Part shown: piece after piece, positions 1-64,000 of the stretch | Layout: every line of letters begins with the position of its first letter | Numbering within the stretch: position 1 is the first letter of the stretch | Assembly (NCBI GenBank): GCA_035771165.1 | Contig: JAWNZC010000444.1 | Span: 1,279,501-1,343,500, forward strand | Origin: Paragorgia papillata | Taxonomy: Eukaryota > Cnidaria > Anthozoa > Scleralcyonacea > Coralliidae | DNA length: 64,000 bases | Direction: 5' to 3' | Program-made: the position numbers and the translations under genes | Notes under the pieces: model-generated | What the model was told of the DNA's origin: nothing | The model's input: only the letters and a program-made list of their open reading frames with translations | Databases searched by the model: none

Positions 1-8
1 AGGGGGAG

Positions 9-459
9 GTAAAGTAGGAAAAATAGTTCAAAACAAAGAGAGAGGGACTGAGGCTGAGCTAAGATTGGCAGTTAAAGAAGGTTTAAGTTTAGAAATTAAG
101 AGAACGAGCAGTTCAGAGGTTGAAGAGCAAGAGGAAAGAATTTCGAAGTCGTTAAGTGAAGCAGTGTGGCAGTTTCAGTGAAGTGTGAGGGATACTAGTC
201 GATGGAGGATTAACACGTTTCTTACCAGTAAGAGCAGATATCCCTAGCTAAGTGATCAGAGACTCGTGTGTGTAAGTGGCGAGCCGTTTGGCCCACATAC
301 AATGCTGTACAGCATTGACACGTAAAATAATAAACAACATGAGATCTCAGACCCTTAGGAATTCTGTCCTTAAAAGTGAAAAAGTGTGAAAGACGTTTGG
401 TTGGGCGAAAAATGCATCGGATGTTGACGTGAGGAAAGGCGGAAGAACAAAGGCTGATA
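9..459 (-). repeat. Inverted copy of the Penelope endonuclease / 3' region
   Basis: On the minus strand this arm repeats the endonuclease part found at 865-1236 with scattered substitutions and indels. It has about 50 extra bases (near 28-80) that the right arm lacks. Confidence 0.8.
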
Positions 460-1237
460 TAACCGAATGCAATGGCACACTATCTTTTCTTGATGTCAAA
501 ATCACACGCTCCAACGGCTCCTTTTCAACTTCAGTTTATCATAAACCAACCTTCACTGGTTTCTTCACCAATTTTCACAGTTTTATTCCTTTTTCTTATA
601 AAAGGGGTTTAATCTTATCCTTATTACACCGCTTTTTTAACATCTGCTCTAATTATGAAAATTTTCATAAAGAACTTGAAATGTTTAAGAAAAGTTTTAA
701 CCTCAATGGCTATCCCACGCATTTGTTTGATAAGTGCGTTCATTTATTTCTGGATAAAGTTTTTGCACCTAAGGCATTGGTTCACACTGTTCCCAAAAAA
801 GTTCTCTACTTCTCACTTCCTTTCACTGGTATTCATAACATTCTCTTCAAATCCGCGCACAAATTATCAGCCTTTGTTCTTCCGCCTTTCCTCACGTCAA
901 CATTCGATGCATTTTACGCCCAACCAAACGTCTTTCACACTTTTTCACTTTTAAGGACAGAATTCCTAAGGCTCTGAGATCTCATGTTGTTTATTCTTTT
1001 ACGTGTCAATGCTGTACCGCATTGTATGTGGGCCAAACCACCACTTACACACACGAGTCTCAGATCACTTAGGGATATCTGCTCTTACGTGTAAGAAACG
1101 TGTTAATCCCCTCCACCGACTAGTATCCTCTCACACCTCACTGAAACTGGCCACACTGCTTCACTTAACGACTTAAAAATTGCTCTTCAACCTCTGAACT
1201 GCTCGTACGTGAAAGTCGCTTAATCTCTAAACTTAAA
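460..1237 (+). pseudogene. Penelope-like RT C-terminus plus GIY-YIG endonuclease, frameshifted
   Basis: The first open stretch (to the stop at 975) reads LSFLDVKITRSNGSFSTSVY and then HKPTFTGFF, the characteristic end of the Penelope RT domain. After a frame change at about 974 comes YSFTCQCCTALYVGQT, the GIY-YIG core with a Cys-rich approach. After a stop at 1070 a third frame gives HLGISALT, and 1172-1237 gives SELLVRESRLISKLK, whose Glu matches the catalytic glutamate helix of this nuclease family. The ATG at 429 is not a real start: the first ten codons come from the inverted arm. Several frameshifts and stops mean it is dead. Confidence 0.78.
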
Positions 1238-2198
1238 GGTCAACTATACATTTTGAGGTTATGTATATTTTTAAAGCAGTTATCATCTAACTTTACAAAA
1301 GTGAGGGGGAAAATGAATTTGCAGTAAAAGCGCATGACTTACTGGGAAGAGATTCCAAGTATCTCTTGATGCACGACCGACTTGTTTAGAAGAATGGGTA
1401 CTACATAATCAGTTACAGTCATATCGGTAAGTTTAATTACCGAACAAATATTCCAATGTTCGAGCTTTGGTTTGCCACCTATTTACTCACGAAAATACGT
1501 GTATTAGCATTATTTTGGGGCATTTTAATGTATATCTTCTTCACACTCTGTCAACGAGTCTTCTTAATTGTGTTTGGGTGAGTTTTGCGATATTTAAAGT
1601 AGAAGGTGGTATAGATGAAGCTACGGCAGCAGATCCAATTTCGCAAAAGCAAAACTACAGTTCTGACAAGCTATGTATATCCAGACTTCTGTCAAATCAA
1701 TAACTCAATACTTAGAACTAATAATATAGTTTAAAACTCAATAGTTTTGTCTTATCAAGACAAAATGAATCGTAGCCTTCTTCCCCTCCAGGTGACATTG
1801 GCCTACTAGGCGGAGTGTTTTTCTTGCGAAAACCCGTTGTACGGCTGTACCGTTTGGTAAATTAAAATACCAAAGCCATTCTTGATAAGTCGTGGAGTCG
1901 AACTTGTGGCCGGGTATCTTTTCGATAAACTCTCCTGGTTAGTATGTTAACAATGTTGTAGCCTTTTGCCGAAGCGAGCTCTATTTTACCGGTATGACGT
2001 CACAAGTTTGCTAGTGCCCGGCTACCTTTTAATTCGGTCGTTGTTTAAATATGGTTCAGAAAAATAGCTAAAACTCGATCTTTGACAGAACATAAAAACA
2101 GAACCGAGTGACCGATTTTAATTTTTTCTTCGGTTTTGGAATAAACGTTTTCGAATTTAACAGAAAATAATAATAACCTCAAAAGGTATAGTTGACCT
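1237..2198. mobile_element. 962-bp terminal-inverted-repeat element with TTAA target duplication
   Basis: The left end AGGTCAACTATACATTTTGA and the reverse complement of the right end AGGTCAACTATACCTTTTGA match over about 27 bases with one mismatch. TTAA flanks both ends (1233-1236 and 2199-2202). Removing it rejoins the right arm of the Penelope fragment to the sequence homologous to 9-27, which independently fixes the boundaries. No coding capacity is recognisable, so it is non-autonomous. TTAA duplications are typical of piggyBac-type transposition, but the ends are not a recognised piggyBac terminus. Confidence 0.75.
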
Positions 2199-2226
2199 TT
2201 AAACTATTTTTCCTACTTTACTTTCG

Positions 2227-4068
2227 CCTTACAGCCCTTACTGACAACATGTAATATAATACTTTCCTTATATTTAATTTATTCATTGTTAACGATATTT
2301 TACTTCACATGTTGCGCGATGCGACGAAACGTTAGTTCCTTTTGTTAATAAATATTATTCTTATCTATGGCTTTATTTCGTATTTTATGTTGGGCATGAA
2401 TTTTTGTGCTACGATTACGATTCCCGCCTGGTTCCTCACTGCTTACGATATAAGAAATACATAAATACATAATGCATATAGCAAAACTATTATAACTACA
2501 TACATGTAATATTATAATACTGTATAAATTGATTAATTTCATCAGACATATAAGCTGTTGTTTATTAAGAGATGGAATTGATTGTGCATTATACCTGTAG
2601 ATACTTTTGCTTTATAGCCCTAGAAGGTTTAAGATTATTACTTTAATTGTAAATAGACTAAAAAAGTAATTCTCCTTTTAACATTTAGTGAGTAATTTTA
2701 GGCCTTGGGTGTTACCGTAGTTAGTTTTATAATTTATTTAAATTCTTATTAATTGTTATCCAGTTGAGATTTTTCATTATTTTATTGGACTGGTGGAACA
2801 AACATCGTAGGTGCTCCAGACAGTTGAGCAACAGTTTGATATGTGTTTGTAATTCAGTCAAAATAGTTTGATGTTGATATAAATTGTAGGTACGGTATAA
2901 CCACGTTTGTGACACTTTCAGTTTGTATCAGTCTTGGTCTTAGAGTGTTTGGTATTCCTACTTTCCACTTCTAACTGCACCTATCTGTTGAGAGTACCAC
3001 TGCATGTAGTTTAATAGAAATAATTATTATATCAATTATATCAGTAACAAGACGCCTGCTTAGGCGTTCATTCGGGCTAGAGGAATTTCTTTGGAAAACT
3101 ATTCAGATTGTCTTTATCTGTTAATATGTGATATGGCTTATTTTATGAGCAAAAACAAACCAATAAAGACGCTTAGCTTAGTTGGATGTATAAATCTTGA
3201 AATCTAGCTTCGCTACCTGCGCAGAGGAACTCCAATTGGTCGATCGCCGTTCATGCGAGTGACGCACCGCCAAAGGATACTGGGTCAAGGATTGCGCAAA
3301 AACGCAGATTTGCGACACATTCTCTTTCCCAGAGCCCACGGTTGTTGGACCCGGCTCCGAACACTCTGAATGAGAACGAATCCTGATTGTAGCACCCTTG
3401 ATTAATAAGAGTTTATCCAATTACAAATATCTTTTAGCGGTGTGGAAAATCAAATTTCATGGCTCAATATGAACGACTGAACGTAACGAGTTGTGACCAT
3501 ATACGCTAATTATATTAAAGCTAACATTACATATCGTACGTCATAGGTATTGTCACATTGTGGTTGAATTAGTTGGTGTTAGCTCGCCGTATTAAAGTCA
3601 CAACTCGAAAGTGAAAGTGAAACGTTCGTATTTGTAATAGGCAATGAAATAATTAATTTCATTCTCCAAGTTTGATAAATCTCCAGTCAAGAATTCTACA
3701 CGTTTCTGAAATCATCGATGTTCCCTTCGCCAGGTTGACTGTTGCTTGACAAAGTCATTTATGACATTTATTACTATTTAGATTTTAGAAATGCAAACTT
3801 GAATTACGGTCGGGCGAGGATGCATTCTGCGGTGTCAGAATTCGGGGACCTGGGAATAAATAGAAACTGCGCAGAAACAAAGGATGTCGGCAAAATCCGG
3901 AAATTTGGATCTCCCAGAGATCTTGGTGCTGACCAAAAGGATCGTGGCTTCTGAGGACGAGAGTGATTTGCGACGCAGAAAAATCCCGGAAAAGACACAG
4001 AGCCGAATTAATACTAGCCAGGCCTACCACAGACACAATAGCCCGAGTAATAAGAGATCCCGCTTGGC
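2227..4068. other. Unassigned noncoding stretch
   Basis: The first 120 bases probably continue the Penelope 3' flank. The rest has no convincing exon, RNA gene or repeat. Short open frames (for example 3178-3420 minus and 3742-3954 plus) lack domain features. A small hairpin (ACGCCT/AGGCGT) lies at about 3052-3068. Confidence 0.5.
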
Positions 4069-4163
4069 TGCGAATAGTGCGTATAGGTGACGAATAGTCG
4101 GAAAGTCGGCGATTCGACGAATAGTGCGAATAGTCGACGAATAGTCGGAAAGTCAGCGAATAG
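4069..4163 (+). repeat. Short degenerate tandem repeat (CGAATAGT-type)
   Basis: The motif CGAATAGT, sometimes with GGAAAGTC between copies, recurs about six times, including GACGAATAGTCGGAAAGTC twice. Confidence 0.75.
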
Positions 4164-4231
4164 GTTTCTTATAATTAACAATTAGTCACTGAAGTCGTGA
4201 TGAGGTTCAGTGAATCCATTTCCAGTCAGGC

Positions 4232-4555
4232 GATTTTCTTCTACTTATTGCCCAAATGTCTGCAGAACGAATTGGAACGAGTCCAAAATCGATCAAAAGC
4301 CATTATATTTTTGGTGTACCTTTATACAGTTATCTGGCCTCACTTCCCTGCATGACCAACAACAAGAACAGTATGCAAATAATAATTTCAATCCGTGACA
4401 TCAGACGACTCCCAAAAACTTTACAACTTGTTGCCTCCTAAGAATTAACGAACCAAAGTACAATTTAAGACATCAGCGAGCGTACACACTCTATCCTCAG
4501 TTACTAACCGTTTCAAAAATACTTTTATTCCTTCTATTCCAAATTGTGTTATTGC
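4232..4555 (+). pseudogene. Relic of a non-LTR retrotransposon reverse-transcriptase C-terminus
   Basis: Three frames piece together the tail typical of animal LINE-type RT proteins: LQNELERVQNRSKAIIF (from about 4260), GLTSLHDQQQEQ (about 4337), LYNLLPP (about 4421), YNLRHQRAYTL (about 4459) and NRFKNTFIPSIPNCV (about 4507). Stops and frameshifts separate the blocks, so the copy is long dead. The clade cannot be set from this much. Confidence 0.65.
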
Positions 4556-4556
4556 A

Positions 4557-4775
4557 CTAATTGACTGTACCGAAAAAGATGGCGACTTGTACATTTAACC
4601 ACAATCCTTTGCGCATAGTAAATATTGTTTCTTGTAGAATTATCGGAAGATAGCATTTTAATAAGATGAACTTTGGGACAATAAACAATGTTTAGTTAAT
4701 ATTTGGGCTGATTTGAGGTTTCAAAACATTGTGGTTCAATGTACCGCCGCCATCTTTTTCGGTACTGTCAATTAG
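4557..4775. mobile_element. MITE-like inverted-repeat element (219 bp)
   Basis: The ends CTAATTGACTGTACCGAAAA and, as reverse complement of the right end, CTAATTGACAGTACCGAAAA continue through AGATGGCG and further with gaps for about 55 bases. A TA at each edge could be the target duplication. It sits directly after the LINE relic. Confidence 0.75.
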
Positions 4776-4986
4776 AAGTTGTATTTTTTAAACATAGTTT
4801 GTTTTGCGTGCTGTAAATATGTAGTTTATATTTCTATTTTACGATAATTTTTATAAAATCTACGCAATTTAGTCTTTTAGGAGAGACGTCTGGGAAAGCC
4901 GTGCATGGAAGTGCTAAACATACTGTTGATTAACCCTTTCATGCGCATTGTTGTTGTGGAACAACTTTATCTTTTTACTCTGTCTA

Positions 4987-5160
4987 AAGCCTGGTTTCCA
5001 TATAGCCGTAAGAGCCGGCGGCATGGCTGCGGCAAGGGGCGATGGTCCAATCATAGACAGTGTTGAATTAGCCAGCAATAAAAAGCTGTATGCGATTCGA
5101 CCATTGCCCCTTGCCGCAGCCATGCCGCCGGCTCTATACGGCTATATGGAAACCAGGCTT
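4987..5160. mobile_element. Near-perfect 174-bp palindromic MITE
   Basis: The left arm begins AAGCCTGGTTTCCATATAGC. The right arm is its reverse complement over about 60 bases, including the GC-rich GCCGGCGGCATGGCTGCGG, with one small indel. It is much more GC-rich than its surroundings. Open frames on both strands here are products of the palindrome, not genes. Confidence 0.82.
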
Positions 5161-5947
5161 AATGCAAGGATGCAAGACAATTTTACTAGTTAAGAGAAGA
5201 TGTTTGGGAAAGCCATGCGCCCATGCATGAACGGGTTAAAATTAACTCAAAAGCTCCAGTTAATTTAACGAAGATGCGAAGAATAGATAAACTCTGAAGG
5301 TCGAGTTATAGGACGAGTTGATTTTTTTTTAAGTAATATTTCTCAAACTCAATAATTCATGAATTATCGTAGCCAATCCATGAACGTATACACGACATGA
5401 CATTCATGAGTTTTGATACCCAATGAAAACCTGTAGGAAATTTCCTAGTGAACTGGATCGCATTTCTTAATCTATATATTGAAATCAATGAAGAAAACGC
5501 CGTAAATCGCAATGTGAATACTCGTTGGAGAAGCAAGATCAACATTGAAATTTAAATGAGAAATTAATAAAAATCTGATGACAAGATTCTCCATGTAGAA
5601 AAAATGCATAATTCCGCTCACTATCCTTATTTTGTGCAAACAGTTTTGCATAATTTTGATACGAGTGCAATCAAGCATTTTACTTATTCATTCATGTGTA
5701 GGCTTTGAAAGTTGAAAATTTTCAACTTCCAGAAGACAGTCATAATAATAACCCGCTGATTGAGGTATATGCAGTCTGAGTGCCCTCTTGTTTTGCATGT
5801 TTTTTGTATTTATTTTAATCTCTTTTGCAGCTATTAGTTTTTTTTAGCAATTCTATATACTTGTTGGAAACACATATATAAAAACCATTTAAGGATTAGC
5901 TAAGGAATGAATTATTTTAACATTTTCTTTTCTGTTATTTGGTTTAG
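5161..5947. other. Intergenic or 5' intron sequence without recognisable genes
   Basis: AT-rich sequence ending in the acceptor of FN3 module 1. A 22-base palindrome (GAAAGTTGAAAATTTTCAAC region, about 5706-5730) is the only structure noticed. A segment at 5192-5222 resembles 4875-4905 (GGGAAAGCC context), so an older repeat may bracket the 174-bp MITE. Confidence 0.45.
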
Positions 5948-8900
5948 TTCCTAATAAACCAAGAAACGTTACAGCAAGAAAGAACTCTTCCAACTCTATT
6001 GATGTTTCTTGGGTCGCTCCAGAAAATCGGACTAATGTCACCATTGTTTCTTATCGGATTTCTTGGACGTTACTGAGAGATGATAACAACAAAACTGTTG
6101 CAAATCAATCTGTTTATAAACAAAATGTTTCGGACACAGCCAGGGCATACACCATTTTGAATTTAGGTGAGTTGTCAAATAATTCTTGTAGCTAACGACG
6201 TAAGAAGATCTACGTTTGAGCGGATATGACGCATGCGGTGAAGATTTTCTTGCAACCAATTTACTCCGAAAAGTTTTGGTGTTTCCGCTAGCAGGAATGA
6301 AAACCACATTCTTTTTTATATATTGCTTATGAAACGGTTTAATCACTGAGTTACAACATTTGGAAAACTTGCACAATGATTGGCTGAGACTATATAGACC
6401 TTATTCAAAAATGGCCGCCGAATTAGAATTCATTTATGTGCATATAAATTAGCCCTTATGACCTCGTTTTAAAGTAGAAATTCTTTTGAATTTCACACAT
6501 GAAAACGAGTTCATAAGGGCTAATTTATATGTATATAAAAGAATTTTAATTCGGCGGGCATTTTTGAATAAGGTCTATAAGTCGATCGGAAAATGGTTAG
6601 AGCAATGAGCTCTATATGTGCAGTAACTGGGGTGATATCTTTGCCTCGTCAGTCGATTGAAGCCTACCCTGGGTGCCAGAGGTTCTTCCACGCTCGTAGG
6701 GACAATGGGGATACGGGAGGACGCCATGGCACCCAGGGTAATTGAAGCCAAAAAGAGTGGACAATCGGAGGCCATGCAGGTCTGAAGAACGTATATGGTT
6801 TCAGTATTATAGTCATTCAAAATATGGTCTGGAAACTCAGCTAAAGTCTTTGTTCTATCTTTTTGTTCGCCTCTATGCATTTTTGTGCACGGTCACTGGA
6901 CCCATTGTATTTTAGTATAATGGCGAATTATCCAATAGCAACGTTTCAGTTCAATCACTCAACCGTGCTATTTAAATATTAATAAACCTAAAACAAAGGA
7001 TGTGCACGGTGTATAATGTATACGGTTCAACAAAAAATCGCAGCTTAGTATGGGTTAATTGATGGTCACGAGTGTGATATGGGATTTAACATCGTGAATC
7101 AAGCTTAACTGCCCCAAGGGGCCGCAGGCCCCGAGTGGCAGTTAAGCTTCACGAGCGATGTTAAATCCCATATCACACGAGTGAACATCAATTAACCATT
7201 TTATCTCATGACTCTCTCGCGGTGAAATCATTTTGCTTTTTATTTAACTTACCGAGAAAGAAACAAGAGTTAGAAAGGAAGATACTCATTAGCATGCGGT
7301 AAGCAGTCAAAACAATGGGATAACTAGTTATCCGAGTGGGGTAACTAGTTATCCAACTGTGCATACTCATCTGCATGCTAATCAGTTGAATAAAGGATTT
7401 AACCGGTCTGTTAGAACAATGAAATGTGGGTGTGTCATGAGATAATGAAGTTTGCCGAGTTTCCAGAACATATCTCTATTGATTATGGTTTCAGTCATCT
7501 CCGCTGTCTGATCAAGTCTGATCTGGTCACAGGACCACATAGAAGACTAAAACTAATGTACGTCAGGCCTAATTTCCTCTACATGTTTGCATTGGCTTCA
7601 ATCTTTGCTCGGTCAATGACTTGTAGCAGATATATCTTATAATAATACCATGAAATTAGTGATTCAAATGTCCCTGGAAGCTGAGAGAGGGTGTGTGCAG
7701 GCCCGTGGGACTTTTACGCAGCATTTCAAGGTTTGAGGGGACATTTAATCACCACTATCCCAACAGTGTAATACCACGATTGACGAAGTAATAAAATTAG
7801 ACTTGTTTGGAATTCTTTCTGGAAAATATATAACTGCGACGATGACGGTTTAACATATTAACGTAACGAGTCTACTAAACCTTAGTAAATGTTCCATGTA
7901 GTTGGCTCCATACAGTTTCTTAAAAAATGGAAAACAAGTTTGAGAGTCGAAAACACGTGAATAAACAATTCGGAAAAAGAATAAAACTAAATGTTATGCA
8001 TAGTTAAACATTCTGACAATCAAAAACTGTTAGTAAATAAATAGCAACAGTTGTTGCTATGGCGACAATGACGTTTCAAAATGGCTGCCAATTACCCTTC
8101 AAATTAATTTAATTCGAAAAAAGTGTTGGTGACCCCCAATTTTTTTTCATTAAAGGTTTTCTTGAAGAATGAGTAATCAATAGGCTGATTTTAAAAGAGT
8201 TCTGTAGGACGAATAATTTTTTTTCTCGGAAAAATCATGTTTGTTAATTTAAAAAAAAATTGGATGTACAGAATTTTTTTAAAACGGCCTATTGATTACT
8301 CATACTTCAAGAAACGTTTTAACGAAGAAAAAAATGGGGGGTCACCAAAGTTTTTTCGAATTAAATTAGTTTGAAGCGTAATTGGAAGCCATTTTGAAAC
8401 GTCCTTGTTGCCTTAACAACAACAACTGTTGCTATTTATTTGGTTAACAGTTTTGGATTGTCAGAATGTTTAACTATGCACAACATTTAGTTTTATTCTT
8501 TTTCCGAAATGCTTTTACACGTGTTTTGGACTCTCAAACTTGTATTTTCCATTTTTTAAGAAACTGTAAGGAACCACCTTAAATGTTAAACAAAATTTAA
8601 AAAAAAATTAAGGATGTTCGTTCATGCATCTTAATGAGGGAAAAATAAGAAACTTTCCCCAAAACCAGGAAAACTAGGGATTAAATTTTCCCGTGAAAAC
8701 AAAAGAAACCGAGGCAATATCATGTCATGCATGTTAGAGGAATTTACATCATGGTAAAATATATATGCTTTAAGATATAAGCTGTTTAAGCGAGAAGATC
8801 GATCAGAAAGTTTATGTAAATACGGACGAATTTACATCAGATTTACAATACCTGATTAAACATTTATTTGTTTTGAATTTTCTTCATGAATTTAATGAAT

Positions 8901-9034
8901 TGGATATGTATAAATATTTTACTACTTTTTTCACTGTTTAGACCCATATCATGTTTACAACATTACTGTTTCTGCGTTTACAAACATTGTTGAAGGAGCA
9001 CGTGCTGTTGTTCAGCAAAGGACTAATGAATCTG
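5948..9034 (+). CDS. FN3 module 1 (exons 5948-6166 and 8942-9034)
   Basis: This is the oldest, most diverged module. Exon A follows a T-rich acceptor ending in GGTTTAG, is 219 bp (one codon longer than array copies) and ends at G|GTGAGT. Exon B is 93 bp and ends at G|GTTTGT. FN3 hallmarks are present: PNKPRNV start, SIDVSW, SYRISW, YTILNL, then PYHVYNITVSAFTNI. Extra sequons (NVT, NRT, NIT) appear beside those shared with the array. The intervening 2,775-bp intron is nearly three times the array intron and is filled with foldback elements. Since exon A starts in phase 1, at least one coding exon must lie upstream; I could not identify it. Confidence 0.88.
6393..6579. mobile_element. Foldback/MITE element (187 bp) in module 1 intron
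   Basis: TATAGACCTTATTCAAAAAT at the left edge is the reverse complement of the right edge. Arms of about 85 bases pair with a few mismatches around a short loop. Confidence 0.8.
6665..6740. mobile_element. 76-bp mini-transposon with 9-bp target duplication
   Basis: The ends TACCCTGGGTGCCA and TGGCACCCAGGGTA are perfect 14-base inverted repeats. The flanks ATTGAAGCC at 6656-6664 and 6741-6749 are a perfect direct repeat. Confidence 0.8.
7052..7198. mobile_element. 147-bp palindromic element in module 1 intron
   Basis: Arms beginning GGTTAATTGATG pair through GTGTGATATGGGATTTAACA and AAGCTTAACTGCC to a GC-rich centre (AAGGGGCCGCAGGCCCC). Mismatches are few. Confidence 0.8.
7285..7387. repeat. 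Duplicated 16-bp palindrome inside TTAGCATGC/GCATGCTAA arms
   Basis: GGATAACTAGTTATCC at 7318-7333 is a perfect palindrome. A one-base variant repeats at 7339-7354. Outside them lie TTAGCATGC (about 7289) and GCATGCTAA (about 7373). Confidence 0.7.
7903..8576. mobile_element. Large foldback element (about 674 bp) in module 1 intron
   Basis: The left arm, from TACAGTTTCTTAAAAAATGG onward, is complementary to the right arm ending near 8568. Pairing includes blocks such as CATTCTGACAATC/GATTGTCAGAATG and GAGTAATCAATAGGC/GCCTATTGATTACTC. Arms are about 300 bases with moderate divergence and a loop near 8240. No coding capacity. Confidence 0.8.
8577..8941. other. Module 1 intron end, partly homologous to array intron
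   Basis: From about 8760 the sequence becomes a diverged version of the end of the array A-B intron. The last 40 bases, including TGGATATGTATAAATATTTT, are close to the right-edge units. Upstream of that nothing is recognised. Confidence 0.6.
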
Positions 9035-9272
9035 GTTTGTGTGATAGTTTTGTTAATGAGTTAATAATAAATTAATTTGACGGAGAAAGAAGTTACTGTG
9101 CTGCCTGTAAACTAACGTATCCTGACGCAATCAAACAAGTCAGTTTCACTTTTTTTTCTTATTTAGTGTTTTTCTTCATGGCTAGGAATTTTTTCATTTT
9201 TGTAAAAAATATTGCTTAATAACATATAGGTTTCCTATATCAACTAATAATTCTCTATTATAATTTTTTTAG

Positions 9273-10570
9273 TCTCTAACAAACCTCGAGCAGTCTCAAC
9301 AAGAAAGATATCTTCCAAATCTATCAATGTTACCTGGAACGTTCCAGATCATCCTAATGGCATCATACTTCACTACCGTATTTCTTGGAAGCTATTGGAA
9401 GATGATAACAACAAAACGGTTGCAAGTGAATCTATTGTTGATGACAATGTATCGTCTATAGTTACGTCATACACTATAACGAATTTGGGTGAGTTATCAA
9501 AACATTTTCTAATTAAGGACTACTCTAATAGATTTTGTACATTAACGTGACTTTTTAACTATGTGCATTTTCATTCGTTGTTGACCGTGATCGTTTAAAC
9601 GACACACACATAGATGACGTCAAATCATATCAGGATACTGTACTTGTTTTTTCTATTTTTATCCCTGAAAAATTATTCAATAAACCAGTTGAATTTTTAT
9701 TGTATAAAACAAATAGATTACATTTTTCTGTGTTTGTGTGTGTGCGATTTTTTACCCGCTGTGACGTCATCCGTGATCTATTTCAGTACACACGGAAGAA
9801 AGTAATCTATTTGTTAAGTAAAAAATTTTAATACGAATTTACGTTGTTTATGTATATATTAATTTACGATATATATGTCCATTACATACCAGTTACATGG
9901 ATAAGAAACATGCATGGGTAACCAGCTTGAAAGCTTATGCTGCTCTGGTTGGCGCTCACTATCTTTACTACCATTCTTGTTATTTATATATTTTGCTTTA
10001 CTCTGTTGTTGTTTTTTTCTAATTATTTATTGTTAATTTTCTTAAGGCAGCGTAAATAGAATTGAATTGGATTGATAGGTTAAACAACTCGTGCACTCGC
10101 TGCTATTTCTCATTCTCCCAAGCTTTCACTCATGTTTTTGATGAATTTTCATAAATATTGCTTTTTTGCCAGATGGAGTTTCTTTTGTTTTCGTGTGACT
10201 TACATGTATAACATGGTACAGATTTTGTAATTAACCAATTGCACGTTCTGATACACAGTTATATGATATATATACAATATGAGCAGCCCACTGTATGGGT
10301 ATTTACGACGTGAGCCGAAAACAATGAGAAAATCGGTCAGAAAATTTATCTAACTCAGAACGAATTGATATCCGATTTACAACACTTGATTAAAAATGTA
10401 ATTTTTTTGAATTTTCATTATGAAATATTAATCAATTGAATATGTATAAATATTTTACTACTTTTTTCACTGTTTAGAACCATATCGTCTTTACAACATT
10501 AATGTTTCTGCGTTTACAAGCATCGGTGAAGGAGCACGTGCTGTTGTTCAGGAAAGGACTAATGAATCTG
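9273..10570 (+). CDS. FN3 module 2 (exons 9273-9488 and 10478-10570)
   Basis: First module of the tandem array. It differs from the consensus at N16K, D19N, S21T (SKSINVTW, adding an NVT sequon) and R65T. Three of these four changes recur in modules 35-37 at the other edge. The A-B intron is 989 bp, 9 bp longer than in the core. Confidence 0.9.
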
Positions 10571-10816
10571 GTTTGTGTGATAGTTTGTTAATGAGTTAAT
10601 AATAAATTAATTTGACAGAGAAAGAAGTTACTGTGCTGTAAACTAACGTATCTTGATCCTAGGAAACATGAAGATTTTTTATTCAGTTTCACTTTTTTTT
10701 CTTTTTAGTGTTTTTCTTTCTTGGCTAGGAATTTTTTCATTTTTGTAAAAAATATTGCTTAATAATATATAGGTTTACTATATCAACTAATAATTCTCTA
10801 TTATAATTTTTTTTAG

Positions 10817-12105
10817 TTTCTAACAAACCTCGAGCAGTCTCAACAAGAAAGATATCTTCCAACTCTATCGATGTTTCCTGGAACGTTCCAGATCACCCTA
10901 ATGGCATCATACTTCACTACCGTATTTCTTGGAAGCTATTGGAAGATGATAACAACAAAATGGTTGCAAGTGAATCTATTGTTGATGACAATGTATCGTC
11001 TATAGTTAGGTCATACACTATAACGAATTTGGGTGAGTTATCAAAACATTTTCTAATTAAAGACTACTCTAATAGATTTTGTACATTAACGTGACTTTTT
11101 CACTATGTGCATTTTCATTCGTTGTTGACCGTGATCTTTTAAAGGACACACACATAGATGACGTCAAATCACATCAGGATACTTGTTTTTTCTTTTTTTA
11201 TCCCTGAAAAATTATTCAATAAACCAGTTGAATTTTTATTGTATAAAACAAATAGATTACATTTTTCTGTGTTTGTGTGTGTGCGATTTTTTACCCGCTG
11301 TGACGTCATCCGTGATCTATTACAGTACACACGGAAGAAAGTAATCTATTTGTTAAATAAAAAATTTTAATACGAATTTACGTTGTTTATGTATATATTA
11401 ATTTACGATATATATGTCCATTACATACCAGTTATATGGATAGGAAACATGTGTAACCAGCTTGAAAGCTTATGCTGCTCTGGTTGGCGCTCACTATCTT
11501 TACTACCATTCTTGTTATTTATATATTTTGCTTTACTCTGTTGTTGTTTTTTTCTAATTATTCATTGTTAATTTTCTTAAGACAGTGTAAATAGAATTGA
11601 ATTGAATTGATAGGTTAAACAACTCGTGCACTCGCTGCTATTTCTCATTCTCCCAAGCTTTCACTCATGTTTTTGATGAATTTTCATAAATATTGCTTTT
11701 TTGCCAGATGGAGTTTCTTTTGTTTTCGTGTGACTTACATGTATAACATGGTACAGATTTTGTAATTAACCAATTGCACGTTCTGATACACAGTTATATG
11801 ATATATATACAATATGAGCAGCCCACTGTATGGGTATTTACGACGTGAGCCGAAAACAATGAGAAAATCGGTCAGAAAATTTATCTAACTCAGAACGAAT
11901 TGATATCCGATTTACAACACTTGATTAAAAATGTAATTTTTTTGAATTTTCATTATGAAATATTAATCAATTGAATATGTATAAATATTTTACTACTTTT
12001 TTCACTGTTTAGAACCATATCGTCTTTACAACATTAATGTTTCTGCGTTTACAAGCATCGGTGAAGGAGCACGTGCTGTTGTTCAGGAAAGGACTAATGA
12101 ATCTG
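10817..12105 (+). CDS. FN3 module 3 (exons 10817-11032 and 12013-12105)
   Basis: Core-type module with one coding difference, T49M, which removes the NKT sequon at 47. Introns of 980 and 246 bp are the array standard. Confidence 0.9.
11033..12012 (+). other. Array A-B intron, reference copy (980 bp)
   Basis: Representative of the long intron in every unit. It contains two TGACGTCA palindromes (11159-11166 and 11301-11308), a GT run (about 11273-11282), a GAATTGAATTGAATTG run (about 11594) and a final TTTTTTCACTGTTTAG acceptor. Short open frames of 62-70 codons repeat in every unit because the DNA repeats; they have no coding support. Confidence 0.8.
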
Positions 12106-12351
12106 GTTTGTGTGATAGTTTGTTAATGAGTTAATAATAAATTAATTTGACAGAGAAAGAAGTTACTGTGCTGTAAACTAACGTATCTTGATCCTAGGAA
12201 ACATGAAGATTTTTTATTCAGTTTCACTTTTTTTTCTTTTTAGTGTTTTTCTTTCTTGGCTAGGAATTTTTTCATTTTTGTAAAAAATATTGCTTAATAA
12301 TATATAGGTTTACTATATCAACTAATAATTCTCTATTATAATTTTTTTTAG
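12106..12351 (+). other. Array B-A intron, reference copy (246 bp)
   Basis: Short intron between modules: donor GTTTGTGTGA, then AT-rich sequence, then an acceptor with eight Ts before AG. No other element seen. Confidence 0.8.
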
Positions 12352-13640
12352 TTTCTAACAAACCTCGAGCAGTCTCAACAAGAAAGATATCTTCCAACTC
12401 TATCGATGTTTCCTGGAACGTTCCAGATCACCCTAATGGCATCATACTTCACTACCGTATTTCTTGGAAGCTATTGGAAGATGATAACAACAAAACGGTT
12501 GCAAGTGAATCTATTGTTGATGACAATGTATCGTCTATAGTTAGGTCATACACTATAACGAATTTGGGTGAGTTATCAAAACATTTTCTAATTAAAGACT
12601 ACTCTAATAGATTTTGTACATTAACGTGACTTTTTCACTATGTGCATTTTCATTCGTTGTTGACCGTGATCTTGTAAAGGACACACACATAGATGACGTC
12701 AAATCACATCAGGATACTTGTTTTTTCTTTTTTTATCCCTGAAAAATTATTCAATAAACCAGTTGAATTTTTATTGTATAAAACAAATAGATTACATTTT
12801 TCTGTGTTTGTGTGTGTGCGATTTTTTACCCGCTGTGACGTCATCCGTGATCTATTACAGTACACACGGAAGAAAGTAATCTATTTGTTAAATAAAAAAT
12901 TTTAATACGAATTTACGTTGTTTATGTATATATTAATTTACGATATATATGTCCATTACATACCAGTTATATGGATAGGAAACATGGGTAACCAGCTTGA
13001 AAGCTTATGCTGCTCTTGTTGGCGCTCACTATCTTTACTACCATTCTTGTTATTTATATATTTTGCTTTACTCTGTTGTTTTTTTTTTCTAATTATTCAT
13101 TGTTAATTTTCTTAAGACAGTGTAAATAGAATTGAATTGAATTGATAGGTTAAACAACTCGTGCACTCGCTGCTATTTCTCATTCTCCCAAGCTTTCACT
13201 CATGTTTTTGATGAATTTTCATAAATATTGCTTTTTTGCCAGATGGAGTTTCTTTTGTTTTCGTGTGACTTACATGTATAACATGGTACAGATTTTGTAA
13301 TTAACCAATTGCACGTTCTGATACACAGTTATATGATATATATACAATATGAGCAGCCCACTGTATGGGAATTTACAACGTGAGCCGAAAACAATGAGAA
13401 AATCGGTCAGAAAATTTATCTAACTCAGAACGAATTGATATCCGATTTACAACACTTGATTAAAAATGTAATTTTTTTGAATTTTCATTATGAAATATTA
13501 ATCAATTGAATATGTATAAATATTTTACTACTTTTTTCACTGTTTAGAACCATATCGTCTTTACAACATTAATGTTTCTGCGTTTACAAGCATCGGTGAA
13601 GGAGCACGTGCTGTTGTTCAGGAAAGGACTAATGAATCTG
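12352..13640 (+). CDS. FN3 module 4 (exons 12352-12567 and 13548-13640)
   Basis: Matches the consensus module at every residue I compared; both splice donors and acceptors are intact. Confidence 0.9.
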
Positions 13641-13886
13641 GTTTGTGTGATAGTTTGTTAATGAGTTAATAATAAATTAATTTGACAGAGAAAGAAGTTA
13701 CTGTGCTGTAAACTAACGTATCTTGATCCTAGGAAACATGAAGATTTTTTATTCAGTTTCACTTTTTTTTCTTTTTAGTGTTTTTCTTTCTTGGCTAGGA
13801 ATTTTTTCATTTTTGTAAAAAATATTGCTTAATAATATATAGGTTTACTATATCAACTAATAATTCTCTATTATAATTTTTTTTAG

Positions 13887-15175
13887 TTTCTAACAAACCT
13901 GGAGCAGTCTCAACAAGAAAGATATCTTCCAACTCTATCGATGTTTCCTGGAACGTTTCAGATCACCCTAATGGCATCATACTTCACTACCGTATTTCTT
14001 GGAAGCTATTGGAAGATGATAACAACAAAACGGTTGCAAGTGAATCTATTGTTGATGACAATGTATCGTCTATAGTTAGGTCATACACTATAACGAATTT
14101 GGGTGAGTTATCAAAACATTTTCTAATTAAAGACTACTCTAATAGATTTTGTACATTAACGTGACTTTTTCACTATGTGCATTTTCATTCGTTGTTGACC
14201 GTGATCTTTTAAAGGACACACACATAGATGACGTCAAATCACATCAGGATACTTGTTTTTTCTTTTTTTATCCCTGAAAAATTATTCAATAAACCAGTTG
14301 AATTTTTATTGTATAAAACAAATAGATTACATTTTTCTGTGTTTGTGTGTGTGCGATTTTTTACCCGCTGTGACGTCATCCGTGATCTATTACAGTACAC
14401 ACGGAAGAAAGTAATCTATTTGTTAAATAAAAAATTTTAATACGAATTTACGTTGTTTATGTATATATTAATTTACGATATATATGTCCATTACATACCA
14501 GTTATATGGATAAGAAACATGGGTAACCAGCTTGAAAGCTTATGCTGCTCTGGTTGGCGCTCACTATATTTACTACCATTCTTGTTATTTATATATTTTG
14601 CTTTACTCTGTTGTTGTTTTTTTCTAATTATTCATTGTTAATTTTCTTAAGACAGTGTAAATAGAATTGAATTGAATTGATAGGTTAAACAACTCGTGCA
14701 CTCGCTGCTATTTCTCATTCTCCCAAGCTTTCACTCATGTTTTTGATGAATTTTCATAAATATTGCTTTTTTGCCAGATGGAGTTTCTTTTGTTTTCGTG
14801 TGACTTACATGTATAACATGGTACCAATTTTGTAATTAACCAATTGCACGTTCTGATACACAGTTATATGATATATATACAATATGAGCAGCCCACTGTA
14901 TGGGTATTTACGACGTGAGCCGAAAACAATGAGAAAATCGGTCAGAAAATTTATCTAACTCAGAACGAATTGATATCCGATTTACAACACTTGATTAAAA
15001 ATGTAATTTTTTTGAATTTTCATTATGAAATATTAATCAATTGAATATGTATAAATATTTTACTACTTTTTTCACTGTTTAGAACCATATCGTCTTTACA
15101 ACATTAATGTTTCTGCGTTTACAAGCATCGGTGAAGGAGCACGTGCTGTTGTTCAGGAAAGGACTAATGAATCTG
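13887..15175 (+). CDS. FN3 module 5 (exons 13887-14102 and 15083-15175)
   Basis: Two substitutions in exon A: R6G near the N-terminal strand and P25S just after the conserved Trp strand. Exon B is consensus. Confidence 0.9.
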
Positions 15176-15421
15176 GTTTGTGTGATAGTTTGTTAATGAG
15201 TTAATAATAAATTAATTTGACAGAGAAAGAAGTTACTGTGCTGTAAACTAACGTATCTTGATCCTAGGAAACATGAAGATTTTTTATTCAGTTTCACTTT
15301 TTTTTCTTTTTAGTGTTTTTCTTTCTTGGCTAGGAATTTTTTCATTTTTGTAAAAAATATTGCTTAATAATATATAGGTTTACTATATCAACTAATAATT
15401 CTCTATTATAATTTTTTTTAG

Positions 15422-16710
15422 TTTCTAACAAACCTCGAGCAGTCTCAACAAGAAAGATATCTTCCAACTCTATCGATGTTTCCTGGAACGTTCCAGATCA
15501 CCCTAATGGCATCATACTTCACTACCGTATTTCTTGGAAGCTATTGGAAGATGATAACAACAAAACGGTTGCAAGTGAATCTATTGTTGATGACAATGTA
15601 TCGTCTATAGTTAGGTCATACACTATAACGAATTTGGGTGAGTTATCAAAACATTTTCTAATTAAAGACTACTCTAATAGATTTTGTACATTAACGTGAC
15701 TTTTTCACTATGTGCATTTTCATTCGTTGTTGACCGTGATCTTTTAAAGGACACACACATAGATGACGTCAAATCACATCAGGATACTTGTTTTTTCTTT
15801 TTTTATCCCTGAAAAATTATTCAATAAACCAGTTGAATTTTTATTGTATAAAACAAATAGATTACATTTTTCTGTGTTTGTGTGTGTGCGATTTTTTACC
15901 CGCTGTGACGTCATCCGTGATCTATTACAGTACACACGGAAGAAAGTAATCTATTTGTTAAATAAAAAATTTTAATACGAATTTACGTTGTTTATGTATA
16001 TATTAATTTACGATATATATGTCCATTACATACCAGTTATATGGATAGGAAACATGGGTAACCAGCTTGAAAGCTTATGCTGCTCTTGTTGGCGCTCACT
16101 ATCTTTACTACCATTCTTGTTATTTATATATTTTGCTTTACTCTGTTGTTGTTTTTTTCTAATTATTCATTGTTAATTTTCTTAAGACAGTGTAAATAGA
16201 ATTGAATTGAATTGATAGGTTAAACAACTCGTGCACTCGCTGCTATTTCTCATTCTCCCAAGCTTTCACTCATGTTTTTGATGAATTTTCATAAATATTG
16301 CTTTTTTGCCAGATGGAGTTTGTTTTGTTTTCGTGTGACTTACATGTATAACATGGTACAGATTTTGTAATTAACCAATTGCACGTTCTGATACACAGTT
16401 ATATGATATATATACAATATGAGCAGCCCACTGTATGGGTATTTACGACGTGAGCCGAAAACAATGAGAAAATCGGTCAGAAAATTTATCTAACTCAGAA
16501 CGAATTGATATCCGATTTACAACACTTGATTAAAAATGTAATTTTTTTGAATTTTCATTATGAAATATTAATCAATTGAATATGTATAAATATTTTACTA
16601 CTTTTTTCACTGTTTAGAACCATATCGTCTTTACAACATTAATGTTTCTGCCTTTACAAGCATCGGTGAAGGAGCACGTGCTGTTGTTCAGGAAAGGACT
16701 AATGAATCTG
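15422..16710 (+). CDS. FN3 module 6 (exons 15422-15637 and 16618-16710)
   Basis: Consensus protein; exon B carries a silent change (GCG to GCC at Ala84). Confidence 0.9.
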
Positions 16711-16957
16711 GTTTGTGTGATAGTTTGTTAATGAGTTAATAATAAATTAATTTGACAGAGAAAGAAGTTACTGTGCTGTAAACTAACGTATCTTTATCCT
16801 AGGAAACATGAAGATTTTTTATTCAGTTTCACTTTTTTTTCTTTTTAGTGTTTTTCTTTCTTGGCTAGGAATTTTTTCATTTTTGTAAAAAATATTGCTT
16901 AATAATATATAGGTTTACTATATCAACTAATAATTCTCTATTATAATTTTTTTTTAG

Positions 16958-18248
16958 TTTCTAACAAACCTCGAGCAGTCTCAACAAGAAAGATATCTTC
17001 CAACTCTATCGATGTTTCCTGGAACGTTCCAGATCACCCTAATGGCATCATACTTCACTACCGTATTTCTTGGAAGCTATTGGAAGATGATAACAACAAA
17101 ACGGTTGCAAGTGAATCTATTGTTGATGACAATGTATCGTCTATAGTTAGGTCATACACTATAACGAATTTGGGTGAGTTATCAAAACATTTTCTAATTA
17201 AAGACTACTCTAATAGATTTTGTACATTAACGTGACTTTTTCACTATGTGCATTTTCATTCGTTGTTGACCGTGATCTTTTAAAGGACACACACATAGAT
17301 GACGTCAAATCACATCAGGATACTTGTTTTTTCTTTTTTTATCCCTGAAAAATTATTCAATAAACCAGTTGAATTTTTATTGTATAAAACAAATAGATTA
17401 CATTTTTCTGTGTTTGTGTGTGTGTGCGATTTTTTACCCGCTGTGACGTCATCCGTGATCTATTACAGTACACACGGAAGAAAGTAATCTATTTGTTAAA
17501 TAAAAAATTTTAATACGAATTTACGTTGTTTATGTATATATTAATTTACGATATATATGTCCATTACATACCAGTTATATGGATAGGAAACATGGGTAAC
17601 CAGCTTGAAAGCTTATGCTGCTCTTGTTGGCGCTCGCTATCTTTACTACCATTCTTGTTATTTATATATTTTGCTTTACTCTGTTGTTGTTTTTTTCTAA
17701 TTATTCATTGTTAATTTTCTTAAGACAGTGTAAATAGAATTGAATTGAATTGATAGGTTAAACAACTCGTGCACTCGCTGCTATTTCTCATTCTCCCAAG
17801 CTTTCACTCATGTTTTTGATGAATTTTCATAAATATTGCTTTTTTGCCAGATGGAGTTTCTTTTGTTTTCGTGTGACTTACATGTATAACATGGTACAGA
17901 TTTTGTAATTAACCAATTGCACGTTCTGATACACAGTTATATGATATATATACAATATGAGCAGCCCACTGTATGGGTATTTACGACGTGAGCCGAAAAC
18001 AATGAGAAAATCGGTCAGAAAATTTATCTAACTCAGAACGAATTGATATCCGATTTACAACACTTGATTAAAAATGTAATTTTTTTGAATTTTCATTATG
18101 AAATATTAATCAATTGAATATGTATAAATATTTTACTACTTTTTTCACTGTTTAGAACCATATCGTCTTTACAACATTAATGTTTCTGCGTTTACAAGCA
18201 TCGGTGAAGGAGCACGTGCTGTTGTTCAGGAAAGGACTAATGAATCTG
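16958..18248 (+). CDS. FN3 module 7 (exons 16958-17173 and 18156-18248)
   Basis: Consensus protein. The acceptor T tract before exon A has one extra T, and the GT run in the A-B intron is one repeat longer than usual. Confidence 0.9.
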
Positions 18249-18494
18249 GTTTGTGTGATAGTTTGTTAATGAGTTAATAATAAATTAATTTGACAGAGAA
18301 AGAAGTTACTGTGCTGTAAACTAACGTATCTTTATCCTAGGAAACATGAAGATTTTTTATTCAGTTTCACTTTTTTTTCTTTTTAGTGTTTTTCTTTCTT
18401 GGCTAGGAATTTTTTCATTTTTGTAAAAAATATTGCTTAATAATATATAGGTTTACTATATCAACTAATAATTCTCTATTATAATTTTTTTTAG

Positions 18495-19783
18495 TTTCTA
18501 ACAAACCTCGAGCAGTCTCAACAAGAAAGATATCTTCCAACTCTATCGATGTTTCCTGGAACGTTCCAGATCACCCTAATGGCATCATACTTCACTACCG
18601 TATTTCTTGGAAGCTATTGGAAGATGATAACAACAAAACGGTTGCAAGTGAATCTATTGTTGATGACAATGTATCGTCTATAGTTAGGTCATACACTATA
18701 ACGAATTTGGGTGAGTTATCAAAACATTTTCTAATTAAAGACTACTCTAATAGATTTTGTACATTAACGTGACTTTTTCACTATGTGCATTTTCATTCGT
18801 TGTTGACCGTGATCTTTTAAAGGACACACACATAGATGACGTCAAATCACATCAGGATACTTGTTTTTTCTTTTTTTATCCCTGAAAAATTATTCAATAA
18901 ACCAGTTGAATTTTTATTGTATAAAACAAATAGATTACATTTTTCTGTGTTTGTGTGTGTGCGATTTTTTACCCGCTGTGACGTCATCCGTGATCTATTA
19001 CAGTACACACGGAAGAAAGTAATCTATTTGTTAAATAAAAAATTTTAATACGAATTTACGTTGTTTATGTATATATTAATTTACGATATATATGTCCATT
19101 ACATACCAGTTATATGGATAGGAAACATGGGTAACCAGCTTGAAAGCTTATGCTGCTCTTGTTGGCGCTCACTATCTTTACTACCATTCTTGTTATTTAT
19201 ATATTTTGCTTTACTCTGTTGTTGTTTTTTTCTAATTATTCATTGTTAATTTTCTTAAGACAGTGTCAATAGAATTGAATTGAATTGATAGGTTAAACAA
19301 CTCGTGCACTCGCTGCTATTTCTCATTCTCCCAAGCTTTCACTCATGTTTTTGATGAATTTTCATAAATATTGCTTTTTTGCCAGATGGAGTTTCTTTTG
19401 TTTTCGTGTGACTTACATGTATAACATGGTACAGATTTTGTAATTAACCAATTGCACGTTCTGATACACAGTTATATGATATATATACAATATGAGCAGC
19501 CCACTGTATGGGTATTTACGACGTGAGCCGAAAACAATGAGAAAATCGGTCAGAAAATTTATCTAACTCAGAACGAATTGATATCCGATTTACAACACTT
19601 GATTAAAAATGTAATTTTTTTGAATTTTCATTATGAAATATTAATCAATTGAATATGTATAAATATTTTACTACTTTTTTCACTGTTTAGAACCATATCG
19701 TCTTTACAACATTAATGTTTCTGCGTTTACAAGCATCGGTGAAGGAGCACGTGCTGTTGTTCAGGAAAGGACTAATGAATCTG
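18495..19783 (+). CDS. FN3 module 8 (exons 18495-18710 and 19691-19783)
   Basis: Consensus protein. The A-B intron carries the GTGTCAATAG variant also seen after modules 10, 14 and 15. Confidence 0.9.
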
Positions 19784-20029
19784 GTTTGTGTGATAGTTTG
19801 TTAATGAGTTAATAATAAATTAATTTGACAGAGAAAGAAGTTACTGTGCTGTAAACTAACGTATCTTTATCCTAGGAAACATGAAGATTTTTTATTCAGT
19901 TTCACTTTTTTTTCTTTTTAGTGTTTTTCTTTCTTGGGTAGGAATTTTTTCATTTTTGTAAAAAATATTGCTTAATAATATATAGGTTTACTATATCAAC
20001 TAATAATTCTCTATTATAATTTTTTTTAG

Positions 20030-21322
20030 TTTCTAACAAACCTCGAGCAGTCTCAACAAGAAAGATATCTTCCAACTCTATCGATGTTTCCTGGAACGTT
20101 CCAGATCACCCTAATGGCATCATACTTCACTACCGTATTTCTTGGAAGCTATTGGAAGATGATAACAACAAAACGGTTGCAAGTGAATCTATTGTTGATG
20201 ACAATGTATCGTCTATAGTTAGGTCATACACTATAACGAATTTGGGTGAGTTATCAAAACATTTTCTAATTAAAGACTACTCTAATAGATTTTGTACATT
20301 AACGTGACTTTTTCACTATGTGCATTTTCATTCGTTGTTGACCGTGATCTTTTAAAGGACACACACATAGATGACGTCAAATCACATCAGGATACTTGTT
20401 TTTTCTTTTTTTATCCCTGAAAAATTATTCAATAAACCAGTTGAATTTTTATTGTATAAAACAAATAGATTACATTTTTCTGTGTTTGTGTGTGTGTGTG
20501 CGATTTTTTACCCGCTGTGACGTCATCCGTGATCTATTACAGTACACACGGAAGAAAGTAATCTATTTGTTAAATAAAAAATTTTAATACGAATTTACGT
20601 TGTTTATGTATATATTAATTTACGATATATATGTCCATTACATACCAGTTATATGGATAGGAAACATGGGTAACCAGCTTGAAAGCTTATGCTGCTCTTG
20701 TTGGCGCTCACTATCTTTACTACCATTCTTGTTATTTATATATTTTGCTTTACTCTGTTGTTGTTTTTTTCTAATTATTCATTGTTAATTTTCTTAAGAC
20801 AGTGTAAATAGAATTGAATTGAATTGATAGGTTAAACAACTCGTGCACTCGCTGCTATTTCTCATTCTCCCAAGCTTTCACTCATGTTTTTGATGAATTT
20901 TCATAAATATTGCTTTTTTGCCAGATGGAGTTTCTTTTGTTTTCGTGTGACTTACATGTATAACATGGTACAGATTTTGTAATTAACCAATTGCACGTTC
21001 TGATACACAGTTATATGATATATATACAATATGAGCAGCCCACTGTATGGGTATTTACGACGTGAGCCGAAAACAATGAGAAAATCGGTCAGAAAATTTA
21101 TCTAACTCAGAACGAATTGATATCCGATTTACAACACTTGATTAAAAATGTAATTTTTTTGAATTTTCATTATGAAATATTAATCAATTGAATATGTATA
21201 AATATTTTACTACTTTTTTCACTGTTTAGAACCATATCGTCTTTACAACATTAATGTTTCTGCGTTTACAAGCATCGGTGAAGGAGCACGTGCTGTTGTT
21301 CAGGAAAGGACTAATGAATCTG
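20030..21322 (+). CDS. FN3 module 9 (exons 20030-20245 and 21230-21322)
   Basis: Consensus protein. The intronic GT run is two repeats longer than the standard, a state shared with module 14. Confidence 0.9.
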
Positions 21323-21568
21323 GTTTGTGTGATAGTTTGTTAATGAGTTAATAATAAATTAATTTGACAGAGAAAGAAGTTACTGTGCTGTAAACTAACG
21401 TATCTTTATCCTAGGAAACATGAAGATTTTTTATTCAGTTTCACTTTTTTTTCTTTTTAGTGTTTTTCTTTCTTGGGTAGGAATTTTTTCATTTTTGTAA
21501 AAAATATTGCTTAATAATATATAGGTTTACTATATCAACTAATAATTCTCTATTATAATTTTTTTTAG

Positions 21569-22857
21569 TTTCTAACAAACCTCGAGCAGTCTCAACAAGA
21601 AAGATATCTTCCAACTCTATCGATGTTTCCTGGAACGTTCCAGATCACCCTAATGGCATCATACTTCACTACCGTATTTCTTGGAAGCTATTGGAAGATG
21701 ATAACAACAAAACGGTTGCAAGTGAATCTATTGTTGATGACAATGTATCGTCTATAGTTAGGTCATACACTATAACGAATTTGGGTGAGTTATCAAAACA
21801 TTTTCTAATTAAAGACTACTCTAATAGATTTTGTACATTAACGTGACTTTTTCACTATGTGCATTTTCATTCGTTGTTGACCGTGATCTTTTAAAGGACA
21901 CACACATAGATGACGTCAAATCACATCAGGATACTTGTTTTTTCTTTTTTTATCCCTGAAAAATTATTCAATAAACCAGTTGAATTTTTATTGTATAAAA
22001 CAAATAGATTACATTTTTCTGTGTTTGTGTGTGTGCGATTTTTTACCCGCTGTGACGTCATCCGTGATCTATTACAGTACACACGGAAGAAAGTAATCTA
22101 TTTGTTAAATAAAAAATTTTAATACGAATTTACGTTGTTTATGTATATATTAATTTACGATATATATGTCCATTACATACCAGTTATATGGATAGGAAAC
22201 ATGGGTAACCAGCTTGAAAACTTATGCTGCTCTTGTTGGCGCTCACTATCTTTACTACCATTCTTGTTATTTATATATTTTGCTTTACTCTGTTGTTGTT
22301 TCTTTCTAATTATTCATTGTTAATTTTCTTAAGACAGTGTCAATAGAATTGAATTGAATTGATAGGTTAAACAACTCGTGCACTCGCTGCTATTTCTCAT
22401 TCTCCCAAGCTTTCACTCATGTTTTTGATGAATTTTCATAAATATTGCTTTTTTGCCAGATGGAGTTTCTTTTGTTTTCGTGTGACTTACATGTATAACA
22501 TGGTACAGATTTTGTAATTAACCAATTGCACGTTCTGATACACAGTTATATGATATATATACAATATGAGCAGCCCACTGTATGGGTATTTACGACGTGA
22601 GCCGAAAACAATGAGAAAATCGGTCAGAAAATTTATCTAACTCAGAACGAATTGATATCCGATTTACAACACTTGATTAAAAATGTAATTTTTTTGAATT
22701 TTCATTATGAAATATTAATCAATTGAATATGTATAAATATTTTACTACTTTTTTCACTGTTTAGAACCATATCGTCTTTACAACATTAATGTTTCTGCGT
22801 TTACAAGCATCGGTGAAGGAGCACGTGCTGTTGTTCAGGAAAGGACTAATGAATCTG
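21569..22857 (+). CDS. FN3 module 10 (exons 21569-21784 and 22765-22857)
   Basis: Consensus protein; intron variants GTTTCTTTCT and GTGTCAATAG link it to modules 14 and 15. Confidence 0.9.
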
Positions 22858-23103
22858 GTTTGTGTGATAGTTTGTTAATGAGTTAATAATAAATTAATTT
22901 GACAGAGAAAGAAGTTACTGTGCTGTAAACTAACGTATCTTTATCCTAGGAAACATGAAGATTTTTTATTCAGTTTCACTTTTTTTTCTTTTTAGTGTTT
23001 TTCTTTCTTGGCTAGGAATTTTTTCATTTTTGTAAAAAATATTGCTTAATAATATATAGGTTTACTATATCAACTAATAATTCTCTATTATAATTTTTTT
23101 TAG

Positions 23104-24392
23104 TTTCTAACAAACCTCGAGCAGTCTCAACAAGAAAGATATCTTCCAACTCTATCGATGTTTCCTGGAACGTTCCAGATCACCCTAATGGCATCATACT
23201 TCACTACCGTATTTCTTGGAAGCTATTGGAAGATGATAACAACAAAACGGTTGCAAGTGAATCTATTGTTGATGACAATGTATCGTCTATAGTTAGGTCA
23301 TACACTATAACGAATTTGGGTGAGTTATCAAAACATTTTCTAATTAAAGACTACTCTAATAGATTTTGTACATTAACGTGACTTTTTCACTATGTGCATT
23401 TTCATTCGTTGTTGACCGTGATCTTTTAAAGGACACACACATAGATGACGTCAAATCACATCAGGATACTTGTTTTTTCTTTTTTTATCCCTGAAAAATT
23501 ATTCAATAAACCAGTTGAATTTTTATTGTATAAAACAAATAGATTACATTTTTCTGTGTTTGTGTGTGTGCGATTTTTTACCCGCTGTGACGTCATCCGT
23601 GATCTATTACAGTACACACGGAAGAAAGTAATCTATTTGTTAAATAAAAAATTTTAATACGAATTTAGGTTGTTTATGTATATATTAATTTAGGATATAT
23701 ATGTCCATTACATACCAGTTATATGGATAGGAAACATGGGTAACCAGCTTGAAAGCTTATGCTGCTCTTGTTGCCGCTCACTATCTTTACTACCATTCTT
23801 GTTATTTATATATTTTGCTTTACTCTGTTGTTGTTTTTTTCTAATTATTCATTGTTAATTTTCTTAAGACAGTGTAAATAGAATTGAATTGAATTGATAG
23901 GTTAAACAACTCGTGCACTCGCTGCTATTTCTCATTCTCCCAAGCTTTCACTCATGTTTTTGATGAATTTTCATAAATATTGCTTTTTTGCCAGATGGAG
24001 TTTCTTTTGTTTTCGTGTGACTTACATGTATAACATGGTACAGATTTTGTAATTAACCAATTGCACGTTCTGATACACAGTTATATGATATATATACAAT
24101 ATGAGCAGCCCACTGTATGGGTATTTACGACGTGAGCCGAAAACAATGAGAAAATCGGTCAGAAAATTTATCTAACTCAGAACGAATTGATATCCGATTT
24201 ACAACACTTGATTAAAAATGTAATTTTTTTGAATTTTCATTATGAAATATTAATCAATTGAATATGTATAAATATTTTACTACTTTTTTCACTGTTTAGA
24301 ACCATATCGTCTTTACAACATTAATGTTTCTGCGTTTACAAGCATCGGTGAAGGAGCACGTGCTGTTGTTCAGGAAAGGACTAATGAATCTG
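23104..24392 (+). CDS. FN3 module 11 (exons 23104-23319 and 24300-24392)
   Basis: Consensus protein; differences from other copies are confined to the intron (for example TTTAGGTTG for TTTACGTTG near 23670). Confidence 0.9.
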
Positions 24393-24638
24393 GTTTGTGT
24401 GATAGTTTGTTAATGAGTTAATAATAAATTAATTTGACAGAGAAAGAAGTTACTGTGCTGTAAACTAACGTATCTTTATCCTAGGAAACATGAAGATTTT
24501 TTATTCAGTTTCACTTTTTTTTCTTTTTAGTGTTTTTCTTTCTTGGCTAGGAATTTTTTCATTTTTGTAAAAAATATTGCTTAATAATATATAGGTTTAC
24601 TATATCAACTAATAATTCTCTATTATAATTTTTTTTAG

Positions 24639-25928
24639 TTTCTAACAAACCTCGAGCAGTCTCAACAAGAAAGATATCTTCCAACTCTATCGATGTTTCC
24701 TGGAACGTTCCAGATCACCCTAATGGCATCATACTTCACTACCGTATTTCTTGGAAGCTATTGGAAGATGATAACAACAAAACGGTTGCAAGTGAATCTA
24801 TTGTTGATGACAATGTATCGTCTATAGTTAGGTCATACACTATAACGAATTTGGGTGAGTTATCAAAACATTTTCTAATTAAAGACTACTCTAATAGATT
24901 TTGTACATTAACGTGACTTTTTCACTATGTGCATTTTCATTCGTTGTTGACCGTGATCTTTTAAAGGACACACACATAGATGACGTCAAATCACATCAGG
25001 ATACTTGTTTTTTCTTTTTTTATCCCTGAAAAATTATTCAATAAACCAGTTGAATTTTTTATTGTATAAAACAAATAGATTACATTTTTCTGTGTTTGTG
25101 TGTGTGCGATTTTTTACCCGCTGTGACGTCATCCGTGATCTATTACAGTACACACGGAAGAAAGTAATCTATTTGTTAAATAAAAAATTTTAATACGAAT
25201 TTACGTTGTTTATGTATATATTAATTTACGATATATATGTCCATTACATACCAGTTATATGGATAGGAAACATGGGTAACCAGCTTGAAAGCTTATGCTG
25301 CTCTTGTTGGCGCTCACTATCTTTACTACCATTCTTGTTATTTATATATTTTGCTTTACTCTGTTGTTGTTTTTTTCTAATTATTCATTGTTAATTTTCT
25401 TAAGACAGTGTAAATAGAATTGAATTGAATTGATAGGTTAAACAACTCGTGCACTCGCTGCTATTTCTCATTCTCCCAAGCTTTCACTAATGTTTTTGAT
25501 GAATTTTCATAAATATTGCTTTTTTGCCAGATGGAGTTTCTTTTGTTTTCGTGTGACTTACATGTATAACATGGTACAGATTTTGTAATTAACCAATTGC
25601 ACGTTCTGATACACAGTTATATGATATATATACAATATGAGCAGCCCACTGTATGGGTATTTACGACGTGAGCCGAAAACAATGAGAAAATCGGTCAGAA
25701 AATTTATCTAACTCAGAACGAATTGATATCCGATTTACAACACTTGATTAAAAATGTAATTTTTTTGAATTTTCATTATGAAATATTAATCAATTGAATA
25801 TGTATAAATATTTTACTACTTTTTTCACTGTTTAGAACCATATCGTCTTTACAACATTAATGTTTCTGCGTTTACAAGCATCGGTGAAGGAGCACGTGCT
25901 GTTGTTCAGGAAAGGACTAATGAATCTG
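24639..25928 (+). CDS. FN3 module 12 (exons 24639-24854 and 25836-25928)
   Basis: Consensus protein; one extra T in an intronic homopolymer near 25055. Confidence 0.9.
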
Positions 25929-26174
25929 GTTTGTGTGATAGTTTGTTAATGAGTTAATAATAAATTAATTTGACAGAGAAAGAAGTTACTGTGCTGTAAA
26001 CTAACGTATCTTTATCCTAGGAAACATGAAGATTTTTTATTCAGTTTCACTTTTTTTTCTTTTTAGTGTTTTTCTTTCTTGGGTAGGAATTTTTTCATTT
26101 TTGTAAAAAATATTGCTTAATAATATATAGGTTTACTATATCAACTAATAATTCTCTATTATAATTTTTTTTAG

Positions 26175-27464
26175 TTTCTAACAAACCTCGAGCAGTCTCA
26201 ACAAGAAAGATATCTTCCAACTCTATCGATGTTTCCTGGAACGTTCCAGATCACCCTAATGGCATCATACTTCACTACCGTATTTCTTGGAAGCTATTGG
26301 AAGATGATAACAACAAAACGGTTGCAAGTGAATCTATTGTTGATGACAATGTATCGTCTATAGTTAGGTCATACACTATAACGAATTTGGGTGAGTTATC
26401 AAAACATTTTCTAATTAAAGACTACTCTAATAGATTTTGTACATTAACGTGACTTTTTCACTATGTGCATTTTCATTCGTTGTTGACCGTGATCTTTTAA
26501 AGGACACACACATAGATGACGTCAAATCACATCAGGATACTTGTTTTTTCTTTTTTTATCCCTGAAAAAATTATTCAATAAACCAGTTGAATTTTTATTG
26601 TATAAAACAAATAGATTACATTTTTCTGTGTTTGTGTGTGTGCGATTTTTTACCCGCTGTGACGTCATCCGTGATCTATTACAGTACACACGGAAGAAAG
26701 TAATCTATTTGTTAAATAAAAAATTTTAATACGAATTTACGTTGTTTATGTATATATTAATTTACGATATATATGTCCATTACATACCAGTTATATGGAT
26801 AGGAAACATGGGTAACCAGCTTGAAAGCTTATGCTGCTCTTGTTGGCGCTCGCTATCTTTACTACCATTCTTGTTATTTATATATTTTGCTTTACTCTGT
26901 TGTTGTTTTTTTCTAATTATTCATTGTTAATTTTCTTAAGACAGTGTAAATAGAATTGAATTGAATTGATAGGTTAAACAACTCGTGCACTCGCTGCTAT
27001 TTCTCATTCTCCCAAGCTTTCACTCATGTTTTTGATGAATTTTCATAAATATTGCTTTTTTGCCAGATGGAGTTTCTTTTGTTTTCGTGTGACTTACATG
27101 TATAACATGGTACAGATTTTGTAATTAACCAATTGCACGTTCTGATACACAGTTATATGATATATATACAATATGAGCAGCCCACTGTATGGGTATTTAC
27201 GACGTGAGCCGAAAACAATGAGAAAATCGGTCAGAAAATTTATCTAACTCAGAACGAATTGATATCCGATTTACAACACTTGATTAAAAATGTAATTTTT
27301 TTGAATTTTCATTATGAAATATTAATCAATTGAATATGTATAAATATTTTACTACTTTTTTCACTGTTTAGAACCATATCGTCTTTACAACATTAATGTT
27401 TCTGCGTTTACAAGCATCGGTGAAGGAGCACGTGCTGTTGTTCAGGAAAGGACTAATGAATCTG
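26175..27464 (+). CDS. FN3 module 13 (exons 26175-26390 and 27372-27464)
   Basis: Consensus protein; one extra A in an intronic run near 26568. Confidence 0.9.
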
Positions 27465-27710
27465 GTTTGTGTGATAGTTTGTTAATGAGTTAATAATAAA
27501 TTAATTTGACAGAGAAAGAAGTTACTGTGCTGTAAACTAACGTATCTTTATCCTAGGAAACATGAAGATTTTTTATTCAGTTTCACTTTTTTTTCTTTTT
27601 AGTGTTTTTCTTTCTTGGCTAGGAATTTTTTCATTTTTGTAAAAAATATTGCTTAATAATATATAGGTTTACTATATCAACTAATAATTCTCTATTATAA
27701 TTTTTTTTAG

Positions 27711-29003
27711 TTTCTAACAAACCTCGAGCAGTCTCAACAAGAAAGATATCTTCCAACTCTATCGATGTTTCCTGGAACGTTCCAGATCACCCTAATGGCA
27801 TCATACTTCACTACCGTATTTCTTGGAAGCTATTGGAAGATGATAACAACAAAACGGTTGCAAGTGAATCTATTGTTGATGACAATGTATCGTCTATAGT
27901 TAGGTCATACACTATAACGAATTTGGGTGAGTTATCAAAACATTTTCTAATTAAAGACTACTCTAATAGATTTTGTACATTAACGTGACTTTTTCACTAT
28001 GTGCATTTTCATTCGTTGTTGACCGTGATCTTTTAAAGGACACACACATAGATGACGTCAAATCACATCAGGATACTTGTTTTTTCTTTTTTTATCCCTG
28101 AAAAATTATTCAATAAACCAGTTGAATTTTTATTGTATAAAACAAATAGATTACATTTTTCTGTGTTTGTGTGTGTGTGTGCGATTTTTTACCCGCTGTG
28201 ACGTCATCCGTGATCTATTACAGTACACACGGAAGAAAGTAATCTATTTGTTAAATAAAAAATTTTAATACGAATTTACGTTGTTTATGTATATATTAAT
28301 TTACGATATATATGTCCATTACATACCAGTTATATGGATAGGAAACATGGGTAACCAGCTTGAAAGCTTATGCTGCTCTTGTTGGCGCTCACTATCTTTA
28401 CTACCATTCTTGTTATTTATATATTTTGCTTTACTCTGTTGTTGTTTCTTTCAAATTATTCATTGTTAATTTTCTTAAGACAGTGTCAATAGAATTGAAT
28501 TGAATTGATAGGTTAAACAACTCGTGCACTCGCTGCTATTTCTCATTCTCCCAAGCTTTCACTCATGTTTTTGATGAATTTTCATAAATATTGCTTTTTT
28601 GCCAGATGGAGTTTCTTTTGTTTTCGTGTGACTTACATGTATAACATGGTACAGATTTTGTAATTAACCAATTGCACGTTCTGATACACAGTTATATGAT
28701 ATATATACAATATGAGCAGCCCACTGTATGGGTATTTACGACGTGAGCCGAAAACAATGAGAAAATCGGTCAGAAAATTTATCTAACTCAGAACGAATTG
28801 ATATCCGATTTACAACACTTGATTAAAAATGTAATTTTTTTGAATTTTCATTATGAAATATTAATCAATTGAATATGTATAAATATTTTACTACTTTTTT
28901 CACTGTTTAGAACCATATCGTCTTTACAACATTAATGTTTCTGCGTTTACAAGCATCGGTGAAGGAGCACGTGCTGTTGTTCAGGAAAGGACTAATGAAT
29001 CTG
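27711..29003 (+). CDS. FN3 module 14 (exons 27711-27926 and 28911-29003)
   Basis: Consensus protein; carries the long GT run of module 9 together with the downstream intron variants of modules 10 and 15, a mosaic state. Confidence 0.9.
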
Positions 29004-29249
29004 GTTTGTGTGATAGTTTGTTAATGAGTTAATAATAAATTAATTTGACAGAGAAAGAAGTTACTGTGCTGTAAACTAACGTATCTTTATCCTAGGAAAC
29101 ATGAAGATTTTTTATTCAGTTTCACTTTTTTTTCTTTTTAGTGTTTTTCTTTCTTGGGTAGGAATTTTTTCATTTTTGTAAAAAATATTGCTTAATAATA
29201 TATAGGTTTACTATATCAACTAATAATTCTCTATTATAATTTTTTTTAG

Positions 29250-30538
29250 TTTCTAACAAACCTCGAGCAGTCTCAACAAGAAAGATATCTTCCAACTCTA
29301 TCGATGTTTCCTGGAACGTTCCAGATCACCCTAATGGCATCATACTTCACTACCGTATTTCTTGGAAGCTATTGGAAGATGATAACAACAAAACGGTTGC
29401 AAGTGAATCTATTGTTGATGACAATGTATCGTCTATAGTTAGGTCATACACTATAACGAATTTGGGTGAGTTATCAAAAAATTTTCTAATTAAAGACTAC
29501 TCTAATAGATTTTGTACATTAACGTGACTTTTTCACTATGTGCATTTTCATTCGTTGTTGACCGTGATCTTTTAAAGGACACACACATAGATGACGTCAA
29601 ATCACATCAGGATACTTGTTTTTTCTTTTTTTATCCCTGAAAAATTATTCAATAAACCAGTTGAATTTTTATTGTATAAAACAAATAGATTACATTTTTC
29701 TGTGTTTGTGTGTGTGCGATTTTTTACCCGCTGTGACGTCATCCGTGATCTATTACAGTACACACGGAAGAAAGTAATCTATTTGTTAAATAAAAAATTT
29801 TAATACGAATTTACGTTGTTTATGTATATATTAATTTACGATATATATGTCCATTACATACCAGTTATATGGATAGGAAACATGGGTAACCAGCTTGAAA
29901 GCTTATGCTGCTCTTGTTGGCGCTCACTATCTTTACTACCATTCTTGTTATTTATATATTTTGCTTTACTCTGTTGTTGTTTCTTTCTAATTATTCATTG
30001 TTAATTTTCTTAAGACAGTGTCAATAGAATTGAATTGAATTGATAGGTTAAACAACTCGTGCACTCGCTGCTATTTCTCATTCTCCCAAGCTTTCACTCA
30101 TGTTTTTGATGAATTTTCATAAATATTGCTTTTTTGCCAGATGGAGTTTCTTTTGTTTTCGTGTGACTTACATGTATAACATGGTACAGATTTTGTAATT
30201 AACCAATTGCACGTTCTGATACACAGTTATATGATATATATACAATATGAGCAGCCCACTGTATGGGTATTTACGACGTGAGCCGAAAACAATGAGAAAA
30301 TCGGTCAGAAAATTTATCTAACTCAGAACGAATTGATATCCGATTTACAACACTTGATTAAAAATGTAATTTTTTTGAATTTTCATTATGAAATATTAAT
30401 CAATTGAATATGTATAAATATTTTACTACTTTTTTCACTGTTTAGAACCATATCGTCTTTACAACATTAATGTTTCTGCGTTTACAAGCATCGGTGAAGG
30501 AGCACGTGCTGTTGTTCAGGAAAGGACTAATGAATCTG
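29250..30538 (+). CDS. FN3 module 15 (exons 29250-29465 and 30446-30538)
   Basis: Consensus protein with intact splice sites. Confidence 0.9.
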
Positions 30539-30784
30539 GTTTGTGTGATAGTTTGTTAATGAGTTAATAATAAATTAATTTGACAGAGAAAGAAGTTACT
30601 GTGCTGTAAACTAACGTATCTTGATCCTAGGAAACATGAAGATTTTTTATTCAGTTTCACTTTTTTTTCTTTTTAGTGTTTTTCTTTCTTGGCTAGGAAT
30701 TTTTTCATTTTTGTAAAAAATATTGCTTAATAATATATAGGTTTACTATATCAACTAATAATTCTCTATTATAATTTTTTTTAG

Positions 30785-32076
30785 TTTCTAACAAACCTCG
30801 AGCAGTCTCAACAAGAAAGATATCTTCCAACTCTATCGATGTTTCCTGGAACGTTCCAGATCACCCTAATGGCATCATACTTCACTACCGTATTTCTTGG
30901 AAGCTATTGGAAGATGATAACAACAAAACGGTTGCAAGTGAATCTATTGTTGATGACAATGTATCGTCTATAGTTAGGTCATACACTATAACGAATTTGG
31001 GTGAGTTATCAAAACATTTTCTAATTAAAGACTACTCTAATAGATTTTGTACATTAACGTGACTTTTTCACTATGTGCATTTTCATTCGTTGTTGACCGT
31101 GATCTTTTAAAGGACACACACATAGATGACGTCAAATCACAACAGGATACTTGTTTTTTTCTTTTTTTATCCCTGAAAAATTATTCAATAAACCAGTTGA
31201 ATTTTTATTGTATAAAACAAATAGATTACATTTTTCTGTGTTTGCGTGTGTGCGATTTTTTACCCGCTGTGACGTCATCCGTGATCTATATTACAGTACA
31301 CACGGAAGAAAGTAATCTATTTGTTAAATAAAAAATTTTAATACGAATTTACGTTGTTTATGTATATATTAATTTACGATATATATGTCCATTACATACC
31401 AGTTATATGGATAGGAAACATGGGTAACCAGCTTGAAAGCTTATGCTGCTCTTGTTGCCGCTCACTATCTTTACTACCATTCTTGTTATTTATATATTTT
31501 GCTTTCCTCTGTTGTTGTTTTTTTCTAATTATTCATTGTTAATTTTCTTAAGACAGTGTAAATAGAATTGAATTGAATTGATAGGTTAAACAACTCGTGC
31601 ACTCGCTGCTATTTCTCATTCTCCCAAGCTTTCACTAATGTTTTTGATGAATTTTCATAAATATTGCTTTTTTGCCAGATGGAGTTTCTTTTGTTTTCGT
31701 GTGACTTACATGTATAACATGGTACAGATTTTGTAATTAACCAATTGCACGTTCTGATACACAGTTATATGATATATATACAATATGAGCAGCCCACTGT
31801 ATGGGTATTTACGACGTGAGCCGAAAACAATGAGAAAATCGGTCAGAAAATTTATCTAACTCAGAACGAATTGATATCCGATTTACAACACTTGATTAAA
31901 AATGTAATTTTTTTGAATTTTCATTATGAAATATTAATCAATTGAATATGTATAAATATTTTACTACTTTTTTCACTGTTTAGAACCATATCGTCTTTAC
32001 AACATTAATGTTTCTGCGTTTACAAGCATCGGTGAAGGAGCACGTGCTGTTGTTCAGGAAAGGACTAATGAATCTG
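30785..32076 (+). CDS. FN3 module 16 (exons 30785-31000 and 31984-32076)
   Basis: Consensus protein. The intron has several private changes, including an extra TA before TTACAGTACACACG. Confidence 0.9.
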
Positions 32077-32322
32077 GTTTGTGTGATAGTTTGTTAATGA
32101 GTTAATAATAAATTAATTTGACAGAGAAAGAAGTTACTGTGCTGTAAACTAACGTATCTTGATCCTAGGAAACATGAAGATTTTTTATTCAGTTTCACTT
32201 TTTTTTCTTTTTAGTGTTTTTCTTTCTTGGCTAGAAATTTTTTCATTTTTGTAAAAAATATTGCTTAATAATACATAGGTTTACTATATCAACTAATAAT
32301 TCTCTATTATAATTTTTTTTAG

Positions 32323-33613
32323 TTTCTAACAAACCTCGAGCAGTCTCAATAAGAAAGATATCTTCCAACTCTATCGATGTTTCCTGGAACGTTCCAGATC
32401 ACCCTAATGGCATCATACTTCACTACCGTATTTCTTGGAAGCTATTGGAAGATGATAACAACAAAACGGTTGCAAGTGAATCTATTGTTGATGACAATGT
32501 ATCGTCTATAGTTACGTCATACACTATAACGAATTTGGGTGAGTTATCAAAACATTTTCTAATTAAAGACTACTCTAATAGATTTTGTACATTAACGTGA
32601 CTTTTTCACTATGTGCATTTTCATTCGTTGTTGACCGTGATCTTTTAAAGGACACACACATAGATGACGTCAAATCACATCAGGATACTTGTTTTTTCTT
32701 TTTTTATCCCTGAAAAATTATTCAATAAACCAGTTGAATTTTTATTGTATAAAACAAATAGATTACATTTTTCTGTGTTTGTATGTGTGCGATTTTTTAC
32801 CCGCTGTGACGTCATCCGTGATCTATTACAGTACACACGGAAGAAAGTAATCTATTTGTTAAATAAAAAATTTTAATACGAATTTACGTTGTTTATGTAT
32901 ATATTAATTTACGATATATATGTCCATTACATACCAGTTATATGGATAGGAAACATGGGTAACCAGCTTGAAAGCTTATGCTGCTCTTGTTGGCGCTCAC
33001 TATCTTTACTACCATTCTTGTTATTTATATATTTTGCTTTACTCTGTTGTTGTTTTTTTCTAATTATTCATTGTTAATTTTCTTAAGACAGTGTAAATAG
33101 AATTGAATTGAATTGATAGGTTAAACAACTCGTGCACTCGCTGCTATTTCTCATACTCCCAAGCTTGCACTCATGTTTTTGATGAATTTTCATAAATATT
33201 GCTTTTTTTGCCAGATGGAGTTTCTTTTGTTTTCGTGTGACTTACATGTATAACATGGTACAGATTTTGTAATTAACCAATTGCACGTTCTGATACACAG
33301 TTATATGATATATATACAATATGAGCAGCCCACTGTATGGGTATTTACGACGTGAGCCGAAAACAATGAGAAAATCGGTCAGAAAATTTATCTAACTCAG
33401 AACGAATTGATATCCGATTTACAACACTTGATTAAAAATGTAATTTTTTTGAATTTTCATTATGAAATATTAATCAATTGAATATGTATAAATATTTTAC
33501 TACTTTTTTCACTGTTTAGAACCATATCGTCTTTACAACATTAATGTTTCTGCGTTTTACAAGCATCGGTGAAGGAGCACGTGCTGTTGTTCAGGAAAGG
33601 ACTAATGAATCTG
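32323..33613 (+). CDS. FN3 module 17 (exons 32323-32538 and 33520-33613); +1 frameshift in exon B
   Basis: Exon A has T10I and R65T. Exon B is 94 bp instead of 93 because the Phe85 codon reads GCGTTTTAC with one extra T near 33557. Read literally, this shifts the frame in the last strand of the domain. Homopolymer context and the local excess of one-base insertions suggest a sequence error. Confidence 0.75.
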
Positions 33614-33859
33614 GTTTGTGTGATAGTTTGTTAATGAGTTAATAATAAATTAATTTGACAGAGAAAGAAGTTACTGTGCTGTAAACTAACGTATCTTGAT
33701 CCTAGGAAACATGAAGATTTTTTATTCAGTTTCACTTTTTTTTCTTTTTAGTGTTTTTCTTTCTTGGTTAGGAATTTTTTCATTTTTGTAAAAAATATTG
33801 CTTAATAATATATAGGTTTACTATATCAACTAATAATTCTCTATTAAAATTTTTTTTAG

Positions 33860-35151
33860 TTTCTAACAAACCTCGAGCAGTCTCAACAAGAAAGATATCT
33901 TCCAACTCTATCGATGTTTCCTGGAACGTTCCAGATCACCCTAATGGCATCATACTTCACTACCGTCTTTCTTGGAAGCTATTGGAAGATGATAACAACA
34001 AAACGGTTTGCAAGTGAATCTATTGTTGATGACAATGTATCGTCTATAGTTAGGTCATACACTATAACGAATTTGGGTGAGTTATCAAAACATTTTCTAA
34101 TTAAAGACTACTCTAATAGATTTTGTACATTAACGTGACTTTTTCACTATGTGCATTTTCATTCGTTGTTGACCGTGATCTTTTAAAGGACACACACATA
34201 GATGACGTCAAATCACATCAGGATACTTGTTTTTTCTTTTTTTATCCCTGAAAAATTATTCAATAAACCAGTTGAATTTTTATTGTATAAAACAAATAGA
34301 TTACATTTTTCTGTGTTTGTGTGTGTGCGATTTTTTACCCGCTGTGACGTCATCCGTGATCTATTACAGTACACACGGAAGAAAGTAATCTATTTGTTAA
34401 ATAAAAAATTTTAATACGAATTTACGTTGTTTATTTATATTAATTTACGATATATATGTCCATTACATACCAGTTACATAGATAAGAAACATGCATGGGT
34501 AACCAGCTTGAAAGCTTATGCTGCTCTTGTTGGCGCTCACTATCTTTACTACCATTCTTGTTATTTATATATTTTGCTTTACTCTGTTGTTGTTTTTTTC
34601 TAATTATTCATTGTTAATTTTCTTAAGACAGTGTAAATAGAATTGAATTGAATTGATAGGTTAAACAACTCGTGCACTCGCTGCTATTTCTCATTCTCCC
34701 AAGCTTTCACTCATGTTTTTGATGAATTTTCATAAATATTGCTTTTTTGCCAGATGGAGTTTCTTTTGTTTTCGTGTGACTTACATGTATAACATGGTAC
34801 AGATTTTGTAATTAACCAATTGCACGTTCTGATACACAGTTATATGATATATATACAATATGAGCAGCCCACTGTATGGGTATTTACGACGTGAGCCGAA
34901 AACAATGAGAAAATCGCTCAGAAAATTTATCTAACTCAGAACGAATTGATATCCGATTTACAACACTTGATTAAAAATGTAATTTTTTTGAATTTTCATT
35001 ATGAAATATTAATCAATTGAATATGTATAAATATTTTACTACTTTTTTCACTGTTTAGAACCATATCGTCTTTACAACATTAATGTTTCTGCGTTTACAA
35101 GCATCGGTGAAGGAGCACGTGCTGTTGTTCAGGAAAGGACTAATGAATCTG
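33860..35151 (+). CDS. FN3 module 18 (exons 33860-34076 and 35059-35151); +1 frameshift in exon A
   Basis: Exon A is 217 bp: an extra T in CGGTTTGC around codon 50. It also has I37L. The same extra T and I37L recur in module 19, so this indel was either duplicated with the unit or is a shared assembly artefact. Exon B is consensus. Confidence 0.72.
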
Positions 35152-35398
35152 GTTTGTGTGATAGTTTGTTAATGAGTTAATAATAAATTAATTTGACAGA
35201 GAAAGAAGTTACTGTGCTGTAAACTAACGTATCTTGATCCTAGGAAACATGAAGATTTTTTTATTCAGTTTCACTTTTTTTTTCTTTTTAGTGTTTTTCT
35301 TTCTTGGCTAGGAATTTTTTTCATTTTTGTAAAAAATATTGCTTAATAATATAGGTTTACTATATCAACTAATAATTCTCTATTATAATTTTTTTTAG

Positions 35399-36693
35399 TT
35401 TCTAACAAACCTCGAGCAGTCCTCAACAAGAAAGATATCTTCCAACTCTATCGATGTTTCCTGGAACGTTCCAGATCACCCTAATGGCATCATACTTCAC
35501 TACCGTCTTTCTTGGAAGCTATTGGAAGATGATAACAACAAAACGGTTTGCAAGTGAATCTATTGTTGATGACAATGTATCGTCTATAGTTAGGTCATAC
35601 ACTATAACGAATTTGGGTGAGTTATCAAAACATTTTCTAATTAAAGACTACTCTAATAGATTTTGTACATTAACGTGACTTTTTCACTATGTGCATTTTC
35701 ATTCGTTGTTGACCGTGATCTTTTAAAGGACACACACATAGATGACGTCAAATCACATCAGGATACTTGTTTTTTCTTTTTTTATCCCTGAAAAATTATT
35801 CAAATAAACCAGTTGAATTTTTTATTGTATAAAACAAATAGATTACATTTTTCTGTGTTTGTGTGTGTGCGATTTTTTACCCGCTGTGACGTCATCCGTG
35901 ATCTATTACAGTACACACGGAAGAAAGTAATCTATTTGTTAAATAAAAAATTTTAATACGAATTTACGTTGTTTATTTATATTAATTTACGATATATATG
36001 TCCATTACATACCAGTTACATAGATAAGAAACATGCATGGGTAACCAGCTTGAAAGCTTATGCTGCTCTTGTTGGCGCTCACTATCTTTACTACCATTCT
36101 TGTTATTTATATATTTTGCTTTACTCTGTTGTTGTTTTTTTCTAATTATTCATTGTTAATTTTCTTAAGACAGTGTAAATAGAATTGAATTGAATTGATA
36201 GGTTAAACAACTCGTGCACTCGCTGCTATTTCTCATTCTCCCAAGCTTTCACTCATGTTTTTGATGAATTTTCATAAATATTGCTTTTTTGCCAGATGGA
36301 GTTTCTTTTGTTTTCGTGTGACTTACATGTATAACATGGTACAGATTTTGTAATTAACCAATTGCACGTTCTGATACACAGTTATATGATATATATACAA
36401 TATGAGCAGCCCACTGTATGGGTATTTACGACGTGAGCCGAAAACAATGAGAAAATCGCTCAGAAAATTTATCTAACTCAGAACGAATTGATATCCGATT
36501 TACAGCACTTGATTAAAAATGTAATTTTTTTGAATTTTCATTATGAAATATTAATCAATTGAATATGTATAAATATTTTACTACTTTTTTCACTGTTTAG
36601 AACCATATCGTCTTTACAACATTAATGTTTCTGCGTTTACAAGCATCGGTGAAGGAGCACGTGCTGTTGTTCAGGAAAGGACTAATGAATCTG
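35399..36693 (+). CDS. FN3 module 19 (exons 35399-35616 and 36601-36693); two +1 frameshifts in exon A
   Basis: Exon A is 218 bp: an extra C near codon 8 (CAGTCCTC) and the same extra T near codon 50 as module 18. I37L is shared with module 18. Surrounding introns of this unit carry several further one-base insertions. Exon B is consensus. Confidence 0.7.
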
Positions 36694-36939
36694 GTTTGTG
36701 TGATAGTTTGTTAATGAGTTAATAATAAATTAATTTGACAGAGAAAGAAGTTACTGTGCTGTAAACTAACGTATCTTGATCCTAGGAAACATGAAGATTT
36801 TTTATTCAGTTTCACTTTTTTTTCTTTTTAGTGTTTTTCTTTCTTGGCTAGGAATTTTTTCATTTTTGTAAAAAATATTGCTTAATAATATATAGGTTTA
36901 CTATATCAACTAATAATTCTCTATTATAATTTTTTTTAG

Positions 36940-38230
36940 TTTCTAACAAACCTCGAGCAGTCTCAACAAGAAAGATATGTTCCAACTCTATCGATGTTTC
37001 CTGGAACGTTCCAGATCACCCTAATGGCATCATACTTCACTACCGTATTTCTTGGAAGCTATTGGAAGATGATAACAACAAAACGGTTGCAAGTGAATCT
37101 ATTGTTGATGACAATGTATCGTCTATAGTTAGGTCATACACTATAACGAATTTGGGTGAGTTATCAAAACATTTTCTAATTAAAGACTACTCTAATAGAT
37201 TTTGCACATTAACGTGACGTTTTCACTATGTGCATTTTCATTCGTTGTTGACCGTGATCTTTTAAAGGACACACACATAGATGACGTCAAATCACATCAG
37301 GATACTTGTTTTTTCTTTTTTTATCCCTGAAAAATTATTCAATAAACCAGTTGAATTTTTATTGTATAAAACAAATAGATTACATTTTTCTGTGTTTGTG
37401 TGTGTGCGATTTTTTACCCGCTGTGACGTCATCCGTGATCTATTACAGTACACACGGAAGAAAGTAATCTATTTGTTAAATAAGAAATTTTAATACGAAT
37501 TTACGTTGTTTATGTATATATTAATTTACGATATATATGTCCATTACATACCAGTTATATCGATAGGAAACATGGGTAACCAGCTTGAAAGCTTATGCTG
37601 CTCTTGTTGGCGCTCACTATCTTTACTACCATTCTTGTTATTTATATATTTTGCTTTACTCTGTTGTTGTTTTTTTTCTAATTATTCATTGTTAATTTTC
37701 TTAAGACAGTGTAAATAGAATTGAATTGAATTGATAGGTTAAACAACTCGTGCACTCGCTGCTATTTCTCATTCTCCCAAGCTTTCACTCATGTTTTTGA
37801 TGAATTTTCATAAATATTGCTTTTTTGCCAGATGGAGTTTCTTTTGTTTTCGTGTGACTTACATGTATAACATGGTACAGATTTTGTAATTAACCAATTG
37901 CACGTTCTGATACACAGTTATATGATATATATACAATATGAGCAGCCCACTGTATGGGTATTTACAACGTGAGCCGAAAACAATGAGAAAATCGGTCAGA
38001 AAAATTTATCTAACTCAGAACGAATTGATATCCGATTTACAACACTTGATTAAAAATGTAATTTTTTTGAATTTTCATTATGAAATATTAATCAATTGAA
38101 TATGTATAAATATTTTACTACTTTTTTCACTGTTTAGAACCATATCGTCTTTACAACATTAATGTTTCTGCGTTTACAAGCATCGGTGAAGGAGCACGTG
38201 CTGTTGTTCAGGAAAGGACTAATGAATCTG
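36940..38230 (+). CDS. FN3 module 20 (exons 36940-37155 and 38138-38230)
   Basis: One coding change, S14C, which introduces a cysteine into a module family that otherwise has none. Exon B is consensus. Confidence 0.88.
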
Positions 38231-38477
38231 GTTTGTGTGATAGTTTGTTAATGAGTTAATAATAAATTAATTTGACAGAGAAAGAAGTTACTGTGCTGTA
38301 AACTAAACGTATCTTGATCCTAGGAAACATGAAGATTTTTTATTCAGTTTCACTTTTTTTTCTTTTTAGTGTTTTTCTTTCTTGGCTAGGATTTTTTTCA
38401 TTTTTGTAAAAAATATTGCTTAATAATATATAGGTTTACTATATCAACTAATAATTCTCTATTATAATTTTTTTTAG

Positions 38478-39769
38478 TTTCTAACAAACCTCGAGCAGTC
38501 TCAACAAGAAAGATATCTTCCAACTCTATCGATGTTTCCTGGAACGTTCCAGATCACCCTAATGGCATCATACTTCACTACCGTATTTCTTGGAAGCTAT
38601 TGGAAGATGATAACAACAAAACGGTTGCAAGTGAATCTATTGTTGATGACAATGTATCGTCTATAGTTAGGTCATACACTATAACGAATTTGGGTGAGTT
38701 ATCAAAACATTTTCTAATTAAAGACTACTCTAATAGATTTTGTACATTAACGTGACTTTTTCACTATGTGCATTTTCATTCGTTGTTGACCGTGATCTTT
38801 TAAAGGACACACACATAGATGACGTCAAATCACATCAGGATACTTGTTTTTTCTTTTTTTATCCCTGAAAAATTATTCAATAAACCAGTTGAATTTTTAT
38901 TGTATAAAACAAATAGATTACATTTTTCTGTGTTTGCGTGTGTGCGATTTTTTACCCGCTGTGACGTCATCCGTGATCTATTACAGTACACACGGAAGAA
39001 AGTAATCTATTTGTTAAATAAAAAAATTTTAATACGAATTTACGTTGTTTATGTATATATTAATTTACGATATATATGTCCATTACATACCAGTTATATG
39101 GATAGGAAACATGGGTAACCAGCTTGAAAGCTTATGCTGCTCTTGTTGGCGCTCACTATCTTTACTACCATTCTTGTTATTTATATATTTTGCTTTACTC
39201 TGTTGTTGTTTTTTTCTAATTATTCATTGTTAATTTTCTTAAGACAGTGTAAATAGAATTGAATTGAATTGATAGGTTAAACAACTCGTGCACTCGCTGC
39301 TATTTCTCATTCTCCCTAGCTTTCACTCATGTTTTTGATGAATTTTCATAAATATTGCTTTTTTGCCAGATGGAGTTTCTTTTGTTTTCGTGTGACTTAC
39401 ATGTATAACATGGTACAGATTTTATAATTAACCAATTGCACGTTCTGATACACAGTTATATGATATATATACAATATGAGCAGCCCACTGTATGGGTATT
39501 TACGACGTGAGCCGAAAAACAATGAGAAAATCGGTCAGAAAATTTATCTAACTCAGAACGAATTGATATCCGATTTACAACACTTGATTAAAAATGTAAT
39601 TTTTTTTGAATTTTCATTATGAAATTTTAATAAATTGAATATGTATAAATATTTTACTACTTTTTTCACTGTTTAGAACCATATCGTCTTTACAACATTA
39701 ATGTTTCTGCGTTTACAAGCATCGATGAAGGAGCACGTGCTGTTGTTCAGGAAAGGACTAATGAATCTG
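38478..39769 (+). CDS. FN3 module 21 (exons 38478-38693 and 39677-39769)
   Basis: Exon A is consensus; exon B has G89D in the F-G loop (SIDEGA). It shares this and several intron variants with module 23, forming half of a two-unit duplication. Confidence 0.9.
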
Positions 39770-40016
39770 GTTTGTGTGATAGTTTGTTAATGAGTTAATA
39801 ATAAATTAATTTGACAGAGAAAGAAGTTACTGTGCTGTAAACTAACGTATCTTGATCCTAGGAAACATGAAGATTTTTTATTCAGTTTCACTTTTTTTTC
39901 TTTTTAGTGTTTTTCTTTCTTGGCTAGGAATTTTTTCATTTTTGTAAAAAATATTGCTTAATAATATATAGGTTTACTATATCAACTAATAATTTCTCTA
40001 TTATAATTTTTTTTAG

Positions 40017-41307
40017 TTTCTAACAAACCTCGAGCAGTCTCAACAAGAAAGATATCTTCCAACTCTATCGATGTTTCCTGGAACGTTCCAGATCACCCTA
40101 ATGGCATCATACTTCACTACCGTATTTCTTGGAAGCTATTGGAAGATGATAACAACAAAACGGTTGCAAGTGAATCTATTGTTGATGACAATGTATCGTC
40201 TATAGTTAGGTCATACACTATAACGAATTTGGGTGAGTTATCAAAACATTTTCTAATTAAAGACTACTCTAATAGATTTTGTACATTAACGTGACTTTTT
40301 CACTATGTGCATTTTCATTCGTTGTTGACCGTGATCTTTTAAAGGACACACACATAGATGACGTCAAATCACATCCGGATACTTGTTTTTTCTTTTTTTA
40401 TCGCTGAAAAATTATTCAATAAACCAGTTGAATTTTTATTGTATAAAACAAATAGATTACATTTTTCTGTGTTTGTGTGTGTGCGATTTTTTACCTGCTG
40501 TGACGTCATCCGTGATCTATTACAGTACACACGGAAGAAAGTAATCTATTTGTTAAATAAAAAATTTTAATACGAATTTACGTTCTTTATGTATATATTA
40601 ATTTACGATATATATGTCCATTACATACCAGTTATATGGATAGGAAACATGGGTAACCAGCTTGAAAGCTTATGCTGCTCTTGTTGGCGCTCACTATCTT
40701 TACTACCATTCTTGTTATTTATATATTTTGCTTTACTCTGTTGTTGTTTTTTTCTAATTATTCATTGTTAATTTTCTTAAGACAGTGTAAATAGAATTGA
40801 ATTGAATTGATAGGTTAAAACAACTCGTGCACTCGCTGCTATTTCTCATGCTCCCAAGCTTTCACTCATGTTTTTGATGAATTTTCATAAATATTGCTTT
40901 TTTGCCAGATGGAGTTTCTTTTGTTTTCGTGTGACTTACATGTATAACATGGTACAGATTTTGTAATTAACCAATTGCACGTTCTGATACACAGTTATAT
41001 GATATATATACAATATGAGCAGCCCACTGTATGGGTATTTACGACGTGAGCCGAAAACAATGAGAAAATCGCGCAGAAAATTTATCTAACTCAGAACGAA
41101 TTGATATCCGATTTACAACACTTGATTTAAAAATGTAATTTTTTTGAATTTTCATTATGAAATATTAATCAATTGAATATGTATAAATATTTTACTACTT
41201 TTTTCACTGTTTAGAACCATATCGTCTTTACAACATTAATGTTTCTGCGTTTACAAGCATCGGTGAAGGAGCACGTGCTGTTGTTCAGGAAAGGACTAAT
41301 GAATCTG
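40017..41307 (+). CDS. FN3 module 22 (exons 40017-40232 and 41215-41307)
   Basis: Consensus protein. Intron markers (TTACCTGCTG, ACGTTCTTTATG, ATCGCGCAGA) are shared with module 24. Confidence 0.9.
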
Positions 41308-41558
41308 GTTTGTGTGATAGTTTGTTAATGAGTTAATAATAAATTAATTTGACAGAGAAGAAAGAAGTTACTGTGCTGTAAACTAACGTATCTTGATCCT
41401 AGGAAACATGAAGATTTTTTATTCAGTTTCACTTTTTTTTCTTTTTAGTGTTTTTCTTTCTTGGCTAGGATTTTTTTCATTTTTGTAAAAAATATTGCTT
41501 AATAATATATAGGTTTACTATATCAACTAATAATTCTCTCTATTATAATTTTTTTTAG

Positions 41559-42848
41559 TTTCTAACAAACCTCGAGCAGTCTCAACAAGAAAGATATCTT
41601 CCAACTCTATCGATGTTTCCTGGAACGTTCCAGATCACCCTAATGGCATCATACTTCACTACCGTATTTCTTGGAAGCTATTGGAAGATGATAACAACAA
41701 AACGGTTGCAAGTGAATCTATTGTTGATGACAATGTATCGTCTATAGTTAGGTCATACACTATAACGAATTTGGGTGAGTTATCAAAACATTTTCTAATT
41801 AAAGACTACTCTAATAGATTTTGTACATTAACGTGACTTTTTCACTATGTGCATTTTCATTCGTTGTTGACCGTGATCTTTTAAAGGACACACACATAGA
41901 TGACGTCAAATCACATCAGGATACTTGTTTTTTCTTTTTTTATCCCTGAAAAATTATTCAATAAACCAGTTGAATTTTTATTGTATAAAACAAATAGATT
42001 ACATTTTTCTGTGTTTGCGTGTGTGCGATTTTTTACCCGCTGTGACGTCATCCGTGATCTATTACAGTACACACGGAAGAAAGTAATCTATTTGTTAAAT
42101 AAAAAATTTTAATACGAATTTACGTTGTTTATGTATATATTAATTTACGATATATATGTCCATTACATACCAGTTATATGGATAGGAAACATGGGTAACC
42201 AGCTTGAAAGCTTATGCTGCTCTTGTTGGCGCTCACTATCTTTACTACCATTCTTGTTATTTATATATTTTGCTTTACTCTGTTGTTGTTTTTTTCTAAT
42301 TATTCATTGTTTAATTTTCTTAAGACAGTGTAAATAGAATTGAATTGAATTGATAGGTTAAACAACTCGTGCACTCGCTGCTATTTCTCATTCTCCCTAG
42401 CTTTCACTCATGTTTTTGATGAATTTTCATAAATATTGCTTTTTTGCCAGATGGAGTTTCTTTTGTTTTCGTGTGACTTACATGTATAACATGGTACAGA
42501 TTTTATAATTAACCAATTGCACGTTCTGATACACAGTTATATGATATATATACAATATGAGCAGCCCACTGTATGGGTATTTACGACGTGAGCCGAAAAC
42601 AATGAGAAAATCGGTCAGAAAATTTATCTAACTCAGAACGAATTGATATCCGATTTACAACACTTGATTAAAAATGTAATTTTTTTGAATTTTCATTATG
42701 AAATTTTAATAAATTGAATATGTATAAATATTTTACTACTTTTTTCACTGTTTAGAACCATATCGTCTTTACAACATTAATGTTTCTGCGTTTACAAGCA
42801 TCGATGAAGGAGCACGTGCTGTTGTTCAGGAAAGGACTAATGAATCTG
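41559..42848 (+). CDS. FN3 module 23 (exons 41559-41774 and 42756-42848)
   Basis: Near-duplicate of module 21, including G89D and the CTCCCTAGC and GAAATTTTAATAAATTG intron variants. Confidence 0.9.
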
Positions 42849-43094
42849 GTTTGTGTGATAGTTTGTTAATGAGTTAATAATAAATTAATTTGACAGAGAA
42901 AGAAGTTACTGTGCTGTAAACTAACGTATCTTGATCCTAGGAAACATGAAGATTTTTTATTCAGTTTCACTTTTTTTTCTTTTTAGTGTTTTTCTTTCTT
43001 GGCTAGGAATTTTTTCATTTTTGTAAAAAATATTGCTTAATAATATATAGGTTTACTATATCAACTAATAATTCTCTATTATAATTTTTTTTAG

Positions 43095-44383
43095 TTTCTA
43101 ACAAACCTCGAGCAGTCTCAACAAGAAAGATATCTTCCAACTCTATCGATGTTTCCTGGAACGTTCCAGATCACCCTAATGGCATCATACTTCACTACCG
43201 TATTTCTTGGAAGCTATTGGAAGATGATAACAACAAAACGGTTGCAAGTGAATCTATTGTTGATGACAATGTATCGTCTATAGTTAGGTCATACACTATA
43301 ACGAATTTGGGTGAGTTATCAAAACATTTTCTAATTAAAGACTACTCTAATAGATTTTGTACATTAACGTGACTTTTTCACTATGTGCATTTTCATTCGT
43401 TGTTGACCGTGATCTTTTAAAGGACACACACATAGATGACGTCAAATCACATCAGGATACTTGTTTTTTCTTTTTTTATCCCTGAAAAATTATTCAATAA
43501 ACCAGTTGAATTTTTATTGTATAAAACAAATAGATTACATTTTTCTGTGTTTGTGTGTGTGCGATTTTTTACCTGCTGTGACGTCATCCGTGATCTATTA
43601 CAGTACACACGGAAGAAAGTAATCTATTTGTTAAATAAAAAATTTTAATACGAATTTACGTTCTTTATGTATATATTAATTTACGATATATATGTCCATT
43701 ACATACCAGTTATATGGATAGGAAACATGGGTAACCAGCTTGAAAGCTTATGCTGCTCTTGTTGGCGCTCACTATCTTTACTACCATTCTTGTTATTTAT
43801 ATATTTTGCTTTACTCTGTTGTTGTTTTTTTCTAATTATTCATTGTTAATTTTCTTAAGACAGTGTAAATAGAATTGAATTGAATTGATAGGTTAAACAA
43901 CTCGTGCACTCGCTGCTATTTCTCATGCTCCCAAGCTTTCACTCATGTTTTTGATGAATTTTCATAAATATTGCTTTTTTGCCAGATGGAGTTTCTTTTG
44001 TTTTCGTGTGACTTACATGTATAACATGGTACAGATTTTGTAATTAACCAATTGCACGTTCTGATACACAGTTATATGATATATATACAATATGAGCAGC
44101 CCACTGTATGGGTATTTACGACGTGAGCCGAAAACAATGAGAAAATCGCGCAGAAAATTTATCTAACTCAGAACGAATTGATATCCGATTTACAACACTT
44201 GATTAAAAATGTAATTTTTTTGAATTTTCATTATGAAATATTAATCAATTGAATATGTATAAATATTTTACTACCTTTTTCACTGTTTAGAACCATATCG
44301 TCTTTACAACATTAATGTTTCTGCGTTTACAAGCATCGGTGAAGGAGCACGTGCTGTTGTTCAGAAAAGGACTAATGAATCTG
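43095..44383 (+). CDS. FN3 module 24 (exons 43095-43310 and 44291-44383)
   Basis: Near-duplicate of module 22 in its introns; exon B has a private E98K. Confidence 0.9.
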
Positions 44384-44629
44384 GTTTGTGTGATAGTTTG
44401 TTAATGAGTTTATAATAAATTAATTTGACAGAGAAAGAAGTTACTGTGCTGTAAACTAACGTATCTTGATCCTAGGAAACATGAAAATTTTTTATTCAGT
44501 TTCACTTTTTTTTCTTTTTAGTGTTTTTCTTTCTTGGCTAGGAATTTTTTCATTTTTGTAAAAAATATTGCTTAATAATATATAGGTTTACTATATCAAC
44601 TAATAATTCTCTATTATAATTTTTTTTAG

Positions 44630-45922
44630 TTTCTAACAAACCTCGAGCAGTCTCAACAAGAAAGATATCTTCCAACTCTATCGATGTTTCCTGGAACGTT
44701 CCAGATCACCCTAATGGCATCATACTTCACTACCGTATTTCTTGGAAGCTATTGGAAGATGATAACAACAAAAACGGTTGCAAGTGAATCTATTGTTGAT
44801 GACAATGTATCGTCTATAGTTAGGTCATACACTATAACGAATTTGGGTGAGTTATCAAAACATTTTCTAATTAAAGACTACTCTAATAAATTTTGTACAT
44901 TAAACGTGACTTTTTCACTATGTGCATTTTCATTCGTTGTTGACCGTGATCTTTTAAAGGACACACACATAGATGACGTCAAATCACATCAGGATACTTG
45001 TTTTTTCTTTTTTTATCCCTGAAAAATTATTCAATAAACCAGTTGAATTTTTATTGTATAAAACAAATAGATTACATTTTTCTGTGTTTGTGTGTGTGCG
45101 ATTTTTTACCCGCTGTGACGTCATCCGTGATCTATTACAGTACACACGGAAGAAAATAATCTATTTGTTAAATAAAAAATTTTAATACGAATTTACGTTG
45201 TTTATGTATATATTAATTTACGATATATATGTCCATTACATACCAGTTATATGGATAGGAAACATGGGTAACCAGCTTGAAAGCTTATGCTGCTCTTGTT
45301 GGCGCTCACTATCTTTACTACCATTCTTGTTATTTATATATTTTGCTTTACTCTGTTGTTGTTTTTTTCTAATTATTCATTGTTAATTTTCTTAAGACAG
45401 TGTAAATAGAATTGAATTGAATTGATAGGTTAAACAACTCGTGCACTCGCTGCTATTTCTCATTCTCCCAAGCTTTCACTCATGTTTTTGATGAATTTTC
45501 ATAAATATTGCTTTTTTGCCAGATGGAGTTTCTTTTGTTTTCGTGTGACTTACATGTATAACATGGTACAGATTTTGTAATTAACCAATTGCACGTTCTG
45601 ATACACAGTTATATGATATATATACAATATGAGCAGCCCACTGTATGGGTATTTACGACGTGAGCCGAAAACAATGAGAAAATCGGTCAGAAAATTTATC
45701 TAACTCAGAAACGAATTGATATCCGATTTACAACACTTGATTAAAAATGTAATTTTTTTTGAATTTTCATTATGAAATATTAATCAATTGAATATGTATA
45801 AATATTTTACTACTTTTTTCACTGTTTAGAACCATATCGTCTTTACAACATTAATGTTTCTGCGTTTACAAGCATCGGTGAAGGAGCACGTGCTGTTGTT
45901 CAGGAAAGGACTAATGAATCTG
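44630..45922 (+). CDS. FN3 module 25 (exons 44630-44846 and 45830-45922); +1 frameshift in exon A
   Basis: Exon A is 217 bp owing to an extra A in the AACAAAAACGG run near 44773 (codons 47-49). Two further one-base insertions follow in the intron (about 44904 and 45710). Exon B is consensus. Confidence 0.74.
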
Positions 45923-46169
45923 GTTTGTGTGATAGTTTGTTAATGAGTTAATAATAAATTAATTTGACAGAGAAAGAAGTTACTGTGCTGTAAACTAACG
46001 TATCTTGATCCTAGGAAACATGAAGATTTTTTATTCAGTTTCACTTTTTTTTTCTTTTTAGTGTTTTTCTTTCTTGGCTAGGAATTTTTTCATTTTTGTA
46101 AAAAATATTGCTTAATAATATATAGGTTTACTATATCAACTAATAATTCTCTATTATAATTTTTTTTAG

Positions 46170-47460
46170 TTTCTAACAAACCTCGAGCAGTCTCAACAAG
46201 AAAGATATCTTCCAACTCTATCGATGTTTCCTGGAACGTTCCAGATCACCCTAATGGCATCATACTTCACTACCGTATTTCTTGGAAGCTATTGGAAGAT
46301 GATAACAACAAAACGGTTGCAAGTGAATCTATTGTTGATGACAATGTATCGTCTATAGTTAGGTCATACACTATAACGAATTTGGGTGAGTTATCAAAAC
46401 ATTTTCTAATTAAAGACTACTCTAATAGATTTTGTACATTAACGTGACTTTTTCACTATGTGCATTTTCATTCGTTGTTGACCGTGATCTTTTAAAAGGA
46501 CACACACATAGATGACGTCAAATCACATCAGGATACTTGTTTTTTCTTTTTTTATCCCTGAAAAATTATTCAATAAACCAGTTGAATTTTTATTGTATAA
46601 AACAAATAGATTACATTTTTCTGTGTTTGTGTGTGTGCGATTTTTTACCCGCTGTGACGTCATCCGTGATCTATTACAGTACACACGGAAGAAAGTAATC
46701 TATTTGTTAAATAAAAAATTTTAATACGAATTTACGTTGTTTATGTATATATTAATTTACGATATATATGTCCTTTACATACCAGTTATATGGATAGGAA
46801 ACATGTGTAACCAGCTTGAAAGCTTATGCTGCTCTTGTTGGCGCTCACTATCTTTACTACCATTCTTGTTATTTATATATTTTGCTTTACTCTGTTGTTG
46901 TTTTTTTCTAATTATTCATTGTTAATTTTCTTAAGACAGTGTAAATAGAATTGAATTGAATTGATAGGTTAAACAACTCGTGCACTCGCTGCTATTTCTC
47001 ATTCTCCCAAGCTTTCACTCATGTTTTTGATGAATTTTCATAAATATTGCTTTTTTGCCAGATGGAGTTTCTTTTGTTTTCGTGTGACTTACATGTATAA
47101 CATGGTACAGATTTTGTAATTAACCAATTGCACGTTCTGATACACAGTTATATGATATATATACAATATGAGCAGCCCACTGTATGGGTATTTACGACGT
47201 GAGCCGAAAACAATGAGAAAATCGCTCAGAAAATTTATCTAACTCAGAACGAATTGATATCCGATTTACAACACTTGATTAAAAATGTAATTTTTTTTGA
47301 ATTTTCATTATGAAATATTAATCAATTGAATATGTATAAATATTTTACTACTTTTTTCACTGTTTAGAACCATATCGTCTTTACAACATTAATGTTTCAG
47401 CGTTTACAAGCATCGGTGAAGGAGCACGTGCTGTTGTTCAGGAAAGGACTAATGAATCTG
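46170..47460 (+). CDS. FN3 module 26 (exons 46170-46385 and 47368-47460)
   Basis: Consensus protein with a silent TCT to TCA at Ser83. Intron markers (GTCCTTTACAT, CATGTGTAACC, ATCGCTCAG) are shared with modules 27 and 33. Confidence 0.9.
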
Positions 47461-47706
47461 GTTTGTGTGATAGTTTGTTAATGAGTTAATAATAAATTAA
47501 TTTGACAGAGAAAGAAGTTACTGTGCTGTAAACTAACGTATCTTTATCCTAGGAAACATGAAGATTTTTTATTCAGTTTCACTTTTTTTTCTTTTTAGTG
47601 TTTTTCTTTCTTGGCTAGGAATTTTTTCATTTTTGTAAAAAATATTGCTTAATAATATATAGGTTTATTATATCAACTAATAATTCTCTATTATAATTTT
47701 TTTTAG

Positions 47707-48995
47707 TTTCTAACAAACCTCGAGCAGTCTCAACAAGAAAGATATCTTCCAACTCTATCGATGTTTCCTGGAACGTTCCAGATCACCCTAATGGCATCAT
47801 ACTTCACTACCGTATTTCTTGGAAGCTATTGGAAGATGATAACAACAAAACGGTTGCAAGTGAATCTATTGTTGATGACAATGTATCGTCTATAGTTAGG
47901 TCATACACTATAACGAATTTGGGTGAGTTATCAAAACATTTTCTAATTAAAGACTACTCTAATAGATTTTGTACATTAACGTGACTTTTTCACTATGTGC
48001 ATTTTCATTCGTTGTTGACCGTGATCTTTTAAAGGACACACACATAGATGACGTCAAATCACATCAGGATACTTGTTTTTTCTTTTTTTATCCCTGAAAA
48101 ATTATTCAATAAACCAGTTGAATTTTTATTGTATAAAACAAATAGATTACATTTTTCTGTGTTTGTGTGTGTGCGATTTTTTACCCGCTGTGACGTCATC
48201 CGTGATCTATTACAGTACACACGGAAGAAAGTAATCTATTTGTTAAATAAAAAATTTTAATACGAATTTACGTTGTTTATGTATATATTAATTTACGATA
48301 TATATGTCCTTTACATACCAGTTATATGGATAGGAAACATGTGTAACCAGCTTGAAAGCTTATGCTGCTCTTGTTGGCGCTCACTATCTTTACTACCATT
48401 CTTGTTATTTATATATTTTGCTTTACTCTGTTGTTGTTTTTTTCTAATTATTCATTGTTAATTTTCTTAAGACAGTGTAAATAGAATTGAATTGAATTGA
48501 TAGGTTAAACAACTCGTGCACTCGCTGCTATTTCTCATTCTCCCAAGCTTTCACTCATGTTTTTGATGAATTTTCATAAATATTGCTTTTTTGCCAGATG
48601 GAGTTTCTTTTGTTTTCGTGTGACTTACATGTATAACATGGTACAGATTTTGTAATTAACCAATTGCACGTTCTGATACACAGTTATATGATATATATAC
48701 AATATGAGCAGCCCACTGTATGGGTATTTACGACGTGAGCCGAAAACAATGAGAAAATCGCTCAGAAAATTTATCTAACTCAGAACGAATTGATATCCGA
48801 TTTACAACACTTGATTAAAAATGTAATTTTTTTGAATTTTCATTATGAAATATTAATCAATTGAATATGTATAAATATTTTACTACTTTTTTCACTGTTT
48901 AGAACCATATCGTCTTTACAACATTAATGTTTCTGCGTTTACAAGCATCGGTGAAGGAGCACGTGCTGTTGTTCAGGAAAGGACTAATGAATCTG
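47707..48995 (+). CDS. FN3 module 27 (exons 47707-47922 and 48903-48995)
   Basis: Consensus protein; intron type identical to module 26. Confidence 0.9.
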
Positions 48996-49241
48996 GTTTG
49001 TGTGATAGTTTGTTAATGAGTTAATAATAAATTAATTTGACAGAGAAAGAAGTTACTGTGCTGTAAACTAACGTATCTTGATCCTAGGAAACATGAAGAT
49101 TTTTTATTCAGTTTCACTTTTTTTTCTTTTTAGTGTTTTTCTTTCTTGGCTAGGAATTTTTTCATTTTTGTAAAAAATATTGCTTAATAATATATAGGTT
49201 TACTATATCAACTAATAATTCTCTATTATAATTTTTTTTAG

Positions 49242-50530
49242 TTTCTAACAAACCTCGAGCAGTCTCAACAAGAAAGATATCTTGCAACTCTATCGATGTT
49301 TCCTGGAACGTTCCAGATCACCCTAATGGCATCATACTTCACTACCGTATTTCTTGGAAGCTATTGGAAGATGATAACAACAAAACGGTTGCAAGTGAAT
49401 CTATTGTTGATGACAATGTATCGTCTATAGTTAGGTCATACACTATAACGAATTTGGGTGAGTTATCAAAACATTTTCTAATTAAAGACTACTCTAATAG
49501 ATTTTGTACATTAACGTGACTTTTTCACTATGTGCATTTTCATTCGTTGTTGACCGTGATCTTTTAAAGGACACACACATAGATGACGTCAAATCACATC
49601 AGGATACTTGTTTTTTCTTTTTTTATCCCTGAAAAATTATTCAATAAACCAGTTGAATTTTTATTGTATAAAACAAATAGATTACATTTTTCTGTGTTTG
49701 TATGTGTGCGATTTTTTACCCGCTGTGACGTCATCCGTGATCTATTACAGTACACACGGAAGAAAGTAATCTATTTGTTAAATAAAAAATTTTAATACGA
49801 ATTTACGTTGTTTATGTATATATTAATTTACGATATATATGTCCATTACATACCAGTTATATGGATAGGAAACATGGGTAACCAGCTTGAAAGCTTATGC
49901 TGCTCTTGTTGGCGCTCACTATCTTTACTACCATTCTTGTTATTTATATATTTTGCTTTACTCTGTTGTTGTTTTTTTCTAATTATTCATTGTTTATTTT
50001 CTTAAGACAGTGTAAATAGAATTGAATTGAATTGATAGGTTAAACAACTCGTGCACTCGCTGCTATTTATCATTCTCCCAAGCTTTCACTCATGTTTTTG
50101 ATGAATTTTCATAAATATTGCTTTTTTGCCAGATGGAGTTTCTTTTGTTTTCGTGTGACTTACATGTATAACATGGTACAGATTTTGTAATTAACCAATT
50201 GCACGTTCTGATACACAGTTATATGATATATATACAATATGAGCAGCCCACTGTATGGGTATTTACGACGTGAGCCGAAAACAATGAGAAAATCGGTCAG
50301 AAAATTTATCTAACTCAGAACGAATTGATATCCGATTTACAACACTTGATTAAAAATGTAATTTTTTTGAATTTTCATTATGAAATATTAATCAATTGAA
50401 TATGTATAAATATTTTACTACTTTTTTCACTGTTTAGAACCATATCGTCTTTACAACATTAATGTTTCTGCGTTTACAAGCATCGGTGAAGGAGCACTTG
50501 CTGTTGTTCAGGAAAGGACTAATGAATCTG
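49242..50530 (+). CDS. FN3 module 28 (exons 49242-49457 and 50438-50530)
   Basis: S15C in exon A, the second cysteine gained in the array, and R93L in exon B. R93L and the intron variants TGTTTATTTTC and ATTTATCATTC are shared with module 29. Confidence 0.88.
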
Positions 50531-50776
50531 GTTTGTGTGATAGTTTGTTAATGAGTTAATAATAAATTAATTTGACAGAGAAAGAAGTTACTGTGCTGTA
50601 AACTAACGTATCTTTATCCTAGGAAACATGAAGATTTTTTATTCAGTTTCACTTTTTTTTCTTTTTAGTGTTTTTCTTTCTTGGCTAGGAATTTTTTCAT
50701 TTTTGTAAAAAATATTGCTTAATAATATATAGGTTTACTATATCAACTAATAATTCTCTATTATAATTTTTTTTAG

Positions 50777-52065
50777 TTTCTAACAAACCTCGAGCAGTCT
50801 CAACAAGAAAGATATCTTCCAACTCTATCGATGTTTCCTGGAACGTTCCAGATCACCCTAATGGCATCATACTTCACTACCGTATTTCTTGGAAGCTATT
50901 GGAAGATGATAACAACAAAACGGTTGCAAGTGAATCTATTGTTGATGACAATGTATCGTCTATAGTTAGGTCATACACTATAACGAATTTGGGTGAGTTA
51001 TCAAAACATTTTCTAATTAAAGACTACTCTAATAGATTTTGTACATTAACGTGACTTTTTCACTATGTGCATTTTCATTCGTTGTTGACCGTGATCTTTT
51101 AAAGGACACACACATAGATGACGTCAAATCACATCAGGATACTTGTTTTTTCTTTTTTTATCCCTGAAAAATTATTCAATAAACCAGTTGAATTTTTATT
51201 GTATAAAACAAATAGATTACATTTTTCTGTGTTTGTATGTGTGCGATTTTTTACCCGCTGTGACGTCATCCGTGATCTATTACAGTACACACGGAAGAAA
51301 GTAATCTATTTGTTAAATAAAAAATTTTAATACGAATTTACGTTGTTTATGTATATATTAATTTACGATATATATGTCCATTACATACCAGTTATATGGA
51401 TAGGAAACATGGGTAACCAGCTTGAAAGCTTATGCTGCTCTTGTTGGCGCTCACTATCTTTACTACCATTCTTGTTATTTATATATTTTGCTTTACTCTG
51501 TTGTTGTTTTTTTCTAATTATTCATTGTTTATTTTCTTAAGACAGTGTAAATAGAATTGAATTGAATTGATAGGTTAAACAACTCGTGCACTCGCTGCTA
51601 TTTATCATTCTCCCAAGCTTTCACTCATGTTTTTGATGAATTTTCATAAATATTGCTTTTTTGCCAGATGGAGTTTCTTTTGTTTTCGTGTGACTTACAT
51701 GTATAACATGGTACAGATTTTGTAATTAACCAATTGCACGTTCTGATACACAGTTATATGATATATATACAATATGAGCAGCCCACTGTATGGGTATTTA
51801 CGACGTGAGCCGAAAACAATGAGAAAATCGGTCAGAAAATTTATCTAACTCAGAACGAATTGATATCCGATTTACAACACTTGATTAAAAATGTAATTTT
51901 TTTGAATTTTCATTATGAAATATTAATCAATTGAATATGTATAAATATTTTACTACTTTTTTCACTGTTTAGAACCATATCGTCTTTACAACATTAATGT
52001 TTCTGCGTTTACAAGCATCGGTGAAGGAGCACTTGCTGTTGTTCAGGAAAGGACTAATGAATCTG
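50777..52065 (+). CDS. FN3 module 29 (exons 50777-50992 and 51973-52065)
   Basis: Exon A consensus; exon B R93L as in module 28, so the two are a recent duplicate pair. Confidence 0.9.
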
Positions 52066-52310
52066 GTTTGTGTGATAGTTTGTTAATGAGTTAATAATAA
52101 ATTAATTTGACAGAGAAAGAAGTTACTGTGCTGTAAACTAACGTATCTTGATCTAGGAAACATGAAGATTTTTTATTCAGTTTCACTTTTTTTTCTTTTT
52201 AGTGTTTTTCTTTCTTGGCTAGGAATTTTTTCATTTTTGTAAAAAATATTGCTTAATAATATATAGGTTTACTATATCAACTAATAATTCTCTATTATAA
52301 TTTTTTTTAG

Positions 52311-53599
52311 TTTCTAACAAACCTCGAGCAGTCTCAACAAGAAAGATATCTTCCAACTCTATCGATGTTTCCTGGAACGTTCCAGATCACCCTAATGGCA
52401 TCATACTTCACTACCGTATTTCTTGGAAGCTATTGGAAGATGATAACAACAAAACGGTTGCAAGTGAATCTATTGTTGATGACAATGTATCGTCTATAGT
52501 TAGGTCATACACTATAACGAATTTGGGTGAGTTATCAAAACATTTTCTAATTAAAGACTACTCTAATAGATTTTGTACATTAACGTGACTTTTTCACTAT
52601 GTGCATTTTCATTCGTTGTTGACCGTGATCTTTTAAAGGACACACACATAGATGACGTCAAATCACATCAGGATACTTGTTTTTTCTTTTTTTATCCCTG
52701 AAAAATTATTCAATAAACCAGTTGAATTTTTATTGTATAAAACAAATAGATTACATTTTTCTGTGTTTGTATGTGTGCGATTTTTTACCCGCTGTGACGT
52801 CATCCGTGATCTATTACAGTACACACGGAAGAAAGTAATCTATTTGTTAAATAAAAAATTTTAATACGAATTTACGTTGTTTATGTATATATTAATTTAC
52901 GATATATATGTCCATTACATACCAGTTATATGGATAGGAAACATGGGTAACCAGCTTGAAAGCTTATGCTGCTCTTGTTGGCGCTCACTATCTTTACTAC
53001 CATTCTTGTTATTTATATATTTTGCTTTACTCTGTTGTTGTTTTTTTCTAATTATTCATTGTTAATTTTCTTAAGACAGTGTAAATAGAATTGAATTGAA
53101 TTGATAGGTTAAACAACTCGTGCACTCGCTGCTATTTCTCATTCTCCCAAGCTTTCACTCATGTTTTTGATGAATTTTCATAAATATTGCTTTTTTGCCA
53201 GATGGAGTTTCTTTTGTTTTCGTGTGACTTACATGTATAACATGGTACAGATTTTGTAATTAACCAATTGCACGTTCTGATACACAGTTATATGATATAT
53301 ATACAATATGAGCAGCCCACTGTATGGGTATTTACGACGTGAGCCGAAAACAATGAGAAAATCGGTCAGAAAATTTATCTAACTCAGAACGAATTGATAT
53401 CCGATTTACAACACTTGATTAAAAATGTAATTTTTTTGAATTTTCATTATGAAATATTAATCAATTGAATATGTATAAATATTTTACTACTTTTTTCACT
53501 GTTTAGAACCATATCGTGTTTACAACATTAATGTTTCTGCGTTTACAAGCATCGGTGAAGGAGCACGTGCTGTTGTTCAGGAAAGGACTAATGAATCTG
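52311..53599 (+). CDS. FN3 module 30 (exons 52311-52526 and 53507-53599)
   Basis: Exon A consensus; exon B L77V (TATCGTGTTTAC). Confidence 0.9.
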
Positions 53600-53845
53600 G
53601 TTTGTGTGATAGTTTGTTAATGAGTTAATAATAAATTAATTTGACAGAGAAAGAAGTTTCTGTGCTGTAAACTAACGTATCTTGATCCTAGGAAACATGA
53701 AGATTTTTTATTCAGTTTCACTTTTTTTTCTTTTTAGTGTTTTTCTTTCTTGGCTAGGAATTTTTTCATTTTTGTAAAAAATATTGCTTAATAATATATA
53801 GGTTTACTATATCAACTAATAATTCTCTATTATAATTTTTTTTAG

Positions 53846-55135
53846 TTTCTAACAAACCTCGAGCAGTCTCAACAAGAAAGATATCTTCCAACTCTATCGA
53901 TGTTTCCTGGAACGTTCCAGATCACCCTAATGGCATCATACTTCACTACCGTCTTTCTTGGAAGCTATTGGAAGATGATAACAACAAAACGGTTGCAAGT
54001 GAATCTATTGTTGATGACAATGTATCGTCTATTGTTAGGTCATACACTATAACGAATTTGGGTGAGTTATCAAAACATTTTCTAATTAAAGACTACTCTA
54101 ATAGATTTTGTACATTAACGTGACTTTTTCACTATGTGCATTTTCATTCGTTGTTGACCGTGATCTTTTAAAGGACACACACATAGATGACGTCAAATCA
54201 CATCAGGATACTTGTTTTTTCTTTTTTTTATCCCTGAAAAATTATTCAATAAACCAGTTGAATTTTTATTGTATAAAACAAATAGATTACATTTTTCTGT
54301 GTTTGTATGTGTGCGATTTTTTACCCGCTGTGACGTCATCCGTGATCTATTACAGTACACACGGAAGAAAGTAATCTATTTGTTAAATAAAAAATTTTAA
54401 TACGAATTTACGTTGTTTATGTATATATTAATTTACGATATATATGTCCATTACATACCAGTTATATGGATAGGAAACATGGGTAACCAGCTTGAAAGCT
54501 TATGCTGCTCTTGTTGGCGCTCACTATCTTTACTACCATTCTTGTTATTTATATATTTTGCTTTACTCTGTTGTTGTTTTTTTCTAATTATTCATTGTTA
54601 ATTTTCTTAAGACAGTGTAAATAGAATTGAATTGAATTGATAGGTTAAACAACTCGTGCACTCGCTGCTATTTCTCATTCTCCCAAGCTTTCACTCATGT
54701 TTTTGATGAATTTTCATAAATATTGCTTTTTTGCCAGATGGAGTTTCTTTTGTTTTCGTGTGACTTACATGTATAACATGGTACAGATTTTGTAATTAAC
54801 CAATTGCACGTTCTGATACACAGTTATATGATATATATACAATATGAGCAGCCCACTGTATGGGTATTTACGACGTGAGCCGAAAACAATGAGAAAATCG
54901 CTCAGAAAATTTATCTAACTCAGAACGAATTGATATCCGATTTACAACACTTGATTAAAAATGTAATTTTTTTGAATTTTCATTATGAAATATTAATCAA
55001 TTGAATATGTATAAATATTTTACTACTTTTTTCACTGTTTAGAACCATATCGTCTTTACAACATTAATGTTTCTGCGTTTACAAGCATCGGTGAAGGAGC
55101 ACGTGCTGTTGTTCAGGAAAGGACTAATGAATCTG
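53846..55135 (+). CDS. FN3 module 31 (exons 53846-54061 and 55043-55135)
   Basis: I37L in exon A, shared with modules 18, 19 and 32; a silent change at Ile63. Exon B consensus. Confidence 0.9.
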
Positions 55136-55381
55136 GTTTGTGTGATAGTTTGTTAATGAGTTAATAATAAATTAATTTGACAGAGAAAGAAGTTACTGTG
55201 CTGTAAACTAACGTATCTTGATCCTAGGAAACATGAAGATTTTTTATTCAGTTTCACTTTTTTTTCTTTTTAGTGTTTTTCTTTCTTGGCTAGGAATTTT
55301 TTCATTTTTGTAAAAAATATTGCTTAATAATATATAGGTTTACTATATCAACTAATAATTCTCTATTATAATTTTTTTTAG

Positions 55382-56679
55382 TTTCTAACAAACCTCGAGC
55401 AGTCTCAACAAGAAAGATATCTTCCAACTCTATCGATGTTTCCTGGAACGTTCCAGATCACCCTAATGGCATCATACTTCACTACCGTCTTTCTTGGAAG
55501 CTATTGGAAGATGATAACAACAAAACGGTTGCAAGTGAATCTATTGTTGATGACAATGTATCGTCTATAGTTAGGTCATACACTATAACGAATTTGGGTG
55601 AGTTATCAAAACATTTTCTAATTAAAGACTACTCTAATAGATTTTGTACGTTAACGTGACTTTTTCACTATGTGCATTTTCATTCGTTGTTGACCGTGAT
55701 CTTTTAAAGGACACACACATAGATGACGTCAAATCACATCAGGATACTTGTCTTTTCTTTTTTTATCCCTGAAAAATTATTCAATAAACCAGTTGAATTT
55801 TTATTGTATAAAACAAATAGATTACATTTTTCTGTGTTTGTGTGTGTGCGATTTTTTACCCGCTGTGACGTCATCCGTGATCTATTACAGTACACACGGA
55901 AGAAAGTAATCTATTTATTAAATAAAAAATTTTAATACGAATTTACGTTGTTTATGTATATATTAATTTACGATATACAGTATATGTCCATTACATACCA
56001 GTTACATATATAAGAAACATGCATGGGTAACCAGCTTGAAAGCTTATGCTGCTCTGGTTGGCGCTCACTTTGTTTACTACCATTCTTGTTATTTATATAT
56101 TTTGCTTTACTCTGTTGTTGTTTTTTTCTAATTATTCATTGTTAATTTTCTTAAGACAGTGTAAATAGAATTGAATTGAATTGATAGGTTAAACAACTCG
56201 TGCACTCGCTGCTATTTCTCATTCTCCCAAGCTTTCACTCATGTTTTTGATGAATTTTCATAAATATTGCTTTTTTGCCAGATGGAGTTTCTTTTGTTTT
56301 CGTGTGACTTACATGTATAACATGGTACAGATTTTGTAATTAACCAATTGCACGTTCTGATTCACATTTATATGATATATATACAATATGAGCAGCCCAC
56401 TGTATGGGTATTTACGACGTGAGCCGAAAACAATGAGAAAATCGGTCAGAAAATTTATCTAACTCAGAACGAATTGATATCCGATTTACAACACTTGATT
56501 AAAAATGTAATTTTTTTGAATTTTCATTATGAAATATTAATCAATTGAATATGTATAAATATTTTACTACTTTTTTCACTGTTTAGAACCATATCGTCTT
56601 TACAACATTAATGTTTCTGCGTTTACAAGCATCGGTGAAGGAGCACGTGCTGTTGTTCAGGAAAGGACTAATGAATCTG
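55382..56679 (+). CDS. FN3 module 32 (exons 55382-55597 and 56587-56679)
   Basis: I37L in exon A. The A-B intron is longer (989 bp) and has the CAGTTACATA...GCATGGGT variant also found after modules 18, 19 and 34. Confidence 0.9.
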
Positions 56680-56925
56680 GTTTGTGTGATAGTTTGTTAA
56701 TGAGTTAATAATAAATTAATTTGACAGAGAAAGAAGTTACTGTGCTGTAAACTAACGTATCTTGATCCTAGGAAACATGAAGATTTTTTATTCAGTTTCA
56801 CTTTTTTTTCTTTTTAGTGTTTTTCTTTCTTGGCTAGGAATTTTTTCATTTTTGTAAAAAATATTGCTTAATAATATATAGGTTTACTATATCAACTAAT
56901 AATTCTCTATTATAATTTTTTTTAG

Positions 56926-58214
56926 TTTCTAACAAACCTCGAGCAGTCTCAACAAGAAAGATATCTTCCAACTCTATCGATGTTTCCTGGAACGTTCCAG
57001 ATCACCCTAATGGCATCATACTTCACTACCGTATTTCTTGGAAGCTATTGGAAGATGATAACAACAAAACGGTTGCAAGTGAATCTATTGTTGATGACAA
57101 TGTATCGTCTATAGTTAGGTCATACACTATAACGAATTTGGGTGAGTTATCAAAACATTTTCTAATTAAAGACTACTCTAATAGATTTTGTACATTAACG
57201 TGACTTTTTCACTATGTGCATTTTCATTCGTTGTTGACCGTGATCTTTTAAAGGACACACACATAGATGACGTCAAATCACATCAGGATACTTGTTTTTT
57301 CTGTTTTTATCCCTGAAAAATTATTCAATAAACCAGTTGAATTTTTATTGTATAAAACAAATAGATTACATTTTTCTGTGTTTGTGTGTGTGCGATTTTT
57401 TACCCGCTGTGACGTCATCCGTGATCTATTACAGTACACACGGAAGAAAGTAATCTATTTGTTAAATAAAAAATTTTAATACGAATTTACGTTGTTTATG
57501 TATATATTAATTTACGATATATATGTCCTTTACATACCAGTTATATGGATAGGAAACATGTGTAACCAGCTTGAAAGCTTATGCTGCTCTTGTTGGCGCT
57601 CACTATCTTTACTACCATTCTTGTTATTTATATATTTTGCTTTACTCTGTTGTTGTTTTTTTCTAATTATTCATTGTTAATTTTCTTAAGACAGTGTAAA
57701 TAGAATTGAATTGAATTGATAGGTTAAACAACTCGTGCACTCGCTGCTATTTCTCATTCTCCCAAGCTTTCACTCATGTTTTTGATGAATTTTCATAAAT
57801 ATTGCTTTTTTGCCAGATGGAGTTTCTTTTGTTTTCGTGTGACTTACATGTATAACATGGTACAGATTTTGTAATTAACCAATTGCACGTTCTGATACAC
57901 AGTTATATGATATATATACAATATGAGCAGCCCACTGTATGGGTATTTACGACGTGAGCCGAAAACAATGAGAAAATCGCTCAGAAAATTTATCTAACTC
58001 AGAACGAATTGATATCCGATTTACAACACTTGATTAAAAATGTAATTTTTTTGAATTTTCATTATGAAATATTAATCAATTGAATATGTATAAATATTTT
58101 ACTACTTTTTTCACTGTTTAGAACCATATCGTCTTTACAACATTAATGTTTCTGCGTTTACAAGCATCGGTGAAGGAGCACGTGCTGTTGTTCAGGAAAG
58201 GACTAATGAATCTG
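56926..58214 (+). CDS. FN3 module 33 (exons 56926-57141 and 58122-58214)
   Basis: Consensus protein; introns of the module 26/27 type although about 9 kb away. Confidence 0.9.
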
Positions 58215-58460
58215 GTTTGTGTGATAGTTTGTTAATGAGTTAATAATAAATTAATTTGACAGAGAAAGAAGTTACTGTGCTGTAAACTAACGTATCTTGA
58301 TCCTAGGAAACATGAAGATTTTTTATTCAGTTTCACTTTTTTTTCTTTTTAGTGTTTTTCTTTCTTGGCTAGGAATTTTTTCATTTTTGTAAAAAATATT
58401 GCTTAATAATATATAGGTTTACTATATCAACTAATAATTCTCTATTATAATTTTTTTTAG

Positions 58461-59728
58461 TTTCTAACAAACCTCGAGCAGTCTCAACAAGAAAGATATC
58501 TTCCAACTCTATCGATGTTTCCTGGAACGTTCCAGATCACCCTAATGGCATCATACTTCACTACCGTATTTCTTGGAAGCTATTGGAAGATGATAACAAC
58601 AAAACGGTTGCAAGTGAATCTATTGTTGATGACAATGTATCGTCTATAGTTAGGTCATACACTATAACGAATTTGGGTGAGTTATCAAAACATTTTCTAA
58701 TTAAAGACTACTCTAATAGATTTTGTACATTAACGTGACTTTTTCACTATGTGCATTTTCATTCGTTGTTGACCGTGATCTTTTAAAGGACACACACATA
58801 GATGACGTCAAATCACATCAGGATACTTGTTTTTTCTGTTTTTATCCCTGAAAAATTATTCAATAAACCAGTTGAATTTTTATTGTATAAAACAAATAGA
58901 TTACATTTTTCTGTGTTTGTGTGTGTGCGATTTTTTACCCGCTGTGACGTCATCCGTGATCTATTACAGTATACACGGAGGAAAGTAATCTATTTGTTAA
59001 ATAAAAAATTTTAATACGAATTTACGTTGTTTATGTATATTAATTTACGATATATATGTCCATTACATACCAGTTACATAGATAAGAAACATGCATGGGT
59101 AACCAGCTTGAAAGCTTATGCTGCTCTTGTTGGCGCTAACTATCTTTACTACCATTCTTGTTATTTATATATTTTACTTTACTCTGTTGTTGTTTTTTTC
59201 TAATTATTTATTGTTAATTTTCTTAAGACAGTGTAAATAGAATTGAATTGAATTGATAGGTTAAACAACTCGTGCACTCGGTGCTATTTATTATTCTCCC
59301 AAGCTTTCACTCATGTTTTTGATGAATTTTCATAAATATTGCTTTTTTGCCAGATGGAGTTTCTTTTATTTTCGTGTAACATACATGTATAACATCATGG
59401 TACAGATTTTGTAATTAACCAATTGCACGTTCTAATACGAGCAGCCCACTGTATGGGTATTTACAACGCGAGCCGAAAACAATGAGAAAATCGGTCAGAA
59501 AATTTATCTAACTCAGAACGAATTGATATCCGATTTACAACACTTGATTAAAAATTTAATTTTTTTGAATTTTCATTATGAAATATTAATGAATTGGATA
59601 TGTATAAATATTTTACTTCTTTTTTCACTGTTTAGAACCATATCGTCTTTACAACATTAATGTTTCTGCGTTTACAAGCATCGGTGAAGGAGCACGTGCT
59701 GTTGTTCAAGAAAGGACTAATGAATCTG
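58461..59728 (+). CDS. FN3 module 34 (exons 58461-58676 and 59636-59728)
   Basis: Consensus protein in a transitional unit. Exon A is core-like, but the intron is about 21 bp shorter and exon B has the silent CAA of the diverged right-edge copies. Confidence 0.9.
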
Positions 59729-59974
59729 GTTTGTGTGATAGTTTGTTAATTAGTTAATAATAAATTAATTTGACGGAGAAAGAAGTTACTGTGCTGTAAA
59801 CTAGCGTAACGTGATGCTAGGAAACATGAAGATTTTTTATTCAGTTTCACGTTTTTTTCTTTTTAGTGTTTTTCTTTCTTGGCTAGGAATTTTTTCATTT
59901 TTGTAAAAAATATTGCTTAATAATATATAGGTTTACTATATCAACTAATAGTTCTCTATTATAATTTTTTTTAG

Positions 59975-61257
59975 TTTCTAACAAACCTCAAGCAGTCTCA
60001 ACAAGAAAGATATCTTCCAAATCTATCAATGTTACCTGGAACGTTCCAGATCACCCTAATGGCATCATACTTCACTACCGTATTTCTTGGAAGATATTGG
60101 AAGACGATAACAACAGACCTGTTGCAAATGAATCTATCGTTGATGAGAATGTATTGTCTACACTTAGGTCATACCCTATAACGAATTTGGGTGAGTTATA
60201 AAAAATTTTCTAATTAAAGACTACTCTAATAGATTTTGTACATTAACGTGAATTTTTAACTACGTGCATTTTCATTCGTTGTTGACCGTGATCTTTTAAA
60301 GGACACACACATAGATGACGTCAAATCACATCAGAATACTTGTTTTTTCTATTTTTATCCCTGAAAAATTATTCAATAAACCAGAATTTTTATTGTATAA
60401 AACAAATAGATTACATTTTTCTGTGTTTGTGTGTGTGCGATTTTTTACCCGCTGTGACGTCATCCGTGATCCATTACAGTACACACGGAAGAAAGTAATC
60501 TATTTGTTAAATAAAAAATTTTAATACGAATTTACGTTGTTTATGTATATTAATTTACGATATATATGTCTATTACATACCAGTTACATGGATAAGAAAC
60601 ATGGGTAACCAGCTTGAAAGCTTATGCTGCTCTTGTTGGCGCTCACTATCTTTACTACCATTCTTGTTATTTATATATTTTGCTTTACTCTGTTGTTGTT
60701 TTTTTCTAATTATTTATTGTTAATTTTTTTAAGACAGTGTAAATAGAATTGAATTGAATAGATAGGTTAAACAACTCGCGCACTCGCTGCTATTTCTCAT
60801 TTTCCCAAGCTTTCACTCATGTTTTTGATGAATTTTCATAAACATTGCTTTTTTGCCAGATGGAGTTTCTTTTATTTTCGTGTGACATACATGTATAACA
60901 TGGTACAGATTTTGTAATTAACCAATTGCACGTTCTAATACACAGTTATATTATATATATACAATATGAGCAGCCCACTGTATGGGTATTTACAACGCGA
61001 GCCGAAAACAATGAGAAAATCGGTCAGAAAATTTATCTAACTCCGAACGAATTGATATCCGATTTACAACACTTAATTAAAAATTTAATTTTTTTGAATT
61101 TTCATTATGAAATATTAATGAATTGGATATGTATAAATATTTTACTTATTTTTTCACTGTTTAGAACCATATCGTCTTTACAACATTAATGTTTCTGCGT
61201 TTACAAGCATCGGTGAAGGAGCACGTGCTGTTGTTCAAGAAAGGACTAATGAATCTG
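59975..61257 (+). CDS. FN3 module 35 (exons 59975-60190 and 61165-61257)
   Basis: Diverged edge module: R6Q, N16K, D19N, S21T, L41I, K48R, T49P, S52N, D58E, S61L, I63T, V64L and T68P. Sequons at 47 and 59 are lost while new ones appear at 19 (NVT) and 52 (NES). Exon B protein is consensus. Confidence 0.9.
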
Positions 61258-61505
61258 GTTTGTGTGATAGGTTGTTAATGAGTTAATAATAAATTAATTT
61301 GACGGAGAAAGAAGTTACTGTGCTGTAAACTAGCGTATCGTGATGCTAGGAAACATGAAGATTTTTTATACAGTTTGACGGTTTTTTCTTTTTAGTGTTT
61401 TTCTTTCTTGGCTAGGAATTTTTTCATTTTTGTAAAAAATATTGCTTAATAATATATAGGTTTACTATATCAACTAATAGTTCTATATTATAATTTTTTT
61501 TTTAG

Positions 61506-62789
61506 TTTCTAACAAACCTCAAGCAGTCTCAACAAGAAAGATATCTTCCAAATCTATCAATGTTACCTGGAACGTTCCAGATCACCCTAATGGCATCATA
61601 ATTCACTACCGTATTTCTTGGAAGCTATTGGAAGACGATAACAACAGACCTGTTGCAAATGAATCTATGGTTGATGAGAATGTATTGTCTACACTTAGGT
61701 CATACACTATAACGAATTTGCGTGAGTTATAAAAACATTTTCTAATTAAAGACTACTCTAATAGATTTTGTACATTAACGTGAATTTTTAACTACGTGCA
61801 TTTTCATTCGTTGTTGACCGTGATCTTTTAAAGGACACACACATAGATGACGTCAAATCACATCAGAATACTTGTTTTTTCTATTTTTATCCCTGAAAAA
61901 TTATTCAATAAACCAGAATTTTTATTGTATAAAACAAATAGATTACATTTTTCTGTGTTTGTGTGTGTGCGATTTTTTACCCGCTGTGACGTCATCCGTG
62001 ATCCATTACAGTACACACGGAAGAAAGTAATCTATTTGTTAAATAAAAAATTTTAATACGAATTTACGTTGTTTATGTATATTAATTTACGATATATATG
62101 TCTATTACATACCAGTTACATGGATAAGAAACATGGGTAACCAGCTTGAAAGCTTATGCTCCTCTTGTTGGCGCTCACTATCTTTACTACCATTCTTGTT
62201 ATTTATATATTTTGCTTTACTCTGTTGTTGTTTTTTTCTAATTATTTATTGTTAATTTTTTTAAGACAGTGTAAATAGAATTGAATTGAATAGATAGGTT
62301 AAACAACTCGTGCACTCGCTGCTATTTCTCATTTTCCCAAGCTTTCACTCATGTTTTTGATGAATTTTCATAAAAATTGCTTTTTTGCCAGATGGAGTTT
62401 CTTTTATTTTCGTGTGACATACATGTATAACATGGTACAGATTTTGTAATTAACCAATTGCACGTTCTAATACACAGTTATATTATATATATACAATATG
62501 AGCAGCCCACTGTATGGGTATTTACAACGCGAGCCGAAAACAATGAGAAAATCGGTCAGAAAATTTATCTAACTCAGAACGAATTGATATCCGATTTACA
62601 ACACTTGATTAAAAATTTAATTTTTTTGAATTTTCATTATGAAATATTAATGAATTGGATATGTATAAATATTTTACTTATTTTTTCACTGTTTAGAACC
62701 ATATCGTCTTTACAACATTAATGTTTCTGCGTTTACAAGCATCGGTGAAGGAGCACGTGCTGTTGTTCAAGAAAGGACTAATGAATCTG
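61506..62789 (+). CDS. FN3 module 36 (exons 61506-61721 and 62697-62789)
   Basis: As module 35 but with L33I and I55M, and without L41I and T68P. The last base of exon A is C instead of G (C|GTGAGT), giving Gln for Glu at 73 and a weaker donor context. Exon B consensus. Confidence 0.88.
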
Positions 62790-63036
62790 GTTTGTGTGAT
62801 AGGTTGTTAATGAGTTAATAATAAATTAATTTGACGGAGAAAGAAGTTACTGTGCTGTAAACTAGCGTATCGTGATGCTAGGAAACATGAAGATTTTTTA
62901 TACGGTTTGACGGTTTTTTCTTTTTAGTGTTTTTCTTTCTTGGCTAGGAATTTTTTCATTTTTGTAAAAAATATTGCTTAATAATATATAGGTTTACTAT
63001 ATCAACTAATAGTTCTGTATTATAATTTTTTTTTAG

Positions 63037-63252
63037 TTTCTAACAAACCTCAAGCAGTCTCAACAAGAAAGATATCTTCCAAATCTATCAATGTTACCTG
63101 GAACGTTCCAGATCACCCTAATGGCATCATAATTCACTACCGTATTTCTTGGAAGCTATTGGAAGACGATAACAACAGACCTGTTGCAAATGAATCTATG
63201 GTTGATGAGAATGTATTGTCTACACTTAGGTCATACACTATAACGAATTTGG
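63037..63252 (+). CDS. FN3 module 37, exon A only (cut by window end)
   Basis: Same protein type as module 36, with the normal G|GTGAGT donor. Its exon B would lie about 980 bp downstream, beyond position 64000. Confidence 0.88.
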
Positions 63253-64000
63253 GTGAGTTATAAAAACATTTTCTAATTAAAGACTACTCTAATAGATTTT
63301 GTACATTAACGTTACTTTTTAACTACGTGCATTTTCATTCGTTGTTGACCGTGATCTTTTAAAGGACACACACATAGATGACGTCAAATCACATCAGAAT
63401 ACTTGTTTTTTCTATTTTTATCCCTGAAAAATTATTCAATAAACCAGAATTTTTATTGTATAAAACAAATAGATTACATTTTTCTGTGTTTGTGTGTGTG
63501 CGATTTTTTGCCCGCTGTGACGTCATCCGTGATCCATTACAGTACACACGGAAGAAAGTAATCTATTTGTTAAATAAAAAATTTTAATACGAATTTACGT
63601 TGTTTATGTATATTAATTTACGATATATATGTCCATTACATACCAGTTACATGGATAAGAAACATGGGTAACCAGCTTGAAAGCTTATGCTGCTCTGGTT
63701 GGCGCTCACTATCTTTACTACCATTCTTGTTATTTATATATTTTGCTTTACTCTGTTGTTGTTTTTTTCTAATTATTTATTGTTAATTTTTTTAAGACAG
63801 TGTAAATAGAATTGAATTGAATAGATAGGTTAAACAACTCGTGCACTCGCTGCTATTTCTCATTTTCCCAAGCTTTCACTCATGTTTTTGATGAATTTTC
63901 ATAAAAATTGCTTTTTTGCCAGATGGAGTTTCTTTTATTTTCGTGTGACATACATGTATAACATGGAACAGATTTTGTAATTAACCAATTGCACGTTCTA

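What the first reader, a model, noticed from the sequence alone, without database searches (positions are those of the whole stretch)
9273..64000. Giant tandem array of identical two-exon FN3 units building one protein
At least 36 consecutive exon A copies, each 216 bp, alternate with 93-bp exon B copies. Each pair makes one 103-residue FN3 module. Most modules in the core are identical in protein sequence, which is extreme for FN3 repeats, normally strongly divergent within a protein. This points to recent expansion of a repetitive extracellular protein with a possibly variable module number.
Basis: partly seen in the sequence, partly recalled or inferred. Interest (0 to 1): 0.8.

Follow-up and report, generated by a model that had tools for sequence, protein, structure and literature searches.

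The report
Giant receptor built of repeated modules
The stretch is part of what looks like one very large animal cell-surface receptor gene, probably of an octocoral, whose outer part is a long chain of almost identical protein modules that were copied head to tail recently.

Summary
Confirmed and extended. The window holds 37 exon-A and 36 exon-B copies. The array starts at 5948 (U0), earlier than stated, and runs past the window to W118865: 61 modules. Units are about 1.53 kb; introns are as alike as exons (core median identity 99.15%). Module introns are phase 1, so units and single exons can come and go in frame. Beyond the window the exon chain continues into four Ig, an FN3-like, SEA-like, EGF, Ig, SEA-like and FN3 domains, a membrane helix and a short tail: a predicted type I receptor of roughly 7,300 residues. 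Its membrane-side part matches an octocoral (Dendronephthya gigantea) family whose members carry a kinase; none was found near this gene. Head to head lies a sister gene with the same sub-arrays in other copy numbers, ending in two tyrosine-phosphatase domains. Best reading: an octocoral receptor whose array evolves by unequal exchange, a kind known from LPA KIV-2. Four window modules are frame-broken by one-base insertions that cluster mid-array, so the exact count is uncertain. Function (adhesion or recognition) is inferred.

The parts
5948..6166 (+). U0 exon A (219 bp), first, divergent module of the array
   Evidence: Pfam fn3 1.8e-13 for the whole module
8942..9034 (+). U0 exon B (93 bp), after a 2,775-bp intron
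9273..59728 (+). Core units U1-U33: exon A (216 bp) and exon B (93 bp) alternating; unit 1514-1544 bp
   Evidence: median whole-unit identity of U2-U33 99.15%
59975..64000 (+). Start of second sub-array (type A2): U34, U35 and exon A of U36; 15 A2 modules in all, to W83064
10817..11032 (+). Example exon A (U2)
12013..12105 (+). Example exon B (U2)
33520..33613 (+). U16 exon B with one extra base in a T run (frame-broken as assembled)
33860..34076 (+). U17 exon A with one extra base (frame-broken as assembled)
35399..35616 (+). U18 exon A with two extra bases, one of them shared with U17
44630..44846 (+). U24 exon A with one extra base in an A run
9708..9815 (.). First of 36 copies (one per unit U1-U36, 108-112 bp) of an element with 14-bp inverted ends in intron 1
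   Evidence: up to 2 mismatches allowed per end
4125..6310 (.). Piece of the inverted duplication shared with the sister gene (W-24989 to -27177), 96.9% identical
6944..9300 (.). Piece of the inverted duplication shared with the sister gene (W-27176 to -29514), 97.7% identical

Best explanation
The array is most of the ectodomain of one giant type I transmembrane receptor gene of an octocoral-like anthozoan: signal peptide, 61 FN3 modules, four Ig, FN3-like, SEA-like, EGF, Ig, SEA-like, FN3, membrane helix, short tyrosine-bearing tail. Each module is a two-exon unit with phase-1 introns, so unequal exchange or gene conversion between units adds, removes and homogenises modules without breaking the frame. 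The product would be a long rod of changeable length on the cell surface, used for adhesion or recognition. A mirrored sister gene carries the same kinds of module on a receptor with two tyrosine-phosphatase domains, so the two probably bind the same or related partners, or each other, with different signalling outcomes. Shown by sequence: array, exon order, phases, homogeneity, sub-types, sister gene, most domain assignments. Inferred: a single transcript, the first exon, the SEA identity, the membrane topology, the function, and variation between individuals.
For: 61 modules in unbroken A/B order, 56 of them open; module introns and the exons of Ig1-Ig4 and the FN3-like domain are all phase 1 with AG..GT. 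Pfam: fn3, I-set x4, EGF, fn3 above cut-off; two SEA matches below cut-off. P0113 of D. gigantea aligns exon by exon over the C-terminal part. Homogeneity of introns and exons and sharing of rare variants at lags 1-2 (0.84 per pair, permutation p=0.0015) point to exchange in steps of one or two units. Sister arrays differ in copy number with the same sub-type order. Modules are far more alike within this genome than to D. gigantea modules. The TM and tail exons recur in another copy on the contig (L035).
Against: No transcript. 5 of 61 modules are frame-broken as assembled, and one frameshift is shared by U17 and U18. The FN3-like exon at W124574 gives no Pfam fn3 match and rests on the P0113 alignment. 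The first exon is picked from 8 relaxed candidates and lies 12.3 kb upstream. The tail is ambiguous. No kinase, although the closest relatives have one.
Confidence: 0.72

Rival explanations
1. The array is real, but its length here is an assembly product: mid-array units were misjoined, collapsed or falsely duplicated, so 61 (and 33 core) is not the true number.
For: Of 29 private insertions listed for core units (five more divergent units left out), 27 fall in U15-U25 and 24 lengthen a run of one base; U17 and U18 share 12 minor variants including a frameshift; near-identical 1.5-kb units over 50 kb are hard to place.
Against: Units differ by shared and private substitutions, neighbours are more alike than shuffled ones, sub-types lie in blocks, and the sister array has the same order of blocks.
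Confidence: 0.35
2. The locus serves self/non-self or gamete recognition, with module number and exon-A type as the variable part.
For: Copy number differs between sister arrays. Core against A2 consensus: exon A 13 nonsynonymous changes in 165 sites, exon B 0 in 70 (Fisher p=0.012), intron 1 about 31 in 974 (p=0.008). Clustered receptor copies with different ends. Precedents: paired receptors at the Botryllus fuhc locus (PMC12065747, passages); homogenised repeats in the rotifer mate recognition protein (PMC3495898, passages).
Against: Exon A nonsynonymous against synonymous is not significant (p=0.53), and the sister-core comparison is at intron level (p=1.0). Uneven gene conversion along the unit could give the same contrast. 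No population, expression or binding data.
Confidence: 0.12
3. The array is a decaying duplicate: an inverted copy of the sister gene's 5' part that is no longer made as protein.
For: Frame-broken modules; no mirrored copy of the sister's signal exon in the plus arm; arms 95-98% identical in the long pieces.
Against: 56 of 61 modules open; an alternative signal-like first exon joins U0 in frame; the downstream exon chain is intact and conserved with D. gigantea; exon B is almost unchanged between sub-types.
Confidence: 0.07
4. The exons make a secreted matrix protein (fibronectin- or tenascin-like spacer), and the membrane exons belong to another gene.
For: Long runs of FN3 are typical of matrix proteins (general knowledge).
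Against: The exons after the last module are in phase and match the order of one protein, P0113, from FN3 array to membrane helix.
Confidence: 0.05

Closest known systems
Human LPA kringle IV type 2 repeat (PMC6314250, passages seen)
   Same: One protein domain per tandem genomic unit, two exons per unit, many nearly identical copies inside one gene; there 1 to more than 40 copies per allele.
   Different: Kringle, not FN3; 5.6-kb unit with exons of 160 and 182 bp; a plasma protein. Allelic variation is established there and untested here.
Dendronephthya gigantea titin-like P0113 and relatives P0232, P0245
   Same: FN3 array (P0113; 15 fn3 stretches by Pfam), then Ig, FN3, SEA, EGF, Ig, SEA, FN3 and a membrane helix in the same order; 40-48% identity over the reported coverage.
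   Different: All three end in a kinase domain, which was not found here; the P0113 modules are only 30-36% identical to the ones here; P0232 and P0245 have other N-terminal parts.
Tenascin-X (PMC1578592, passages and a reference title seen)
   Same: Concerted evolution of FN3 exons and introns is on record for the mammalian gene.
   Different: Matrix protein with a C-terminal fibrinogen-like domain (recalled); here no such domain in the exons scanned and a membrane helix instead.
Rotifer mate recognition protein gene mmr-b (PMC3495898, passages seen)
   Same: Nearly identical tandem repeats within a gene, homogenised by concerted evolution, repeat number varying between copies.
   Different: 2-9 short repeats, an unrelated protein; its role in mate recognition is tested, none is here.
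Receptor tyrosine phosphatases with FN3 ectodomains (LAR, PTPRQ type)
   Same: Nearest solved sequence of the module is from receptor-type phosphatase F, and the sister gene ends in two phosphatase domains.
   Different: The window gene itself has no phosphatase exon in the flank read to W164000.

Membership tests
FN3 domain (PF00041) | Match above Pfam's curated cut-off | tested here: met
   62.1, 57.1 and 50.9 bits for the three modules scanned, cut-off 25
Coding macro-repeat of the LPA KIV-2 kind | Tandem genomic unit holding two exons that together encode one domain | tested here: met
Coding macro-repeat of the LPA KIV-2 kind | Many nearly identical copies, introns included | tested here: met
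   core median 99.15%
Coding macro-repeat of the LPA KIV-2 kind | Copy number differs between alleles | not testable with these tools
   One assembly; only the sister array in the same genome differs
D. gigantea stalk receptor family (P0113, P0232, P0245) | FN3-SEA-EGF-Ig-SEA-FN3-membrane helix order | tested here: met
   SEA pieces below Pfam cut-off and the first FN3 by alignment only
D. gigantea stalk receptor family (P0113, P0232, P0245) | Kinase domain after the membrane helix | tested here: not met
   No tblastn match in the flank to W164000; among the 106 listed genome matches only a weak one on C444, at 0.99 Mb (137 of 384 candidates scored)
Receptor tyrosine phosphatase | Intracellular phosphatase domain (window gene) | tested here: not met
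   P0090 finds phosphatase exons only on the minus strand, in the sister gene
Receptor tyrosine phosphatase | Intracellular phosphatase domain (sister gene) | tested here: met
   Y_phosphatase 1.3e-85 and 1.8e-64
Tenascin | C-terminal fibrinogen-like domain (recalled) | tested here: not met
   None in the C-terminal exons scanned; the EGF-bearing piece has one EGF only
Allorecognition receptor | Polymorphism that predicts fusion or rejection | not testable with these tools
   No population or colony data

The most novel reading that the evidence does not exclude
This is an octocoral self/non-self recognition locus: mirrored receptors share a concertedly evolving FN3 rod whose module number and exon-A type act as a variable identity tag, read out through different signalling ends (two phosphatase domains on the sister, a short tyrosine tail here, a kinase in relatives), on a constant membrane-side stalk to which different N-terminal arrays have been attached.
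Probability: 0.12. Interest if true: 0.9.

Novelty: new variant of a known kind. Interest (0 to 1): 0.56.

Why it matters
A two-exon repeat with symmetric phase-1 exons is a clean natural case of a surface receptor whose length can change by unequal exchange without frame cost, and two sister arrays in one genome give an internal comparison of how such arrays diverge. If array length differs between colonies, the gene would be a concrete candidate for colony or gamete recognition in octocorals. The listed rows of my searches for a described octocoral allorecognition gene or FN3-array receptor (10 to 20 rows each out of larger totals) showed no paper on one; most subscription journals are not in that library.

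Tried and rejected
Tandem Repeats Finder (period limit 500) does not report the array. Rfam gave nothing at gathering thresholds. A first protein search with 10 joined modules returned 110 proteins at 22-34% identity and did not name the species. A haplotype fold was considered and rejected: similarity of the two arms stops after the FN3 part, apart from scattered pieces of 69 to 550 bp, and the two genes have different ends. A kinase end was expected from P0113 and not found. Strong positive selection on exon A was considered and is not claimed: significant against exon B and intron 1, not against exon A synonymous changes, and not in the sister comparison. High ratios within A2 (2.10) and within the sister's core (1.73) rest on few changes. 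The sister-core intron-1 diversity printed (0.296) comes from ungapped comparison of shifted introns and was dropped; the aligned value is 0.016. The intron values use only units of equal length (14 and 26 of the core units). Module 58 was first flagged as broken because my script took a wrong donor; it is open. The raw count of 64 plus-strand A hits includes split and spurious hits; 61 is the curated number. The self-comparison printed no internal repeats, so nothing is concluded from it. The D. gigantea set has 12 pieces, one an Ig piece and one a divergent first module, and misses modules that my split rule did not cut; its 55% mean is therefore only rough. Sister modules 18 and 26 were left out of the amino-acid comparison, as were the frame-broken modules and module 58. 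A genome search with the sister's second phosphatase domain did not complete and was dropped. VERL was seen in a search listing only and is not used.
Full report
The observation. A search with one exon A and one exon B copy finds 37 A and 36 B copies on the + strand of the window, alternating throughout. Exons are 216 and 93 bp (U0 exon A 219 as set by hand); the check found no exception to AG..GT. Both introns of a unit are phase 1, so unit, exon A and exon B are each symmetric and can be added or skipped in frame. The module is FN3 (62.1 bits, cut-off 25); the nearest solved sequence is from receptor-type tyrosine phosphatase F. The core module has four N-x-S/T sites and no cysteine. 17 of the 36 complete modules are identical in protein. 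Core units U2-U33 have a median identity of 99.15% over the whole unit, and exon diversity (0.0051) is close to intron diversity (0.0057 and 0.0081, equal-length units only). So the likeness comes from recent copying or homogenisation, not only from selection on the protein. Units U1-U36 each carry a 108-112 bp element with 14-bp inverted ends in intron 1 (36 pairs in the window), a passenger of the unit.

Where it ends. The genome is held (617.9 Mb, 473 contigs; the window is C444:1279501-1343500). W below means window coordinates continued outside. Flanks fetched show the array running to W118865 with sub-arrays: U0, 33 core, 15 A2, 8 type 3 (the last intermediate), 2 transitional and 2 type-4 modules, 61 in all, about 6,283 codons. 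56 of 61 modules are open; the five broken ones are 16, 17, 18, 24 and 45. In 16, 17, 18 and 24 the breaks are one-base insertions next to the same base; in 45 one base is missing. Of 29 private insertions listed for core units (five more divergent units left out), 24 lengthen a run and 27 lie in U15-U25. That suits a weak consensus in mid-array. Against it, U17 and U18 share one frameshift among 12 shared minor variants: either a truly broken exon was duplicated or a noisy stretch was. The exact number of units is therefore uncertain; the existence of a long array is not in doubt. Rare variants are shared by units one or two places apart more than in shuffled orders (mean 0.84 per pair, permutation p=0.0015; beyond lag 12 the mean is 0.24), the footprint of exchange in steps of one or two units; the U17/U18 pair contributes much of this.

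What gene it is. After the last module, exons of the same phase follow: four Ig (I-set 1.2e-62, 4 stretches) and an FN3-like exon, which Pfam does not call but which aligns to P0113. Then come a SEA-like domain, an EGF (above cut-off), an Ig (not scanned with Pfam; by tblastn to Ig proteins and P0113), a second SEA-like domain, an FN3 (41.1 bits), a membrane helix and a tail (read by eye). Both SEA pieces score below Pfam's cut-off (21.5 and 19.2 against 26.4), and a small exon inside each is probably missing from my model. The membrane exon either runs into a stop soon after the helix (with one S-x-Y-x-x-L motif; the motif class is recalled) or splices to make an 80-residue tail with six tyrosines. 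Similar helix and tail exons occur in a further copy on the contig (L035). A candidate first exon with a signal-like sequence lies at W-6351 and joins U0 in frame; it is one of 8 relaxed hits and is an inference. Together this predicts a type I receptor of roughly 7,300 residues.

Relatives. In the protein searches, the hits that carry the membrane-side order are from the octocoral Dendronephthya gigantea: P0113 (40% identity, 76% coverage), P0232 (48%, 93%) and P0245 (45%, 98%) (taxonomy). Scored candidates were capped, one search listed 120 of 463, and candidates were limited by length in all three searches, so absence elsewhere is not shown. The three have different N-terminal parts by their precomputed Pfam lists (accession meanings recalled) and end in a kinase domain. 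I take the window's organism to be an octocoral or near one; that is inferred from these hits alone. In this genome the stalk occurs at the window gene, in further copies on C444 (1.525-1.540 Mb, 74-98% by piece) and on C406 (51-64%), where weak kinase-like matches follow (C406:3481478-3484371). No kinase was found in the window gene's flank to W164000, and the only C444 match is a weak one at 0.99 Mb (106 matches listed, 137 of 384 candidates scored). It is therefore not filed as a kinase receptor.

The sister gene. On the minus strand, head to head, 27 A exons and 26 paired B exons (a 27th is read by eye) show the same sub-types in the same order: U0, 9 core-like, 7 type 3 (the last intermediate), 2 transitional, 8 type 4. 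The 25 modules taken whole are open. The A2 block has no counterpart there. Long non-array pieces of the two arms are 95.2-97.7% identical. The similarity stops after the FN3 part, apart from scattered short pieces; the sister goes on to other FN3-like exons, a membrane helix (read by eye) and two Y_phosphatase domains. This argues against a haplotype fold. A signal-like first exon lies at W-17166 (one of 4 hits). The best 150 scored genome matches of the core module (of 325 candidates) all lie on C444 between 1.165 and 1.512 Mb.

Evolution. Modules of a sub-array are alike (core 98.9%, A2 97.2% aa), cores of the two genes 94.5%, core to A2 86.5%; all groups are 30-36% to the D. gigantea pieces, which average 55% among themselves (12 pieces, two of them unlike the rest). 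This fits homogenisation within lineages. Between core and A2 consensus, exon A has 13 nonsynonymous and 2 synonymous changes, exon B 0 and 1. Exon A nonsynonymous change exceeds exon B (p=0.012) and intron 1 (p=0.008) but not exon A synonymous change (p=0.53), and the sister comparison is at intron level (p=1.0). Pairwise dN/dS is 0.89 within core, 1.28 core to A2, 1.38 between sister cores and 0.31-0.57 between older types; for type 3 and type 4 between the sisters it is 0.61 and 0.39. Relaxed or mildly diversifying selection on exon A is possible, not shown.

How it most likely works. Shown: a frame-neutral, homogenised module array in a gene with predicted receptor domains, and a mirrored phosphatase gene with the same modules. 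Inferred: one transcript; a long extracellular rod (FN3 size of 3-3.5 nm per module is recalled); adhesion or ligand recognition, perhaps with the sister receptor meeting the same partner; variation in number among individuals.

What is known. The closest precedent in kind is LPA KIV-2, a 5.6-kb unit with two exons in 1 to more than 40 copies (PMC6314250, passages). Concerted evolution of FN3 exons and introns is on record for tenascin-X (PMC1578592, passages and a reference title), and of repeats in a recognition protein for rotifer mmr-b (PMC3495898, passages). Tandem gene duplication is pervasive in two stony corals (PMC10236652, passages). Botryllus has paired receptors at an allorecognition locus (PMC12065747, passages). 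So the kind is known; the size, the octocoral receptor setting and the mirrored sister with another signalling end are the new features as far as the listed rows show.

Noticed in passing
222-1072: ORFs that recur inverted near W-23.8 to -23.1 kb; one piece has a weak GIY-YIG match below cut-off (17.9 bits, cut-off 22.6). Looks like a Penelope-type retroelement remnant (recalled).
   Followed up: no
7900-8576: Fold-back: this piece of U0's long intron matches its counterpart arm in both orientations (83.8% over 691 bp).
   Followed up: no
L012:7562-9163 and L012:9325 to L013:578 (+); L013:6463-8153 (-): Reverse-transcriptase-like ORFs (recognised by eye only) inside introns of the older, downstream modules.
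   Followed up: no
C444:1524835-1539512 and L035: Two more copies of the membrane-side stalk downstream, and an FN3 module match (63%) at C444:1512147: a receptor cluster, not a single gene.
   Followed up: partly
P0113, P0232, P0245: The kinase domains of these D. gigantea relatives read NFG where DFG is usual (motif recalled; sequences), so they may be weak or dead kinases.
   Followed up: no
8001-64000: The array is AT-rich (GC 0.29-0.31) with a steady AT skew, against GC 0.36-0.39 in 1-8000.
   Followed up: no
4070-4163: Short imperfect tandem repeat upstream of U0.
   Followed up: no
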